Part shown: positions 1 to 64,000 of the stretch, one piece after another
Layout: each line of letters starts with the position of its first letter
Position numbering within the stretch: the stretch's first letter is position 1
Assembly (NCBI GenBank): GCA_943787485.1
Contig: CALSMP010000007.1
Span: forward strand, 1-64,000
Source of the DNA: an uncultured Luminiphilus sp.
GTDB lineage: Bacteria; Pseudomonadota; Gammaproteobacteria; Pseudomonadales; Halieaceae
Reading direction: 5' to 3'
DNA length: 64,000 bases
Notes under the pieces: model-generated
Seen by the model: only the letters and a program-made list of their open reading frames with translations
Databases searched by the model: none
What the model was told of the DNA's origin: nothing
Position numbers and translations under genes: made by a program

Positions 1-206
1 CTGTCCTCATCGATACGGCCCGCAATACCCCATCGACCTGATAATCTGCCATGTGTCCATGAAACCGGCCAATGATGTTCGACAACCAGACCAACACCAT
101 CCGTGTCCACGTCAGTAGTTACCCCGCCGACCCAATCACCGTGGGATTGTGAAGACATAGCAAGAGCAATGAGCGCGCAGATAATCGAAAATACTTGTTT
201 AAGCAT
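1..206 (-). CDS. Exported protein, N-terminal fragment (truncated by window edge)
   Basis: The minus strand opens with ATG at 206 and stays open to the left edge, giving 68 residues of a longer protein. The first ~23 residues (MLKQVFSIICALIALAMSSQ then SHG) form a classic Sec signal peptide: Lys near the start, a hydrophobic core and small residues before the cut. The mature part begins GDWVGGVTTDVDTDGVGLVV and continues with alternating polar/hydrophobic residues and many Gly, Trp and His, as in small outer-membrane beta-barrels. A PagL/acyloxyacyl-hydrolase-like barrel is possible, but the catalytic region lies outside the window. Family assignment is a guess; the signal peptide is clear. 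Confidence 0.55.
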   Translation of the reverse strand, partial: MLKQVFSIICALIALAMSSQSHGDWVGGVTTDVDTDGVGLVVEHHWPVSWTHGRLSGRWGIAGRIDED

Positions 207-324
207 TCCTATACTCCAATAACTCCCGTGTCGATACGGCATTTTTTGCGAAGGTAAGGGCCCCTCTTTGAAATATTATTTTGCTTGTTAAGTGTTGCAG
301 TTTTACCCTCGCGAAGCACGTATA

Positions 325-1785
325 TCAACTAGTGGTTAGTGAATTTCTCCTGCGGATGAGATGCAAGATAACGATAACGAGAAGGTTAGCGGCGAGGCCG
401 AGGGTGCCGGGATGCAGCCCCAGAGGCATGACGCCTAATGTCCAGCCGATTACCGCTACTAGCAGGCCAGTTATCAGGCCCCAAAAGATTGCCCCTCCGG
501 CAATGCGTCTGTTGGTGACACCCAGGTAAAAAGAGGGCGCGACTTGGAGTAACAATTCGAACTTCAACATAAATAGGCGGTACAACGTGACATCCTCGCG
601 AGTGCTGATAAATACCATAGCCGCAAGCACCAGCCACGCACAGCGTTGACCAATGCGCGTCAGACGCTCTTCGGGAGATGAAGGGTCAATAAGGCTGCCG
701 TAAATGTCTTTTGCGAATATCGACGAAAAAGAGAGCAAGGCAGAATCCGCTGTGCTCATGAGTGCGGCCAGAATCGCTGCCAGCATAACCGTCACAATGG
801 CGACTCCCTGCCAGCCGAAGGCGAGTGTGTCGCGAAGAATGAGCGCCATCACTTGATCGGCGGCGCTGCCCTGTAAACCGGGATATCGAACGATGGCAAG
901 GTAGCCCAAGGTCAACACGACAACCACCGCAAACAGAGGCATCAATGACATCCCTACCATTGACTGCTGCAGCACAGAAGCAGACTTGGCCGCATAAATA
1001 CGCTGAATGGCCTGAGGGTACACCGACGCGCCGATCCCTATGAGTACGATGGTAGATAACCACGTGACCGCCTGCGGACCTGTAGGCGGAAGCGTCTTTT
1101 CAGGGGCTACTGCTTTCAGCTCTTTGAGGGTTTCAACAAAACCTCCGGTTTCCGCGCCGATGATGACAAGTATCAAGATAAAACCGATCAACATCATTAT
1201 TCCCTGAAGGACATCGGTCCAAACGACACTTCGCAAGCCACCGAGAGTGGAATAGACCACCATAATCAACGCCAGCGTAACAACGCCCCACAGCGCATCG
1301 ATGCGACCCCCAGAGAGTCCCTCCACAACATGGCCAATTACCTTTAGCTGGGCGAGCGTGTAGTTCATCAACACCAACAACAGGCAAATAGATATCAAGT
1401 GCTGGAGCCGCGGAAGCTCGAAGCGAAATTTGATGTAATCGGTCGGCGTGACAAACTGATGGCGCATCGCGAGCCGCTGTAGCTTCGGCGCAAAAATCAG
1501 GTAGCCCGTCACGACGACTATCATGCTGTGAACGATGACGATCCAGCTGAAACCAGCACGATAGGCCTGCCCCGTAAAGCCAAATAGCGCATTGCCGCTA
1601 TATTGCGTGGCGAATAACGTGAGCAACATAACCGGGAGGCCGAGGTTACGCCCCGCCAAATAGTAATCACCTAGGCTGTTATTTAAGCGTTTTTTCTTAC
1701 CCCAAACGCCCAGCACCAAGAGTGATAGAAGATAGAGACCAACAAAGGCCAGGGACTCTGCGCCAAGCGCAAGATCAGTCATCAT
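325..1785 (-). CDS. Sodium:solute symporter family protein
   Basis: About 486 residues with a dozen or more hydrophobic segments. The N-terminus has the SSS-family pattern: first helix, then DYYLAGRNLGLPVMLLTLFATQ, matching the family's (D)YFLAGR signature. The later segment ALMSTADSALLSFSSIFAKD is the conserved Na+-site helix of this family. It should import a small solute with sodium; the substrate cannot be read from sequence. I chose the ATG at 1785 (or 1782) because it overlaps the stop of the small membrane protein upstream (ATGATGACTGA), indicating translational coupling; an extension to 1902 would run through that gene. Last gene of the minus-strand cluster starting at 5010. Confidence 0.88.
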   Translation of the reverse strand: MMTDLALGAESLAFVGLYLLSLLVLGVWGKKKRLNNSLGDYYLAGRNLGLPVMLLTLFATQYSGNALFGFTGQAYRAGFSWIVIVHSMIVVVTGYLIFAPKLQRLAMRHQFVTPTDYIKFRFELPRLQHLISICLLLVLMNYTLAQLKVIGHVVEGLSGGRIDALWGVVTLALIMVVYSTLGGLRSVVWTDVLQGIMMLIGFILILVIIGAETGGFVETLKELKAVAPEKTLPPTGPQAVTWLSTIVLIGIGASVYPQAIQRIYAAKSASVLQQSMVGMSLMPLFAVVVVLTLGYLAIVRYPGLQGSAADQVMALILRDTLAFGWQGVAIVTVMLAAILAALMSTADSALLSFSSIFAKDIYGSLIDPSSPEERLTRIGQRCAWLVLAAMVFISTREDVTLYRLFMLKFELLLQVAPSFYLGVTNRRIAGGAIFWGLITGLLVAVIGWTLGVMPLGLHPGTLGLAANLLVIVILHLIRRRNSLTTS

Positions 1786-2005
1786 TTTCCCCGGCATGCC
1801 ATCGATGCAGAGACGCCCAAGCGGTGATCGATGCGATAGCGAGGGCAATAGCCAACGACCACAGAAGCCAGCCCGGCAGTGCCCACTGATCTTCCGTGCC
1901 ACCGAACCCCGGCCAGTACCAGGGACAGCTCAAGAGGATGAGTAAAATCACTACCCCAAGCCATCCTCTTTGCTGTGAGGCCATTTTTTTCTGCCGATCA
2001 CCCAT
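1775..2005 (-). CDS. Small two-helix membrane protein partnered with the symporter
   Basis: 76 residues with two hydrophobic stretches (about residues 15-30 and 42-62). Short membrane proteins of this shape (DUF3311/DUF997-like) commonly sit just upstream of sodium:solute symporters, e.g. YhdT before PanF, and are thought to be accessory subunits. Its ATG overlaps the end of the FAD oxidoreductase gene (AACGATGGGTGA) and its stop overlaps the symporter start, so three genes are read as one coupled unit. Exact family is not certain; the role as a symporter partner is inferred from position. Confidence 0.7.
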   Translation of the reverse strand: MGDRQKKMASQQRGWLGVVILLILLSCPWYWPGFGGTEDQWALPGWLLWSLAIALAIASITAWASLHRWHAGENDD

Positions 2006-3185
2006 CGTTGTTCAGTCCATTGGAGACTTGGTGGCGGCTGGTATCCTTTCTGATACCGCCATAAATCCCCCGAGTGACAATCCAAGGCCAAAGGATAAGT
2101 TGGACAAACCACACCGGCAATCGATGACGCCTTCCGTTTTGTTGATGCAGCGTTAAGCCGTTAGATTGCAGACCCAATACCGACCCCCAACGACTGCCCG
2201 GCGGCTGGAATCGATGCGCTGGAAACTTCCCCTGGATCAAGGCATTAATATTCCTGCAGACGATACGATATGCCCAATTTCTGGCTGAACTTCTGAGGGG
2301 GTCGGTCGCCGCTGCATCGCCAATGGCAAATACGTTTGAATAACCAACAACCGTCATGGTTGTATCTGTCTTAATGAATCCGGCCTCGTCGAGCATGTCT
2401 GGGGGCAGAAAGGCAGTGTTGGGATGTACAGCGCCCGTAGCCCATATCAGCAAATCCCCACTATAGTCTGGCTGCCCCGAGCTAAACGCGACGGTCCCAC
2501 CTTTTAGCGCGGTACGAACCTCATCCGTCGAATTTACCGCTCGATGGCCCGGCTTCACAATCACCCCAGCCTCCCCAAGCCTGTTCATGTGATAGGCGCG
2601 GGTTTTTGGATGGTAACCGGGCAGGACTTCCTCACCCGAGAAAAATAGGGTGACGTCCTTATCGGGAAACCGCGAAGCCACGTTAAATGCCACGCTGGTG
2701 CCCGATGGGCCCCCGCCGATGACAGCGACCCGTTTGGCCGACATAATGGTGCTCGTTTGTCGCTCGAGATCAAACTCGACATCTTCAACGCTTTCAACCC
2801 GGGCTGTTCGCCAAAAACCGTTGCTAATTCCCGATGCGATAACCAGATAGTCCCAGCACACCGACCGAGTGGATTTATCATTGCATTCGACTGATGCAAC
2901 TTGCTCCTCGGTATTGACGGCAATCACCTTGCCATGAATACACTCGACATCGTCAAGCTTTCGGAATGCATCGAGTGGCGTCAAATAGGATTTTTTCCAG
3001 TAGGCAAGGTCAGTTAACCGCTTGCCAAGCTCCTGCCCGCTCAGCAAAACAGGTCGCGTCGTCACAGCAACGACCTGGCAATTTCTTCTTAAGTGCGCCG
3101 CCACCAGCACGCCCGTGTCTCCCATGCCGATAATTAGAACGGTTGGCAGCTTGGACCTTTTTTTTACACCCTGAAACCCGAGCAT
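1998..3185 (-). CDS. FAD-dependent NAD(P)H oxidoreductase (NDH-2/AIF-like)
   Basis: 395 residues with the two-dinucleotide-fold plan of pyridine nucleotide-disulfide oxidoreductases. The FAD loop is VLIIGMGDTGVLVAAHL near the N-terminus, the NAD(P)H loop VAVIGGGPSGTSVAFNVA lies in the middle (about 150-170), and the FAD-closing motif NVFAIGDAAATD follows near 290. No CxxxxC redox disulfide is visible, so it is closer to NDH-2/ferredoxin-reductase/AIF types than to thiol reductases. The C-terminus has a hydrophobic stretch (LPVWFVQLILWPWIV), which suggests peripheral membrane attachment. It lies 11 bases after the BciA-like gene and overlaps the small membrane protein gene. Electron acceptor unknown. 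Confidence 0.8.
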   Translation of the reverse strand: MLGFQGVKKRSKLPTVLIIGMGDTGVLVAAHLRRNCQVVAVTTRPVLLSGQELGKRLTDLAYWKKSYLTPLDAFRKLDDVECIHGKVIAVNTEEQVASVECNDKSTRSVCWDYLVIASGISNGFWRTARVESVEDVEFDLERQTSTIMSAKRVAVIGGGPSGTSVAFNVASRFPDKDVTLFFSGEEVLPGYHPKTRAYHMNRLGEAGVIVKPGHRAVNSTDEVRTALKGGTVAFSSGQPDYSGDLLIWATGAVHPNTAFLPPDMLDEAGFIKTDTTMTVVGYSNVFAIGDAAATDPLRSSARNWAYRIVCRNINALIQGKFPAHRFQPPGSRWGSVLGLQSNGLTLHQQNGRRHRLPVWFVQLILWPWIVTRGIYGGIRKDTSRHQVSNGLNNDG

Positions 3186-3196
3186 GAGCTTACCGA

Positions 3197-4159
3197 CTAG
3201 CCACCGAATAAACGGTGATGAGAAGAATCGAGTGACGTTGCTCGAGTAATAACGTCCTGATAGAAATCCCGCAGCGTGTCACTACCCGTTTCAGGCGTTG
3301 CCGCCTCGTCATAGCGGCTTTTATCTGTATCCCATACCAGCATCGACTCCGTTGCATAATATTTTGCTATTCGAGCGAACTCCGCCTTGTCTCGACTCCA
3401 TGACGATATCCCGGCAGCCGTATTCAACATCGCTTCGGCGCCATCAAACCAGCGCGAACTTATTGAACGAACCGCAGGTTTCCGACCACATAGTCGCGCG
3501 AGGAGTTCAGCCTGCTCCCAAGGCGTAATAGCCGGCCCGGGGCCACCGATGGGCAATACCTTGCCATGGGATGCAGAGTCCTCTAATCGATCGAGCATGA
3601 ACTGCGCGAGATCACGGGTTGAAATAGGCTTGCAAGCGGTATTGCGACCCCCATCGAACACTAGAAACGGCTTGCCCCGGGACACGCGAGAAATCTGCCC
3701 CGAAAGAGATTTAAAAAATGCAGTCGGCCGAATGACCGTCGGCTCCAGCAAACCCTCGCTCGCCAGCAGCTCCTGCTCAAACGCTATTTTTGCGCGCTGA
3801 AATTCGAGCCTCGGCTTCTGCACGCAGATCGCGGAGAGAAGAATAAATCGAGCAACCCCAACATCCTGCGCCCATTGCAATAATTGATGGTTTGCCTCGT
3901 ACTCAACCGCCCAAGCGTCTGAAACCCCACCCTGCCTGCTCGCAATACAACTGATCACGGCGTCATGATGGGGCAGACCGCTAGCCCAAAAAGGATCCGT
4001 GAAATCTGCGCGATAAAGCCTTACGCGAGGATGATCCTGCCATTGAGGGAGCTCGCTATTTTTTCGAATCAGCGCTGTAACGTCATAGTCGCGATCCAGC
4101 GTGTGATGCAGGAGCGCACTGCCGACGTAACCTGTGGCGCCTGCGATCAGCACATTCAT
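3197..4159 (-). CDS. bciA: Divinyl (proto)chlorophyllide 8-vinyl reductase-like protein
   Basis: 320 residues, atypical SDR with NAD(P)-binding GATGYVGS at residues 7-14. The middle and C-terminal parts carry a series of motifs I associate with the DVR/BciA family: LLSAICVQKP, LEFQRAKIAFE, VIRPTAFFKSLSGQ, ACKPIS, PIGGPGPAITPWEQ and KYYATESMLV. BciA reduces the C8 vinyl group of divinyl chlorophyllide with NADPH in (bacterio)chlorophyll synthesis. No other pigment gene is in the window; in some proteobacteria bciA lies outside the photosynthesis cluster. It follows an SDR by 29 bases and precedes an FAD oxidoreductase by 11. The family call is from recalled motifs, without alignment; a paralog with another substrate is the main alternative. 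Confidence 0.78.
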   Translation of the reverse strand: MNVLIAGATGYVGSALLHHTLDRDYDVTALIRKNSELPQWQDHPRVRLYRADFTDPFWASGLPHHDAVISCIASRQGGVSDAWAVEYEANHQLLQWAQDVGVARFILLSAICVQKPRLEFQRAKIAFEQELLASEGLLEPTVIRPTAFFKSLSGQISRVSRGKPFLVFDGGRNTACKPISTRDLAQFMLDRLEDSASHGKVLPIGGPGPAITPWEQAELLARLCGRKPAVRSISSRWFDGAEAMLNTAAGISSWSRDKAEFARIAKYYATESMLVWDTDKSRYDEAATPETGSDTLRDFYQDVITRATSLDSSHHRLFGG

Positions 4160-4188
4160 CTACGCAACACTCCCGGCAACGCCAGCTC

Positions 4189-5010
4189 CTAGATCTCTTC
4201 CGCCTTAAGTGCTTCTGCTGTCTGCTTGCCGTACTCAGCAATGATGTTAAAAAATCCTTCTGGATCAGCGTGCCTAAGTACAGCAAGATCTCGCTCAGTA
4301 TCCTTGGCAAAAATCAGTTCGGGGACATTTTCTTCTATTGCCTTGAGAATTGCTGCCGCGCAATCTTTTGGATCGTCACCAGCATCAATCACCTCGTCAG
4401 AGCGGCCGCGCCGCGAGCCGTCTGCAGTGAGGGCATTACGGGACACGTCGGTCGCAACTGATCCGGGAAGCACATTGGTTACGCGAATATTGTGGCGCAG
4501 CTCGGTCTCAGTGCGAAGCGCGTCCATATAGCCAATCAAACCATGCTTCGCCGCACAATAGGCAGTTCGCATTGGCGCGCCAACGCGCCCCGCGATCGAA
4601 CTGATTGCGACAATGTGCGCGCCACCCGCCGCTATCATTCTGGGCAACTGCAGTTGGGTGAGCCAAATAGGGGCGATAAGGTCAATGTCGATTAAATCGC
4701 GATACACCTCAGGTTTAGTATCCTCGGCAAGGCTCCGCTGACTGATGCCCGCGTTGTTGACCAAAATATCGACAGGAGCTATTGACCAGGCCTCGTCGAC
4801 GACCCCTTCAAGTGCCTCATAGTCAGTGGCCTCAAAGGGCATAACCAGTCCCTCGCCGGGCAGGGAAGCCTTTACCGACTCGAGGGCATCGCGCCGCCGG
4901 CCGGACAAAATAATCCGCGCCCCCCGGGAGCTCGCCGCCTCAGCGATGGCTCGCCCAATACCCGATGAAGCGCCCGTCACCCACATCGTCTTTCCCGCCA
5001 AACTCGTCAC
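4189..5010 (-). CDS. Short-chain dehydrogenase/reductase
   Basis: 273 residues, classical SDR: cofactor loop TGASSGIG (residues 13-20), NNAG motif (VNNAGIS), active-site Ser in SSIAG, and the catalytic YCAAK (Tyr and Lys both present). The Arg-rich GRRRD after the second beta strand favours NADP(H). Resembles DHRS7-type dehydrogenases; substrate unknown. First gene of the minus-strand cluster that contains the BciA-like reductase and the symporter; the region 5011-5225 between it and the divergent esterase must hold its promoter. Confidence 0.88.
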   Translation of the reverse strand: MTSLAGKTMWVTGASSGIGRAIAEAASSRGARIILSGRRRDALESVKASLPGEGLVMPFEATDYEALEGVVDEAWSIAPVDILVNNAGISQRSLAEDTKPEVYRDLIDIDLIAPIWLTQLQLPRMIAAGGAHIVAISSIAGRVGAPMRTAYCAAKHGLIGYMDALRTETELRHNIRVTNVLPGSVATDVSRNALTADGSRRGRSDEVIDAGDDPKDCAAAILKAIEENVPELIFAKDTERDLAVLRHADPEGFFNIIAEYGKQTAEALKAEEI

Positions 5011-5225
5011 GTTTTATTCTTCCTTTCGCTTGGGGGTGCCAAACTGGCAGCCAAATTCGTCCCAAAAAATCAGAATTCGCACTCGCTGCGAAGACTGTCT
5101 AGAATTGAACGAGTATGGGCCGGTTTCCAGCGAGAGACCAGCCTGCTCGACCGAAGTCATATCGCAGGTACGAGTGACAATTAAAAGGCGCTATGGGCAG
5201 GTCAACGAATAACAGGGATACATTA

Positions 5226-6860
5226 ATGATCAGAAGCGTTTTTTCTAAGCCACTTCAGCGGTTATCGATTGACAGATGGTCGCTCACACCCCCGCTACTT
5301 GCAGTTCTGGCCGCAACCGCTCTAATCGCCGGCTGCTCTGTCCAGCTAAAAGAAAAAGCCCCCGACATGGCTTCCTCGAAGCATCCCTGGCTAGTTCACT
5401 GCGAGACCGCTGAATCACATCGCCCCAGTGACGAGAAAATCAATAGAGGGGTCTCAAAGCCTCACTGGTTAATCGCACTTGATCAAACTGGAAGTCCCTA
5501 TCAGCTCCTAGGGAGCCTGGAAGACGGGTTTTTGAGCCTCGATGAAGGACAGCCATCAGAAGAAGCATTGCGGCTCGGCTGCATTGCCGCACTGGAGGCA
5601 AGCACGCGGGAGCACGGCAATGAAGTGGCACGTATCATGGCGTTCCGCCAAGGCGAGGGCGTCAATGTAGCGATCGAATTCCCTACTGCACGTCGGGATA
5701 GTGAAATTCAACGCCTGATTATTTTTGGCGATAGTCTTTCCGATACAGGCAACCTGAAATCACGACTAAAAATGTTTCCCGCTGCCCCCTATTGGATTGG
5801 GCGATTTTCAAACGGGCCCGCGTGGCCGGACTATATCGATGCCATGAATAGGCTAAGCGTGCAAAATCACGCGGTCGGTGGCGCCTCCGTTACAGGCAAA
5901 GACACGATGCCCAAAGGAACATTCATGCAAAGAATGCATGATGGAGGCCAATTTTTTGTAAGTGGTACAACCCAGCAGCAGATCTCAGTTTTCGAACAAG
6001 GCTTTCTTCTTGGTAACCAGTTGGGTTCGCCAAAAAAGACAGCCGCAGTGCTGTGGGCTGGCGCCAACGACTATATTTCCAAAGAGCCGTTTACGGGAGC
6101 GATTGAAACACTTCTTGATCGACCTGAGACGCCAGAAGGTTACCTTAGCATCGTGGATACGGTGGTCCAACGCATGGAGCAGCAGCTCCGCACCTTGCAT
6201 GGCTACGGTATCGATAAGATCCTTGTCGGAAATCTGCCCAACCTAGGGTTATCACCCATTATTGTCGAAAACAAAACCTACGGCGTTAGCGCTGAATTAT
6301 CTGAAGACCAACGTCGATCATTACTTAGCCTGCGTCTGGCAGAGCTGACTGATCACCACAATGAACAGCTCGCCCTCATGGTAAGTCGTCTTGATACCGA
6401 GCTGCCCGATGCGTCGATCAGATTATTCAACGCCCACGCGCTCTTTAACGATGTCCTTGGCGAACATGCCCAATATCATCAAGCCTTAAAAGAACAAGCC
6501 GATTTTGATACAAGAAAAAATGCCAAGACAATCGAATCGAAAATTCATTCGGTGGTGGCACAGGAGCGTTGCTTCAGTGGCAGCTACATGGGAAGTCGCA
6601 ACCCACAAGAAATCTGCCCCAACTCCAACCGCGCTATTTTTTGGGACGTCGTGCATCCGACGACCTATGTCCACTGCTGGGTGGCCTACTCCATAAACCA
6701 GCAACTTGCAGAATTACAGTGGACCAGCGATGCCCCCGTGCTTAGCGACGTGGGAGCTTGGTGCGCCGGAGTTGCTGATGTGGTGGCGGGTCATGAAGAA
6801 CTGCGAATCCTTCGATTCACGACGCTGGACGATGCGCTGGCTCCCGTGCCGGAGCGCTAG
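5226..6860 (+). CDS. GDSL/SGNH lipase-acyltransferase lipoprotein
   Basis: 544 residues from ATG 5226, which follows an AGGGA ribosome site; the upstream in-frame ATG at 5193 lacks one. A signal peptide ends in the lipobox LIAGC, so it should be an outer-membrane or periplasmic lipoprotein. The hydrolase domain starts near residue 165 with block I FGDSLSDTGN, has GAND near 277 (block III) and the catalytic DVVHPT near 473 (Asp/His, block V). The layout, including the SNGPAWPDY stretch, matches thermolabile haemolysin/glycerophospholipid-cholesterol acyltransferase relatives, enzymes that cleave or transfer phospholipid acyl chains. The first ~150 residues are a separate domain I do not recognise. 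Ends with a 4-base convergent overlap with the GPH carrier. Confidence 0.85.
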   Translation: MIRSVFSKPLQRLSIDRWSLTPPLLAVLAATALIAGCSVQLKEKAPDMASSKHPWLVHCETAESHRPSDEKINRGVSKPHWLIALDQTGSPYQLLGSLEDGFLSLDEGQPSEEALRLGCIAALEASTREHGNEVARIMAFRQGEGVNVAIEFPTARRDSEIQRLIIFGDSLSDTGNLKSRLKMFPAAPYWIGRFSNGPAWPDYIDAMNRLSVQNHAVGGASVTGKDTMPKGTFMQRMHDGGQFFVSGTTQQQISVFEQGFLLGNQLGSPKKTAAVLWAGANDYISKEPFTGAIETLLDRPETPEGYLSIVDTVVQRMEQQLRTLHGYGIDKILVGNLPNLGLSPIIVENKTYGVSAELSEDQRRSLLSLRLAELTDHHNEQLALMVSRLDTELPDASIRLFNAHALFNDVLGEHAQYHQALKEQADFDTRKNAKTIESKIHSVVAQERCFSGSYMGSRNPQEICPNSNRAIFWDVVHPTTYVHCWVAYSINQQLAELQWTSDAPVLSDVGAWCAGVADVVAGHEELRILRFTTLDDALAPVPER

Positions 6861-8308
6861 CCCCTTTTTTGTAGTGCACTCAGGTTCTGTACGTGAGTTT
6901 CTCTATCTATGCGATACCGATAAATCGCGATCAGCATGATCGACCACAATAGGTACTGACACGGCACCAGCATACTGCCGAGATCGGCGGTAACGGCAGC
7001 TGGCACATCGGCGGGATTAGCACCCTTGGGGAAATCGACCCACTGCAATAAAAGACCCGCGATAAACGCGCCAACACCCTGATTTGTTTTCTTGATGAAG
7101 GTGACCGCCGCATAAAACACACCCTCACTTCGTCGGCCCGTCCTGATTTCTGAATGCTCGACTAAATCTGCAACCATTGACGCCAACACGACTTGCATCG
7201 ATATCATCAAACTTAGTTCAACTGTGCTGAATGCAAGGAGCAGAGGGAACAATAATGGGTCGCCATTGTCGGGGAAGATGCCGAGCAACCGAAGGGTAAC
7301 CGGTGCCGGCTGGATTACAAACGCAGCTCCGCCAAAGCAGAGCACTGCGTGACGCTTGCCTAGGCGTCGCGCAACCCGAGGAGCCACTAAAAGACCTACT
7401 GTGGCCGCCACAAGAACCATGCACGTCCACAAAAACATCTGAAGGCTTGAGAGCTGCCAGAAGTACGACATCATGATAAATGTCAGCCCCGCCGAGAGAC
7501 CCGTTGCCACCGCCCCCGCCATACTCGAAACAAACAGCGCGAAGAAACTGGGATCAAAAAGGGTTTCTTTGAGCTCCGCAAATATGTCAGTCAGCCGCTT
7601 CGATCGACGTTCTGCAGACGGCTCTCTCCTCGCAGGCTGTTTTAGCTTGATAGCATGCTGGGTCCCGATTGACGAGACGATAATCGCTATGAAAATGGCA
7701 ACGCCGGCAATCACGCCGTAGGTCTCATAGCCCTGGCGATTGAGCGTCCCCACTTCGTATTCTGCGGTGGGCACAAGTAAGGCAGCAAACATCAAAATCG
7801 TCAGCGATGCGCCACCAAACCAGCCAAAAAAATGTCGCCATGCCTGAATCGCTGTACGTTCGTCATAGTCGCTAGTCAGCTCAGGCATTAGCGCGGAGCT
7901 TGGGGTTTCAAAAAACGTGATCAAGGTCCGAATGAGGATGGCCAGTGCGAGCAAATAAAAGAACAGGGCTTGTTCGCTCCAATCTGGGGGCTGCCAAATC
8001 AGGAAATAACACAGCGACACCGGTATGGCGCTGGCGTACATAAACGGATGACGGCGACCCCAGCGAGTGTGGATATTATCGGACCAGTACCCCACGATCG
8101 GATCGCTAATGGCGTCGGTGAGGAGCGCGATTAATAACGCCGTGCCGGCCAGCGCTGGCTCTAAACCCACCACCGTGCCGTAAAACATGAGCAAAAAATA
8201 AGCAAAGCCCTGCTCCTTTACGCCATAGGCAATGGAGCCGATTCCGTAGGCAAATTTTACCCGCGGTGGCAACAGTGATGCGCTCGTCACCCTTACCCGT
8301 TCCACCAA
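6857..8308 (-). CDS. MFS transporter, GPH (MelB-like) family
   Basis: About 480 residues, twelve predicted membrane segments. The sequence DAISDPIVGYWSDNIHTRWGRRHPFM is the signature loop of the glycoside-pentoside-hexuronide:cation symporters (DP.G..SD, then RWGRRRP), and WRHFFGW follows as in marine GPH members. Despite the family name, substrates in such proteobacterial clusters are often not sugars. No ATG lies near the start; TTG 8308, GTG 8305 and GTG 8290 are candidates, the first two overlapping the SDR gene upstream. Last gene of the 12041-6857 minus cluster. Confidence 0.85.
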   Translation of the reverse strand: MVERVRVTSASLLPPRVKFAYGIGSIAYGVKEQGFAYFLLMFYGTVVGLEPALAGTALLIALLTDAISDPIVGYWSDNIHTRWGRRHPFMYASAIPVSLCYFLIWQPPDWSEQALFFYLLALAILIRTLITFFETPSSALMPELTSDYDERTAIQAWRHFFGWFGGASLTILMFAALLVPTAEYEVGTLNRQGYETYGVIAGVAIFIAIIVSSIGTQHAIKLKQPARREPSAERRSKRLTDIFAELKETLFDPSFFALFVSSMAGAVATGLSAGLTFIMMSYFWQLSSLQMFLWTCMVLVAATVGLLVAPRVARRLGKRHAVLCFGGAAFVIQPAPVTLRLLGIFPDNGDPLLFPLLLAFSTVELSLMISMQVVLASMVADLVEHSEIRTGRRSEGVFYAAVTFIKKTNQGVGAFIAGLLLQWVDFPKGANPADVPAAVTADLGSMLVPCQYLLWSIMLIAIYRYRIDRETHVQNLSALQKRG

Positions 8309-9057
8309 GGTTTGTCGCTGAAGGATCGCAGGTCAGTCTCAAATGTCCAAACTGACCGATGCTGATGCGCGATGTGAAAATAGGTTTCCGCAATTTCGCC
8401 CGGATCCATCAATCCGTCGGGGCCCAGAGCTTCCCGATATCGGGCAAAGTTTTCGGGTCCCAACATTTTTCCTAAGGTATCAGGGGAGTCGACGGCGCCA
8501 TCAATAACAATATGGGCGATGTGTATGCCCTGAGACGAGAACTCAGCATTCAGTGACTGACATAGCATTCGTCTACCGCCAATCGCCGCCGCATGAGCAT
8601 GCTGACCGGCGTTACCCCGCACAGCCGCGGTTGCTGAAGTGACCAAGAGCGCGCCAGAACCCCGCTCTACCATCCGGGGCAGCAGCACTTTGGCGAGTCG
8701 AAACAATCCAAAGCTGGTCATTCGCCATGCAAGCTCGAATTGCTTAAGACTTGTATCGGCGAGGTCGCGATTGCCCAACTGAGCGCCCAAATTAAAAATG
8801 GCCACTGTGATGGGACCAAGGTCTGTCTCGATCTGTTCAACCAGTGACTCGATAGCCTCTGGCTGGGTCGCGTCCAATATAAATCCCGAAGCACTGCCGC
8901 CGCTGGCTTCAATGTCAACCACACTCTGTTGTAATCCAGACTCATCGCTTCGGCGGCACAACACAACGTGATAACCCGCCCCGGCAAAGCGAGAACCCAC
9001 ATGGCCTCCGATTCCACTGCCGGCACCTAGAACAAGACAAACCCTCTGAGTGCTCAT
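8293..9057 (-). CDS. SDR-family protein lacking the catalytic Tyr-Lys pair
   Basis: 254 residues with an SDR cofactor loop (GAGSGIGGHVGSRF) and a typical fold layout through VTSATAAVRG. Where YxxxK is expected the sequence reads AGQHAHAAAIGGRRM, so both catalytic Tyr and Lys are missing, and NNAG is replaced by FNLGA. The later stretch GIHIAHIVIDGAVDSPDT is typical of a known SDR subgroup with degenerate active sites. It may bind cofactor without acting as a normal dehydrogenase, or use other residues. Overlaps the GST gene by 4 bases (ATGA) and the GPH carrier gene by up to 16, so the three are one unit. Confidence 0.8.
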   Translation of the reverse strand: MSTQRVCLVLGAGSGIGGHVGSRFAGAGYHVVLCRRSDESGLQQSVVDIEASGGSASGFILDATQPEAIESLVEQIETDLGPITVAIFNLGAQLGNRDLADTSLKQFELAWRMTSFGLFRLAKVLLPRMVERGSGALLVTSATAAVRGNAGQHAHAAAIGGRRMLCQSLNAEFSSQGIHIAHIVIDGAVDSPDTLGKMLGPENFARYREALGPDGLMDPGEIAETYFHIAHQHRSVWTFETDLRSFSDKPWWNG

Positions 9058-9686
9058 AGTAAAAACAAGGATCGCACGTGATCCCGCGCCCGGTAGGCGC
9101 TATCCCAGGCACGCAAAGCAGGCCTGTCACCGAGGAGGTCAGTGTCGGTATAGCGCATAAATTGGAGAAAAGCCGCTAGGGTGCAGTCCGCCACCCCTGG
9201 ATTGGGCCCGCCCAAATAGGGACCTCCCTGCGCCAGATGCCGCTCCACAAAATCGAACCCCGGCTGAATCCTGCCCGCTAACTCGGCGGCGCGGTCTGGA
9301 TTCGCCGGCAGCCCGAGCGGCGATTTCTGAAAATGCACGTACCAACCAAGGTCGTAGGTAATCCGCATTTCCACCACTCTCTCCAGATTTCGAGCGAGCG
9401 CCATGGCCTCAGGCTCATCCGGGACTAATCTAGGACCACTGATCACGGCTTCTAGGTAATCAATAATACTCAGGGATTCAGTGATATAGCGGCCTGAAGG
9501 CAACTCAAGCACGGGTAAGGTTCCCCAGGGATTTCTCTGTAGATGCTCAGGCTGCTTGTGGGCGCCCTTCAAGGTGTTGACGATTACCCGATCGATTGCA
9601 ATCTCACACCCCATGGCCTCCCGCTCAGCCAGATACAACGTAACTCGCATGGGATTGGGAGCCAAAGGTACCGTATAAAGCTTCAT
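9054..9686 (-). CDS. Glutathione S-transferase family protein
   Basis: 210 residues. N-terminal thioredoxin-like domain: MKLYTVPLAPNPMRV, NPWGTLPVLEL (the cis-Pro before the fourth strand) and ITESLSIIDYLE (glutathione-binding Glu-Ser). The C-terminal helical domain contains PGVADCTLAAFLQF, the N-capping Asp box of GSTs. Probably conjugates, isomerises or reduces a small molecule with glutathione. ATG is well placed. Gene is coupled by ATGA overlap to the SDR-like protein downstream; 102 bases separate it from the MFS carrier gene upstream. Confidence 0.9.
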   Translation of the reverse strand: MKLYTVPLAPNPMRVTLYLAEREAMGCEIAIDRVIVNTLKGAHKQPEHLQRNPWGTLPVLELPSGRYITESLSIIDYLEAVISGPRLVPDEPEAMALARNLERVVEMRITYDLGWYVHFQKSPLGLPANPDRAAELAGRIQPGFDFVERHLAQGGPYLGGPNPGVADCTLAAFLQFMRYTDTDLLGDRPALRAWDSAYRARDHVRSLFLL

Positions 9687-9788
9687 CTTGTTCTCACTGT
9701 AAGGGCTAGTGTTACACCGTCATACCGAGAATCACTCAGCAGGGATGGGCAGTTAACAAATTCGCTGGCCGCGAAATCTTGATCAATC

Positions 9789-11114
9789 CTAACGCAAAGT
9801 CTCCGGGTTAGCCGAAGTCATCCCGCGGGCGTAAAAACCGCTGCCCCGCCAATAACAAAAGGCTCCCAGAACACAGGTGGAAACAGTAATCGCCAACGCA
9901 TAGCGAAGTGAATTGACTCCCGCAGCGCTGAGTTCATCGCTCAACACACCCACAACGAGGGGACCACAGCCCATGCCCACCAAATTGATCGCCAGCAACA
10001 ACAGCGCCGAAGCTTGAGTTCGCCAATAGGGTGGAACCAAATTTTGGACAGCGGCATAGCTTGGCGCAATCCAAGAGCTGGCGAAGACGGCTGACAAACC
10101 CATAAACAGCAGGGCCACTGGCAGCACCGACCCGCCAAGCTCAAATACCGCAGTTTCCGGCCACAGCAAAAACGCAAGCTGGGTAGGCAAGGCAATTAGG
10201 CAGCCAATGGCGGGGACCCACAGCTGCCAATGCGGATCCCGCCGGGCCAATCGATCGACAAGAGCGCCGCTTAATATCGTTCCCAATCCGCCACCAAAAA
10301 CCCCAATTAAACCCAACCACAAGCCGGCGTCGACCAGCGACATACCGTGGACCCTTACCAGGAAGCTGGGGGACCAAACCCCCAGGCCATAACCAGAGAT
10401 GCCGGCAAAACCCACGCCTGCAGCGATCCAGAGAAAGCCCGGCAGTCGAGCGATGCCCCCCATAGCAGACCACAGTGATCGATCGGAGGGATCCGAGGCA
10501 ACCCGCGCCGGCTCTTTCACTGTCAGATATAAGAGCAGACTGAGCAATACCCCCGGCACACCAAACACCAAAAAGACTGATCGCCAACCCAAGGCTTCAG
10601 CAATAAGCGCGCCGCCGAATAACCCGACCAAAATTCCGATGTTGGGGGCTATTGCAAAAACGCCTTGCGCAAGCGCGCGACGCTCGGGAGGAAAGTAGTC
10701 GGTGATTAACGATTGGGAGGGCGGCGTCCCGCCCGCCTCCCCAATCCCAACGCCCACCCGCAGCAGCGCGAGCTGCATAAAGCTCGAGGCCGTGGAGCAC
10801 AGTGCGGTAACGACGCTCCAAGTCGCCATCGAAATGGCTAGCACGTTACGCCGAGACCAGCGATCTGCCAGTCGCGCCACGGGAATACCCAACGTGGCAT
10901 AGAACAAGGCAAAAGCGAGTCCTGATAGTAGGCCCATCTGAGCATCCGAGGCGCCGAACTCCGCTTTTATCGGTTCCAGCAGGATGGTCATGACTTGCCG
11001 ATCGACAAAGTTGAAGACATACCCCAACGTCAATAAGGCAAGGACATAACCCCGGTACTTTCCGCTGAATGCCTGATGAGGGTAGGTCACTGCTTCCGGA
11101 TTTTTCTCAGTCAT
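9789..11114 (-). CDS. MFS transporter (spinster-like)
   Basis: 441 residues, twelve hydrophobic segments. Diagnostic stretches are NFVDRQVMTILLEPIKAEFGASDAQMGLLSG in the first loop, IPVARLADRWSRRNVLA (MFS motif A), RVGVGIGEAGGTPPSQSLITDYFPPERR and the GVFAIAPNIG helix, all characteristic of the spinster-like MFS group common in proteobacterial degradation clusters for aromatic or steroid-like compounds. Substrate unknown. Starts 12 bases after the DUF1295 gene, so co-transcribed with it. Confidence 0.88.
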   Translation of the reverse strand: MTEKNPEAVTYPHQAFSGKYRGYVLALLTLGYVFNFVDRQVMTILLEPIKAEFGASDAQMGLLSGLAFALFYATLGIPVARLADRWSRRNVLAISMATWSVVTALCSTASSFMQLALLRVGVGIGEAGGTPPSQSLITDYFPPERRALAQGVFAIAPNIGILVGLFGGALIAEALGWRSVFLVFGVPGVLLSLLLYLTVKEPARVASDPSDRSLWSAMGGIARLPGFLWIAAGVGFAGISGYGLGVWSPSFLVRVHGMSLVDAGLWLGLIGVFGGGLGTILSGALVDRLARRDPHWQLWVPAIGCLIALPTQLAFLLWPETAVFELGGSVLPVALLFMGLSAVFASSWIAPSYAAVQNLVPPYWRTQASALLLLAINLVGMGCGPLVVGVLSDELSAAGVNSLRYALAITVSTCVLGAFCYWRGSGFYARGMTSANPETLR

Positions 11115-11126
11115 TGCGCGGCTCGA

Positions 11127-12041
11127 TCAAGGGTTTGAACTATTTGGCTTAGTCAGTCGAGGCAACAGCCTGGGCGTCGTGGCCAAGTAGGCTTGAAACG
11201 CCGGATCGTCCCCCCACAATTTTTGTCCGCGCTTGGCAAGTGTTGGAATACCGCTGAGGCGGGTAAGCAGAAAATAAACAAAAAGCGGCGACAACCACGC
11301 TGCGTACTGCATGCCAGACATTGTCGGAGTGGACGCCACGGCCAAACCGAGCCAAAAAAGGATCTCGCCAAAATAGTTGGGGTGACGACTTCTAGACCAG
11401 AGCCCGGTATGAATGAAGCGCCCCTTGTTCTCTGGGTTTTTGCGAAAACGCGCCTTTTGCTGATCCGCCGCTATCTCCAGGGAAAGACCTGCGATTGCCA
11501 AGATAAAACCCAGCGCAAAGACGCTCGTTGCGAACACTCCGTGGGGCTCGGCGGGAGCACTTTTGGCGGGAAGAAGCGCGACAAGAACAGCACTCACGGT
11601 GATAGCCACCCAGGTCCCCTGCAACGTCCAGGCCATCAAAAATCGTGGGGCAGACTCCTTAATGTGACGAAAACGCTGATCCTCTCCCACCTCAATGACC
11701 CGCAAGAACAAAAAAGATCCAAGTCGGGTTGCCCAGACTACGACTGCGACGAGCAGTAGGTTGGCGCCCCAGGAGGTGGGCTGGCCCAGCCGCCATGCCA
11801 ACATCACCACCACGAGATAGGTCAGGCTGCCGGTCAGATCATAGTAGCGCTCTGTTTTGAGGGTCCAAGCCACGCCAAATCCAAGCCATTGCACCAAAAA
11901 GATGCCGGAGAAAAACAGCGCCATTAGGGGCAATCCGAGTACCGCAGTGGGGGGAGAAATCAGCACCCCGTAAGCGAGGGTGAGGCCCGTGACCAAACAC
12001 GCCAATATCATCGATGTCATAAAAGATACCGCTGGGATCAT
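11127..12041 (-). CDS. DUF1295 membrane protein, steroid 5-alpha-reductase-like fold
   Basis: 304 residues with about seven membrane segments. The C-terminal part has the signature LWSRSRHPNYFGEILFW preceded by ADQQKARFRKNPENKGRF, which defines the DUF1295 branch of the steroid 5-alpha-reductase/isoprenylcysteine methyltransferase superfamily; these use NADPH to reduce enone-type double bonds or methylate, but the substrate of DUF1295 proteins is mostly unknown. First gene of the minus cluster that ends at 6857, with a divergent AraC-type regulator upstream. Confidence 0.85.
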   Translation of the reverse strand: MIPAVSFMTSMILACLVTGLTLAYGVLISPPTAVLGLPLMALFFSGIFLVQWLGFGVAWTLKTERYYDLTGSLTYLVVVMLAWRLGQPTSWGANLLLVAVVVWATRLGSFLFLRVIEVGEDQRFRHIKESAPRFLMAWTLQGTWVAITVSAVLVALLPAKSAPAEPHGVFATSVFALGFILAIAGLSLEIAADQQKARFRKNPENKGRFIHTGLWSRSRHPNYFGEILFWLGLAVASTPTMSGMQYAAWLSPLFVYFLLTRLSGIPTLAKRGQKLWGDDPAFQAYLATTPRLLPRLTKPNSSNP

Positions 12042-12303
12042 TGAGCTATCGAAAGTATCACAGGTCGCGCCTGGCGTAGCCCTCCGTTAGGCCTAAGCAG
12101 CTGTTTTGAGTACCCGATCAACATTCGCGACTCCATGGGGGATCCTACACCTCCACCGAGTGTTCTAAATGTTGCCGTATGGCTGCTGACCCGCTTAAGA
12201 AATTGGGCAATTTGCCACAACTTGAGTACACAGGTGACGGGGGCATGGTTTCATTCATCCAGATTTACGCTAGGACGCGCTCACAGCCAGCACCGGTAGC
12301 ACC

Positions 12304-13314
12304 ATGGAAGAACATGACATTACCCTTATCCGCCAACTCCCCATTCAAGTTTTGGAGGTGTTTGAGCAAGAAGGCGGAACCGCTACTGAGGCAATGGCAC
12401 TGGCCGGCGTTACGGCTGATGAGCTCAGACAAATTCATTTTCGTATGCCTCATGATCGGTTTAGGGCCATGCTGACTTTTTGCGCTGAGCAGCTTAAAAA
12501 ACCGCAGTTCGGTTTGCTGGTTGGTAGAGCCCTTAGGCCGCTCAGCTTCTCCTCGCTTGGCATTTCCTGCCTCGCTAGCGATACCGCCGTTCTGGCACTT
12601 CAGCGCCTATCTCGCTTTGCCTCTCTACTCGCTACCGGCGCCAAAGGCGTGCTAGATCTAGAAGCCGATTGTTACGTCATTCGTATTCGCGGTGCGCGCA
12701 CGCGATATACCAGCGAAGAAGAAGTCGACCTTGTGGCCGCCGCCCTAGTTAGGCTCGTGGGCTTGACGATCAATCAGGACATCAAACCGATTAAGGTGGC
12801 ACTCAAGCGGAGCAAGCCGCAAGATCCTGCGCTCTGGTACGACTTCTTCGGCAATCGGATTTTGTGGGACGCTGCAGAAACCAGCATCTACCTCCAGAAG
12901 GAATCTCTCCAAGCGGTGCGATTGTCAGCAAATGAGGAATTGGCCCGCGCTAACGATGAATACACCGAACGCGTCATCGAAGCACTCCATCAATCGGACT
13001 TCATCCGTCGCGTGAATGAACAAATTGCCCTTCGTCTCCCCGACGGACCCCCCAACCAAGCCCAAATCGCGAGCGACCTAGCCATGTCCTCCAGAACCTT
13101 GCAACGACGGCTCAAAGACGAAGCAACCAGTTTTAGCCAGCTGGTCGTGGAGCTCCGTAAGAATCTGGCCACTAGCGCGCTGCGAAATGGCAGCCGCTCT
13201 ATCGCCGAGTTGGCGTTTCAGTTGGGCTTCGCTGAACACAGCACTTTTTCGCGTGCCTTCAAAGGCTGGATGGGCATATCGCCCCAAGAGTTTGTTGAAC
13301 GCTGCGGAAGCTAA
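12304..13314 (+). CDS. AraC-family transcriptional regulator (OruR/ArgR-like type)
   Basis: 336 residues. The N-terminal two thirds match the 'arabinose-binding-like' domain of this AraC branch (e.g. GLLVGRALRPLSFSSLGI). The C-terminal ~95 residues hold two helix-turn-helix motifs: IASDLAMSSRTLQRRLKDEATSFSQLV and IAELAFQLGFAEHSTFSRAFKGWMGISPQEF. It is divergent from the DUF1295-MFS-GST-SDR-GPH gene set across 262 bases (12042-12303), so it most likely controls that set in response to an intracellular ligand, probably the compound they handle. Confidence 0.9.
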   Translation: MEEHDITLIRQLPIQVLEVFEQEGGTATEAMALAGVTADELRQIHFRMPHDRFRAMLTFCAEQLKKPQFGLLVGRALRPLSFSSLGISCLASDTAVLALQRLSRFASLLATGAKGVLDLEADCYVIRIRGARTRYTSEEEVDLVAAALVRLVGLTINQDIKPIKVALKRSKPQDPALWYDFFGNRILWDAAETSIYLQKESLQAVRLSANEELARANDEYTERVIEALHQSDFIRRVNEQIALRLPDGPPNQAQIASDLAMSSRTLQRRLKDEATSFSQLVVELRKNLATSALRNGSRSIAELAFQLGFAEHSTFSRAFKGWMGISPQEFVERCGS

Positions 13315-13323
13315 CTAACACCC

Positions 13324-13572
13324 TCAATAATCTTCCTCAGGATTATCCTCAGAACGAGGACCCCAGCGCCAGCGTGGGCGTGGGCCCTTTAGGCCTGTCA
13401 TGACCAATAGTAACCCTGTCGCAAGCGCGATGCCGACTAGCGCCCACCGGGACTCCCATGCTGCGAGCATGCCCACGACAACCACATAAACCGCTACCGC
13501 AAGCCACCCTTGCCAAGTCACGGGATACCAACCCCAGCCGTAACGGCGGCGCTTGAACCAAAACCTCCTCAC
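13324..13572 (-). CDS. Small Trp-rich two-helix membrane protein
   Basis: 82 residues beginning with a basic, aromatic segment (RRFWFKRRRYGWGWYP), then two membrane segments (about 24-41 and 45-62), then a Trp/Arg and acidic tail (RPRWRWGPRSEDNPEEDY). Proteins of this shape with the GWYPxTWQGW element recur in marine gammaproteobacteria without known function. It follows the DUF4136 gene by 4 bases and is probably co-transcribed with it. Confidence 0.65.
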   Translation of the reverse strand: MRRFWFKRRRYGWGWYPVTWQGWLAVAVYVVVVGMLAAWESRWALVGIALATGLLLVMTGLKGPRPRWRWGPRSEDNPEEDY

Positions 13573-13576
13573 GGCG

Positions 13577-14149
13577 CTAAGGCGCGGGGGGGAATCCCGC
13601 CAGAAGTTCTCGCGTCACTTCCACGGTGGCCTTGTAGCGTTCATTCATGGAGGGGTGATCTTTTAAACGCCCCTCAGCCACCCCACGCCAAACAATTTTT
13701 TGTGTTGACGCGTCAATGATGTCGAGAATCGCAGTCCCCTCCTCATACTCACGAACCGATGGTCCGGAGCTGTAGCCCACACTCACACTTTTACCATGGG
13801 TGCCGGCGCCGACGCTGCCATGCATTCCCTGGTCATAACCTGTCGACCTGGAAATCTGCTGGCGCTGTTTGGATATCGTGTAGTTGATCCAAAAATCGGC
13901 TGCCCGCGCATCGCTTTCCTTAAAACCGTGGCGAAATAATTCATTACCTACGACCTCGCGAATGCGCTTGTCAGACGCATTCATTTTTCGATACGAACCG
14001 AGTTCCGACTTCACCATGTCGTCGTACCAGTGGTAGGTTTTTAACCGAGAGAAGTCGAACCCGTGATCGTGGTCAAACTCATAGGTAGGCTTGCTTGAGC
14101 AGGCCGTGAGCAAAACAAACAACACCAGAATAAAGAGCGTGTGCTTCAT
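13577..14149 (-). CDS. DUF4136 lipoprotein
   Basis: 190 residues from ATG 14149; upstream in-frame ATGs would add a non-signal extension. Signal peptide MKHTLFILVLFVLLTACSS with lipobox LTAC. The body has the DUF4136 pattern: a DFSRLKTYHWYDD start, IREVVGNELFRHGFKESDARAADFWINYTISK, a Gly/Ser-rich middle, then EEGTAILDIIDASTQKIVWRGVAEGRL near the end. Function of the family is unknown; it is an envelope lipoprotein of about 20 kDa. Confidence 0.85.
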   Translation of the reverse strand: MKHTLFILVLFVLLTACSSKPTYEFDHDHGFDFSRLKTYHWYDDMVKSELGSYRKMNASDKRIREVVGNELFRHGFKESDARAADFWINYTISKQRQQISRSTGYDQGMHGSVGAGTHGKSVSVGYSSGPSVREYEEGTAILDIIDASTQKIVWRGVAEGRLKDHPSMNERYKATVEVTRELLAGFPPAP

Positions 14150-14210
14150 AGCGATTAATTTTGTTGTCCGAGAGTTAATTAGCATACCCTGTCGAGATAG
14201 GTATTGGCCA

Positions 14211-14262
14211 ATGAGCAAACCTTCATGAAAACCGCCATTCTATGAAAACTGCCGCACTGTGA
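14211..14262 (+). promoter_or_regulatory. Chain of three overlapping mini-ORFs leading into the phosphopantetheinyl transferase
   Basis: ATG 14211 encodes MSKPS and stops at TGA 14226-14228, overlapping ATG 14225. That ATG encodes MKTAIL and stops at TGA 14243-14245, overlapping ATG 14242. That encodes MKTAAL and stops at TGA 14260-14262, overlapping the GTG at 14259 that starts the enzyme. Each junction is ATGA or GTGA, the usual geometry for termination-reinitiation. This may be a translational leader or just a by-product of the tandem repeat; expression is not shown. Confidence 0.5.
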
Positions 14263-14275
14263 AAGCCGCCGCACT
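14225..14275 (+). repeat. Three tandem 17-bp copies spanning a start codon
   Basis: Copies at 14225-14241, 14242-14258 and 14259-14275 (ATGAAAACCGCCATTCT, ATGAAAACTGCCGCACT, GTGAAAGCCGCCGCACT). Neighbouring copies match at 13 and 14 of 17 positions. Because 17 is not a multiple of 3, each copy puts its start codon in a different frame; only the third is open into the enzyme. Confidence 0.85.
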
Positions 14276-14918
14276 CCTGCTTCAGCCAGAATCGATAGAA
14301 CAAGAAATCGTCGATCACTGGTGTTCGACGCTATCCAACGGTGAACAGCGGCGACTGTTGCCAATCAGCAACTCATCGAGAGGACGGCAGTCCATCATCG
14401 CCCGGCAATTACTGCAGGCGCTGGCAAACCTGACCCTCACGGGCTCCTGGTTTGTTGACACGCGACCCGATGGCTCGACCGAACTTATCGGCAATGGAGC
14501 TGCTGTTGCCGCCAGTCTTTCCCATACCCAAGGCGCCATTTTCGTTGCGCTGTCTACCGAGGGCAAAATAGGCGTTGATATCGAGCACCATCGGGAAAAC
14601 GACGTAGCGAGACTAGTGGATAGGTACTTCTCACCAACGAATCGCGATGCTTTTTTATCAGCCCCACCCAATCAACAGATGCCCCTCTTTTTGCACGAAT
14701 GGTGCGCCCGCGAGGCGCTCATAAAATTTCAGGGTGGCGGCACTATCGGTTCTCTACTCGCTGCACCTTTGGACTTACCCGAAAACCTTATGCATGAAAG
14801 TGCCGCTCTCACGGAAGAGGCGTTGCACACCGCCATTATTTCCGAGAAGCCAAGCGCTACGGCGCTCTGGAAGGCTGTTACCTCCGACACAGGCGGCCTC
14901 GAATTACGGCATATGTGA
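14259..14918 (+). CDS. 4'-phosphopantetheinyl transferase superfamily protein
   Basis: 219 residues. Contains the family hallmarks IGVDIEHH (Mg-binding Asp/Glu, residues ~103-110) and WCAREALIKFQGGG (W..(K/R)EA..K, residues ~147-160), plus SLSHTQGAIFVALS before them. The enzyme moves phosphopantetheine from CoA to acyl- or peptidyl-carrier proteins. Length and two-half layout fit the Sfp-like group more than AcpS. The start is GTG 14259, the third copy of a 17-bp tandem repeat and preceded by mini-ORFs. No PKS/NRPS gene is in the window, so its carrier protein is unknown. Confidence 0.85.
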   Translation: MKAAALLLQPESIEQEIVDHWCSTLSNGEQRRLLPISNSSRGRQSIIARQLLQALANLTLTGSWFVDTRPDGSTELIGNGAAVAASLSHTQGAIFVALSTEGKIGVDIEHHRENDVARLVDRYFSPTNRDAFLSAPPNQQMPLFLHEWCAREALIKFQGGGTIGSLLAAPLDLPENLMHESAALTEEALHTAIISEKPSATALWKAVTSDTGGLELRHM

Positions 14919-15302
14919 TTAACCGACAAGACCCATCGCCAATGGCTGACGCGTCCTCCCGGCAACCACCTCCACGACCCTGGCAGGCTTTAGGAGCGCG
15001 CCTGAGAGCGCGTCAAGCTGTTCTTTGGCGACGATGTAGTCGCGATGTTCTTCATAAGCGACAGAACCGCTTGGTAGTTGTTGTACAAGTTCCCGTGGCA
15101 ATACCACGCTGATCACAGCAGCCATCCCGTAGCGCGGCGCCCACACCGTTTCTGCCGCTGAGTGCGCGTTAAGGCGTGATGGCTTGAGAAGCGCGTAGGT
15201 ATCTCCCGGTGCAGACACGGGTATTTGCCAGCCAGCGGTTTGTTTTAGAATTCGCACCGCCCACGGCGTAAGCGCCTGCCAGAGCACGATCTGCCGCTCC
15301 AT
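14919..15302 (-). CDS. Hypothetical protein
   Basis: 127 residues, ATG 15302 to a stop abutting the stop of the phosphopantetheinyl transferase gene (convergent with zero gap). Composition looks protein-like: balanced hydrophobics, no signal peptide or membrane helix, with stretches such as QLPSGSVAYEEHRDYIVAKEQ. I do not recognise a family. Being a minus-strand frame with no other candidate there, it is plausibly real, but could be spurious. Confidence 0.45.
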   Translation of the reverse strand: MERQIVLWQALTPWAVRILKQTAGWQIPVSAPGDTYALLKPSRLNAHSAAETVWAPRYGMAAVISVVLPRELVQQLPSGSVAYEEHRDYIVAKEQLDALSGALLKPARVVEVVAGRTRQPLAMGLVG

Positions 15303-16052
15303 TTGCTATGTCCTCCCGATCACAGTGAGATATGGCATCCATTAGAGCGGCGGACTCTGGGGTTTCGGTGGTCAATTCGGCAGGGGGACAGCGCAATTCT
15401 GATGAAAAAAGGCAGGTTGACGCCGTCTGCCTAGCGATTGGCATCAAATGCCAACAGTGAATCAGCCAGTGCAGCGACACTTCTCCCTACCGAAATTAGT
15501 AGTAAGTGTAGTCCGTGGTTCAACCCGAAACCCCTTGGCGGCAAGCCATTCACCTCTGTCGCAGCCGTTACCAATGGCCCTGCACTGTCGTCGATGAATT
15601 TATACAAATTTCCACCCCCTGGACCGCTGAAAGCGTCTTGGCACTCGCTCACGACTACGGCTGGAAATCCACCCCTACACCTTGGGAACTGGAACCACTG
15701 AGGCTGTGCTGCCTTACTACTGAAAAGAGTACCTCGGATTATGCTCTCACTCTTGCCGAGACCACCTTCGACGTGACCGGGCGACTACGTTCTCGCTATA
15801 GCGTCACGCAACACCTAAAACAGCTGCAAGCAAAGATGAGCTGTAACGGGCAGCTGAAGGCACCCACTTCCTGCAGTGAGCTTTCCCGTTACCGTAACTA
15901 GGGGCGAGACACCCACGCTCTACACTGAAGGTACGCTCTGCGACCTCTTAGTCCATCGAAAGATGGCGGGGGATTCGTATCGACACATCGGGTACCATGT
16001 GCGACAGCGAAGCTCATCACCAGCCGCTTTTTAGATTCAACGGATTTTAGCT
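15303..16052. other. 750-bp stretch with only one weak ORF
   Basis: Between the hypothetical protein (minus) and the ModF-like gene (plus). It contains a possible 128-residue plus-strand ORF (15515-15901) listed separately. I saw no tRNA-like cloverleaf, repeat, insertion sequence or clear terminator here. The bases just before 16053 hold no strong ribosome site. Confidence 0.5.
15515..15901 (+). CDS. Possible small hypothetical protein
   Basis: 128 residues from GTG 15515 (an in-frame TAG at 15509-15511 prevents extension). The second half has protein-like features (DEFIQISTPWTAESVLALAHDYGW-type stretch, then YSVTQHLKQLQAK), but the first 20 residues are rich in Trp, Arg and Cys and there is no clear ribosome site. 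No family recognised. Listed because nothing else fills this gap and the reading frame is longer than chance alternatives nearby. Confidence 0.3.
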   Translation: MVQPETPWRQAIHLCRSRYQWPCTVVDEFIQISTPWTAESVLALAHDYGWKSTPTPWELEPLRLCCLTTEKSTSDYALTLAETTFDVTGRLRSRYSVTQHLKQLQAKMSCNGQLKAPTSCSELSRYRN

Positions 16053-17459
16053 GTGCCAGACACCGTTCTATTTGACATCGACTCGCTCAACATCAAAGAA
16101 CTCCTGATTGATCACTGGCAAATCCGACAGGGAGAGAGCTGGTGTGTGATCGGTCACAACGGGTCGGGAAAGCATTATCTGTTTCAGCTCCTGATGGGCG
16201 ACCTACCGGCGAGTCCCTCCCAAGCCGTGGCCCGCCCATCCCAAGAAGTTCAGATCCGGGGCATTTCATTTGAGCAACAGCAGCACTTGTACGAACGGGA
16301 GCTGGCTCTCGCCAACAATGACCTCCTCGCTGAGGAGGACACAGCGACGCTGGCAAAAGATTTTTTACCGGCACGTCAGCTAGACGATCCGCTCATCGAC
16401 ACCTTAAATCTTAGACACCGCTTAGACACCGCATACACACTCCTTAGCACCGGAGAGAGCCGAAAACTGTTAGTAGCCCAAGCGGTTTTAGAGGGCGCTA
16501 CCTGCTTAGTGCTCGACAACCCTTTCGATAGCCTTGATGTCCAGTCATGCAAAAACCTGACCAATGCACTAGAAACAATCTCCAAGCAGGAAGGCCTCTC
16601 ACTGGTTTTTCTGATCAGCAACAGAGCTGATATTCCTGCCTGGTGCGATCAGCTGGCCAGCATTAGCTCGGGGCGATTGGCGCTTCATGGCGCTGTTCAT
16701 TCGCCAGCGGCACAAGCCGCAGTTGAATCCCTATTCAACGCCGTGCCACAACCGGAATGGCCCGATACTGCCTGCCGACTGAGTGACTATCCTCGCCGAC
16801 TCCTTATTGATATACCCGGCGCAACTGTTCGCTATGGTGACAACACCGTTCTCGATAGACGCAGGCTACAAGTGAAACCCCTGCAACATACCCTTATTAC
16901 AGGGAGCAACGGATCGGGCAAATCCACGCTACTAGGGCTGGTGACGGGGGACAACCCCCAGTGCTACGCCAATTCGGTCGAGGTACTGGGGTTCAAGCGA
17001 GGCTCGGGCGAATCCATCTGGGAACTGAAACAAAACATGGGAATCGTGAGTAGTGACCTACACCGACGGTATCGCGTTCGATGTAACGTCAACACCGTTG
17101 TGTGTTCGGGATTTTTTGACTCCATAGGTCTCTACGAGCCAGTCTCGGAACACCAAATCCGGATCGCAAAACAATGGCTAGCCGCAGCGGGTCTGGATGA
17201 ATTTGGAGACAGGCCCTTTCAGGGTCTCAGCTATGGAGAACAGCAACTAACGTTAATTGCGCGGGCATTAGTAAAGTCGCCTCTGTTGCTCATACTCGAC
17301 GAACCTACTCAGGGTCTCGATGAGATCAATCGCCAGCGCGTCATGAATCTCATGGAAACACTGCATAGCCGACGTCACACGACTATTTTGTTTGTCAGCC
17401 ATCGTCTCGATGAGCGACTGCCGCTGTTTGAACAGCACATAGATCTCGACAACACGTAG
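16053..17459 (+). CDS. modF: Twin-domain ABC ATPase, ModF-like
   Basis: 468 residues with two ABC domains on one chain, as in E. coli ModF. Domain 2 is intact: Walker A GSNGSGKST (~283), signature LSYGEQQ (~391), Walker B LLILDEPTQGLD (~411), His in FVSHRLDE. Matching ModF landmarks include LVTGDNPQCYAN, GSGESIWELKQNMG and SGFFDSIGLYEPVS. Domain 1 keeps the signature LSTGESRK but has Walker A GSGKH (the Mg-binding Ser/Thr replaced by His) and Walker B LVLDNPFDSLD (catalytic Glu replaced by Asn), so it likely does not hydrolyse ATP. Start is GTG 16053. No molybdate permease genes are nearby; the real role is uncertain. Confidence 0.82.
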   Translation: MPDTVLFDIDSLNIKELLIDHWQIRQGESWCVIGHNGSGKHYLFQLLMGDLPASPSQAVARPSQEVQIRGISFEQQQHLYERELALANNDLLAEEDTATLAKDFLPARQLDDPLIDTLNLRHRLDTAYTLLSTGESRKLLVAQAVLEGATCLVLDNPFDSLDVQSCKNLTNALETISKQEGLSLVFLISNRADIPAWCDQLASISSGRLALHGAVHSPAAQAAVESLFNAVPQPEWPDTACRLSDYPRRLLIDIPGATVRYGDNTVLDRRRLQVKPLQHTLITGSNGSGKSTLLGLVTGDNPQCYANSVEVLGFKRGSGESIWELKQNMGIVSSDLHRRYRVRCNVNTVVCSGFFDSIGLYEPVSEHQIRIAKQWLAAAGLDEFGDRPFQGLSYGEQQLTLIARALVKSPLLLILDEPTQGLDEINRQRVMNLMETLHSRRHTTILFVSHRLDERLPLFEQHIDLDNT

Positions 17460-17532
17460 TATCAACGGCCTATCTCGACACTTAGTCAAATAGCCCCTAC
17501 CCTGAAAACTGAGCGCGTATCGAGGAACTTTT

Positions 17533-20500
17533 TTGGGACGTCTGGCACGCATCTGCCTAGCAGTACTGCTAACCCTTACGCTGGGGTTCGCCACCCTATG
17601 GCTGGGACGTGACAGCGTTTATGTCCGCGAGGCCGCGACCGACTGGATTAGTGTTTCTATCGGGCGATCACTGCGCGTGGGTGATCATTCCTCAGTACTG
17701 AGGGGCTCTCGTCTGATGCTCGTCGCCACGGATGTTGTGATAGCGCAGCCCGCAAATTTTTCTGGGCCCCCTTTTTTGACAGTAGACCGCATCGAACTGA
17801 TGTTGGACCTCAAGCAGCTATTCACCTCGTCGGTGGGCCAGGTGCCGCTTGTTATCGAAAGTCTTGGTCTCGAACGCCCTACTATTAGGTTGCAAGAACA
17901 CGCCTCGGGCGATGTCAACTGGCAGTTTCATGCCGATGAATCGGCATCAGCGCCCGAGAAGACTTCCCAACGCCCCTCGCTACCACTACTCACGACCAAC
18001 CTTGATATTTCAGCGCTGCAACTTTTCCTCGAAAGACCTGAGCAGGCGCCGATCGCGCTACAGGGAAGCATTCGTCAGACGATAGAAGATGACCGAGCTC
18101 TGGTGACTGTTGCAGGCAACCTAAATGAAACCCCGGTGACAGGTGCCTTTTCGCTGCACCCCCTCGCTGAAGTCGTCACCATGGAGCGGGTAAAGCTCGA
18201 GGGTGATCTCCGCTTGGGAGAGGTAGTGGTCGAGAGTCGGGGGAGTTTCATTGATCTAATGGCGCCATCCCAGCCGGTGATTGAGCTCAGTGTAACCGGA
18301 CCCAGCTTCGAATACCTTACGGATCGGCTAGGGTTAAAGCGCATCAGCGAGGGACCTCTCGACATACAACTGGCGATAACACCCTCCTCAGGGACTAGTG
18401 GTATCAGCGTTAATGGCCGACTGGGCGAGTTCGCAGTAATTGTTACCGGCGAGTTCGATCACATCACGAGGCCTGACGTCGGCAACTTGGCGGTCTCGGT
18501 ATCGGGCCCTGACGCATCGCAAATCGCCTCGCTGATAACGACTACAGCGATCCCGGCGGTCCCTTTTTCAATTGCAACCCGCGTCCAACGCGACGGCTTA
18601 TCGATCACCGTCGAAGATGCACAGGTAAATGTCGGCCGGCTTCAATTCAATGCGGCTGCGAGTATCCCGAATATCAAGACGCCCACTCAGGCCAATCTGG
18701 AGCTGCAAGCAACCATTCCCGACATTTCGATTTATACAGAACTGCTACAACTGCCGATTGATATCGTCGGGGACGTCGAGACCTCGATCTCCGTCGAGGC
18801 AACAACAGACGGCTCATTCGTCAATGCAACGCTAGATACCCACTATGGCGCTTACACCATTGCAGGCTCACTGACTAACAGCGAGGGGCTTGCAGGAAGC
18901 GTGCTCGATATCACGGGATCCGGTGAAGACCTGGGTCGCCTGACTGCGCTGCTTGAGCTACCGATTGCTCCCCCGGGAGATTGGACGCTTCATCTGCCCG
19001 TTTCGGTGCGCGACGAGGGGATTTCCATCTCAAGGGGTGAGCTCCGTGTTGCCTCTGACTCCCTCACTGCCTCTGGCGCCCTGCCCTTTGACCTTAAGCA
19101 TGGTGAGATTTCAATCGAGGGCGACGGCCGATGTGCGCACTCTGCGTCCCTATCTGGGCGAGTGGCTCGCTCCCCTGCCCATCGCAGAAGTCATGGATAA
19201 CCCGGTTAAAGGCGCCCTGATAGTGAGTTTTCAGGATGATGAGCTGTCGCTGAAAACGGAGGCATTGCGCTTCGACAACTTGACAGCCCAAATCGACACC
19301 ACAATTAACGTAAGCACTCTCAATCTTAATGCTTCTCTTGAGATGAGTTCTCCCAACCTGGCGGCGATAAAGGGGTCAGACTATTTGCTGGCACAACTGC
19401 CTTCGGTAGCGAACAAAAATCTTTTCAATACACCGCTGTCTTTACAAGGAATCATTACAGCCAGCCCCAATGATTTTGCATTACGCAACCTGGAGCTCAC
19501 ACTCGGAGAACTCGCGATCTTTGGAACAGTGGCGCGAACGGATTCCGAGAATTCTGTCGCCGTATCAGGGACGATGAAGAGCGATAACCTATCGGCGCTT
19601 CTGGAGGAAGCACTAGAGATACCGCAGCTCGGCGGAACCATAACAATCGACAGCGTTTTCGAACCCGCTCAGTCTCTCATCCGAAACCTCATCATCACCC
19701 TGGATGACGGATCGTCACTGTCTGCTCAGGGTACCCACACCGCAAGTGATAGTTATGCCAATACTAATCTCACACTGGTCGCCGAACTGGTGAATATCGC
19801 TCACTTCGGCAATTTGCTGGGCCTATCTCTACCCCCAGAAAATTTATCGTTCGACGTGCAGCTTGAAGGTAACGAGCAGCACCTGCAGGCAACGCGTTTT
19901 CTTGTGAGCAGCGGCGAGAGCAGTCTCCGCGGGGCCCTCAAGGTCAGCGACCCAACACATCCCAGGCTAGCCCTCACCCTGACGTCACCAAGGATTGACG
20001 CTAGACCCTTCACATCGCCGCCCGTGGTGGCGAGTGAGGGCATGACAGAGGTCGTTGAAAACCCGGTTCCATCAACAACAGACTCAAAAAAGAGTGGCAA
20101 TAAGAAACGACGCTTGATCCCGGAGACACCAATCGATCTCGGTTTTCTCAAGCAATTTGATGCGGATATTGTCCTTGAAATTGGTCGCATCGAAGGGCAC
20201 ACGCGAAACCTAGATTCCGTTGATTTAAGTGCCACCCTTTCCGAGGGCGCCTTGATCGTTAAAAGCCTTGATCTCTTTGATGAGACCTCGGGCAAGGCGA
20301 GGATTAAAGGGTTTGCTCGCGAAGTCGATGGACTCAACCGATTCGGCCTCGAACTGGCCAGCGAAGAAATTAATATTGGGGCACCTATTTTTACATCCGA
20401 TGATATCGCTAACTTGCCCCGCTACGACATGACGCTTGCGCTGTTTGGAGAAGGCAACACAGTGCGAGGTTTGGCGGCAAACCTGTCGGGAGGTATCTCG

Positions 20501-21058
20501 ATTACGGGAGGCCCGGGCAGGATTGTGTCGCAAACGACTGGATTGTTGACCAACGCTTTTTTCGATGAGCTAGCAAGCTTGATTAACCCCCTGAGGAAAT
20601 CTGACCCCTACAGCCAGGTCGAATGCCTCACTGCGCTCGCGAGCATTGATCAGGGCAAAGTCAAAGGAGATCCGATGGTGACCTTTGTCACCAATAAGCT
20701 CGCTATTATTGGCAAGGCGCAGCTGGATCTTTCAACGGAAAAAATATTTGCGACGTTTAACACTGTACCCCAAAAAGGTTTTGGCATTAGCGCCTCCTCA
20801 GCCTTCAATCCTTTTGTAGGTGTAGCCGGCACGCTCGCTGATCCTCAAGTAACACTAGATCCCGAAGGCACGATTGTACAAGGCAGCCTTGCTGTAGCTA
20901 CAGGCGGTATTTCCCTGATCGGTAAAAGCGTACTAGATCGAATGACGATTTCTAAGAAATCTTGCGATAAGGCAGTGAGTCAATTTGAAAAAAAGAGGCA
21001 ACAAGCGCTAGAAGGCTACCGGCAATTTGAGGCGGCAACCTTTCGCTCAGCACAATAA
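17533..21058 (+). pseudogene. AsmA family protein, split by a +1 frameshift
   Basis: TTG 17533 follows a GAGGA ribosome site and opens with a membrane anchor (ARICLAVLLTLTLGFATLWL) and an AsmA-like N-terminal domain. The first frame reads well to about 19125, then goes to unrelated Arg/Ser-rich sequence until 19200. The protein resumes in the next frame from about 19130 as ADVRTLRPYLGEWL and runs to 21058, including the C-terminal AsmA region (GGISITGGPGRIV). Removing one base near 19125-19132 (GGCGACGGCCGA) gives a single protein of about 1174 residues. AsmA/TamB-type proteins bridge inner and outer membranes and carry phospholipids. Either a true mutation or a sequence error; the rest looks under full coding constraint. 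Confidence 0.8.
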
Positions 21059-21081
21059 GCCGAACCGGCATAAAAGGACTG

Positions 21082-22422
21082 CTAGATCAGTGCAGCAATC
21101 AAAAACAAGATAGCGGCACCGACAGCCCCAATTAATGCATAAGGTAATTGCGTGACCGCGTGGTCATAGGTTTTACAACCGGCACCCTGCGCACTTAAAA
21201 CCGTTGAATCGGAATAAAAACAGGCGTGACTGCCAAAACCACTCGCCGATAGCAACGCGCCCACCACCAGCGGAATGCTGACGTCGAAAGCCTCTGCCAG
21301 AGGAAACGCCACCGGCATAGCGATCGCGATAACCCCCCAGTTTGATCCGGTCGTATACGAAACAGCTGACATGGTCACAAAAATTAATACCGGCAGCAGT
21401 GCCCCCGTCATATACGGCTCTACCGCCGCAATCACGTAGTCGGTCAGGCCGATCGCGTTGTTAGCTTCAACAAAAACGAAGAGCGCAAGCAGCATGGATA
21501 ACACAGGAACCATGGACTTGAGTCCCTCGACACAGGTATCAAAAAGCTCCTTTAGGGGCATGATCCCAAGCATGCCGTACTGAATCAGCGTGATGACTAT
21601 CCCCAAAATCACCCCTCGAAGAAGGTCGACCGTGGGAAAGACCGTGAAAAACAGCAGCGCCATGATGGGCAAAAAGAACACGCTCATTGTTGCCTTCTGA
21701 GACGACTGGACCGCCAGCGCAGGATCCTCAAACACGCCAAGGTCGCCGGTCTCCTCGGCACGCAATTCAGCTGCGCGCATCCGTCCAACCAGCGGGATAA
21801 CTCCAACAATTACTAGCGGGACTACCACAACAGCAAGCAACGGATAAAACATGTAGGGAATCGATTCAACAAACAGGGCGATGCCCTGCCCCGGTTCCGC
21901 GACGCCGTTCTTCTCCAAAAGTCCGGCGAAGTAAACCCCCCAACTGGAAATAGGAATCAACAAACACATCGGCGCGGCGGTGGAGTCCACGACGTAGGCA
22001 AGCATTTCCCTGGACGTTTTAAATCGATCTGTCACCGACTTCATCGTTGCACCTACCGTCAGAGAATTGAGGTAGTCATCCAAAAAAATCACCAGACCCA
22101 ATACCCAGGTTGCCAACAAGCTGCTTCGCTTACCCCGAAGTCTTCGGGTCAACCATTCACCGAAGGCGTAAGAGCCACCACCCTTCACCAGCAAAGCGAT
22201 AAAACTGCCGTAGAGCGCACAAACCAACACGACCCAAGCGGTCACTTCGTCGGCAAGAACTTCCGTGGTCACCGTCGCCAAGCGGTCGGCGAACTGCCAT
22301 CCATCCATAATGAGAAAGGCCACGATGGCTCCGGCAATCACCGACTCGAGCGTCCTGTGACTCCATATCGCCAGAATAAGCACCAATGCTGTTGGTACTA
22401 GGCTAATAGCTCCGTAATCCAC
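21082..22422 (-). CDS. nhaC: Na+/H+ antiporter NhaC family protein
   Basis: 446 residues, about eleven membrane segments. Family landmarks: VIFLDDYLNSLTVGATMKSVTD (acidic pair within the membrane), STAAPMCLLIPISSWGVYFAGL, and SYTTGSNWGVIAIAMPVAFPLA with GSHACFYSDSTVLSAQGAGC near the end. These are shared by NhaC-type antiporters and related carriers, so exchange of Na+ for H+ is likely though an organic-acid exchange cannot be excluded. Convergent with the AsmA gene, 23 bases apart. Confidence 0.85.
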   Translation of the reverse strand: MDYGAISLVPTALVLILAIWSHRTLESVIAGAIVAFLIMDGWQFADRLATVTTEVLADEVTAWVVLVCALYGSFIALLVKGGGSYAFGEWLTRRLRGKRSSLLATWVLGLVIFLDDYLNSLTVGATMKSVTDRFKTSREMLAYVVDSTAAPMCLLIPISSWGVYFAGLLEKNGVAEPGQGIALFVESIPYMFYPLLAVVVVPLVIVGVIPLVGRMRAAELRAEETGDLGVFEDPALAVQSSQKATMSVFFLPIMALLFFTVFPTVDLLRGVILGIVITLIQYGMLGIMPLKELFDTCVEGLKSMVPVLSMLLALFVFVEANNAIGLTDYVIAAVEPYMTGALLPVLIFVTMSAVSYTTGSNWGVIAIAMPVAFPLAEAFDVSIPLVVGALLSASGFGSHACFYSDSTVLSAQGAGCKTYDHAVTQLPYALIGAVGAAILFLIAALI

Positions 22423-22633
22423 GTATTCTCCTACGGCCAGGCGACACCCCGGTGGGGCGATGGGCGAAATGTAACCGACTCCGGCAAAATCCGGCTACCC
22501 CGGCTGTGATTTAGTCACCTGTAATTTAGGCCAAATTAGCTTTTAATAGGCGCAAAGCGTCGTTGGGTTGAAAAAAATTCGCGACGTCGGGCGCTCGTTA
22601 GATGCATTCACACTTTTTACCCGGATCATACCT

Positions 22634-24374
22634 ATGACCATCCAGTCATTGCTTGCGAATATCCACGCCGCGGAGTCAGGCCCACATATCGCCGCGCTTT
22701 TCGACTTCGATGGGACAATCATTGCGGGCTATTCGGCGACCGTATTCCTCCGAGATGCTCTCGCTCAGGGTGAGCTGCGGGGAGAGGAGCTGGTGGAACT
22801 CACGCGGGCCCTCTCAGGATTTGGACTGGGCAGTATGGGTTTTTTCGGCACTCATGGCTGTCCATGCTCAGTACCTAGCCGGAAAAGAAGAGAAAGCCTA
22901 CGCAGCCAATGCAGAGCGCCTTTTTCGAAAACGGATTGCGCGCCTTATCTACCCCGAAACACGCCAGCTTATCGAGGCACATCGTGCAAAAGGCCATACG
23001 ATTGCAATTATCAGCTCTGCCACACCGTATCAGGTACTGCCCGCTGCCCAAGATCTCGATATTGAGCACGTCTACGCCACCGAGCTCGATGTTAAAAAAG
23101 GGATTTTTACCGGCGGGGTTAAAAGGCCGACCTGCTTTGGGAAAGGAAAAGTCACCGCAGCCAAAAAGCTCGCCAAAAAAACCGGCGCTGATCTTGGCGC
23201 TAGCTTTTTTTACACAGACAGCACGGATGACATCCAGCTCCTTGAGCATGTTGGTCGTCCGGTAACCCTCAATCCCAAGAAAAAGCTCAAGCGGGTTTCT
23301 TCCGATAACGCGTGGCCGACGGCAACCTTTGATAGCCGCGGAAAAATCAGTGTTAACCGATTTTTAAGATCAGCCGCCGCCACGGGATCTCTCGTCAGCA
23401 GTATCGCAGCGGCGCTTCCTGTCTACGCGCTAACCGGCTCAAAGCGCGACTCGTTGAACTTTTCCACCTCGTTATTTGCAGACACTTGCAGCGCCTTGAT
23501 CGGCCTGGACCTGGAAATCAATGGGCAAGAGAATCTGTGGAGCCACCGACCAGCTGTATTCATGTTTAATCACCAGAGCAAAGCCGACGTGCCCATCATG
23601 GCGAGCTTGATACGTCGTGATGTAGTTGGCGTAGGTAAAAAAGAAATTAAAAATATGCCTCTGATAGGGCCGGCGATGGGGCTCGCGGGCATCGTTTTCG
23701 TTGATCGCTCCAATCGCGAAAAAGCCATCGAATCCATGAAACCTCTCGTCGCCGCCATGCGCGATGAGAAGAAATCTCTGGTGATAGCTCCCGAGGGCAC
23801 CCGAACCCCGAGTCGAAAACTCGCTCAGTTTAAAAAAGGCGGTTTCCACATCGCGCTTCAGGTGGGTGTCCCCATTGTGCCAGTCGTCATTCATAATGCC
23901 GGCGACATCGCTCCAAAAGGCGACTTCGCTTTCAAACCCGGCAAGGTTCGGGTCGATGTGCTCCCTGCGGTCGACACCAGCAGTTGGACGTTGGATCGCA
24001 TGGACGAGCAGGTTAACGAGGTGAGAAACCTCTTTCTCAAAACCCTAGGACAACCCCAGCAGTCAGTCGAAGAAGTCGCTAGACTGAAAGAAAGCTTACC
24101 TGACGACATGCGCCCGGAACTGCAGAGTAAGGGTCGTAAAGGTCAGGCGCCTAAGAAGACGGCGGCCAAAAAACCGGCGCGCAAGAAAGCTCCCACGAAA
24201 ACAACGCCCAAGAGGCAGGCACCCAAATCGGCCCCAAAGCGCAAGGCCGGCGGTACTACCAAGGCAAAAGTAGCGACAACCGATGCTAAATCCCAAGCGG
24301 GCGCTGCTGCTAAAAAGCCCGCGACTAAAAAAGCCGCGAAAAATTCGCGACCTGCCAAGAAGAGTCTCGGTTAA
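22634..24374 (+). pseudogene. HAD-IB phosphatase / lysophosphatidate acyltransferase fusion with Lys-rich tail, frameshifted
   Basis: ATG 22634 begins a HAD-IB domain: ALFDFDGTII (motif I, near residue 24), SSATPYQ (motif II Ser), YTDSTDDIQLLEHVGRPVTLNP (motifs III/IV). A PlsC domain follows, with FNHQSKADVPIM (HX4D) and IAPEGTRTPSRKL. It ends with an 81-residue Lys/Ala/Pro tail (24129-24371; 23 Lys, 5 Arg). The frame breaks at a run of six T (22840-22845): with five T the protein reads GLGSMGFSALMAVHAQ and is one chain of about 579 residues. HAD-PlsC fusions are known bifunctional lipid enzymes. Located 6 bases before plsB. Confidence 0.8.
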
Positions 24375-24380
24375 GAGCGC

Positions 24381-26753
24381 ATGGCTCTCTACGACCACTT
24401 TGTTAAAACCAGCGCCTCACCTTGGCCCAATACCGCCACGCTTCCGGTTTTCCTGCTAGACGCTAATAACAGCCTGGAAGAAAAGCTGCTTGCTAGCTGG
24501 GTAGAACACCACCGCCCTGCAGGCATCAACGCCCATCAAATCATCCTTCGCCTTGGAGATGATCGTAAACCTCTGCAGCCGGTGGGGTTGAGTAATTTAC
24601 TCGGCGGCGCCAGCGATGCGCTGGTGGTTCCGTTACGCGTTGCGTGGACTCCCAGTGACAAGGCCTACCTCTCAGGGCCCAGATTAAGGCACCTCATTCA
24701 GGGGCCAGAGCGAAGGCCTGGGTCACTGCGGGGAAGAAGGACGTTAAAGCGACATCCCGAACGCGTTCACCTGATCCAAGGCGCACCAGACACCGTGTCT
24801 TCCATGGGGGAGCGGTTCTGCAAAAAGTATGAAATCACCCCCGAGCAACGGCCCGAGGAGTTTGCCGTTTTTGTCGCCCGACAAGCCGCTATTGTGCTCG
24901 ACATGGCCGAGCGTCGCCTGCAGGGCGGCCGCTATAAGGTGCCCCGCTATATTGCGCAGTCTCTCAGGAATAATCAGGAATTTAAGCGCCGGCTCTATGA
25001 CATAGCTAATCAAACCGAGCGCTCCCGAAGCAATGTCATGAAAGAGGTCAATGAGTACTTTAAAGAAATGATTTCTATCCCGACGAGTTTTTGGCTCGAC
25101 TTGTGGATCAAGTTCTGCAATGTTTGTTTGGGCTTGGGATACGAACCTCGCTTGAACTACTCGCCAGAGGATCTGGAGCGCGTAAGAACGATGGTCCGAA
25201 ACCACCCCTCGGCGCTACTGTGGACTCACAAAACCTATATTGACGGCTTTGTGGTGCCCAAGTTGCTATTTGACAACAATTTCCCGGTGCCCCATTTTTT
25301 TGCGGGTGCCAATTTGAATATTCCCCTCCTCGGCGCCTTGGTTCAACGAGCTGGTGGCATTTTTATTAAACGAAGCTTTAACGATAACGAAGTGTACAAA
25401 GCCACACTGCGGCAGTATGTCGGCTACCTCATGGAAAAACGGTTTCCCTTAACCTGGTCGTTTGAGGGGACCCGGTCTCGCCTCGGAAAGTTGATGCCGC
25501 CAAAATACGGAGTTCTCAAGTATGTTCTGGAAGGCTGTTACAACGCCGGGGCGCAGGACATTCACATCATCCCCGTCACCGTGTCTTATGACCTTATACG
25601 CGACGCCGAAGAATATGCGCGCGAACAATCGGGCGTGCCCAAGGCGCCTGAGTCCTTGGGCTGGCTGGTGGGGTACCTTCGCAGCCTCGCTCGGCCCATG
25701 GGAAAAATCTATGTCGACTTTGGAGAGCCCGTAATACTTCCAACCGCCCCCGAGCCGGAAGATCGCCTGGCGCTCTCAAAAGTTGCGTTTCAAGTTGCCG
25801 TTGAAGCCAACCGCGTGACGCCCATTACCTACCCCGCGGTTGTATCGATGGTGCTGCTGGGTGTTTACCCTCGTGCGCTGACGGAGGCAGAAGTTGCGGC
25901 CGATGTCGACGAAATTGTCCAATGGGCGCGGGACCGTAACCTGCGTATGTCTCCAGACTTTGACCGGCAATACGCCGAAGGAACCGAGAAACTTCTGAGT
26001 TTAATGATTGCGGAGGGTTTGGTTGCGCGCTTTACCGGTGGACCCGCTACGGTCTATGGAATCGAAACGGGTCAAGCGTCGGTGGCCAGCTATTATCGCA
26101 ATACCATCGTCCACTTCTTTATTAATCGGGCCATTATTGAACTCTCACTGACTGCCGTTGCCGAAGCTGAAAGTGGTGAAACAAATCTGCTCGATTTATT
26201 TTGGGCGGAAGTGCTGGAAATGAGAGATATTTTCAAGTTCGAATTTTTCTATCCACCCACCGATGAATTCCGTCTTGAGATCGTCGAGGAAATGCAACGA
26301 GTCGACATTCAGTGGGAGCAGTTACTGGAGGAGGGCCCCAGCGGGGCGCGTAGCTTGCTGGCCGCAATGAAGCTGCAAGTCGCTCACCTTTCTCTTCAGA
26401 TGTTCGCTGAAGCCTACAGCCTGGGTGCAGACTTACTCGCGAATTTGACCGAGAATGAAACCATCGACGAGGAAGACTTTATTGATCGATGTATGAACTA
26501 TGGCCGCCAGTCCTTACTCCAAAGGCGCATCTCCAGTGAGGCCTCCATGCTGAAGCTGTTGTTCAAAAATTGCTGGAGCACCCTCAGCGCGCGCGAACTT
26601 ACGAACCACTCTTTGCCGGACTACATGACAGCACGGTCTCGGCAGGCCGAGGCTTTGAACGCGTTGATTCGTCGCATCGAGATTCGTCGCGCATCGGCGA
26701 TTGCACGCCGCGGCAATTCAACACTGAGGGATAAGGCCCGTGGCGGATTATAA
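24381..26753 (+). CDS. plsB: Glycerol-3-phosphate 1-O-acyltransferase
   Basis: 790 residues, the usual length of PlsB. Acyltransferase blocks in order: WTHKTYIDGFVVP (HX4D, ~282), GGIFIKRSFNDN, TWSFEGTRSRLGKL (~358) and IIPVTVSYD. The long N-terminal and C-terminal helical regions also fit. It attaches the first acyl chain to glycerol 3-phosphate at the inner membrane. In an operon with the PlsC fusion 6 bases upstream and gpsA overlapping its end by 14 bases. Confidence 0.9.
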   Translation: MALYDHFVKTSASPWPNTATLPVFLLDANNSLEEKLLASWVEHHRPAGINAHQIILRLGDDRKPLQPVGLSNLLGGASDALVVPLRVAWTPSDKAYLSGPRLRHLIQGPERRPGSLRGRRTLKRHPERVHLIQGAPDTVSSMGERFCKKYEITPEQRPEEFAVFVARQAAIVLDMAERRLQGGRYKVPRYIAQSLRNNQEFKRRLYDIANQTERSRSNVMKEVNEYFKEMISIPTSFWLDLWIKFCNVCLGLGYEPRLNYSPEDLERVRTMVRNHPSALLWTHKTYIDGFVVPKLLFDNNFPVPHFFAGANLNIPLLGALVQRAGGIFIKRSFNDNEVYKATLRQYVGYLMEKRFPLTWSFEGTRSRLGKLMPPKYGVLKYVLEGCYNAGAQDIHIIPVTVSYDLIRDAEEYAREQSGVPKAPESLGWLVGYLRSLARPMGKIYVDFGEPVILPTAPEPEDRLALSKVAFQVAVEANRVTPITYPAVVSMVLLGVYPRALTEAEVAADVDEIVQWARDRNLRMSPDFDRQYAEGTEKLLSLMIAEGLVARFTGGPATVYGIETGQASVASYYRNTIVHFFINRAIIELSLTAVAEAESGETNLLDLFWAEVLEMRDIFKFEFFYPPTDEFRLEIVEEMQRVDIQWEQLLEEGPSGARSLLAAMKLQVAHLSLQMFAEAYSLGADLLANLTENETIDEEDFIDRCMNYGRQSLLQRRISSEASMLKLLFKNCWSTLSARELTNHSLPDYMTARSRQAEALNALIRRIEIRRASAIARRGNSTLRDKARGGL

Positions 26754-27744
26754 GCTCGCGGTTCTCGGCGGTGGTAGCTGGGGCACAACGGTTGCCTCTC
26801 TGGTAAGCCGAAATGCCGATGTAATGCTGTGGGCCAGGGACAGTCAAACAGTGACAGACATTAACACTCTCCATGTCAACAGCCGCTACCTCGGCGAGGC
26901 GAAGCTTAACCCCACCCTACTAGCGAGCACTGACATCGAAGCTGTTGTCACGGACGCGGATGCCGTTCTCGTCGCTGTGCCCTCGGATAACTTTCGAGCC
27001 GTCCTAAGCTCCATTGCGGATCGACTGCCCAGCGGTGCCCCGCTCATCTCCCTCACCAAGGGTCTTGAACGTGAGACCCGACTTAGCATGACCGAGGTTT
27101 GCCGAGAGGTAGCTCCCGGCAGACCCACTGGAGTTCTCACGGGCCCGAACTTGGCCCGAGAAATTGTGGCGGGTCAGGCCGCTGCCAGCGTACTCGCTCT
27201 TGACGACCAAGCACCCAACAGCTGGTTACAACCGCTTCTCAACGTGGGATTGTTCAGGGTATACACCAACCCCGATGTGATTGGCTGTGAACTTGGCGGT
27301 GTGCTGAAAAACATTATCGCCATTGCCGTGGGCATGGGTGACGGTCTTGGCGCAGGTGACAACACGCGCGCTGCGCTGATCACTCGCGGGCTCGCCGAAA
27401 TCACGCGGCTGGGCACCGCTCTGGGCGGCAAGGCGGAGACCTTTGCCGGCCTCGCGGGCATGGGCGACATGATTGCCACCTGCACCAGCCCGCAAAGTCG
27501 CAACCGTCACGTGGGCATAGAGCTGGCAAAAGGGCACTCCATTGACGCTATCATTCAGTCGATGCACATGGTTGCCGAGGGAGTCAAAAGCGCGCCAACG
27601 GTGATCGAGCTTGCACGAGAGCACGGCGTGGCAATGCCAATTGCCGAGGACGTCTTTAAAGTCGTCACCGGCGCCTCTAACGCCCGCGGCGTATATCGCG
27701 GGCTATTACGCACAACCGCAGGCGCTGAGTCTGAGCCCGGCTGA
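26740..27744 (+). CDS. gpsA: NAD(P)+-dependent glycerol-3-phosphate dehydrogenase
   Basis: 334 residues. N-terminal NAD loop VLGGGSWGTTVA, then SLTKGLE, VLTGPNLAREI, and catalytic Lys in GGVLKNIIAIAVGMGDGLGAGDNT (near residue 189), all GpsA hallmarks. It reduces dihydroxyacetone phosphate to sn-glycerol 3-phosphate, the substrate of PlsB next door. Start is GTG 26740 inside the end of plsB, implying coupled translation. Together with plsB and the PlsC fusion this makes a near-complete phosphatidate pathway in one operon. Confidence 0.93.
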   Translation: MADYKLAVLGGGSWGTTVASLVSRNADVMLWARDSQTVTDINTLHVNSRYLGEAKLNPTLLASTDIEAVVTDADAVLVAVPSDNFRAVLSSIADRLPSGAPLISLTKGLERETRLSMTEVCREVAPGRPTGVLTGPNLAREIVAGQAAASVLALDDQAPNSWLQPLLNVGLFRVYTNPDVIGCELGGVLKNIIAIAVGMGDGLGAGDNTRAALITRGLAEITRLGTALGGKAETFAGLAGMGDMIATCTSPQSRNRHVGIELAKGHSIDAIIQSMHMVAEGVKSAPTVIELAREHGVAMPIAEDVFKVVTGASNARGVYRGLLRTTAGAESEPG

Positions 27745-27762
27745 CCCAAGGAGATAACGCAT

Positions 27763-28590
27763 ATGACAGCACGAGCACTGTCGCGACGATTTGCCATAGC
27801 AGCCGCTCTAATCTTGGTGAGTGCCTGCGCCAGCAGTCCAACCGGTCGCAGCCAGTTTTTATTGATCTCCCCTGAATCTGCCATTGTCGAATCGAAAGCG
27901 GCGTATCTCACAACCGTCAAAGCGCTCGATGACGAGGGCAAGCTGGTCAATGATCCAGAAACCGTCGGCCGCGTTGCCAACATTACCGGCCGCCTTGTTA
28001 CGATCGCTGAGCAAGGTTTTCCCACCAGCGCCGGGTGGGAATGGAGCGTTGCGATCATCGATGATCCTGAAACCGTCAACGCGTGGTGTATGGCCGGGGG
28101 GCGGATGGCTGTTTACACCGGCTTATTTGAGCAGCTGAATCTCACCGATGATGAGTTTGCTCAGATTATGGGTCACGAGATTTCACACGCGCTGGCGAAT
28201 CACACCGCGGAGCGGATGTCGGTGGCTATCGCCACAACCATCGGCGTTGTCGCCGTAGGCGCCGCTACTGACAGCTCCGGAGCGGCGATGGCGGGCGCTG
28301 CGTTAGCCGCTAACGTGGCCCTCGAGCTTCCCAATAGCCGCACCGCTGAAAGTGAGGCAGATCAAATCGGCATGGAGCTGGCAACCCGGGCGGGCTATGA
28401 CCCCGAGGCAGCCGTCACCCTGTGGCAAAAGATGGGCGGTCTGGGCGACGCCCGGCCCCCAGAGTTTCTGAGCACCCATCCGGCCCCGGATAACCGCCAA
28501 GCATCGCTGCAGAAAATGGTGCCGGCCATGAATTCGATCAACCCGACAAGAACCAAAGCGCCGATCACGGAAATCGAAATTGTGCGCTGA
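27763..28590 (+). CDS. M48 family metalloprotease lipoprotein
   Basis: 275 residues. Signal peptide with lipobox VSAC (Cys22). The zinc site HEISH is at about residue 137 (MGHEISHALANH), with the third ligand Glu in RTAESEADQIG; the Pro-rich end FLSTHPAPDNRQ is typical of M48C (LoiP/YggG-like) envelope proteases. Likely anchored in the outer membrane facing the periplasm and used in envelope quality control. It lies 18 bases after gpsA and probably shares its transcript. Confidence 0.9.
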   Translation: MTARALSRRFAIAAALILVSACASSPTGRSQFLLISPESAIVESKAAYLTTVKALDDEGKLVNDPETVGRVANITGRLVTIAEQGFPTSAGWEWSVAIIDDPETVNAWCMAGGRMAVYTGLFEQLNLTDDEFAQIMGHEISHALANHTAERMSVAIATTIGVVAVGAATDSSGAAMAGAALAANVALELPNSRTAESEADQIGMELATRAGYDPEAAVTLWQKMGGLGDARPPEFLSTHPAPDNRQASLQKMVPAMNSINPTRTKAPITEIEIVR

Positions 28591-28595
28591 GGTCG

Positions 28596-30656
28596 CTAAC
28601 GCAGGGTGTGCAAAAAATGCAGGTGATCCTCGTATTGATTCAGAATATCCAGCAGCACCTGCTCTCGCGTCCACCCCATAACATCGTAGTCCTGCCCTCC
28701 TTCAGCGAGATGAACCTCGGCCCGATAAAACAGATCTGTCTGTGTCATGGAGTCCATCGGCTGCCCTGACAACGAGGCATCAGGACGCGGGTGAGGCCGA
28801 CACTGAACTTCGTAGACAAAATCGACTTCATCGCCGTGGCAGACCTCCAAACGCGACGCGCCCTTAATGGCGGTGCGCACTTCGGCACTCACACCGTGCT
28901 CCGCCAACTCAGCCACGAAGTCTCGCATTGCGGGCACCACCGTTTCTCGCTGAAAGACCCGGATACTGTCGTCCGCGGGATAGGCCAACAAATTTCGCAG
29001 ACGATCACGCCAATGATCAGCCTCGGCCTCACTGGGCGGATGGACAGACATTGCCGTCCGCTTTGCCGCATCGCGTAACAGAGCCCGCCAGAAGCCCCAG
29101 CAGGCACCCAGCAGCGCTATGGAAAATGGCAGCGCGCTCGCAATAGTTGCAGTTTGTAGCGCCTGAAGCCCACCCCCTACCAAGAGCGCCGAAGCAATTA
29201 TCGCGATGACCAGGGTCCAGACCGAGCGCTGAATAGCCGGCGTATCGTCCTGTCCTTTGGCGCTCAACATATTAAGCACCATGGCGCCGCTATCCGCCGA
29301 GGTAACAAAGAAAATGACGATCATCATCAAGCAAATCAGTGAAAGAATTTGGGTGCCCGGCAGATAGTCGAGAAAGCGAAACAGGCCCACTGCCTGATTT
29401 TGTTGAATCGCAGTTCCCAGCTCCGCGTACCCCTGATTGCCGATCAGGTCGATCGCGCTGCCACCGAGCGTCCCCATCCACAGGCAAATGAACAGGGTGG
29501 GCGCAATAATGACGCCAAGCAAAAACTCTCGAATGGTCCGGCCCCGTGAGATTCGGGCGACAAAAATGCCGACAAAAGGTGCCCAACTAATCCACCAGCC
29601 CCAGTAAAAAATGGTCCAGCCCCCGAGCCAATCCGAGGGGTTGTAGACATAGAGATTGAAGGTTTTTGGAATCAAGCTGGCGATATAGCCACCAAAGTTT
29701 TGCAGGGTGCCTGAAAGCAGTAAAACCGTCGGTCCCACTATTAGGATGCCGATCAACAACAGCACGGCCAGTATGGTATTGGCCTCTGAAAGTTTTTTAA
29801 TCCCGGTATCCAGGCCCAACAGAACGGAGATCGTGGCCAACGCCATGACGCAAAAAATGAGAATAACCTGGACCCAGATAGCGATAGGCAGATCAAAGAG
29901 GTAGTTCATGCCGGCGTTGATTTGCAGCACCCCAAGGCCAAGGCTCACCGAAATGCCGTAGGTGGTGCAAATCACCGCGAAAACATCAACCGCCGCGCCC
30001 ATGGGGCCATAGATCCGCTCGCCAATCAGCGGATAAAACGCCGAGCGCAGGGTCAGTGGCAGGTCGTGGCGATAGGCAAAATAGGCCAGCATCATGGCTA
30101 CGACGGCATAGACCGCCCAGGCATTGAACCCCCAATGAAAAAAGGTGAGCTGCAGTGCCTCAGCGGCGGCAGCCGAGGTTTGTGCCTCCCCCGCTGGCGG
30201 ACTTAAATAGTGCATGACCGGCTCGGCCACACCGTAAAACATGAGGCCAATACCGACGCCCGCAGCAAACAGCATAGAAAACCAGGAGGCGAAACCATAG
30301 GCCGGCTTAGCGTGATCGGGGCCGAGCTTGATATCGCCGTACCGGGACAGCGCCAAAACCACGACCATCACCGATACCGCGGCAATCACCAGCACATAGA
30401 ACCAGCTAGCAGTCGCCACAATGGCACTCTGGATTTCGTTAAATACCGATCGGCCCTCCCCGGGAATGAGCAGGACGCCGGCTGTTAGGCTAAAAAGAAT
30501 GAGCAAAGCGGGGAAAAAAACCGGTCCATCTACATTAAAGCGTGTGCGAGTACTCAAAATTTCCCCTGATTTTATGTGTGCTGTTGCGAGTGTCGTTCTC
30601 TGCGACGTTTTTGGCGCTGCGATCGGCCCAGTCGACGTCGGAGCAACGTGGCGCAT
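28596..30656 (-). CDS. betT: BCCT family transporter, BetT-like (choline/betaine)
   Basis: Up to 686 residues. Twelve membrane segments with BCCT landmarks: AGVGIGLMFYGVAEPVMHY, FHWGFNAWAVYAVVAMMLAYFAYRHDLPLTLRSA, and the substrate-site region TIFYWGWWISWAPFVGIFVARISRGRTIREF. The long C-terminal cytosolic domain (about 150 residues, ending ILNQYEDHLHFLHTLR) matches the osmosensing tail of BetT. Proton- or sodium-driven uptake of choline or a related betaine is likely. The ATG at 30656 gives a long N-terminus without ribosome site; TTG 30557, preceded by AGGGGAAAT, is a good alternative start. Confidence 0.87.
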   Translation of the reverse strand: MRHVAPTSTGPIAAPKTSQRTTLATAHIKSGEILSTRTRFNVDGPVFFPALLILFSLTAGVLLIPGEGRSVFNEIQSAIVATASWFYVLVIAAVSVMVVVLALSRYGDIKLGPDHAKPAYGFASWFSMLFAAGVGIGLMFYGVAEPVMHYLSPPAGEAQTSAAAAEALQLTFFHWGFNAWAVYAVVAMMLAYFAYRHDLPLTLRSAFYPLIGERIYGPMGAAVDVFAVICTTYGISVSLGLGVLQINAGMNYLFDLPIAIWVQVILIFCVMALATISVLLGLDTGIKKLSEANTILAVLLLIGILIVGPTVLLLSGTLQNFGGYIASLIPKTFNLYVYNPSDWLGGWTIFYWGWWISWAPFVGIFVARISRGRTIREFLLGVIIAPTLFICLWMGTLGGSAIDLIGNQGYAELGTAIQQNQAVGLFRFLDYLPGTQILSLICLMMIVIFFVTSADSGAMVLNMLSAKGQDDTPAIQRSVWTLVIAIIASALLVGGGLQALQTATIASALPFSIALLGACWGFWRALLRDAAKRTAMSVHPPSEAEADHWRDRLRNLLAYPADDSIRVFQRETVVPAMRDFVAELAEHGVSAEVRTAIKGASRLEVCHGDEVDFVYEVQCRPHPRPDASLSGQPMDSMTQTDLFYRAEVHLAEGGQDYDVMGWTREQVLLDILNQYEDHLHFLHTLR

Positions 30657-31056
30657 ATTTGGCTAGCATCATACAGATTTCGCAGTGGCGCTGTAGTGCG
30701 CCGGGCGGCCGCCCCAACTCCCTTCAATCCCCAATGTAACGAGGGAATGTGTCCAGCGAAGGCAACGCCACTCCCCGTCCCTAGCTCGAGCCTAGATGAC
30801 ACAAGCTCCGAGGCCAGGGCTTGCTATCAATTTCGTTCGACGGGCACAAATCCGGCCGCCACGGCAAAGAAAATGGGATAAAACCCCCAAAAACCCACAA
30901 TATTTTTACGTGTTAAGGCGCCGAACCTAGCTGAAAAAGTATTGATTTCAAATGCTTATGTGCTACTCGCGGCGGGATGCAATTGAAAAATACCTGCGTT
31001 AAACTTTTACGTTGGCACCATGAAACTAAAAGATAAATCACACAATGGAGTTGCCC
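30657..31056. other. Divergent intergenic region between BetT and the TonB receptor
   Basis: About 400 bases with no convincing gene. It contains a perfect 12-bp palindrome GGGCGGCCGCCC at 30703-30714 and becomes AT-rich toward the receptor. I looked for cobalamin, TPP and glycine riboswitch cores and saw none. Promoters for both flanking genes must lie here, but I cannot place them with confidence. Confidence 0.5.
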
Positions 31057-33729
31057 ATGCCTTATCCCCACAATCTTAGACGCCACACGCTCGCCACAGC
31101 GGTCGGCACGGCGCTTGTACCCATGCTTGCCGCCACCCATGCACAGGCGCAGCTGGAAGAGGTCGTGGTCACCGCGACCAAGCAAGAGGCCAGCCTGCAA
31201 GACGTGCCTGTCGCGGTTTCAGCGCTGACTGAAGAGTCGCTGAACCAACGCGGCGTAACCAGTTTTAACGACTACCTGATCCAGCTGCCTAACGTATCAG
31301 CGGGCGGTGCGGGCCCCGGTCAGTCAACCATGTACATTCGGGGTATTGCCTCTACCACGCCTAACCTCACGACATCGGGTGTAGCCGGCTTGAGTCCTAA
31401 CGTGGCGCTGTATCTCGACGAACAGCCGCTGAGTCAACCAGGCCGTAACCTCGACGTGTACATTGTCGATATGAATCGTGTTGAGGTGCTCGCCGGACCT
31501 CAGGGCACGCTGTTCGGCGCAAGTTCTCAGGCAGGCGTGATTCGTTTGATCACGAACAAGCCAGATCCAACCGGCTTCTCGGGCAGCGTGAGAGCGGGTG
31601 CCTCAACCATGAAAGATGGTGAAGCTAACTACAATATCAATGCGACGGTGAATATTCCCCTAGGTGATAACTTTGCCGTCCGCGCTAGTATCTACACCGA
31701 TGAGAAGGGCGGCTACATTGATAACATCCCTGGAACCCGTTCGACGCGCGAAAGTGCGCGCTTCCGCTCGGGCAGCACGATACGCTCAAACGGTACAGCG
31801 GTGGGTTTCCGAGGTGGCTTCCAAGCGGGTGTGGACCTTAGCAACGTCAACTTCATTGATGCGAACAATGCTGCTCTAGTTGAGGAAGACTTCAACGACA
31901 CCACTTACCAAGGTGCTCGTATCAGTGCCCTTTGGAACATTAACGATAACTGGAGCCTGCAAGTTGGCGCTATGGCCCAGGAGATCGATAGCGACGGTAC
32001 GTTTTATGTCGACCCCAACCTTGACGGTGACTATGAGATCCAGCGCTTTGAGGCTGAAAATATCAAAGACGAGTACACCAATTTCAGCTGGACTTTGGAA
32101 GGCAGGTTGGGCGCATTAGACGTGCTGTATACCGGCGCCTTCACCGAACGTGAAACTGATCAGCGAGTAGATTACTCTGACTATCTATTCATCGGTCAGT
32201 ATATTCCCTACTACATCTGTGACTACTACGTTTCGTACACGACCTATGCACCAGGCGGAGTTCCCACAGGCAACTGTTACTCACCGAACTTGTACACCAC
32301 CAACAAGGTCGATAGTGAATTCCAGACCCACGAAATCCGTATAAGTACTGACCAAAGTGCGAAAGTCCGCGTCACTGCAGGCGTTTTTTACAGCGACATG
32401 GAGCTCACCGAGCAGGTGGACTTTTCTTACCCAAGCAACCAGTTAGTTGACGCTTGGGGCTCGGGTTCAGGCAATGGCTTTGGTTTTGCCGAGAACTATA
32501 ACTATCCCTACGCTGGTCAGGGCGGCTACCGACCCGGCGCAGGTCCTTACCCAGCAGACACCGTTTTCCGCAACGACATTCTTCGTACAGACGAACAGAT
32601 GGGCGTGTTCGGTGAAATCAGCTACGACCTTTCGGACAGCCTGACCATCACAGGTGGTCTGCGCTACTTCGACTATGAGGTCGACTTAGCGGGAAGCGCA
32701 AACGGCAGCTTCTATAATATGAGTGGTACCGACTACAACCGTTTTGGTACAAACATCAATGACCTGTACGACGGAGACCAGTCAATTACTTGGACTTACT
32801 CGGGAGGCTTCTTCTCCTATGAGGATGCACCCGTTTACACACCAAATAACCTACCCACGGTTAATGACCCCAACTTCAACTACAGCGAAGCCGACATAAG
32901 ACGCATTACCAACAGCGTGTTTGCGCCAGATGTAGCTGAGGATGATGGTTTTATCGGTAAGATCACCCTGTCTTGGACTCCCGATGACAACAGTCTGTAT
33001 TATCTGACGTGGTCTGAAGGATTCCGAACCGGCCTGTTGAACCGTCCCGGTGGTGCTTATCAAGCGCAGAACAATTACACGGTACCTTTTGATGTGAAGT
33101 CGGACGAGCTGACCAACCTAGAAGTAGGCTGGAAGCTGGACCTCTTCGATGGCATGTTCCGGTTTAACGGTTCAGTGTTCATGGTCGATATCGCCGATTT
33201 GCAAACAACGATCTTTGATACCAGCATTGTCAACCTGTTCTTCTCGGACAACGCGGCGGACGCAGACGTCAAGGGCCTCGAGGGCGACATTACGTGGATG
33301 GTCTCGAACAACCTGACCGTCGGTGCAGCATTCTCGTTCCTCGATACCGAGGTGACCGCGAGTAACACGCCGAGCACGGACGTAATAGTGGGTTCAGAGC
33401 TTGCTTATGCACCTAACTACCAAGGTAATCTTTGGGCCCGTTGGGAGTGGTCTATGGGCAATGGCTGGACGGCGCACATGATGCCTTCGGTTGCCTACTC
33501 TGACAGCTCCTACAGTGACATCATCTCGATCAACAGCATGGAAGTGCCAAGTTGGACAAAGGTAGATGTAACTGGCGGCGTTAGCACAGATCGATGGATG
33601 GTAGAGGCTTTTGTCACTAACCTGACTGATGAGCGCGTTGTCACGGGCGCCAACTATGTTAACGATCGTGAGCGCCTCGCTCTTGCACCGCCCACTACAC
33701 TGGGTCTACGTGCCTCGTTCAGCTTCTGA
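31057..33729 (+). CDS. TonB-dependent receptor 1, with Tyr-rich Cys-bounded segment
   Basis: 890 residues from ATG 31057, chosen because GGAG (31047-31050) sits 6 bases ahead; the ATG at 31045 has no such site. Signal peptide ends HAQAQ, followed by a TonB box-like LEEVVVTATK. The plug has DVPVAVSALTEESL, RGI and VEVLAGPQGTLFGASSQAGVIRLITNKP; the barrel ends with the C-terminal aromatic GLRASFSF. A segment at 32173-32295 has 11 Tyr in 41 residues and two Cys. Probably imports a siderophore, vitamin or organic nutrient with TonB energy; substrate unknown. A strong terminator follows and a TPR-sulfotransferase gene comes next. Confidence 0.92.
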   Translation: MPYPHNLRRHTLATAVGTALVPMLAATHAQAQLEEVVVTATKQEASLQDVPVAVSALTEESLNQRGVTSFNDYLIQLPNVSAGGAGPGQSTMYIRGIASTTPNLTTSGVAGLSPNVALYLDEQPLSQPGRNLDVYIVDMNRVEVLAGPQGTLFGASSQAGVIRLITNKPDPTGFSGSVRAGASTMKDGEANYNINATVNIPLGDNFAVRASIYTDEKGGYIDNIPGTRSTRESARFRSGSTIRSNGTAVGFRGGFQAGVDLSNVNFIDANNAALVEEDFNDTTYQGARISALWNINDNWSLQVGAMAQEIDSDGTFYVDPNLDGDYEIQRFEAENIKDEYTNFSWTLEGRLGALDVLYTGAFTERETDQRVDYSDYLFIGQYIPYYICDYYVSYTTYAPGGVPTGNCYSPNLYTTNKVDSEFQTHEIRISTDQSAKVRVTAGVFYSDMELTEQVDFSYPSNQLVDAWGSGSGNGFGFAENYNYPYAGQGGYRPGAGPYPADTVFRNDILRTDEQMGVFGEISYDLSDSLTITGGLRYFDYEVDLAGSANGSFYNMSGTDYNRFGTNINDLYDGDQSITWTYSGGFFSYEDAPVYTPNNLPTVNDPNFNYSEADIRRITNSVFAPDVAEDDGFIGKITLSWTPDDNSLYYLTWSEGFRTGLLNRPGGAYQAQNNYTVPFDVKSDELTNLEVGWKLDLFDGMFRFNGSVFMVDIADLQTTIFDTSIVNLFFSDNAADADVKGLEGDITWMVSNNLTVGAAFSFLDTEVTASNTPSTDVIVGSELAYAPNYQGNLWARWEWSMGNGWTAHMMPSVAYSDSSYSDIISINSMEVPSWTKVDVTGGVSTDRWMVEAFVTNLTDERVVTGANYVNDRERLALAPPTTLGLRASFSF

Positions 33730-33755
33730 TATAGACGTCGAACAGGCAACAACCG

Positions 33756-33779
33756 AAAGTGCCCCCGCGGGGGCACTTT
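33756..33779 (+). terminator. Rho-independent terminator after TonB receptor 1
   Basis: Perfect 24-bp palindrome built on AAAGTGCCCCC / GGGGGCACTTT, followed by TTTTAT. It lies 26 bases after the receptor stop and ends only 13 bases before the next start codon (33793). Confidence 0.9.
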
Positions 33780-33792
33780 TTATTTGTAACGG

Positions 33793-35787
33793 ATGAACCG
33801 CAAATTTATGTCTGACACCGCCCGCGCCATGGATCAACAGGAGATCCAGAAACTGATCCAACAAGGCAAGCTCCCAGATGCCCTTAGAGCTCTGGATGGC
33901 TTGGACGCTGACGATCGTAACTCGCAAATGAACCTGTACATGCGCGGTGTCTGTCTTCGGCACCTCAGGCAGTGGGCAGATGCAGAGAAAGTGCTTCACC
34001 AACTGATCGCCAAATCCCCGTCCTATGGGCGGGGATTTCAAGAGCTAGGGCATTTATACAGGGATGCAGGGCGACCACCAGAAGCAGTCGGTGCCTACGC
34101 AACCGCCTGTCATCTTAACCCGGCGCTTAAGGCCAGCTGGCAAGGTCAATATAACCTTCTCGATCACGAGCGCTCTGTGGATCGGGTGGCACAAGTAAAA
34201 GAGCGCATTGACTGGCTAGACGGCCTGCCTCCCGTGCTTTTGGCCAGCCTCGATATGCTGCACGAAGGCAAGCTGATCAAGGCGGAGCAGCTGTGCCGCC
34301 AATTCATGCAGCAAAATCCGCAGCACATTGAAGGCATGCGCCTGCTCGCTGACATTGCCATCAAGCATGGGGTACTCGAAGATGCGGAGTTCCTATTGGA
34401 AAGTGCCGTTGCGTTTGACCCCGGCCATCAACGCGCTCGCATCGACTACGTTCAAGCGCTCAGCAAGCGACAACGCTACCAACAGGCGAGCGAGGAGGCC
34501 AAAGCGCTGCTTGAAGCCAGCCCAGAAAACCCCCAATTCCAGTCGCTTTATGCGATACAGTCGATGCAACTGGGGGATTACCAAACGGCTCTCGATTTAT
34601 TTGACAGCATTCTCGAGCGTATCCCGCACGATCCGGTGACCCACGTATCAAAAGGCCACGCGCTAAAGACCGGCGGTAAAACGGCTGAAGCCGTTAGCTC
34701 GTATCAAGCGGCCATTGATGCACAGCCCATGCACTGCGACGCCTGGTACTCCCTAGCCAATCTGAAGACTTACCGGTTCGATGATGACCAGATTCGCACC
34801 ATGCTGGAGCTGGATAAAAATCCTCATCTGGCAGGGCAAGACCGGGTTTACCTGCAGTTTGCTCTCGGCAAGGCCTTCGAAGATAAGAATGCGTTTGACA
34901 AGTCCTTCTTTCACTACAGCAAAGGAAATGACATCAAGCGAACTCAAGTACAGTACCGGGCAGACGGGACCAGCCGTGAGTGCGAGGAACAAATCGCTGC
35001 CTGCACTCCTGGCACTTTTAAACAGGTATCCGGTCATGATGCCCCAGATCCGATTTTTATTGTCGGGCTGCCTAGAGCGGGATCAACGTTACTTGAGCAG
35101 ATTTTGTCCTCTCACAGCCAAATCGACGGCACGCTTGAGCTACCCAACGTGCTTTCCATAAGCGGCAAGCTTCGGCGACTTGGCCAGCGGGAGGGCAATA
35201 ACCGGTATCCGGAGATACTTAATCATCTAACGCCAGAGACACTGCGCGAGCTAGGCGAAGAATATATTCGCGATACTCAAATTCACCGCTTAGGGGCGCC
35301 TTTCTTTATCGACAAGATGCCTAACAACTTTCGTCATATTGGCCTTATTCGGCTCATGCTGCCCAATGCAAAAATCATTGACGCCCGCCGCGACCCCATG
35401 GCGTGCTGCTTCAGCGGGTTCAAGCAGTTGTTTGCCGAGGGCCAGCTTTTTAGCTATTCGCTCGATGATATCGGCCGTTATTACAAGGACTATGTGAAAT
35501 TAATGGCGCATTGGGACGAGGTCATTCCCGGCTACGTGCTTCGAGTCCAACACGAGGACGTTGTTGCCAACCTTGAGACACAGGTAACGCGTATGCTCGA
35601 TTTTTGCGGTGTGCCCTTCGAGGAGTCCTGTCTTGAGTTTCATAAAACTGAACGCAACGTCAGGACACCCTCTTCCGAGCAAGTCCGGCAACCGATTTTC
35701 TCCACCGCTTTGGAGCAATGGAAAAACTATGAGCCCTGGCTCGAGCCCTTAAAGCAGGCCCTTGGTTCTACATTGGCACCAAGATGA
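33793..35787 (+). CDS. TPR-repeat sulfotransferase 1
   Basis: 664 residues. The first ~350 are tandem TPR units (e.g. GRGFQELGHLYRDAGRPPEAVGAYATACHLNP). The C-terminal domain is a PAPS-dependent sulfotransferase: P-loop-like FIVGLPRAGSTLLEQIL (near 424) and the 3'-phosphate site AKIIDARRDPMACCFSGFKQLF, with FIDKMPNNFRHIG between. No signal peptide, so cytoplasmic. The TPR part probably docks a protein or peptide substrate. Possible starts are ATG 33793, 33808 and 33829; the receptor terminator just upstream leaves little room for a separate promoter. Confidence 0.88.
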   Translation: MNRKFMSDTARAMDQQEIQKLIQQGKLPDALRALDGLDADDRNSQMNLYMRGVCLRHLRQWADAEKVLHQLIAKSPSYGRGFQELGHLYRDAGRPPEAVGAYATACHLNPALKASWQGQYNLLDHERSVDRVAQVKERIDWLDGLPPVLLASLDMLHEGKLIKAEQLCRQFMQQNPQHIEGMRLLADIAIKHGVLEDAEFLLESAVAFDPGHQRARIDYVQALSKRQRYQQASEEAKALLEASPENPQFQSLYAIQSMQLGDYQTALDLFDSILERIPHDPVTHVSKGHALKTGGKTAEAVSSYQAAIDAQPMHCDAWYSLANLKTYRFDDDQIRTMLELDKNPHLAGQDRVYLQFALGKAFEDKNAFDKSFFHYSKGNDIKRTQVQYRADGTSRECEEQIAACTPGTFKQVSGHDAPDPIFIVGLPRAGSTLLEQILSSHSQIDGTLELPNVLSISGKLRRLGQREGNNRYPEILNHLTPETLRELGEEYIRDTQIHRLGAPFFIDKMPNNFRHIGLIRLMLPNAKIIDARRDPMACCFSGFKQLFAEGQLFSYSLDDIGRYYKDYVKLMAHWDEVIPGYVLRVQHEDVVANLETQVTRMLDFCGVPFEESCLEFHKTERNVRTPSSEQVRQPIFSTALEQWKNYEPWLEPLKQALGSTLAPR

Positions 35788-35855
35788 GCTTCGATCCTGC
35801 GCACAATCGAGGCTTTTACTTACTTGTCCGCTGAAAGCTCGTGATCTAATTCGGT

Positions 35856-37811
35856 ATGAACATGCCCAGCCGAACACTGTCCGCCCTCTCCGATATCGAC
35901 GGCTTACGCGCGCTGGCAGTCAGTGCCGTAGTGCTTTTTCATCTCGATATTACCTACTTTCATGGTGGATTTTTGGGGGTCGACATCTTCTTTGTCGTGT
36001 CGGGCTTTCTCATCACTGGCCTTATCGAAGATAAGTTAGCAGTCGATAACTTTCGGTTTAGGGACTTTTATGCACGGCGAATCCGCCGGCTTTTCCCCGC
36101 CATTTACGCGACAGTCGGAGCGACTCTGTTGGCAAGCTGGCTGCTACTTCAACCCAGTCTGCTGCAGGGCGTTGCTCAATCAGGCGCAAGTGCGATCCTG
36201 CATGCCGCAAATATTTTCTTTTTTTTGGAAGCCGGATATTGGGATGTCAGCAGTTCGTTCAAGCCTCTTCTGCACTTGTGGTCGCTCGGTGTCGAAGAAC
36301 AGTTTTACCTGTTATGGCCGCTACTAGTGACGCTCCTTTTTGCGCTGAGCGCTCCAATCTATGTGTCGACACTGGCTGGGATTCTAGGGCTAAGTCTCAC
36401 CGGCTGGCTTGCCTACTCACTCAGCAACGAACCCGCTGCTTTTTACCTCCTACCTTTCAGAGTCTGGCAGTTTTGCGCGGGGGCTATGGCGCTAAGGATC
36501 TGGAGGCAATACAGAGGTTCGCTCTTTGTTACCCAAGTGCTCCGCTCTACCGGACTAGCTCTGTGTGTCTTCGGCATCATCACTATTGATGCGGGCTCAG
36601 CATCGGCTGGTTGGAGCGCAGTCATACCAACGACAGGGGCAGCACTTGTTCTAATCGCCGCTGACAGTCGTGAACCCAGCCCCTGGCTACGCCACCCCGC
36701 TGTACAGTGGGTCGGAACCCGATCGTTTGCCATCTACCTCACCCACTGGCCGATCATCACCTTGTACAAAACCACAACCCTGAGCTCACTCAACACCCTG
36801 ACACAATTTCTTCTCGGAATATTTAGCCTCTTTACCGCCGCCTTGCTGCATCGCTATGTAGAGCAACGCTTTTACCAGCGGAATACCGCCGCTCGTTGGG
36901 ATCGTTCAACCGCTATGATTTTAGCGAACGGGCTCGCGTTGCTGGCAATTCTGGTTTTGGTTGCAAAATTTCCCGACGAACTCAGCACCCGGAAGGTATT
37001 GCTTACGGCTGAAGTAATTGAAGCCTATAAGCAGAATAGATTTCAGCGAGTAGCCGGCAGTTGCCGAATTGACCAACTCCAGAACAAAAACCGCTGCCCC
37101 GCAAATCTAGTCTCACCCATACTCGTTATCGGGAACTCTCATGAACCCGATGGCTTTCATATTATGTCAGCCGCATTAGCGGGTGGACGCGAGCATACGC
37201 TAGTTAACTTTGGCTCAATCAATGGTTGTGACACGCTGAGAGCTATTGATAACTGGGCGCAGAGCGACAACCCCGTCTGTCAGGGTCGCATCGAAGCACT
37301 TGAAAAATCGATAAATACCATTCCATGGCAGGCGGTGATCCTGAGCAATCGAAGACCCGCTGGAGGGTGGTCAACAGGGCCGCTATCAGCTGCCGTGCTA
37401 GAGCGGAAGAAAGCGTTGATCAACATCATCGCCACCATCAAAGCTAATCAGCCTGCCACCAAGGTCATCGTTTTTGGCGACTACCTAAGTACGGTTCATG
37501 ACTGCGCGCTGTTGATCAACACGTATGAGGATTTCGCCGCCTGCAGCCGGCCCCACCTGCTGGAGCCGCCACCCTGGGGAGGATTTCCCGAGGGTCCCTT
37601 CGGGGCGGACCTTGCTGAGATAAGCGATGATTTTTTTGACAAAATGGCGCTACTTTGCGCGAGTGAAGAAATCGATAGCTGCGAAGTCATCACACCCGAA
37701 GGTCATCCGATAGCTATGGATCGACATCATCTGACCTACGAGTTTGCCACCTATATAGGGCAAAAACTGAAGGCCGAAAATCCTGACTGGCTTAAAGGAC
37801 TGCGAGATTAG
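35856..37811 (+). CDS. AT3-SGNH fusion acyltransferase (OafA/YrhL-like)
   Basis: 651 residues. The N-terminal ~390 residues form the acyltransferase-3 membrane domain: DIDGLRALAVSAVVLFHLD, GGFLGVDIFFVVSGFLIT, FYARRIRRLFPA and LLHLWSLGVEEQFYLLWP. The C-terminal ~230 residues are a periplasmic SGNH domain with VIGNSHEPDG (Ser present, but GNSH rather than GDSH) and the Asp-His end MDRHHLT. Such enzymes O-acetylate surface glycans such as LPS O-antigen or exopolysaccharide. Start ATG 35856 or 35862. It lies 68 bases after sulfotransferase 1 and may be co-transcribed. Confidence 0.88.
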   Translation: MNMPSRTLSALSDIDGLRALAVSAVVLFHLDITYFHGGFLGVDIFFVVSGFLITGLIEDKLAVDNFRFRDFYARRIRRLFPAIYATVGATLLASWLLLQPSLLQGVAQSGASAILHAANIFFFLEAGYWDVSSSFKPLLHLWSLGVEEQFYLLWPLLVTLLFALSAPIYVSTLAGILGLSLTGWLAYSLSNEPAAFYLLPFRVWQFCAGAMALRIWRQYRGSLFVTQVLRSTGLALCVFGIITIDAGSASAGWSAVIPTTGAALVLIAADSREPSPWLRHPAVQWVGTRSFAIYLTHWPIITLYKTTTLSSLNTLTQFLLGIFSLFTAALLHRYVEQRFYQRNTAARWDRSTAMILANGLALLAILVLVAKFPDELSTRKVLLTAEVIEAYKQNRFQRVAGSCRIDQLQNKNRCPANLVSPILVIGNSHEPDGFHIMSAALAGGREHTLVNFGSINGCDTLRAIDNWAQSDNPVCQGRIEALEKSINTIPWQAVILSNRRPAGGWSTGPLSAAVLERKKALINIIATIKANQPATKVIVFGDYLSTVHDCALLINTYEDFAACSRPHLLEPPPWGGFPEGPFGADLAEISDDFFDKMALLCASEEIDSCEVITPEGHPIAMDRHHLTYEFATYIGQKLKAENPDWLKGLRD

Positions 37812-37825
37812 CCACGCTCCTGCTA

Positions 37826-38719
37826 TTAGTTTTTGCGGACTTGCTCCAGGATGGACGAAAAATCGCGCTGGCCGTTACCTTTTTCCTGATGCTCTTGGTA
37901 GAGCGACAGCGCGAGTTTGCCCATCGCGTTCGCTATCTCGGAAGCATCAGCCACCTCATCAGCAAGACCGAGATCCTTCACCATTAAGTCAACCATAAAG
38001 CCAGGTTGGTAGTTATTGCTGGAAGGCACCCCATCCATTACCTGTGGCCACGGGTTGTATACCTGCAGCGACCAGTTATTCCCTGAACTGGCTTTCATAA
38101 TGGTCGATAACACCGCGGGATCTAGGCCATTGGCCGCCCCCATTGATAGCGCCTCACAGGTCCCAATCATGTGGATGGCCAGCAGCATGTTGTTGGCAGC
38201 CTTCGCTACCTGCCCTGCCCCCGCGGGACCCGCATGAAAGATTTTTTCCGGGCTGCCCATCGCTTCGAGGATTGGGCGAGCTCGTTCAAAAGCGTCCGCA
38301 CTGCCACCGCACATAAAGGCCAAGGTGCCTGCCTGCGCTGCCGCAACCCCGCCGGAAACGGGGGTATCCATGAAGTCAATGCCACGGTCTTTGGCAACGC
38401 CACCCACCTCCCTTGCGGTTTGCGAATCGATCGTGCTGGCGTCAAGCACCAACACCCCTTGGGGCAGCTGCGTTAACAATCCCTGCTCATCCTCGTAGAC
38501 CAATTTCACGTGCTTGCCCGCGGGAAGCATGCTTATGACCGCATCCACACCTTGACAGGCATGGGCGGCAGATTCGCACGCCACGCCGCCCGCGGCGGTG
38601 ACATCCGCCAGCGCGTCGGCTGAAAGATCAAATATCTGAACGGTGTGCCCAGCCTTGAGCAGGTTTTTGGCCATGGGCCCACCCATGTTGCCAAGTCCAA
38701 TGAATGCGATAACGGCCAT
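37826..38719 (-). CDS. mmsB: 3-hydroxyisobutyrate dehydrogenase
   Basis: 297 residues. N-terminal NAD loop FIGLGNMGGPMAKNLLKAGH, then DASTIDSQTAREV, substrate-binding DTPVSGGVAAAQAGTL, and catalytic Lys in GAGQVAKAANNMLLA; all standard for this family. The enzyme oxidises 3-hydroxyisobutyrate to methylmalonate semialdehyde in valine breakdown. Last gene of the minus-strand operon that starts at 41780, 15 bases after the HIBCH gene. Confidence 0.93.
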   Translation of the reverse strand: MAVIAFIGLGNMGGPMAKNLLKAGHTVQIFDLSADALADVTAAGGVACESAAHACQGVDAVISMLPAGKHVKLVYEDEQGLLTQLPQGVLVLDASTIDSQTAREVGGVAKDRGIDFMDTPVSGGVAAAQAGTLAFMCGGSADAFERARPILEAMGSPEKIFHAGPAGAGQVAKAANNMLLAIHMIGTCEALSMGAANGLDPAVLSTIMKASSGNNWSLQVYNPWPQVMDGVPSSNNYQPGFMVDLMVKDLGLADEVADASEIANAMGKLALSLYQEHQEKGNGQRDFSSILEQVRKN

Positions 38720-38734
38720 TCGGTTCGCTCCAGA

Positions 38735-39835
38735 TTAAGCAGGCAAGTTAAGGGAGGGCATCTCTTTGGGTGTCTCAAAAAACCCATCGAGAACATCGTC
38801 GGGGACATCCGCCACCTGCAGGTAAGACCACTGGGGATTCCGATCTTTATCGACAAGCAGCGCGCGCACTCCCTCGGAAAATTCAGGATGACGCATAATA
38901 TTGGTCCCTAAAATCAGTTCGCTTTGAAACACCTGTTCAAGGGTTCGGCCCGCTGATTCGTTCAATTGACGAAATATCCAGGAGGCCGCCAGCTTGGATC
39001 CATGGGCGAAACCATTGCAGGCCTTGCCTATCCAAGACTCCTCATCCCGGCTATCAAGCAGCCTGTTCGAGATCTCCTTTAGATCATTACCCGCCATGAG
39101 GGCATTGATGGTATCGAGAGCCGGCTCCAACTGCGGGGCAGGCAAGTCGGTGGTAGCGGGCGTCGCAAGAGCCTCATCTACAAGCTCCGCATTTGTCGTT
39201 GCGTCGTCAGTCCAAAGAGTCTCTGCGAGGCGATCAAGCACCGCCTGTTTCTGTTCGTGAGCCAAAAAAATGGTGCCAAGCCCACAAAACAGGGCGTCAG
39301 CGGCGTTGATATGCGCCGCCGTCAGTGCAAGAAATCGCCCTACCTGACCGGGCATTTTATTAAGGAACCAGCTGCCGCCCACGTCAGGAAACAAGGCGAT
39401 GGTGACTTCAGGCATGCCGATCCGTGTTCGCTCGCTCACCACCCGGTGGCTGCAACCAGCAAGAATCCCTAAACCCCCGCCCATGACCACACCGTGACCC
39501 CAGCAAACGACCGGCTTAGGACAAGTGTGCAGCAGGTAATTCATCCGGTATTCCCGGGCGAAAAAATTCTCGGCGTAATCGCAGGGACCCCCAGGATTTT
39601 CGATACAAGAATTTCTTAGTGCCTGCACATCGCCACCCGCGCAAAATGCCTTTTCGCCGCTACCATCAATAAAAATAGCGGCAATGCTCGGGTCATCTCG
39701 CCACGCTTCGAGTGCCTCTGTCATTAACTCAACCATGTCGCGGGTCAGGGAGTTCAGTGTTTTTGGCGCGTCCAGGGTCAAATGCCCTACTCGCTTATCG
39801 CCCTGCCCAATGATTTGCTGATGTACGCCTGTCAT
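38735..39835 (-). CDS. 3-hydroxyisobutyryl-CoA hydrolase
   Basis: 366 residues from ATG 39835, which overlaps the stop of the hydratase gene (TAATG) and has GGAAGA ahead; a GTG at 39850 would give 5 more residues. Crotonase fold with CAGGDVQALR, GHGVVMGGGLGILAGCSHRV and MPEVTIALFPDVGGSWFLNKMPG, whose Glu-x-Asp placement marks HIBCH-type hydrolases rather than hydratases. It frees 3-hydroxyisobutyrate from its CoA ester in valine catabolism. Confidence 0.9.
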   Translation of the reverse strand: MTGVHQQIIGQGDKRVGHLTLDAPKTLNSLTRDMVELMTEALEAWRDDPSIAAIFIDGSGEKAFCAGGDVQALRNSCIENPGGPCDYAENFFAREYRMNYLLHTCPKPVVCWGHGVVMGGGLGILAGCSHRVVSERTRIGMPEVTIALFPDVGGSWFLNKMPGQVGRFLALTAAHINAADALFCGLGTIFLAHEQKQAVLDRLAETLWTDDATTNAELVDEALATPATTDLPAPQLEPALDTINALMAGNDLKEISNRLLDSRDEESWIGKACNGFAHGSKLAASWIFRQLNESAGRTLEQVFQSELILGTNIMRHPEFSEGVRALLVDKDRNPQWSYLQVADVPDDVLDGFFETPKEMPSLNLPA

Positions 39836-40623
39836 TATCGATTCTTCCACTCGGGTGATCGCTTCTCGAGAAAAGCATTGACACCCTCTCGCTGGTCTTC
39901 CGTACTAAAAAGTTGGACGAACTCGTCCCGCTCCGCAGCCAGTCCCGCGCCAATAGCAATATCTCGCGCACTGTGAATGAGCCGCTTGCACGCCGCGATA
40001 GACGTCGGGCTTTGCTGTGCCACCTGCTCCGCCAATCGGGTAGCGACGATCAAGGACTCCCCTGAGGGCACGACTTCCTCGACGAGTCCTAACGCCAAAG
40101 CCTTGTCAGCCGAGAGGCGCTCGCCGCACATAATCATGCGCTTGGCCCAGCCCTCTCCCACCAACTGAGCCAATCGTTGGGTCCCCCCCGCACAGGGTAA
40201 TAAACCGACCTTCGCCTCCGGCAACGCCATCTGGGCGTGGCTTTCAGCGATGCGAATATCGCAGGCCAGCGCCACCTCAAGTCCGCCGCCCATGGCGAAG
40301 CCGTTAATCGCTGCGATAGATACACCTCTAAAGTCCGCCAGCGTTTCAAAGGCGGCACCAAAAGCATCGGCCATGCGTTGAGCAGTGGCGGGATCGCCAT
40401 CGGCGAACAGCTTGAGGTCGGCACCCGCTGAAAAGAATTTCTCTCCCGCTCCTGTCAGCACCAAGGCATAGATTTCCGGTTGAGCATTGAGTGTTTCCAC
40501 TATGTCTTTCAGAGCGGGAAGGCTGTCAGTATCCCAGGTATTGGCAGCGGGATTGTCAATCGTAAGGCAGGCGATATGCCCCTGTAGAGTGACTTTGATC
40601 TTTTCTGACTGACTGATACTCAT
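39835..40623 (-). CDS. Enoyl-CoA hydratase
   Basis: 262 residues, crotonase family. Oxyanion-hole motifs are FFSAGADLKLF and INGFAMGGGLEVALACDIRIAE, followed by LPEAKVGLLPCAGGTQRL with the catalytic Glu region. In this operon it should hydrate methacrylyl-CoA to 3-hydroxyisobutyryl-CoA. Its ATG overlaps the stop of the acyl-CoA dehydrogenase gene by 4 bases and its stop overlaps the HIBCH start. Confidence 0.92.
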   Translation of the reverse strand: MSISQSEKIKVTLQGHIACLTIDNPAANTWDTDSLPALKDIVETLNAQPEIYALVLTGAGEKFFSAGADLKLFADGDPATAQRMADAFGAAFETLADFRGVSIAAINGFAMGGGLEVALACDIRIAESHAQMALPEAKVGLLPCAGGTQRLAQLVGEGWAKRMIMCGERLSADKALALGLVEEVVPSGESLIVATRLAEQVAQQSPTSIAACKRLIHSARDIAIGAGLAAERDEFVQLFSTEDQREGVNAFLEKRSPEWKNR

Positions 40624-41780
40624 TTAATCACCTCTAAGGCGCCGTCCATCATAAGTTTACGGCCAATGATGACGCGCATAATTTCGTTAGTCCCCTCAAG
40701 AATTTGGTGTACCCGGGTATCGCGCACATAGCGCTCGACCGGGTACTCCTTGATGTAGCCATAGCCACCAAATAGTTGAAGCGCCTGATTGCACACCGAG
40801 AAACCGACGTCGGTGGCAAATCGTTTGGCCATGGCACAGTAGGTAGTGGCCTGGGGGTCTCGGTTATCAAGCTTGCTCGCGGCGAGACGAATCATTTGTC
40901 GGGCTGCCACCAGCTCGGTGGCCATATCGGCGAGCCTGAATTGCGTGTTTTGAAAATCTGCGATCGGCGTATCAAACTGTTTACGATCACTCACATAAGC
41001 AACAGCATCCTCGAGCGCCTGCTGCGCAGTCCCCACCGAGCACGTCGCAATATTGATGCGACCGCCGTCAAGGCCCTCCATGGCTATCGCGAAGCCCTGC
41101 CCTTCTTCACCCAAGCGATGACTCACAGGAACGCAGACATTATCGAAGGACACCATGCGGGTAGGCTGGGCGTTCCAACCCATCTTTTCTTCTTTCTTGC
41201 CGTAGCTAACGCCCTCCGCGTCCGCCGGAATAAGCAAGGCCGTGATTCCCTTGTGACCTTCACCACCGGTCCGAGTCATCACCACAAGCACGTCGGTATC
41301 ACCGGCCCCTGAGATAAAAACCTTACTTCCGGAGACAATGTACTGGTCGCCCTCGAGGACAGCTCTTGTTTTCAGGCCCGCCGCATCAGAGCCAGCACCT
41401 GGCTCGGTTAAACAGTAGGACGCCAGCTTTTCTCCCGAGACCAGCGCGGGACACCATTCGTCAATCACGCCCTGCTGACAGTACTTGCCAACCATAGATG
41501 TCGCCATATTGTGGATCGTTAAAAACGCTGCCGTGGTGGTGCAACCCCGTGCCAACTCCTCAACGATAAGACTGGCATCAAGACGGGTCATGCCAAGGCC
41601 ACCCGCGCGCTCTGGCGTGTACATTCCCATGAACCCGAGGTCCCCCGCCGCCTTCAGCGTGGCCTTGGGGAAAATCGCCTCGGCATCCCAGCGCGCGGCG
41701 TGGGGTGCCAGCTCACCGAGTGAAAACGCCCTTGCGCTATCCACAAAAAATTGCTGCTGATCATTAAGTTCAAAATTCAC
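40620..41780 (-). CDS. Acyl-CoA dehydrogenase, probably isobutyryl-CoA dehydrogenase
   Basis: 386 residues. FAD/acyl-CoA dehydrogenase signatures: YCLTEPGAGSDAAGLKT, FISGAGDTDVLVVMTRT, MGWNAQPTRMVSFDNV, and the C-terminal QLFGGYGYIKEYPVERYVRDTRVHQILEGTNEIMR. The Glu of EGTNEI lies at the catalytic position used by short/branched-chain members. Gene order with ECH, HIBCH and MmsB points to isobutyryl-CoA (valine) as substrate. First gene of the operon. Confidence 0.9.
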   Translation of the reverse strand: MNFELNDQQQFFVDSARAFSLGELAPHAARWDAEAIFPKATLKAAGDLGFMGMYTPERAGGLGMTRLDASLIVEELARGCTTTAAFLTIHNMATSMVGKYCQQGVIDEWCPALVSGEKLASYCLTEPGAGSDAAGLKTRAVLEGDQYIVSGSKVFISGAGDTDVLVVMTRTGGEGHKGITALLIPADAEGVSYGKKEEKMGWNAQPTRMVSFDNVCVPVSHRLGEEGQGFAIAMEGLDGGRINIATCSVGTAQQALEDAVAYVSDRKQFDTPIADFQNTQFRLADMATELVAARQMIRLAASKLDNRDPQATTYCAMAKRFATDVGFSVCNQALQLFGGYGYIKEYPVERYVRDTRVHQILEGTNEIMRVIIGRKLMMDGALEVIK

Positions 41781-42119
41781 GGGAAGCTCGATAAATCGTC
41801 TTGTTGAAGGAAGTCATGAGTGCTCCATTGTAGCGTCACTCCGCTTTACAGTCGCTCTGCTTTTCAGCCGCTAAATTCAGGCCACAACCCGATCTAGCCC
41901 GACGGCATCAAGCAGACCTGCTGGGCATTGCACTACACAGTTCTGTCGGTTTGCGTGGTGATGAGCGGGAAATTACCTCACCCCGCTGGAACATTACCTT
42001 ACCCAACCGGGGTAAGGGCACCCGTAGTCAGGATCATCGGCGGAGCGTTACCATTTGGCGACCCATGAAAATCTGACACGTCACGTTTACGTCGTCCTTT
42101 TAGGCATTCGAGGCCCAAC
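41781..42119. other. Divergent regulatory region between valine operon and aldehyde dehydrogenase
   Basis: 339 bases with no credible gene. Contains a perfect inverted repeat at 41997-42017 (listed separately) and a related half-site about 21 bases upstream. Confidence 0.6.
41972..42017. promoter_or_regulatory. Candidate operator: palindrome plus upstream half-site
   Basis: CCTTACCC-AACCG-GGGTAAGG at 41997-42017 is an 8-5-8 perfect inverted repeat. ATTACCT occurs at 41993-41999 within it and again at 41972-41978, spaced 21 bases, two helical turns. The site is about 100 bases before the aldehyde dehydrogenase start and 217 before the valine operon start. A regulator site is inferred; a small RNA hairpin is an alternative, though there is no T tract. 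Confidence 0.5.
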
Positions 42120-43541
42120 ATGACAACAGCACACGCCGATTCTGCAAACGACCCTGAAGGCTTTATTCGCGCTTTGGTTGAGCGCTCGCGCATCGCGCAG
42201 GAACAGATAGCTGACTACACCCAGGAACAAGTCGACGCCCTGATCCGCGCGATGGTGTGGTCCGTGGCTCAGCCGGGCGTTGCGGAAGAAATCGCCCAAT
42301 TCACGGTGGATGAGACTCAGCTTGGTAACTACGAGGGTAAGTTTTTAAAAATCCAGCGTAAAACCCGTGCCACCCTCGCGGATATCATTAATGACAAATC
42401 GGTGGGCGTTATCGAAGAGCTGCCTGAGCGGCAGATCAGGATTATTGCCAAACCCCTGGGCGTTATCGGTGCGTTGGCGCCCTCGACCAATCCCGAGGCA
42501 ACGCCTGTCATCAAGGCAATACATGCGATCAAAGGCCGAAACTCCATCATCATTGCCCCGCACCCTCGGGCCAAACTGACAAACAAGAAGATTTGCGACC
42601 TGATGCGAGCGGCGCTCAAAAAAATGGGGGCTCCGGAAGATCTGGTTATTGCCATTGAGACCCCGTCCCTCGAAACCACCCAAGAGCTGATGCGCCAGTG
42701 TGACAGGGTCCTCGCGACGGGCGGCGGCGCCATGGTGACCGCGGCCTATTCCAGTGGCACGCCTGCGCTAGGCGTCGGCGTGGGCAACGCGGTCATCACC
42801 GTTGATGAAACCGCGGATCTCGATGCGGCGGCCGAGAAGATACGCCTGTCTAAAACGCTGGATCTGGCGGCGTCATGCTCATCGGACAACTCAGTCATCC
42901 TTATGGATTCTATCTACGATGACATGCTCAAAAAACTGCAAGAAAAAGGCGGTTATGTGTGTTCGGCCGACGAAAAAGCCAAACTCCGTGCCGCCCTTTG
43001 GGACGATGAGCTTCACATTAATACCCAGATGGTGGCCCAGCCCGCCGGCCGGATTGCGGCCATGGCAGGGTTTAATCCGCCTCCGGATACTCAATTTTTT
43101 ATTGTGTTAGAAGATGGCTGGGGGCCTGAGCACCCCTTCTCGGGTGAAAAGCTGTCGGTGATCATGGCGCTCTATCGCGCACGGGATATCGATCACGCCA
43201 TTGAGCTTACACGCCATATTCAAGCCTATCAGGGGCAAGGACACTCCTGCGGCATTTACTCAAATAGTGATGCCAACATCATGAGGCTGGCTCATCAGAC
43301 GCGAACCTCCCGGGTTATGGTCAATCAGCCCCAATCTGCGTCAAACAGCGGCAACCTGTGGAACGGGATGCGCCAAACCTTTTCTCTGGGCTGTGGATCT
43401 TGGGGAGGTAACGGCACCAACAACAACATTTCTTGGCGGGATTTGATCAATGAGACCTGGGTATCGATGCCGCTGCCCCAAGAAAAGACGCTGCCCTCGG
43501 ACGATGAGTTGTTTGGGTCGATTCCGGACCAGCTGTCCTAG
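42120..43541 (+). CDS. Acylating aldehyde dehydrogenase, SauS-like (sulfoacetaldehyde dehydrogenase?)
   Basis: 473 residues of the CoA-acylating ALDH group (EutE/AdhE N-domain type), not classical ALDH: RIIAKPLGVIGALAPSTNPEATPVIKAI, IIIAPHPRAKLTNKKI, VLATGGGAMVTAAYSSGTPALGVGVGN, and the catalytic Cys in LAASCSSDNSVILMD. The CSS-(D/E)-NS form, and the C-terminal GCGSWGGNGTNNNISWRDLIN, resemble sulfoacetaldehyde dehydrogenase (acylating), SauS, which makes sulfoacetyl-CoA. This substrate call is from memory and uncertain; other short aldehydes are possible. Followed by a LuxR regulator 90 bases downstream on the same strand. Confidence 0.75.
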   Translation: MTTAHADSANDPEGFIRALVERSRIAQEQIADYTQEQVDALIRAMVWSVAQPGVAEEIAQFTVDETQLGNYEGKFLKIQRKTRATLADIINDKSVGVIEELPERQIRIIAKPLGVIGALAPSTNPEATPVIKAIHAIKGRNSIIIAPHPRAKLTNKKICDLMRAALKKMGAPEDLVIAIETPSLETTQELMRQCDRVLATGGGAMVTAAYSSGTPALGVGVGNAVITVDETADLDAAAEKIRLSKTLDLAASCSSDNSVILMDSIYDDMLKKLQEKGGYVCSADEKAKLRAALWDDELHINTQMVAQPAGRIAAMAGFNPPPDTQFFIVLEDGWGPEHPFSGEKLSVIMALYRARDIDHAIELTRHIQAYQGQGHSCGIYSNSDANIMRLAHQTRTSRVMVNQPQSASNSGNLWNGMRQTFSLGCGSWGGNGTNNNISWRDLINETWVSMPLPQEKTLPSDDELFGSIPDQLS

Positions 43542-43631
43542 CGCAGCTTCCCCGGATGCCGCAATAGGCCGCTGCATCGTGAGCAACATCGCGGCACCAT
43601 TTCTGCCATGAGTCCGTGGTAATCTGCGGCC

Positions 43632-44480
43632 ATGACACCGATTCCATCCTTTCCCCACCGTTTAGCTGAAGCGCTCAAACAGGTGGGATCGACTGAGTTT
43701 CCTCGGGCTATTTGCTCTGCCGTGGGTGAGCTGGTCCGTGCAGAAGATATGAGTTTGCTGCTGTTCAGAGCAGGGCAACTGCCCACCGTTGAGTTCAACA
43801 CGCCGCGTGCAGGTGGGGACACGAGCTCGCTCAACAGCTACATCCAGCGCGCTTTCCTGCTGGACCCCTATTACCGCGCAGCGACCGTCGATAATCGGTA
43901 TGGCGTTTTTCGCCTCAAGGCCCTCGCTCCTCATGGTTTTAAAAGCAGCGAGTACTACCGCACCTGGTATCACAACAACGGCCTGAGCGACGAATGTGGA
44001 CTGCTGGTGGCGCTGGAGGAGGGGTTTGTAAACCTGTCCCTCGGCATGCTTAAAAGGGGGCAGGGCTTTAGTGAGCGCTCACTATTAACACTTCGCGAGT
44101 TTTTCCCCCTGATCGAAACTATCATTCAGCGCCATTGGGCGGAGGAGGCCAGCCAGCAACAAGGGGACCCCAGTCTTCGTGCGCGTATGGAGTCCTCGCT
44201 GGCTGCCTTTGGTAGCTCCATATTGACCCGTCGCGAACAGCAAATCACCGGCATGGTGCTGCTCGGAAACAGCACGCGGCTGATCGCCGAAAAGCTGGCG
44301 ATATCCACCGAGACCGTCAAGCTGCATCGCAAGCATGCCTATGCCAAGCTCGATATCTCGAGTCAGGCAGAGCTGTTCAGCTTGTTTATGCAAGCACTGA
44401 GCCACAGTGAAGGCGGGTCCGACGTAGACCCGTTGGTCGCGTTCCACAGTCCATCCACGGGGCGCACAACGCAGAGCTAA
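43632..44480 (+). CDS. LuxR-family transcriptional regulator
   Basis: 282 residues. The C-terminal ~65 residues are a LuxR/FixJ helix-turn-helix: LTRREQQITGMVLLGNSTRLIAEKLAISTETVKLHRKHAYAKLDISSQAEL. The N-terminal ~190 residues, with LDPYYRAA, KSSEYYRTWYHNNGLSDECGLLV and LSLGMLKRGQGFSERSL, form a sensor-like domain seen in marine LuxR regulators that are not quorum-sensing acyl-HSL receptors. Its stop overlaps the sulfotransferase start (TAATG), so it is translated with it and likely controls this locus. Confidence 0.85.
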   Translation: MTPIPSFPHRLAEALKQVGSTEFPRAICSAVGELVRAEDMSLLLFRAGQLPTVEFNTPRAGGDTSSLNSYIQRAFLLDPYYRAATVDNRYGVFRLKALAPHGFKSSEYYRTWYHNNGLSDECGLLVALEEGFVNLSLGMLKRGQGFSERSLLTLREFFPLIETIIQRHWAEEASQQQGDPSLRARMESSLAAFGSSILTRREQQITGMVLLGNSTRLIAEKLAISTETVKLHRKHAYAKLDISSQAELFSLFMQALSHSEGGSDVDPLVAFHSPSTGRTTQS

Positions 44481-46051
44481 TGAGTAAAGTCATCACAAAT
44501 CTGCTAGCCGAAGGCTTTGATGCGCTTAATCGCAATGACATTACGAGGGCGGGGCAGTGCTGTAAACAGGCGCTGGATGTAGACCCGCAGAACCCGAACG
44601 CCCATTTTTTGGTAGGCCTAGTTGCGCTTGAGGCCGCTGATAGACCCAACGCACACCGCGCGTTCAAATCAGTCGTCAAACTCGACCCCAACCACGCTGC
44701 CGCCTGGTCTCAACTGGCGCGCCTCAACGCCAGTGAGGGGCGGGTGAAGCTGGCGGAACAGGCGCTGCTTGAAACCCGCCGCTTAAAACCCACCGATCCG
44801 GCCGTTCTCGACACGATCGGCACCGTTCTAACCCAGTTAGGCGAATATGACGCCGCAAAAGCGTTTTTCGCCCGGGCCACCACCGCCGCCCCCAATACGC
44901 CGCATTACATGATGAATTTGGCTAATAATTTGGTCTTTTTGGGGGAGATCGATACCGCAAAGGCTATTTTTAGCGATGTTATCGATATTCAGCCCAACAC
45001 ACCCCAAGCGCACTGGGGCTTTTCGAGCGCGGTCAAAGCGGACTCGAGCGCCCATATTGATCAAATGCGGAGCTTGCTGGCACGCAACGAGAACAATCCT
45101 CGGGGACTCGGGTTTCTCTACTACGCACTGGGAAAAGAGCTGGAAGATACCAAAGCCTGGCCAGAAGCTTTCGACGCCTTCGCCGCGGGGGCTGCCGCCA
45201 GACGTCAGACGGTGGCCTTCGATGAGCCAACCGAACAAGTCATGTTTGATGCCCTCAAGGCGACCTATACGCGAGACTGGCTAGCGCAGCGCGCCGCGGG
45301 CAACCCTGACGCTTCACCAATCTTTGTGCTGGGGCAACCTCGCACCGGCACCACGCTGATCGAGCGGATTATCACCAGCCATTCCCGGGTCCACTCCGCC
45401 GGGGAGCTACAGCAATTTGGCCTCGCCATCCGCCGTCTGGCAAAAATTCAGGACCCGCGGCGCTACAGTCCCGAACTGCTGGAGGCGGCTGCCGCGCTCA
45501 ATCCGGCCGAGCTGGGTACGATGTACCTGCAATCCTCGACGCGAATGCGCGGTAAATTGCCGCGATTTGTCGATAAATTGCCGGTAAATTACCTGAACAT
45601 TGGATTGATTCTAGCGGCGCTACCCAATGCCAAGATCGTTCACCTGGTGCGTGGGCCCATGGATGCCTGCTTTGCCAGCTTCAAACAACTTTTTGCGGAT
45701 GCCTATCTGCATTCCTACGATCAGGAGGAAATGGCGCGCCATCATATTCGTTACCGGGATTTGATGGCCCACTGGCACAGGGAATTTCCCGGTAGGATCA
45801 TTGATATCAGCTACGAGGCAACGGCAGCAGACCTGGAGCCCAACGCCCAACGACTGATTGCCGAGCTCGAGCTGGAGTGGGAGGACGACTGTCTGCATTT
45901 CCACGAGTCCAGCGCGGGCGTGGCAACCGCCAGTGCCGTACAGGTGCGTGAGCCCGCACACACGCGGTCGATTGGCCGCTGGCGTCGCTACGAGGAACAA
46001 CTGGCCCCTATGCGCGCTATTCTCGAGGCCGCGGGGGTTCCACTCGAGTGA
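44480..46051 (+). CDS. TPR-repeat sulfotransferase 2
   Basis: 523 residues. TPR units fill the first ~230 (e.g. AGQCCKQALDVDPQNPNAHFLVGLVAL). The sulfotransferase domain has FVLGQPRTGTTLIERIITSHSR (PAPS 5'-site, near 284), FVDKLPVNYLNIGLILAALPNAKIVHLVRGPMDACFASFKQLF (3'-site) and the terminal RSIGRWRRYEEQLAPM. Same architecture as sulfotransferase 1 (33793), fewer TPRs. Cytoplasmic, no signal. Coupled by TAATG to the LuxR regulator and 143 bases ahead of TonB receptor 2. Confidence 0.88.
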   Translation: MSKVITNLLAEGFDALNRNDITRAGQCCKQALDVDPQNPNAHFLVGLVALEAADRPNAHRAFKSVVKLDPNHAAAWSQLARLNASEGRVKLAEQALLETRRLKPTDPAVLDTIGTVLTQLGEYDAAKAFFARATTAAPNTPHYMMNLANNLVFLGEIDTAKAIFSDVIDIQPNTPQAHWGFSSAVKADSSAHIDQMRSLLARNENNPRGLGFLYYALGKELEDTKAWPEAFDAFAAGAAARRQTVAFDEPTEQVMFDALKATYTRDWLAQRAAGNPDASPIFVLGQPRTGTTLIERIITSHSRVHSAGELQQFGLAIRRLAKIQDPRRYSPELLEAAAALNPAELGTMYLQSSTRMRGKLPRFVDKLPVNYLNIGLILAALPNAKIVHLVRGPMDACFASFKQLFADAYLHSYDQEEMARHHIRYRDLMAHWHREFPGRIIDISYEATAADLEPNAQRLIAELELEWEDDCLHFHESSAGVATASAVQVREPAHTRSIGRWRRYEEQLAPMRAILEAAGVPLE

Positions 46052-46194
46052 TTCACCGCTCAACTTGCCTCACGGGGACCGCACTTTTCCGCCTTATTAA
46101 CCCTCAAGAGGTCTGTACAAATTGATCGTGCGATAGCAAGCTAGCATCGTGTGCCCAACGCTTTATTTTGTTTATTGACTACAGGAGCCCGTCA

Positions 46195-48564
46195 ATGAGC
46201 CACCGTCCCCTATCCGTTCGTCATCTAGCACTTCCCGTCGCGGTATCTTCAGCGCTTGCCGCCAGCCACATTCAGGCACAAATGCTTGAGGAGGTCGTGG
46301 TAACCGCCACCAAACGTGAGCAAAGTGTGATGGATGTTCCTTTGGCCATCACGGCGCTTTCTGGTCAGTTCGTGATGGATGCCAACCTCAACGATGTGAA
46401 GGACTTGATTGCCTACACGCCGGGGGTGAGTGGCAATTCGCAGGACTCCTATATTGATGCCGTCGCGGTTCGTGGTGTGCGCTACCAGGACTTTGGCGTG
46501 GGAGGCGACCCCTCCACCGGCTTCTTCAAAAACGACCTCTATGAAGGCCGAAACGGCAGCGCGGTGACCAGTCTCTATGACATCGATCGGGTCGAAATTC
46601 TTCGCGGCCCACAAGGCTTCCTGTTTGGCCGTAACGCCATCGCCGGTGCGTTCAGTGTCTACACCGCCAAGGCTGACCCCGATGGTCAAAGCGGGTATAT
46701 CCAACTCGATATTGGTGAGCGCGGACATGCGGTGGGAGAGGGCGCTATCAACATTCCTCTAGGTGATAACCTCGCTACCCGCATTGCTGGCTATTACTCA
46801 CAAGAGGACGGATTCTCCCGAAACGTTTTCTCGGGCCGCGATGAAATTGAACACGAGAAGTGGGCGCTTCGCTGGTCGACTAAATACGAGACTGATCGGC
46901 TGACGGTCGACGGCGTCGTTGAGTATGAAGAGCGGCGTCAGAGTGGTTCTATGTACCGCGCGATTGATACCGGGGATATCTGGGATACCTTTGATGAGTA
47001 CATTACGTCTGACACCACCCTGCGCGGCACGGACAAGGAGTTGGACTCTGATATTGGATCCGGTGAACAAGACGACGCTGACATACTGACTTTAGGACTG
47101 TTCATTAACTACGACCTGGGCTTCGCCACCTTGACCTCGAACACGGGCTATAAGGATCACGACTACTTCTACAAAGAAGACTATGACGGCACACCGCTCA
47201 ACGTAAATAACTTCCAATTCAACCAAAGCGGCGAGTACTTCCAGCAAGAAATTCGCTTAACGTCTAACGATGATGGCCCCCTCGGTTGGTACGTGGGAGG
47301 AAGTTACTACCAGGAAGATCTAGACGCGGGCTTCGTCGCTATCGGCTCTGAAGACCTGATGTGTCAGTACTATTTGAACTCCTACTATGACGCTTACTAT
47401 CAGGCCTATTATGGCTACAGTTACAACCCGCAGTTTGAAGGCTGTGCCGATGTTCCCTACTACTACGATTTCTACTCGTCCGCTGATGGCAACCTCACCG
47501 AAACATCACAGATCAAGGGCAAGTACACGGGTTGGGCGGCCTACGTAAACACCGACTTTGACATCACCGAGAACTGGAACGTTGAGTTCGGTGTGCGCTA
47601 CACCGAGGACGACAAAGACTTCGCCATACTGGTACCTGAACCCGAAAGTTATCTTGGGCCCTACTTCACTTACGGTTTTGCGACAGCGGAGTTCATCGAG
47701 GACTCGGACAGCTGGGATGATCTGACCCTACGCGTGGGCACGACTTACACCATGGGTGAAGCGTTGTTTTTCGCGAGTTACACCCAAGGCTTCAAGTCCG
47801 GTGGCTATGGAAGCTTCTGGATTGAGGACGCCAACGGTGGAGTGCCCGCTTACGAAACGGGTATACGTCAGGGCGATGGCTACCTGCCCGGCAAATTCAA
47901 CCCTGAGACCGTCGACTCCTATGAAATCGGGATGAAGACTTCCTATTTGGATGGGCGCGGTAATTTCGACATCACCTTTTTCATGTATGACTACGAGGAC
48001 ATGCAGGTCATTAACTACGTGGAGGTCGAGGAGACCGGCGCGTTTGCAGGCCGAGTGCTCAACGTCGGCCAAACCGAAGGCTACGGTGTCGAGGCAGCAA
48101 CGACTATTGCCCTTAGCGACAACTTCACGCTGTATCTGTCTGCAGGCTATCTCGACACCGAGGCGACCGGCATCCAGAACATCTGCGGCTTGGAAGATGT
48201 CAACGGCTGTGAGGGCAGTCCGCTATTCTGGGCGCCCGAGATCACCGCGGCAGGGCGACTTGATGCCAACTTCCCGATGGGTAATGGGGCCATCACCGGC
48301 GCCTTTGAATTCTCCTACGAAGATGAGCGCGGCGGCGGTTGGGAAGCCAACCCTGAAGGCTATATTGATGCCTACACCGTGGCGAACCTGCGGATCGGCT
48401 ATGAAACCGACAGCTGGTATGTCAGTGCTTATGCGGAAAACGTCTTTGATGAGTTCACCTGGGATGGCTACAACGCCAACGGCGGTATTATCCCGTCACA
48501 CTTCTTCGGACCCATGCGGCCACGTACCTTTGGTGTCATGCTGGGGATGAACTGGGGCAACTAA
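46195..48564 (+). CDS. TonB-dependent receptor 2, with very Tyr-rich loop
   Basis: 789 residues from ATG 46195, preceded by AGGAG 7 bases ahead; ATG 46168 lacks one. Signal peptide ends HIQAQ, then [12 protein letters not shown]. Plug landmarks: [50 protein letters not shown]-like. C-terminal strand [10 protein letters not shown]. At 47362-47475, 38 residues contain 14 Tyr in doublets and triplets with two Cys and several acidic residues, likely an extracellular loop. Probable TonB-driven uptake of an unknown ligand. Belongs to the same group as receptor 1 by layout. Confidence 0.92.
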   Translation: [789 protein letters not shown]

Positions 48565-48585
48565 GCCTGAGTCGTTGAGAGACAC

Positions 48586-48613
48586 AAAAAAGCCGGCATA
48601 TGCCGGCTTTTTT
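48586..48613. terminator. Bidirectional terminator between receptor 2 and M43 protease
   Basis: Perfect 28-bp palindrome: six A, GCCGGCATATGCCGGC core, six T. It lies 22 bases past the receptor stop and 15 bases past the convergent protease stop, with A/T tracts usable on both strands. Confidence 0.92.
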
Positions 48614-48627
48614 GGTGAGAGCCGAGA

Positions 48628-49639
48628 TCAAGGTGCTCTATAAGCGGTCCAGTAGTTGTCCACCCTGCTAGCCTGGCCAATAGAAAACGTGTCCATGCAG
48701 TAGTCGTCGGTGTAGTCCATAAAATTTGTCACCGGGTCGTCACCGCTAGCTGAGCAGCTATCGCGACCTACTGGACAACCATAGGCTGGAGATGCTTCCG
48801 CGGGTGTGTCGGCCACATAATCTCCAGGTTCATTACACCCACCCTGGAACGTATGGTACAGACCCAACCAGTGACCGATCTCGTGAGTCAGGGTGTCGCC
48901 TTGATTATAGGGCGCCGCGGTGCCTCCCGGCATCGACTCATCAAGTATTACCACACCATCAAGGCTCGGTTGAGAATCATAACTGGTCGGGAACGTTGCA
49001 TAACCCAAAATGCCGTTACTTGGCCTGCAGGAATAAATATTCAGCGTTTGTGCCCCGCCTTCCCGCAACGAGGATTTCATCGAGCGCTCCGAGCGACCGT
49101 AGCACCCCGTATACCATTTTCTATCCGCGGTTCGCGTAGTTTTGATGAGGTCAAATTCGTAGGGCAGCGCTGGGTTGCCGCCAATACCAGCAAAGGCCTG
49201 ATTGATCACGTCCATTTGGGCGGCAATCGTAGCTTCGGAAACATCTCCATTGCCGCGCCCATCGCTGACAACGTGAAAGACGACGCCGATGCAGGTTTTA
49301 CCTTCAGCGCAAGATGGCGTAGGTAGCTCACCGCCACCGCCGCCATCTCCGCCGCCGCCATTACCGCCCCCCATTACCGCCACCACCATTACCGCCACCA
49401 CCATTACCGCCACCACCGGGCTTATCAGGCTTACCTTTTGCGTTCACGGCTGCAAGCTTCTTGCGCATTTCTTTTTCGAGCTTTTTCGCCTCTGCCTGAG
49501 ACGGATGCTCAGTGGCACAACGCTTGAAAGACGCGTTTTCACTGGCGTTGTCGACGGCATGTTGATTTTGTGAGACGGCAGCGCCTGAAATAAGGCTTAA
49601 CGCCAGCGTAAGGGGTGGCAAAACGGGCCTGAAATTCAT
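48628..49639 (-). pseudogene. M43 (pappalysin/cytophagalysin-like) zinc protease, frameshifted in a Gly-Asn linker
   Basis: ATG 49639 starts a signal peptide (FRPVLPPLTLALSLISGAAVS) and a short Lys-rich helical pro-region, then a Gly/Asn linker. After the linker, in another frame, comes the catalytic domain: CAEGKTCIGVVFHVVSDGRGNGD, DTLTHEIGHWLGLYHTFQGGC (HExxHxxGxxH zinc site) and VTNFMDYTDDYC (Met-turn). The break is at a run of six G on the coding strand (C at 49367-49372); with one G less the frame closes to about 336 residues. Secreted protease by inference. Confidence 0.8.
49373..49417 (-). repeat. Three perfect 15-bp repeats coding Gly-Gly-Gly-Gly-Asn
   Basis: Plus-strand unit ATTACCGCCACCACC at 49373-49387, 49388-49402 and 49403-49417. 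In-frame within the protease linker, adjacent to the homopolymer where the frame breaks. Such tandem repeats are prone to slippage. Confidence 0.9.
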
Positions 49640-49888
49640 GAGGTGAACCTCGCTTTCTTTTGTCAATAGGTGCGAAAAACGCTGTATAGCATGTGGGGAA
49701 GCAATTATTTTGTCAAACAGCCGGGGGTAAGTTCCCACGAAAAGCCCACCCAAAAAGGGGTAATGCCCCAGCCCCCAGCCTATGTCAGGATGCTTCCGCT
49801 AGCAAAGCGCCAGAAGCGCCGTCCATGGCGATCACGCCGTGAGGCGGCGTGGCGCAATCTGAAACGTCTTTTTTGGGGAGAAACCCAC

Positions 49889-51256
49889 GTGACATCGAGA
49901 TTAGACACAACAGCCCTTAAAAATCTGGATCGAGCGCACCACCTGCATCCGTTTACCGACTTTCAGGATTATGCCCATCAGGGGGGCCGGATTATCAGTC
50001 GCGCCGAGCACGTCTACATTTACGACTCAGACGGTAACAAGATTCAGGACGGCATGTCTGGCCTGTGGTGCTGCAATTTGGGTTACAGCCAAAACAGCAT
50101 CAAGAAAGCGGTCGCGGCACAGCTCAACGAGCTGCCGTTCTACAACAATTTTTTTAAGTGCTCCAACCAACCCGCGGTCGAACTGGCCAGCGCCCTGTGT
50201 AAGGTCAGCCCGGCAGGATTCAACCACGTCTTTTTTACCAACTCGGGATCCGAGGCGAACGACACCCAAATAAAACTTGTCCACCGCTACTTCGACCTGC
50301 TGGGCAAGCCCAACAAGAAACTTATCATCAGTCGAAAAAACGCCTACCACGGCTCAACGATTGCCGCCGGCTCACTGGGTGGCATGTCAGCGATGCATGA
50401 GCAGACCATGGGACTCAATTATATTCACCACATCAACCAGCCCCACTGGTTTGAGCTCGGCGGGGATTTGGATGAGCACGCCTTTGGCATCAAAGCCGCA
50501 CAGGAACTAGCCGACAAAATTGATGAACTCGGCGAGGACAAGGTCGCCGCTTTTATCGCCGAGCCTATTCAAGGTGCTGGAGGCGTCATTGTGCCGCCCG
50601 AGAGCTACTGGCCCGAGGTCAAGCGCATCCTTGAGGAGCGGGACATTCTGTTTATCTCAGACGAGGTCATCTGCGGCTTCGGTCGAACAGGTGAATGGTT
50701 CGGTTGTGAAACCTATGGCACGACGCCCGATCTAATCACCTTCGCAAAAGCCGTCACCAACGGCTACATGCCTCTTGGCGGCTCTCTCGTCGGCGATAAG
50801 GTCGCCGATGTCCTGCTGTCGGGCGGAGGTGAGTTTGCTCATGGGCTGACCTATTCGGGGCACCCCGCCTCCTGCGCCGCTGGACTCGCGACACTGGCCA
50901 TTTACGAACACACCGACATCTTAACCGTAACCAGAGAGCAGCTCGCACCGCATTTTCAGGCATCTCTGGAACAGCTCATCGATCACCCGGTTGTCGGACA
51001 AGTACGCTGCAAAGGGCTGGTAGCAGCGGTGGAGCTGGTTAAGGACAAAGCGAGCCGCGAGCGCCTCGCACCCCAATCCGCAGGCGCAGTGTATTGTCGT
51101 GATCAGGCGATTGGTGACGGTTTGATGGTTCGACAAACTGGGGATGCGATGATTATGGCACCCCCCTTCGTCACCGAGCTCGATGAAATCGACACGCTGG
51201 TAGCGAAACTAACGGCGGCTCTGGATAAAACCGCGGCCCACTTCGGCGTCAGCTAA
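49889..51256 (+). CDS. Class III (omega) aminotransferase, aspartate aminotransferase family
   Basis: 455 residues from GTG 49889, which has GGGGAG (49875-49880) ahead; further upstream the frame is Arg/Lys-rich and not family-like. Motifs: MSGLWCCNLGYS, VFFTNSGSEANDTQIKLV (PLP phosphate), KNAYHGSTIAAGSLGG, AAFIAEPIQGAGGVIVPP, FISDEVICGFGRTGEWFG (PLP Asp) and LITFAKAVTNGYMPLGG (PLP Lys). Closest to putrescine/beta-alanine/taurine:pyruvate aminotransferases (SpuC-like); the exact amine is not determinable. Confidence 0.9.
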   Translation: MTSRLDTTALKNLDRAHHLHPFTDFQDYAHQGGRIISRAEHVYIYDSDGNKIQDGMSGLWCCNLGYSQNSIKKAVAAQLNELPFYNNFFKCSNQPAVELASALCKVSPAGFNHVFFTNSGSEANDTQIKLVHRYFDLLGKPNKKLIISRKNAYHGSTIAAGSLGGMSAMHEQTMGLNYIHHINQPHWFELGGDLDEHAFGIKAAQELADKIDELGEDKVAAFIAEPIQGAGGVIVPPESYWPEVKRILEERDILFISDEVICGFGRTGEWFGCETYGTTPDLITFAKAVTNGYMPLGGSLVGDKVADVLLSGGGEFAHGLTYSGHPASCAAGLATLAIYEHTDILTVTREQLAPHFQASLEQLIDHPVVGQVRCKGLVAAVELVKDKASRERLAPQSAGAVYCRDQAIGDGLMVRQTGDAMIMAPPFVTELDEIDTLVAKLTAALDKTAAHFGVS

Positions 51257-51287
51257 TCTAAGGGGTTGCTCACGGCGTACTAATGCC

Positions 51288-51821
51288 GTGATGAATCTTC
51301 AGCAGACCCTTGCCCACTGGCGTAACCAAGGCCTTGTCGATAAGCCTTGGTTCAATGGCCTGTGGTTTCAGCTAACGTGGTTCGCCTGCGTGTTGGGTCG
51401 CGACCCTTGGCTACCCGCGATTGCGGCCATGTTTGCTCTCCATTTCCTGCTCGTTCCCTCGGGAGTTAAGGAGTTTAAGCGCATTGCTCCAGTTGCCGGC
51501 GCCGGCATCGTGACCGACGCGATCTTGACTGCTCTGGGAGTATTTAACTTCGGTGACGTCTTCATTCCGCTGTGGCTGATTGCACTCTGGTTTGCTTTCG
51601 CCACCACGCTGCAGCGAGCGCTGGCTGTATTTGGCCGTAAACTGTGGATTGCCGCACTCATCGGCGCCGTTGCGGTGCCGCTAAACTATGGAGCAGGGGC
51701 CAAGATGGGAGCAGTCGATCTGCCCCTTGGAACTGGAACAACGGCAACCTCCCTCATTGTTGTTTGGTTTTTTCTTTTGCCTTCTCTTTATCGCCTCGCA
51801 AAGCATCTCGGAACCAAATAG
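51288..51821 (+). CDS. DUF2878 membrane protein
   Basis: 177 residues with about five membrane helices; W-rich start (KPWFNGLWFQLTWFACVLG), then VPSGVKEFKRI and GAGIVTDAILTALGVFNF, and WLIALWFAFATTLQRAL, which fit DUF2878. In other proteobacteria DUF2878 sits with chalcone-isomerase-like and fatty-acid-modifying genes. Start GTG 51288 or ATG 51291. Followed 4 bases later by the chalcone-isomerase-like gene. Confidence 0.78.
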   Translation: MMNLQQTLAHWRNQGLVDKPWFNGLWFQLTWFACVLGRDPWLPAIAAMFALHFLLVPSGVKEFKRIAPVAGAGIVTDAILTALGVFNFGDVFIPLWLIALWFAFATTLQRALAVFGRKLWIAALIGAVAVPLNYGAGAKMGAVDLPLGTGTTATSLIVVWFFLLPSLYRLAKHLGTK

Positions 51822-51825
51822 CCAC

Positions 51826-52377
51826 GTGACGCGCCTACCAATCATTACCGCAGTACTGTTTTTAAGCGCCCCGCTAACTGGCATAACCGCGGACACCCCC
51901 ACCGATAGGCCGATCTATGAGGCCCCCCAGGGGGCCATGGAGACGATGCTCAAACCACGCGGCAGTGCAACCCTTCGGGTCCTTTTTTGGGATATCTACG
52001 AATCAACCCTTTTTACTCCTGACGGTGACTGGTCTCCCGATATCCGGCCGCTTCGCCTCGATATCCGCTATCTCCGCAACATCGAATCGGCAAACCTAGT
52101 CGAGCAAACACGGAAGGAGTGGCAGAGCCAGGGGATTACCTCTGAGCAACACGACCGCTGGCTTGCGGTACTTGAGACCATATGGCCCAACGTGACCCCG
52201 GGGGATGTTATTTCGCTCTCGATCGATCTCGAGGGCCGATCAACTTTTTCGTTTAACGGCAATCGAGTCGGCAGCATTGAAGCGGCAGGTTTTGGAGCAG
52301 ATTTCGCCGGTATCTGGCTATCACCATCAACGTCGCGACCCAAGCTGCGTGCGGCATTGATCGGTCTGGAAAACTAG
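51826..52377 (+). CDS. Chalcone-isomerase-like exported protein
   Basis: 183 residues from GTG 51826, giving a clean signal peptide (VTRLPIITAVLFLSAPLTGITA). The body has the pattern LRVLFWDIYESTLFTPDGDW, LDIRYLRNIESANLVEQTRKEW and PGDVISLSIDLEG, then the terminal FAGIWLS of the chalcone-isomerase-like family (Chalcone_3). These are not known to isomerise flavonoids in bacteria; a lipid- or fatty-acid-binding periplasmic role is possible. Co-transcribed with DUF2878 upstream; convergent with glpD. Confidence 0.78.
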   Translation: MTRLPIITAVLFLSAPLTGITADTPTDRPIYEAPQGAMETMLKPRGSATLRVLFWDIYESTLFTPDGDWSPDIRPLRLDIRYLRNIESANLVEQTRKEWQSQGITSEQHDRWLAVLETIWPNVTPGDVISLSIDLEGRSTFSFNGNRVGSIEAAGFGADFAGIWLSPSTSRPKLRAALIGLEN

Positions 52378-52446
52378 AAGCTCACCCTTGCCGCGCCTGA
52401 AGGCAGAGCACCGGGACCCATCCCCGCCGAAAACTCAGCAGTCTCT

Positions 52447-54120
52447 CTAAACGCTGTCGCGAAGATAGGCTTCGAGAAGCGCTTCGGCATGGGCTCCAAA
52501 CAATATCTCGGCGACTTCCCGTAAACCAGGGTCAGCAGTCAACTTAGTGCGCCGAACCACCTGCTCGATTTTTGATCGCCGGCGCATGAAGTCTCCCAGC
52601 TCGACGACCATTTCTCGTTGAGCAACGAGTCTGAGTTCCGCCCGGGTGTATTCGGCTTCACTTAACACCAGCTCAGCCTCGCGGGGATCGGCTTTGATAG
52701 CATCCACAAGCGCAAACGCCGCCATGCCATAGCGCCGCCAAAACCGGCGGGACAGAGGTTCGGGGACGTGGGGCGCTGTAAAACGGTCGAGCTCCGCCGC
52801 CGCCGCATACAGCATGAAGCGTTGGCGATCGGCCTCACCGGGTTCGCCAAACCAGAGGGCTTTCGAGTCACTTATCGGGATACCAAGCGCCTCTAACTGA
52901 GCCACCAGCTCGTCACCCACATTCAGGCAATCGGTCAGCTTGCCCCCGAAGACGCTGATATAGCGACGCGTCTCATCGACTTCGATCTCGTGCTTGCGCG
53001 AGAGCTGAAGCCAATCGTCGCTTTGTTGGGAGCCCGCAATGGCCAGCGGGCGAACACCCACTCGCTCTGCGATAATGTCGTCGACAGTTAAAGGTTCCTG
53101 AAGATCAAGCATTGCATTAACGTTGTCGAGCACAAACTGCCGATCTTCGTCAGTGACTTTTACGCCGGCATTTTTTACCGGCGTGTCGGTCGTGCCGATA
53201 CAGGTCTTGGGTCCCATAGGAATCACAAAAAACAATCTGCCATCGCTGGCAAAAAAAGTAAGCACTTTTTGCAGGTCGGTCACCCGATCGACAATTAAAT
53301 GTATGCCTTTCGAAAGCACGTGACGATGGTCCGTTGTGATGCCGCTCGTCTCATTGAGTAGATCGGCATCGGGTCCGGCACAGTTCACCAGCGCCTTCAC
53401 ACGAAGGGAGAACGCGTCGCCGGATACTCGATCTCGGCAGCGCGCCTGCCATAGGCCAGTCACCTCATCCCAGACTAGACCTTCTACCGCGACGTAGTTG
53501 GCGACGACTGCTCCGGCATCCATCGCTTGCCGAATAAAGTTAAAAACAAAGCGCGAGTCATTGTCGTAGAGGTAACAGTCGGAGTACTCCAAGCCGCCAA
53601 CGACTTCGTCAACAGCAATTTCGGGTGCCTCTCGCTGAATTTGTGATCGCATCAGGTAGCGGGGCACCTGCATACGACAATTTCCCATGAGCCAGTAGAG
53701 CAGGGCGCCAAACCAGACAAAGATGGCCCAGAGTCGAAAGCCCCGCCTAATGCTGGTAAAAAACCGAATTTCTCGAACCGTCGAGGGATACGCGTCCATA
53801 AGTCGATTGCGGGAAAGGCATAGCTTTCTCACCAAGCGAAGCTCTCCGCTCTCGAGATACTTAATACCACCCCAGGCGAGATTGCTGGAGTGAGAGCTCA
53901 CCCCGCTGGCAATATCCCCACGATCAAGCACTGCGACGGAGGCTCCGGCGCCAGCTAGGGCAGCAGCAGCGACGGCGCCGTTTATACCGGCACCAACGAT
54001 AAGCACATCAACTCCCGCTTCATGAAGTCGCGTAAGCGCACCCTCCCTTTCGGGGGGAGAAAATCGCGTCGTTGCCATTTCGCTAGCGGTCATGTTCACA
54101 CTGTTCGTCTGTTGATTCAC
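52447..54120 (-). CDS. glpD: FAD-dependent glycerol-3-phosphate dehydrogenase
   Basis: 557 residues. FAD loop VLIVGAGINGAVAAAALAGAG, then SHSSNLAWGGIKYLESGELRLVRK (the GlpD/GlpA signature with Gly-Gly-x-(K/R)YLE), FFVIPMGPKTCIGTTDTPV and VFGGKLTDCLNVGDE. A C-terminal helical domain follows. It oxidises glycerol 3-phosphate to dihydroxyacetone phosphate at the inner membrane, passing electrons to quinone, the reverse direction to GpsA encoded at 26740. No glycerol kinase or facilitator gene is adjacent. Likely start ATG 54120 or 54093. Confidence 0.88.
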   Translation of the reverse strand: MNQQTNSVNMTASEMATTRFSPPEREGALTRLHEAGVDVLIVGAGINGAVAAAALAGAGASVAVLDRGDIASGVSSHSSNLAWGGIKYLESGELRLVRKLCLSRNRLMDAYPSTVREIRFFTSIRRGFRLWAIFVWFGALLYWLMGNCRMQVPRYLMRSQIQREAPEIAVDEVVGGLEYSDCYLYDNDSRFVFNFIRQAMDAGAVVANYVAVEGLVWDEVTGLWQARCRDRVSGDAFSLRVKALVNCAGPDADLLNETSGITTDHRHVLSKGIHLIVDRVTDLQKVLTFFASDGRLFFVIPMGPKTCIGTTDTPVKNAGVKVTDEDRQFVLDNVNAMLDLQEPLTVDDIIAERVGVRPLAIAGSQQSDDWLQLSRKHEIEVDETRRYISVFGGKLTDCLNVGDELVAQLEALGIPISDSKALWFGEPGEADRQRFMLYAAAAELDRFTAPHVPEPLSRRFWRRYGMAAFALVDAIKADPREAELVLSEAEYTRAELRLVAQREMVVELGDFMRRRSKIEQVVRRTKLTADPGLREVAEILFGAHAEALLEAYLRDSV

Positions 54121-54242
54121 GCCGCTGGGAGCAGACGCAAGATTGGGCCGACACCAAGGCTAATGAATCAGGCACACACATAGACAAGACAAAGGTCAAA
54201 GCCGCACACTACACCCTCGAGTGCCATTTGGTAAGCAGGTTT

Positions 54243-55346
54243 ATGCTCAAGGTCCAAGACGAACACTATCGCGGTCTCCACTATCCTTGGGGTCGCAAAC
54301 AATCACCGGAACCTACTCAGCCGGTTGAAGTAGCTGAGGGCGTATGGTGGGTTCGTCTCCCTTTGCCAATGTCTCTCGATCATATCAATGTTTGGCTGCT
54401 TGAAGATGAGACGGGTTGGACGGTGGTTGACACCGGTCTTGCTTCAACGGCATCGAGAGACATTTGGAACGAAATTTTCAAAGACTTTTTGAAGGGCCAA
54501 CCGATCCTGCGGGTAATCTGTACCCATATGCATCCAGATCATATCGGCTTAGCTGGATGGATTTGCGAACAACATGATTGCGAGCTTTGGATGACGCGAG
54601 AAGAATTTCTCATGTGTCAGCTGATGACTAGCTACACGGGAAAGGACGCGCCCACCGAAGGCTTGAAGTTTTATCGTAGCGCAGGGTTCGATGACCCGTC
54701 GCTTGAAGGCTATAAAAAAAGGTTTGGGAGCTTCGGCAAAATGATCGCGCCGATGCCACATCGGTACCGGCGTCTTGTCGATCTCGAAACCATGACCATC
54801 GGTGGACGTTACTGGCAGGTAATTGTCGGCTCCGGCCATTCCCCAGAACACGCTTGCTTGTATTGCCCGGCCCTAAAACTGCTGATTTCAGGGGATCAAG
54901 TACTGCCCCGCATTACCCCCAACGTGTCGGTTTTTCCAACCGAGCCCGAGGGTAATCCCTTGGAAGAATGGCTGGATTCAACGGCGAGACTCATTTCAAT
55001 TCTGCCCCACGATGTGCTGGTTTTACCCGCTCACCAAACGCCATTTTACGGGTTACACATTCGCCTGAATCAAATCATCGACAGCCACCGCATCGGCTTG
55101 CAGGCGATTTATGAGTACCTGAAGGAGTCAAAAAGAGTGATCGACTGCTTTCCCGCACTCTTCAAGCGGACTATTGGCCCCGAGTTGCTAGGGCTTGCGA
55201 CCGGCGAAACCCTAGCCCACCTTAATTTACTACTTCACCGCGGCAATATTTCTAAAACCAGCGATCAATCTGGTGTAAGTTGGTATCTTCAAAATCCTGA
55301 TGCGCGTTTCATAGACACCGATGAACATGTTCCTGTCGCGACTTAA
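54243..55346 (+). CDS. MBL-fold metallohydrolase
   Basis: About 367 residues from ATG 54243 (TTG 54228 is an alternative). Metal site CTHMHPDHIGLAGW (HxHxDH), WTVVDTGLAS ahead of it, GSGHSPEHACLY (third His) and ISGDQVLPRITPN (bridging Asp), as in the glyoxalase II-like MBL group. The N-terminal GVWWVRLPLPMSLDHINVWLLED is typical of the group annotated as hydroxyacylglutathione hydrolase-like. Substrate unknown. It overlaps the esterase gene by 26 bases. Confidence 0.87.
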   Translation: MLKVQDEHYRGLHYPWGRKQSPEPTQPVEVAEGVWWVRLPLPMSLDHINVWLLEDETGWTVVDTGLASTASRDIWNEIFKDFLKGQPILRVICTHMHPDHIGLAGWICEQHDCELWMTREEFLMCQLMTSYTGKDAPTEGLKFYRSAGFDDPSLEGYKKRFGSFGKMIAPMPHRYRRLVDLETMTIGGRYWQVIVGSGHSPEHACLYCPALKLLISGDQVLPRITPNVSVFPTEPEGNPLEEWLDSTARLISILPHDVLVLPAHQTPFYGLHIRLNQIIDSHRIGLQAIYEYLKESKRVIDCFPALFKRTIGPELLGLATGETLAHLNLLLHRGNISKTSDQSGVSWYLQNPDARFIDTDEHVPVAT

Positions 55347-56211
55347 GGCCTACCTTTTCCGGATCTACTACCGGATCATCAGCAAAAAAGCTTGGCAAGA
55401 TGCACCGGTTGCCCCCCAGCTCAAGGTGAGCAACCTGCTGATTCCCGGTGCCGTCGAGCAACTGCGTGCAAGAATGTACCACGGCGAGGCTGACCGCCCC
55501 CTGATCGTCTACTTCCACGGTGGTGGTTGGGTGATTGGGAACCTTGATACCCACGACCCCTTTTGCCGATCGCTTGCAGATGCATCAAAGTCAACCATCA
55601 TGTCAATTGACTATCGATTGGCCCCCGAGCACGTTTTCCCCGCAGCACATGATGATTGCCTGTCGGCCACGGACTGGATTCTGGCAAATCTCAATACCCT
55701 GGCGCCCAACAATGGCAAGGTGGTGCTTGCCGGTGACAGCGCAGGCGGCAATCTCACCGCGTGCACCGCTGCCACATTAATAAACGAGCCGCGCTTGGTG
55801 GGAACCATCATGATTTATCCCGCCACCGAGCACTACCTAAAGGGCTTTCCGTCGTTCCGTGAGCACGCAAAATCCAAGCCGCTGACGGCACCGATCATGC
55901 GCTGGTTCATCGATACATACCTTGGAGATACCGCGCCGGCAGCCACCGAAGCAAAGACCGTTTTTGTCAATCGCCGTACCGACTACAAAGGCTTTCCCCG
56001 ATCCCTCGTGGTCACCGCGGAACGCGACGTGCTGCGCGATGACGGCAAGCGACTCGGCATTACCTTGCGACAGGCTGGCGTCGACACCACCTACCATCAC
56101 TATGCCAATGAAGCCCACGGTTTTGCATGCTCAGAAGGCCCTACTGAAGGCCATCAACACTTCATCGCCCTGGCGACAGAGTGGTTAGCACCGCTGCGGT
56201 CTAACCACTGA
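55321..56211 (+). CDS. Alpha/beta hydrolase, HSL-type esterase
   Basis: 296 residues. HGGGWVIG is the oxyanion motif of the hormone-sensitive-lipase group, GDSAGGN the nucleophile elbow, the acid is in ERDVLRDDG and the His in EAHGFA. A short amphipathic N-terminus precedes. Hydrolyses small acyl esters; natural substrate unknown. Starts inside the MBL gene, so coupled. Its end overlaps the convergent alcohol dehydrogenase gene by 11 bases. Confidence 0.9.
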   Translation: MNMFLSRLKAYLFRIYYRIISKKAWQDAPVAPQLKVSNLLIPGAVEQLRARMYHGEADRPLIVYFHGGGWVIGNLDTHDPFCRSLADASKSTIMSIDYRLAPEHVFPAAHDDCLSATDWILANLNTLAPNNGKVVLAGDSAGGNLTACTAATLINEPRLVGTIMIYPATEHYLKGFPSFREHAKSKPLTAPIMRWFIDTYLGDTAPAATEAKTVFVNRRTDYKGFPRSLVVTAERDVLRDDGKRLGITLRQAGVDTTYHHYANEAHGFACSEGPTEGHQHFIALATEWLAPLRSNH

Positions 56212-57403
56212 TCCTATCAAGGACCGAAGCAACATCCGCTTCCGTCAGTAGGCGCGGCGACACATAGCCGTCGCTCTCCTCAACTGCTCGACTAATCAGT
56301 CGAGGGTAGTCTGACTTCGTTATGGCATCACATGTCGTGGGTAGGTTGGCATTCACGCCAAGCAACTCGATGGCATCAATGACCCTAGCGGCGAGATTAG
56401 ACTGCGTATCATCAATGCCGGCGAGTGCTGCGAGCTCCGCTAGTTTAGGTTCTGCACAGACTCCATAGACCCGCAATAAGTGGGGCATCACCATGTTGTT
56501 TGCGACTCCATGGGGGAGGTGATAAAGAGAACCCAATTGATGCGCTATAGCGTGGATACTGCCAACATTCACCTGATTGATGGCCACGCCCCCGTAATAG
56601 GCTGCGACAGCCATACCCAAACGGGCCTCGGCGTCTTGTGGCTCTGCCAGGACTCGAGGCAGCCATTCAAAAATCCCCCGTATACACATACTGGCGGTTT
56701 CGGTGCGCGTACCGCGTTCCCATCGCCCAATATAGGCTTCGACGCCATGGGTTAGAGCGTCCATGCCTGTGGCCGCCGTAATCATCGGGGGCAGACCAAG
56801 CATCAGATCTGGATCTAGCGCCACTGCTCTGGGCAGCATCGCGGATCCGCTAATAACATTTTTACTATGATCATTCTCATCCGTGATAACCGCGCCCATG
56901 GTCGCCTCGCTACCTGTGCCAGCGGTGGTGGGAATAGCATAAATCGGCGCTGCATTCTCCGGCGCTTTTTGAAAACCGACCCAGGATTCCGGTTCACTGT
57001 CAGCCTCTGCCATAAGGGCAATCATTTTGGCTGCATCGATCGAGGAGCCGCCACCCACCGCAAGCACCGCGGTGGCATTGGCTGACTTTAAAGCCGCAGC
57101 ACCCTCCCTGACGTGGGTAAAGGTGGGGTCTGGCTTCACCCCGTCATACCAATGCACTCGCACCCCCTGGAGTGATAAAGGGCTAACTGCCTTATCGGCG
57201 AGCCCCAACTCACGCAGGGGACCATCCGTAACCACGAGTACATCCCGATGGCCGCTTTCGGCGATTCGACGACAAAGGTGGCCGGAACTGGCTGCTCCGA
57301 TGAAGGCAAAGTGGGGCGATGTTGCCTTGGAGCCCACCAGCAACTTTGCCAGCGTTATCCTAAAGTGCCAAAGTCCCTGCCGTAAAAACATTGGTTTTGC
57401 CAT
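56201..57403 (-). CDS. Iron-containing alcohol dehydrogenase
   Basis: 400 residues. NAD loop VGGGSSIDAAKMIAL, PTTAGTGSEATMGAVITD, and the metal-site region ATGMDALTHGVEAYI with HAIAHQLGSLYHLPHGVANNMVMPH (three His and one Asp ligands). Group III Fe-ADH. Oxidises or reduces a small alcohol/aldehyde with NAD(P). An N-terminal ~40-residue extension is longer than in minimal members. Convergent with the esterase. Confidence 0.9.
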   Translation of the reverse strand: MAKPMFLRQGLWHFRITLAKLLVGSKATSPHFAFIGAASSGHLCRRIAESGHRDVLVVTDGPLRELGLADKAVSPLSLQGVRVHWYDGVKPDPTFTHVREGAAALKSANATAVLAVGGGSSIDAAKMIALMAEADSEPESWVGFQKAPENAAPIYAIPTTAGTGSEATMGAVITDENDHSKNVISGSAMLPRAVALDPDLMLGLPPMITAATGMDALTHGVEAYIGRWERGTRTETASMCIRGIFEWLPRVLAEPQDAEARLGMAVAAYYGGVAINQVNVGSIHAIAHQLGSLYHLPHGVANNMVMPHLLRVYGVCAEPKLAELAALAGIDDTQSNLAARVIDAIELLGVNANLPTTCDAITKSDYPRLISRAVEESDGYVSPRLLTEADVASVLDRISG

Positions 57404-57541
57404 GAAACCTCCTCCCTATGTCAGATGCCGTAACGGCTCCGCCACCGCTACTCGCAAAGGCCTCGTTAGCAAAGGCGCTGCGGCTCCACTGTAGCGCAAT
57501 TCAAGGCTGGGGTATGCTTGCGCGACGCTGGGAGATTTCTT

Positions 57542-58522
57542 ATGAATCGAAGATACATAGACATTGAGGACGCAGAAACCCTCGTATTGAGAACTGATCA
57601 GGCTCCCAAACCAGGTCCGGATGAGGTGCTGATCGAGGTTGACTTTGCGGGCATCAACCGGGCTGATGTTCTTCAACGCATGGGCTTGTACCCGGTCCCC
57701 GAGGACGCTTCAGCCATCATGGGCCTTGAAGTTGCGGGTACTGTTTGCGAAACCGGTGCCAACGTCAGCGCGTTCAAACCGGGGGATGTAGTGTGTGCTC
57801 TGGTCCACGGGGGCGGATACGCCAGCCATGCCATTGCCCGCGAAGATCACACCCTGCATCTGCCCGAGAACCTGTCCACTAAAGAGGGCGCTGCTTTGCC
57901 CGAAGCACTGCTGACGGTGTGGCACAATGTTTTTCACCTCGGTCAGCTCCAGCCCGGGGAGACGCTGCTCATTCACGGCGGTGGCAGCGGCATTGGCAGT
58001 ATGGGGATACAAATGGCACTCGCCCATGGGGCTAAGGTGATTTCGACAGCAGGCGGTCCGGAAAAATGCCAGCGGGTTAGGGATCTGGGTGCCGAATTTG
58101 TCGGTGATTATCGAGGCGGCGACCTGCTCGAACAACTTACAACCGCCGGCTACGGCGGGAAAATCGATGTGATTCTGGATATCGCCGGGGGTGATTTCGT
58201 CCCTATCAATCTCGGGCTCGCGGCCCCCGATGCCCGTATTGTCTGCATTGGTGTCATGCGCGGCGCTCAGGCTACCGTCGACCTCTTTCAGATACTGATG
58301 AAACGCCTGACCGTGACGGGCAGCACGCTTCGAGGCATGGGCTCCGTGGGCAGAGCCGAAGGATTCAGTGCTATTCGCGACACGGTTTTACCTTGGGTCA
58401 GGCAAAAGACGGTGGCCCCCATTATTGATAAGGTATGGCCGTTAGCCGACGCCATGGAGGCCCAGCTGGTGATGCAAACCGGATCACATTTCGGAAAATT
58501 GATACTTGATTGCCGCGACTAA
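57542..58522 (+). CDS. NAD(P)H-quinone oxidoreductase, zinc-type MDR (PIG3-like)
   Basis: 326 residues from ATG 57542, preceded by GGGAG; the upstream in-frame ATG at 57518 is less likely. MDR fold: NRADVLQRMGLYPVPEDAS, GLEVAGTV, PEALLTVWHNVFHLGQLQPGETLLIHGGGSGIGSMGIQMA (nucleotide loop), and the C-terminal HFGKLIL. The lack of structural-zinc Cys and the RADVLQR(MGxYP) motif fit the PIG3/TP53I3 quinone oxidoreductase group. Separated from the Fe-ADH by 138 bases of divergent promoter space. Confidence 0.9.
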   Translation: MNRRYIDIEDAETLVLRTDQAPKPGPDEVLIEVDFAGINRADVLQRMGLYPVPEDASAIMGLEVAGTVCETGANVSAFKPGDVVCALVHGGGYASHAIAREDHTLHLPENLSTKEGAALPEALLTVWHNVFHLGQLQPGETLLIHGGGSGIGSMGIQMALAHGAKVISTAGGPEKCQRVRDLGAEFVGDYRGGDLLEQLTTAGYGGKIDVILDIAGGDFVPINLGLAAPDARIVCIGVMRGAQATVDLFQILMKRLTVTGSTLRGMGSVGRAEGFSAIRDTVLPWVRQKTVAPIIDKVWPLADAMEAQLVMQTGSHFGKLILDCRD

Positions 58523-58541
58523 TATCAAAAGATAATTTGCA

Positions 58542-61382
58542 ATGGCGACCGCTCAAAAACTCCTCTTCACTATAACCTTCTGGACGCTGACATTCGTGCT
58601 ATCAGGGTGTCGGCTTGAAGTCGTGCAGACAGGAGGCGGTCAGGTAGTGTCAGGGAGTGGCCGATACGACTGTGAAGCCGACATCGGTAACAGCTGCGTG
58701 TGGGACATTAACGATAATTACTTTAGTGATAGCTTTACGGCCGTGCCTGAGCCGGGATATCGATTCGCGGGGTGGTCTGAGACAAACAGCACCGTTTGCG
58801 GCGGCAAGACGGTAGATTGCAGCCTCAGCATGTCCTCCGTGCCCCTGACGCTTCGTAGAAGCCTTCTCGCTTCCGAAAACGTCGCGAGATTGACACCGGT
58901 ATTTGAAATCTCAGATGAAATCTTGACCTTTAATATCGCCGGAACGATTGGGGTGCTTGAAGGTACCGTCATCGACAGCGATACCAACAACCCTGACAAC
59001 GGTAACGCAAGCAATGATTCCATTGTATTGGCACAGCCTTTGGGGAATCCGGGTACGGCGGGTGGTTATCTCAGCGATGCGGGCGAGGGAGAGCCAGGAA
59101 ATGCCTCTGACACTGGCGATGTCGATGACTACTATCGAGTCGAGGCCCAAGGAGGGGAGCTAATAACCCTTTTTACCGCTGACTATGCCGCGGCAGATCT
59201 GGATCTTTACTTATACGACTCAAGCGGTGAAATCGTCGAATTCAGCGCCGGTAGTGGAGAAACCGAACAGTTGGTGATCCCTGAGGCCGGAACCTGGTAC
59301 ATCAATCCATTTCTTTACAGCGGTGCTTCAAACTATATTGTCACCATCGGGACAAACACGGGCGTTCGCACTGGCCAGCAGATCGTTCCCGGCGATGTTC
59401 TGGTCACCTATCAAGGTGAGCGTGTACTGCGCCAAGATGTCGTGGAATCCAACCATCTGGCGATAATGAAAAAGTTTTCTCTCAGCGATGCAGGAGGCGG
59501 CAGAAACCGCACGCGGAAACTTCAAGCCGACGTGCAAAGTATTCTGTCTCTGTCAGCATTGCCACTCCGTTTACTCAACAAACGGAACGCGCTGAAAACC
59601 GATGAAGACAATATTCGCTGGAACACCCTCATGCTAATCAAAGAACTTCGTGGTGAACCAGGGATCATGTTTGCTGAGCCAAACTACCTCCTCCACGCCG
59701 CCGCAACAACGAACGATCCATACTTTAACTATCTCTGGCATTACGATGCGATCAACGTACCCACGGCCTGGAACACCGTGACGGGTGATAGCAATGTCGT
59801 TGTCGCCGTTGTGGACACAGGAATCATTGCTGATCACCCAGACCTTGCAGGCCAGCTAGTTGATGGGTACGACTTTATCTCCGATGTTGCTCTGGCCGGA
59901 GACGGCGACGGCATCGATCCAGACCCTACCGATGAGGGGGAAGGCAGCAGCGCGTTTCGCTCGGGCAACTTCCACGGGCTTCATGTTGCAGGCACCATCG
60001 GAGCGACAGGCAATAATAATACCGGCATTGTGGGGATCGCTTATGGGAGCAAAGTCATGCCGCTTCGCGCCCTCAATGCAGATGGCGAGGGCACTACCTA
60101 CGACATCATGCAAGCAGTTCGCTATGCCGCAGGGTTAGAAAACGATTCTGGCATTCTGCCAACGAGGCCGGCGACAGTTATCAACTTAAGCCTGGGTGGC
60201 GGCTCCTATAGTGCGAGTGAGCAGAACCTTTATCGGCAAGTCTCAGAACGAGGCGTTATCGTGGTCGCCGCCAGTGGCAACGATGGGATCGAGTCGGTCG
60301 ATTATCCGGGAGCCTATCAAGATGTGTTCGCTGTTGGTGCAACCGATGCAACGAACAGTGTTACCCGCTATTCGAACCGCGGCGGCGATCTGGACATCAT
60401 GGCCCCGGGCGGAAATTTGGAGGGGGATGCCAACGGAGATGGTCAACCCGACGGAGTATTAAGCACTTACTACAGTGACGGAGTGCCTGAATATTTTTTT
60501 CTCGAGGGCACATCTATGGCAACCCCTCATGTCGCCGGCGTAATGGCTCTCATCAAGAGTATCAATGATGATCTGTCTACCTCTGATATGGAGGCTCTGC
60601 TAGTGCAGGGGCGTCTCACAGATGATCTCGGTAGTGCAAATAAAGATAACACCTATGGATGGGGACTAATTAATGCGCAGAAATCCATCGTGACAGCTCT
60701 TGACCAAATAGGCCAAACAGTCGAGCGTCCCGCACAGCTTGGAGTGTCCACGAGTTCTGTCAACTTTGGCAGCACACTAAACACCTCAGACATCGTTTTG
60801 ACTAACCTCGGAGACGGCGAGCTCACTGTTTCCAGCGCTGAAACATCGGCCGCGTGGCTTGAAATCACACCACTGAATGTCGATGCCGCTGGTCTCGGTG
60901 TTTGGCGACTGCGAGCAAACCGCTCGACACTCGCCGAGGGGCAATACAATGAAACCGTTTCTTTCACCTCTTCTGCCGGTACCGCGACGGTTTCTATCAG
61001 CCTACGCGTCACTGAAAACATCAACGGTGATATAGGCGTTGTTTATATCTTATTCATAGAGATCGAATCTCAGGAGACAGTGGCACAAGCCGCCACCTGG
61101 TCTGGCGCAAAATACGCCTATTCACTCCCAGACTTGCCACAGGGGTCCTATGAAATATGGGCAGGCACAGATACCGATAACGACTACTACATTTGTGATG
61201 CGGGGGAGGCCTGCGGAGCGTGGCAGTCTATTGACTCACCGGGGATTCTTTACATCGGGTCTGATCAATCTAATATTGAATTCACCAGTGACTATCAGCT
61301 TTCATTGCCCGAATTAAGCAGTAGCACAGGAAGTATCATCTCTTTTTCCCGCCATCCCGAACCTAAGAGGCGAGCACAATGA
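58542..61382 (+). CDS. S8 (subtilisin-like) peptidase lipoprotein
   Basis: 946 residues. Lipobox LSGC in the signal peptide. Domain order: ~100 residues of a bacterial FAGW-type repeat domain (EPGYRFAGWSE), a pre-peptidase PPC-like domain with DVDDYYRVEAQGG and LDLYLYDSSG (~200-280), a propeptide-like region ending MFAEPNYLLHA, the catalytic domain with Asp in VVDTGI (~423), His in HGLHVAGT (~477), Asn in ASGNDG (~576) and Ser in GTSMATPHVAG (~655), then Ig-like and C-terminal domains. Canonical HGTHVAG has Leu for Thr here. Likely cell-surface or periplasmic. Stop overlaps the next start by ATGA. Confidence 0.9.
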   Translation: MATAQKLLFTITFWTLTFVLSGCRLEVVQTGGGQVVSGSGRYDCEADIGNSCVWDINDNYFSDSFTAVPEPGYRFAGWSETNSTVCGGKTVDCSLSMSSVPLTLRRSLLASENVARLTPVFEISDEILTFNIAGTIGVLEGTVIDSDTNNPDNGNASNDSIVLAQPLGNPGTAGGYLSDAGEGEPGNASDTGDVDDYYRVEAQGGELITLFTADYAAADLDLYLYDSSGEIVEFSAGSGETEQLVIPEAGTWYINPFLYSGASNYIVTIGTNTGVRTGQQIVPGDVLVTYQGERVLRQDVVESNHLAIMKKFSLSDAGGGRNRTRKLQADVQSILSLSALPLRLLNKRNALKTDEDNIRWNTLMLIKELRGEPGIMFAEPNYLLHAAATTNDPYFNYLWHYDAINVPTAWNTVTGDSNVVVAVVDTGIIADHPDLAGQLVDGYDFISDVALAGDGDGIDPDPTDEGEGSSAFRSGNFHGLHVAGTIGATGNNNTGIVGIAYGSKVMPLRALNADGEGTTYDIMQAVRYAAGLENDSGILPTRPATVINLSLGGGSYSASEQNLYRQVSERGVIVVAASGNDGIESVDYPGAYQDVFAVGATDATNSVTRYSNRGGDLDIMAPGGNLEGDANGDGQPDGVLSTYYSDGVPEYFFLEGTSMATPHVAGVMALIKSINDDLSTSDMEALLVQGRLTDDLGSANKDNTYGWGLINAQKSIVTALDQIGQTVERPAQLGVSTSSVNFGSTLNTSDIVLTNLGDGELTVSSAETSAAWLEITPLNVDAAGLGVWRLRANRSTLAEGQYNETVSFTSSAGTATVSISLRVTENINGDIGVVYILFIEIESQETVAQAATWSGAKYAYSLPDLPQGSYEIWAGTDTDNDYYICDAGEACGAWQSIDSPGILYIGSDQSNIEFTSDYQLSLPELSSSTGSIISFSRHPEPKRRAQ

Positions 61383-62833
61383 AAAACACGTTTCGGTGTT
61401 ACCTCCGTCTCTTATGCTGGCTAGTGCTTTTAAACTCCCCCCAGGCCAGCCAAGCTACTGATGCTGAGCAGGTCGGCACAGCCCTTGGACGAGGAAGTGA
61501 CACCGGTGACCTGAGTGCAATTGTCGAACGACGCGTCCTGCGCATCTTGACGGTCTACGGCCCGGGCCGCTACTACCTCGATGAGGGAGCAAAGGGTATC
61601 ACTGCAGAATATGCCAAGCGGTTGGGTACCGTTATTAACGAGACCTTTGAGACCGGCCATTTGAAGATAATGGTAGTCGTGATTCCCGTCGCGAGGGATG
61701 AACTCTTCCAAGCGTTGGTCGAAGGCCGCGGCGATGTCGTCATAGCAGGTACGACCATTACAGACGCTCGCCGAGAAAATGTTGATTTCACCAATCCGGT
61801 CAGCAAACCGCTGAAAGAGATTGTAGTAACCGGTCCCTCCGGCCAGGGCATTCGCACGCTCACAGATTTTTCAGGAAAAACGGTTTATTTACGTCCCTCC
61901 TCCAGCTACGCCGACAGTGTCAATCATCTCAACGAAAAGTTTGCAGCACGCAACCAGCCAGCCATAGCCATCGAGCCAATGTCTGAGCTTCTGGAAGATG
62001 AAGACTTGATAGAAATGGTTAATGCCGGCCTACTCCCCTGGGCTATCGTCGACAGCTACAAACCCATTATGTGGAAAGACGTGTTTACTCAGTTGACTGT
62101 TCGGAATGACCTTGTTTTCAGAGAGGGGGCTCAGCTGGCCTGGGCAGTGCGCCGGAATAACCCACACCTAAAGAACTTTCTCAACGATTTCTTAACAGAA
62201 AACAAAGAGGGCACCCTTTTCGGCAACATTGTACGCAACCGCTATATCCGAGATTTCGACTGGGCGAGTAACGCAACCGACTCAGACGAACTCAAAAAAT
62301 ATCGCGCCTTGGAACGCTACTTTCGGGAGCATGGGGAGACCTATGAGATAGAGCCGGCGCTGTTGGCAGCGCAAGGCTTTCAAGAATCCCGGCTAGATCA
62401 AAGTGTGCGCAGCCGTGCTGGCGCTATTGGGGTCATGCAGTTGTTACCAAGCACCGCACAAGATAAAAATGTCGATATACCTAATATTGAAGAGGTAGAA
62501 CCCAACATCGAAGCTGGTGCTAAATACATGGCATTTTTAAAGGACCGCTACTTTAGCGAGCCAGGGCTGGATGTCCTTAATGGATCGCTGCTCGCGTTAG
62601 CCGCCTACAATGCGGGTCCGGCAAAAGTCAGGCGGCTACGAAAAGAAGCCGGTGAACGTGGCTACGACCCGAATCGGTGGTTTGATCACGTGGAGGTTAT
62701 TGCCGCCGAGCAGATTGGACGAGAGACCGTCCAATATGTTTCTAATATCTTTAAATACTACCTGTCTTACAAGCTGATCGATCAGCAGAGCAAACGAAGA
62801 GACGAAGCCCGCAAGAAAGCCGGCGTAAGGTGA
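61379..62833 (+). CDS. MltF-like lytic transglycosylase (SBP_3 + SLT domains)
   Basis: 484 residues. Signal peptide with LLCWLVLLNSPQASQA. Residues ~55-290 form a solute-binding domain (RRVLRILTVYGPGRYY, DVVIAGTTITDARRENVDFTNPV). Residues ~310-470 are a transglycosylase: catalytic Glu in AAQGFQESRLDQS (~334), GAIGVMQLLPSTA, and LAAYNAGPAKVRRLRK. Cleaves peptidoglycan glycan strands; the MltF binding domain acts in regulation. Translationally coupled to the S8 peptidase lipoprotein. Confidence 0.9.
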   Translation: MKNTFRCYLRLLCWLVLLNSPQASQATDAEQVGTALGRGSDTGDLSAIVERRVLRILTVYGPGRYYLDEGAKGITAEYAKRLGTVINETFETGHLKIMVVVIPVARDELFQALVEGRGDVVIAGTTITDARRENVDFTNPVSKPLKEIVVTGPSGQGIRTLTDFSGKTVYLRPSSSYADSVNHLNEKFAARNQPAIAIEPMSELLEDEDLIEMVNAGLLPWAIVDSYKPIMWKDVFTQLTVRNDLVFREGAQLAWAVRRNNPHLKNFLNDFLTENKEGTLFGNIVRNRYIRDFDWASNATDSDELKKYRALERYFREHGETYEIEPALLAAQGFQESRLDQSVRSRAGAIGVMQLLPSTAQDKNVDIPNIEEVEPNIEAGAKYMAFLKDRYFSEPGLDVLNGSLLALAAYNAGPAKVRRLRKEAGERGYDPNRWFDHVEVIAAEQIGRETVQYVSNIFKYYLSYKLIDQQSKRRDEARKKAGVR

Positions 62834-62860
62834 AACGAGCTTGCCGGTGCGCAACGCAAC

Positions 62861-63712
62861 CTAGAACATATAACTCAAGGAAGCCGTGACACCATTGAAT
62901 CGCATATCAAAGCGATTAAAGCCTTTATCTATCGCTTCCTCAACGTCGGCCTCTACATGCTGAAAGCCTGCTGCAAGCCCTAGCCGTTCGGTGACTTGGT
63001 ACTGAACCCGCACATTACTATAAAAAAAGTCCCCGCTGTAACGGTCTACGTCAGCGGATAACCAACCCAATGTGCCGTGAATCGACCATTTTGGGTTAAA
63101 GGCATAGAAACCTGTCGTCCGAAGATTGGGCACTGGCGCGGTTAAGGTCGCCCTGCTTTGACTCTCTTTATCTCGGGCTAGTTCTTGGCCGTCGAGGGTC
63201 AGCGTGTTGGTCAGTGTGAGCGAAGCATCGAAGACGTGAAGCCCTCCGCCCAGCTGCCATTCCATGTATTCATTGCTACGCAAGGTATACATGACATCGG
63301 CCACGTACGTATCCATGGTGAAGTAAAGGTCAAGTTCAGATCCGGCGGTAAAATCGCGCCCTTCAAAATTGAAGTCCTCTTCTGCGGCAAATCGATTGCC
63401 GGTGTTAAAGCGATAGGCGCCTAATGACGCTGACCATTTCTCATTGAAGCGGTGGCGGTACTCGAGAAGCCAGCTCGTATACTCTTCATCAGAGCCTAGG
63501 TTATCGAGCCTTACAGGGCGCGGCTCGAAATCTCTGCGTTGAGCGATGACGCTACCCTTACCATCTTGAATAAAGGCACCGAAGAACACCATATTGTCAT
63601 GGGTTAAGTAGGGGTTTATTCCGCGCACGTCCTCAGCGAAAACGCCTGCGCTCAAGATGGCAAAACTTGGTGCCAGTAGAATCCAGCCGGAATGAGTTGT
63701 TGTAATCTTCAT
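62861..63712 (-). CDS. Outer-membrane beta-barrel-like exported protein
   Basis: 283 residues with signal peptide ending GVFAED. The mature part has alternating polar/hydrophobic strands, e.g. EYTSWLLEYRHRFNEKWSASLGAYRF, LDLYFTMDTYVADVMYTLRSNEYMEWQLGGGLHVF, and a terminal strand GVTASLSYMF with C-terminal Phe, as recognised by the BAM machinery. No specific family recognised. It starts 11 bases after the stop of the RNase J-like gene, so likely in the same transcript. Confidence 0.75.
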   Translation of the reverse strand: MKITTTHSGWILLAPSFAILSAGVFAEDVRGINPYLTHDNMVFFGAFIQDGKGSVIAQRRDFEPRPVRLDNLGSDEEYTSWLLEYRHRFNEKWSASLGAYRFNTGNRFAAEEDFNFEGRDFTAGSELDLYFTMDTYVADVMYTLRSNEYMEWQLGGGLHVFDASLTLTNTLTLDGQELARDKESQSRATLTAPVPNLRTTGFYAFNPKWSIHGTLGWLSADVDRYSGDFFYSNVRVQYQVTERLGLAAGFQHVEADVEEAIDKGFNRFDMRFNGVTASLSYMF

Positions 63713-63723
63713 GGTAAAAGAGT

Positions 63724-64000
63724 CTACGCTTCTTCTAGCCGGACTTCATCCTCCAACCAACGAAGTCGCCCGGTGCTCACCCAGCGCCGGCGGATTCCTG
63801 GTGTGGGAGAAAGGTAAAACAGATCGCCATTACTTCCGGTCAACACGGCATGGACGCCCAGATGTCGGGCAATTCGCCCGTTTGCAGCTATGTGCGGAGG
63901 CTCACCATGAACGGGAATAACCAGCTTAGGCTGAAGAAATCGGTAAAGGTCTTGCAGCTCATCTGCACAGGGGTGACCAGAGGCATGTAGCGTAGCGCTC
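63724..64000 (-). CDS. RNase J-like MBL-fold protein, C-terminal fragment (truncated by window edge)
   Basis: The minus strand is open from the right edge to TAG 63724-63726, giving 91 C-terminal residues. They begin SATLHASGHPCADELQDLYR and continue LQPKLVIPVHGEPPHIAANG, the closing part of the RNase J beta-CASP/MBL fold (HxSGH and VPVHGE motifs). The family includes ribonuclease J and related hydrolases; no further split is possible from the fragment. Upstream part lies beyond the window. Confidence 0.75.
   Translation of the reverse strand, partial: SATLHASGHPCADELQDLYRFLQPKLVIPVHGEPPHIAANGRIARHLGVHAVLTGSNGDLFYLSPTPGIRRRWVSTGRLRWLEDEVRLEEA

Follow-up and report, generated by a model that had tools for sequence, protein, structure and literature searches.

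Conserved pairing of TonB receptors with TPR-sulfotransferases in a Luminiphilus genome and its relatives, with tyrosine-rich receptor loops as possible sulfation sites

Tyrosine sulfation of bacterial proteins has been described for RaxST and RaxX, and bacterial TPST genes have been called sparsely distributed, in the portions of two articles covered here (PMC9372746; PMC5144950). As presented in the covered portion of PMC9372746, RaxST of Xanthomonas is a TPST-related sulfotransferase of the cytoplasm that acts before export, and we propose for the enzymes described below a likeness in these respects, which is one by description and not by sequence comparison with RaxST itself. They differ from the RaxST/RaxX system in their long TPR superhelix, in being tied to a TonB receptor and in having no peptide gene inside the pair. 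The fusion of TPR repeats to a sulfotransferase, common to our enzymes, is an architecture known in Mesorhizobium loti and Xanthomonas axonopodis (PMC554113), with neither receptor partner nor function given in the covered part of that article. O-GlcNAc transferase (OGT) and SPINDLY also join a TPR superhelix to a protein-modifying catalytic domain. OGT transfers sugar, and its catalytic domain is unrelated to the sulfotransferase domain. Among the open-licence PMC articles listed in our literature searches, none shows the receptor/TPR-sulfotransferase pairing in its title or the start of its abstract.

The window analysed here is a stretch of 64,000 nucleotides from an uncultured Luminiphilus sp. 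(contig CALSMP010000007.1, positions 1 to 64,000) and contains the following features:

28596-30656, minus strand: BCCT-family (BetT-like) transporter, divergent from TBDR1 (BCCT domain, E 8e-180)
31057-33729, plus strand: TBDR1, a TonB-dependent receptor whose clade occurs together with TPR-sulfotransferases (trees)
32170-32292, plus strand: tyrosine-rich loop L4 of TBDR1 including the leading Asp372, residues 372-412, a candidate sulfation site
33793-35787, plus strand: ST1, a TPR protein with a C-terminal TPST-like sulfotransferase domain (Pfam, structure model)
43632-44480, plus strand: LuxR-type regulator, its stop codon overlapping the ST2 start (GerE HTH, gene order)
44480-46051, plus strand: ST2, a TPR-sulfotransferase upstream of TBDR2 (Pfam)
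46195-48564, plus strand: TBDR2, also a TonB-dependent receptor, from another linked clade that is separate from that of TBDR1 (Plug, trees)
47344-47493, plus strand: tyrosine-rich loop of TBDR2 with 14 Tyr among its 50 residues, placed at L5 by alignment to TBDR1

An earlier note on this DNA had read four of these genes as two receptor/TPR-sulfotransferase pairs, and both their places and the pairing are confirmed. The TBDR1 reading frame (31045-33729, plus strand) has a possible start at 31045, while the ATG at 31057 leads into what looks by eye like a signal peptide; that of TBDR2 (46168-48564, plus strand) has an ATG at 46195 and, by eye, a signal peptide as well. We assign both to the TonB-dependent receptors from these signal peptides and from the Plug domain in each (E 2e-15 and 3e-14), together with a Pfam barrel match (E 9e-29) and 22 barrel strands (own count, AlphaFold2 model, pLDDT 86) for TBDR1; TBDR2 has sub-cut-off matches to TonB receptor models and no Pfam barrel match at E 0.001. 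The best Foldseek match of TBDR1 is FyuA (E 6e-55), and its fold is shared with the siderophore receptors FyuA, FptA and FhuA at 11-16% identity in the listed matches, from which our receptors differ in their Tyr-packed L4 or L5 loops and their sulfotransferase partner. ST1 and ST2 both contain TPR repeats and a Sulfotransfer_3 domain (E 3e-52 and 3e-44, Pfam), and no signal peptide was seen by eye in ST1. The note's further remark that the pairs are not simply one locus duplicated also stands, because the two receptors can be aligned only piecewise (35% over 235 aa at best) and fall in separate clades, and the two sulfotransferases are 31% identical over 524 aa.

The order ST2-TBDR2 is the same in L076, L085 and L090; in the place of the LuxR-type regulator, L090 carries a LuxR gene and L076 a gene of 274 aa, matched by size and position only. 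A fixed role was rejected for the OafA-like acyltransferase (35856-37811) and for the SauS-like dehydrogenase (42120-43541), as no gene of the same size and strand is found there in L068 and L076. The BCCT gene, which scores 624 bits against the BetT model (cut-off 695), is present in 52 of the 80 loci of the best ST1 relatives and is the third member of the conserved TBDR1-type set, which fits the link to nutrient uptake suggested earlier. In six strains, clusters of TonB receptor, BCCT, sulfotransferase and MarR are among those co-occurring with halotolerance (PMC10040529), and the part of that text covered here gives no adjacency of these clusters.

We ran the neighbour count across relatives that the earlier note had put forward as a check. 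At least 585 ST1 relatives were confirmed, and among the best 80, chosen by enzyme sequence alone, a TonB receptor lies directly upstream in 78, a figure that applies to close ST1 relatives. This is a six-frame count; the scripted gene calls, which are simple ORF calls, overlooked two receptors and four enzymes, probably because antisense ORFs masked them. The receptor-enzyme gap has a median of 73 bp in the 78 wide loci and is 63 bp between TBDR1 and ST1 and 0.12-0.14 kb between ST2 and TBDR2. Cultured environmental strains that carry the pair include Chromatocurvus halotolerans DSM 23344 (L192), Novosphingobium sp. BW1 (L170) and Erythrobacter sp. NAP1 (L182). In the complete genomes G035, G036 and G041, a same-strand Plug lies within 4.5 kb of 8 out of 10 sulfotransferase frames of 500-800 aa, where 20,000 random placements give a mean of 0.45 and a maximum of 4, and of none of the 10 other sulfotransferases, one 851-aa frame included. 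Of the two exceptions, one is a convergent pair (G041:3072916, L088) and the other is G036:108693 (L086), in which the receptor-enzyme spacing is larger and whose alignment row is without the catalytic Lys. In the reverse direction, the enzyme is present for 41 of 44 TBDR1-like receptors (loci scoring at least 190 bits among the best matches listed for TBDR1), the remaining three reaching contig ends. Within the Halieaceae, 50 of 57 sulfotransferases of at least 440 aa lie no more than 3.5 kb from a receptor, both strands of the fetched stretches being counted, in a set that is partly receptor-selected, as it includes loci fetched for a nearby receptor match. That all TPR-sulfotransferases are receptor-linked was rejected: there is no receptor in the fetched stretches of four of the seven Halieaceae misses (L089, L100, L266, L267) or in the 10-kb stretch of L292, whose enzyme is 48% identical to ST1, and in other families of the class a receptor piece lies within 1.5 kb in 5 of the 29 best loci. 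In the C11 pair (L062), the breaks could also reflect assembly errors. Overall, it is confirmed that both pairs in the window are members of conserved gene partnerships and that the adjacency exceeds chance, in statistics that ignore kinship and with about four independent linked clades.

The catalytic domains of ST1 and ST2 are nearest to protein-tyrosine sulfotransferases (TPSTs), and we predict from their sequences an activity on peptidyl-Tyr. TPST entries make up 7 of the 9 solved relatives of the ST1 domain and all 4 of those of ST2 (E up to 0.01), the best for ST2 being the tick TPST 8w5z (E 5e-9). The ST1 model (pLDDT 89) resembles OGT in its TPR part and the tick TPST in its catalytic part, 8w5z being the first sulfotransferase among the fold matches (E 1.3e-6, about 24% identity). 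TPST1, TPST2 and the tick enzyme are thus the closest solved relatives by sequence and fold, and their active-site Arg, Glu, Lys and Ser are conserved: R428, E449, K508 and S627 of ST1 are invariant in 39 rows, and in 16 rows R288, E309 and S485 of ST2 are invariant and K366 is present in at least 90%. The Arg belongs to a PAPS-binding 5'-PSB motif (PRAGST / PRTGTT), the Glu corresponds to the catalytic base, and Lys and Ser likewise have roles in the TPST active site. Compared with metazoan TPSTs, our enzymes carry an extra TPR domain, show no membrane anchor and would work in the bacterial cytoplasm instead of the Golgi. An APS kinase is present in the same genome and would provide for PAPS supply. 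With a matching TPR part and a Sulfotransfer_3 catalytic domain, ST1 and ST2 are TPR-sulfotransferases, not OGT-like members, that may work like OGT.

On the receptor side, the feature new here is that most linked receptors carry a Tyr-packed loop, either L4 or L5. In the TBDR1 model, L4 runs between strands 354-372 and 413-430 and is predicted by strand count to be extracellular. Among the 46 TBDR1-type rows, which span Alpha- and Gammaproteobacteria, Y373, Y376 and Y386 are invariant, C388 and C407 are found in 44, and D372, directly before Y373, in 42; an Asp in this position is a feature of most metazoan TPST substrates, according to the covered part of PMC9372746. We compared loops, and built the clade tree, with 46 linked and 42 unlinked hand-picked representatives, L088 (opposite strand) counting as linked. 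Tyr makes up 17.8% of L4 in linked against 2.6% in unlinked receptors, and 3.4% in both for the loops besides L4 and L5. L4 shows no such enrichment for Trp, Phe, Asp or Glu in this comparison; Lys (0.9 vs 0.2%) and Cys (2.7 vs 1.0%) are higher there, as is, slightly, Trp in L5 (1.2 vs 0.7%). An acidic residue precedes 21% of loop Tyr in type A, 12-18% elsewhere and 9% in controls, an enrichment so mild that acidic context was rejected as a strong signature. Two separate linked clades show the Tyr-rich loop clearly; another shows it weakly, and a fourth lacks it.

The highest Tyr count per 30 aa gives a similar picture, with a median of 7 for 31 linked receptors against 4 for 46 unlinked ones (from G000 and G035, plus one from G036, L086, with a sulfotransferase two genes away), duplicate proteins, receptors below 550 aa and five receptors with a sulfotransferase only on the other strand being excluded. 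Near unlinked relatives reach 3-6 (21 receptors in 19 of 20 regions, the L273 receptor being in pieces); these regions were hand-picked from the best TBDR1 matches as being without a sulfotransferase, and one, L289, is a 3-kb contig whose neighbours are invisible. Pairs outside the family (L300, L301, L302) reach 9, 7 and 8. Values of 4-5 are found in the linked receptors L061 (own genome, 465-aa sulfotransferase), L088 and L071_12270 and in receptors divergent from sulfotransferases in L303, L295 and L296.

TPST-like enzymes thus adjoin receptors many of which carry a Tyr patch predicted to face outwards, a combination that points to chemical tagging of the receptor by the enzyme as a possibility. 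We lean, by a modest margin of belief, towards a reading in which each pair consists of a receptor and its own modifying enzyme. The TPR-sulfotransferase would remain in the cytoplasm, hold the unfolded receptor precursor in its TPR superhelix and move sulfate from PAPS to Tyr in a single long loop at the surface (L4 for TBDR1, L5 for TBDR2). Secretion and insertion into the outer membrane would follow, and the sulfated, negatively charged aromatic loop would then bind or gate the ligand. In the TBDR1 type, the neighbouring BCCT transporter points to a solute that is a quaternary-ammonium compound or a similar zwitterion.

The best surviving alternative, although we hold it to be unlikely, is that the sulfotransferase sulfonates an imported small molecule, for use, trapping or detoxification, and that the Tyr-rich loop merely binds the ligand. 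An enzyme with no export signal by eye, sitting among uptake genes with BCCT in 52 of 80 loci, would suit this, and aromatic loops could bind cations. The catalytic domain is however nearest to protein-tyrosine sulfotransferases, with Glu at the base position where small-molecule SULTs use His; the large TPR superhelix resembles that of O-GlcNAc transferase, and L4 shows no enrichment in Trp or Phe. Somewhat less probable again is a loop that cages the ligand without being modified, the enzyme having as its substrate a cell-envelope polymer or another protein from the same regulon. A rigid binding loop would likewise be in keeping with the invariant Tyr and the two conserved Cys, one unlinked receptor of the same genome (L120, no sulfotransferase hit nearby) has 7 Tyr per 30 aa, and some linked receptors are without the loop; yet linked clades that are separate from each other have Tyr-rich loops, at L4 in one case and L5 in another, and none was seen in near relatives without the linkage.

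We give very little weight to a secreted, RaxX-like sulfated peptide as the substrate, the receptor being only a neighbour or re-importing the peptide. The known tyrosine sulfotransferase of bacteria is RaxST (PMC9372746, covered portion), but a peptide gene inside the pairs is ruled out because the gaps given above are too small, and no RaxAB-type or other exporter was found among the ten window proteins scanned. Thus, where the earlier note had named a receptor or a small peptide as substrate, the TPST-like domains and the Tyr-rich L4/L5 favour the receptor as the predicted one, and the peptide part is not supported, the pairs having no space for such a gene. Adjacency by chance, or from mere shared ancestry without function, is scarcely credible: the genome has many receptors (32 Plug hits), and the 80 wide loci, as closest relatives, are partly orthologous, but the permutation result stands against it, as does an adjacency kept through several gene orders and strands and across Alpha- and Gammaproteobacteria.

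Returning to receptor sulfation, we extend it to a wider statement with less assurance, at slightly under an even chance: in many marine Alpha- and Gammaproteobacteria, a TPR-type sulfotransferase encoded alongside would sulfate nutrient receptors of the outer membrane on Tyr of an extracellular loop dedicated to this, in a system that arose with at least two receptor clades. Sulfotyrosine would form part of the ligand site, and the TBDR1 type would probably pass a quaternary-ammonium solute to the BCCT transporter; a variant type has, in addition, an aspartyl/asparaginyl hydroxylase-like enzyme. If this is true, Tyr sulfation would be a common modification of marine outer-membrane transport proteins, with enzyme, substrate loop and residues named. 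Such pairs could also be a source of bacterial enzymes for the production of sulfotyrosine proteins, and could explain part of the many TPR-sulfotransferases in marine genomes.

Within the source genome (23 contigs, 2.67 Mb in total), the window (G000:C7:1-64000) holds two pairs of a TonB receptor (TBDR) and a TPR-sulfotransferase (ST), in opposite gene order, with all four genes where the earlier note had placed them:

28596-30656, BCCT transporter, divergent from TBDR1
31057-33729, TBDR1, TonB receptor, 63 bp before ST1
33793-35787, ST1, TPR-sulfotransferase, directly after TBDR1
44480-46051, ST2, TPR-sulfotransferase, followed by TBDR2
46195-48564, TBDR2, TonB receptor, after ST2

ST1 and ST2 share 31% identity over 524 aa, and the receptors can be aligned only in pieces; these are therefore two different pairs, and the earlier view that they are not one duplicated locus holds. 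The stop codon of a LuxR-type gene and the start of ST2 overlap. Upstream of this LuxR-ST2-TBDR2 set lies a gene (42120-43541) for an aldehyde dehydrogenase that resembles the acylating sulfoacetaldehyde dehydrogenase SauS (510 bits against a cut-off of 600). A minus-strand ORF for an M43-type metalloprotease has a tandem repeat (49349-49417; 15-base unit, 4.7 copies) at its 5' end.

Counted across relatives, as the earlier note had proposed, the adjacency of receptor and sulfotransferase exceeds chance. From the Sulfotransfer_3 and Plug positions in three complete relative genomes (G035, G036 and G041), a Plug lies within 4.5 kb on the same strand for 8 of 10 ST frames of 500-800 aa, where random placement yields a mean of 0.45 and a maximum of 4 such neighbours (20,000 trials); for the other sulfotransferases of these genomes, the count is 0 of 10. 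Searching named genomes with nine enzymes of the ST1 type (alignment A2) confirmed at least 585 ST1 relatives. The best 80 of these, ranked by enzyme similarity alone, range from Halieaceae, Porticoccaceae, Arenicella and Woeseia to Hyphomonas, Maricaulis, Erythrobacter, Novosphingobium and Sphingobium, and 78 of them are directly preceded on the same strand by a TonB receptor gene, with a median gap of 73 bp. The two that differ are L181, in which 65 bases separate the enzyme start from a contig end, and L164, with RNase R and SpoU genes upstream of the enzyme and a BCCT gene downstream. The reverse search, with TBDR1 as query in 61 genomes of the family, gave an ST within 3.5 kb in 41 of the 44 receptor loci of at least 190 bits among the matches listed; the other three all run into contig ends: in L256 the beginning of an ST-like frame can be made out by eye, and in L290 and L291 the receptor itself is truncated. 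Among the STs of at least 440 aa in all ST-bearing Halieaceae stretches retrieved, 50 of 57 have a receptor within 3.5 kb. The adjacency persists in several gene arrangements: receptor then enzyme, enzyme then receptor, convergent, or with one or two genes between. The members of a pair are almost certainly functionally linked.

The pairs differ in their partner genes. A BCCT-family transporter accompanies the TBDR1 type in 52 of the 80 loci of the closest ST1 relatives, on either side and either strand, and is found in 0 of 20 control regions around near receptor relatives lacking a nearby ST (unlinked). The NCBIfam scores of these transporters suggest the choline or betaine type, below model cut-offs except in L196, and we tentatively suggest that the TBDR1 ligand might be of the quaternary-ammonium type. 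A MarR regulator adjoins the ST in L200 (Henriciella) and L210 (Hyphomonas). A third type, type C (14 loci, L250-L255 and L257-L264), combines enzyme and receptor with an unnamed 305-aa family (alignment A5, 13 rows, mean column identity 66%), two members of which gave no Pfam or NCBIfam match. Part of the type C loci carry an additional gene of ~190-230 aa, which is an aspartyl/asparaginyl beta-hydroxylase in L250 and has weak LpxO matches in L251, L253 and L255; the frame taken for it in L254 has no Pfam match.

Protein-tyrosine sulfotransferases make up 7 of the 9 solved relatives of the ST1 catalytic domain and all 4 of those of ST2 (E up to 0.01), the best being 8w5z, a tick tyrosylprotein sulfotransferase (E 2.5e-9 and 5.2e-9, respectively). 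With the AlphaFold2 model of ST1 (pLDDT 89), Foldseek matches the TPR part to O-GlcNAc transferase, and the first sulfotransferase, at rank 49, is 8w5z (E 1.3e-6, 24% identity). Comparison of 16 diverse TPR-STs shows no variation in the 5'-PSB Arg, in a Glu at the TPST-base position or in the 3' Ser, and at least 90% conservation of a Lys; we presume the roles of these four positions after TPST2 residues. TPST motif assignments are given in a legend of PMC9372746.

Many receptors with an ST gene nearby (linked) carry tyrosine clusters, the highest count per 30 residues having a median of 7 in 31 linked against 4 in 46 unlinked receptors (P 5e-11, kinship ignored) and being 3-6 in near unlinked relatives (21 receptors in 19 of the 20 control regions). 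In type C receptors the count is 6-11 per 30 aa, mostly with no Cys. In the TBDR1 model (pLDDT 86, 22 barrel strands by count), the cluster spans residues 373-412, between strands 354-372 and 413-430; from the strand count, with inside and outside taken from TonB receptor topology, it is predicted to be extracellular loop L4. Mapping on an alignment of 88 receptors gave 5.8 Tyr in L4 per linked receptor against 0.64 per unlinked one, and 3.4 against 0.9 in L5, with mean differences below 1 Tyr in the other loops; TBDR2 and three kin have the cluster in L5 instead of L4. Tyr makes up 17.8% of L4 in linked and 2.6% in unlinked receptors; Lys (0.9 versus 0.2%) and Cys (2.7 versus 1.0%) are also enriched there, and Trp, Phe, Asp and Glu are not. 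The corresponding L5 values are 10.1 versus 3.5% for Tyr and 1.2 versus 0.7% for Trp, and the remaining loops have 3.4% Tyr in both groups. Across the 46 aligned rows of TBDR1 kin, Y373, Y376 and Y386 never vary, while 42 rows have D372 and 44 have C388 and C407; the enrichment of acidic context around loop Tyr is mild.

On the receptor tree, linkage requires four changes. All 37 rows of the large linked clade have at least 6 Tyr per 30, the TBDR2 clade has 8-11, a small clade 4-6 and L061 4; the Tyr loop is thus clear in two linked clades, weak in one and absent in one. Further pairs from other families of the class have 9, 7 and 8 (L300-L302) and 6 (L293), and receptors transcribed divergently from STs have 4 (L303) and 5 (L295, L296). 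In L295 and L296, four and five TPR-ST genes form arrays beside a different receptor type of ~1000 aa without a Tyr-rich loop, whose best Tyr window resembles that of L061 in the source genome.

Sulfation of the partner receptor by the ST is slightly favoured. It is weakened by linked receptors without a Tyr loop (L061, L088, L071_12270), by one clear unlinked case in the source genome (L120, G000:C5:223067) with 7 Tyr per 30 aa and no ST match nearby, by the mild acidic context, by P values blind to kinship and by enzymes lacking a receptor, either within 10 kb (L292, 48% identical to ST1) or in the stretches fetched (L089, L100, L266, L267, L294, L297-L299). A third pair of the source genome (L062, G000:C11:30000-44000) has both genes in pieces, through stops or frameshifts or through assembly errors, and both partners may be decaying together.

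Starting from the adjacency, the enzyme class, the predicted loop position and the Tyr enrichment, we infer the following chain. PAPS can be made, since the source genome has an APS kinase gene. With no export signal seen by eye in the ST, the enzyme would meet the unfolded receptor precursor in the cytoplasm; a passage of PMC9372746 has the Xanthomonas enzyme acting there, before export. The TPR superhelix would confer specificity for the partner receptor, and sulfation would leave an anionic aromatic loop on the cell surface. TPST, RaxST, OGT and TonB receptors are already known, as is the TPR-sulfotransferase architecture (PMC554113); the partnership of a TPR-type relative of TPST with a receptor that has a Tyr-packed loop was not found in the open-access literature searched. 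The pairs are a candidate, still unproven, for a new form of bacterial protein-tyrosine sulfation.
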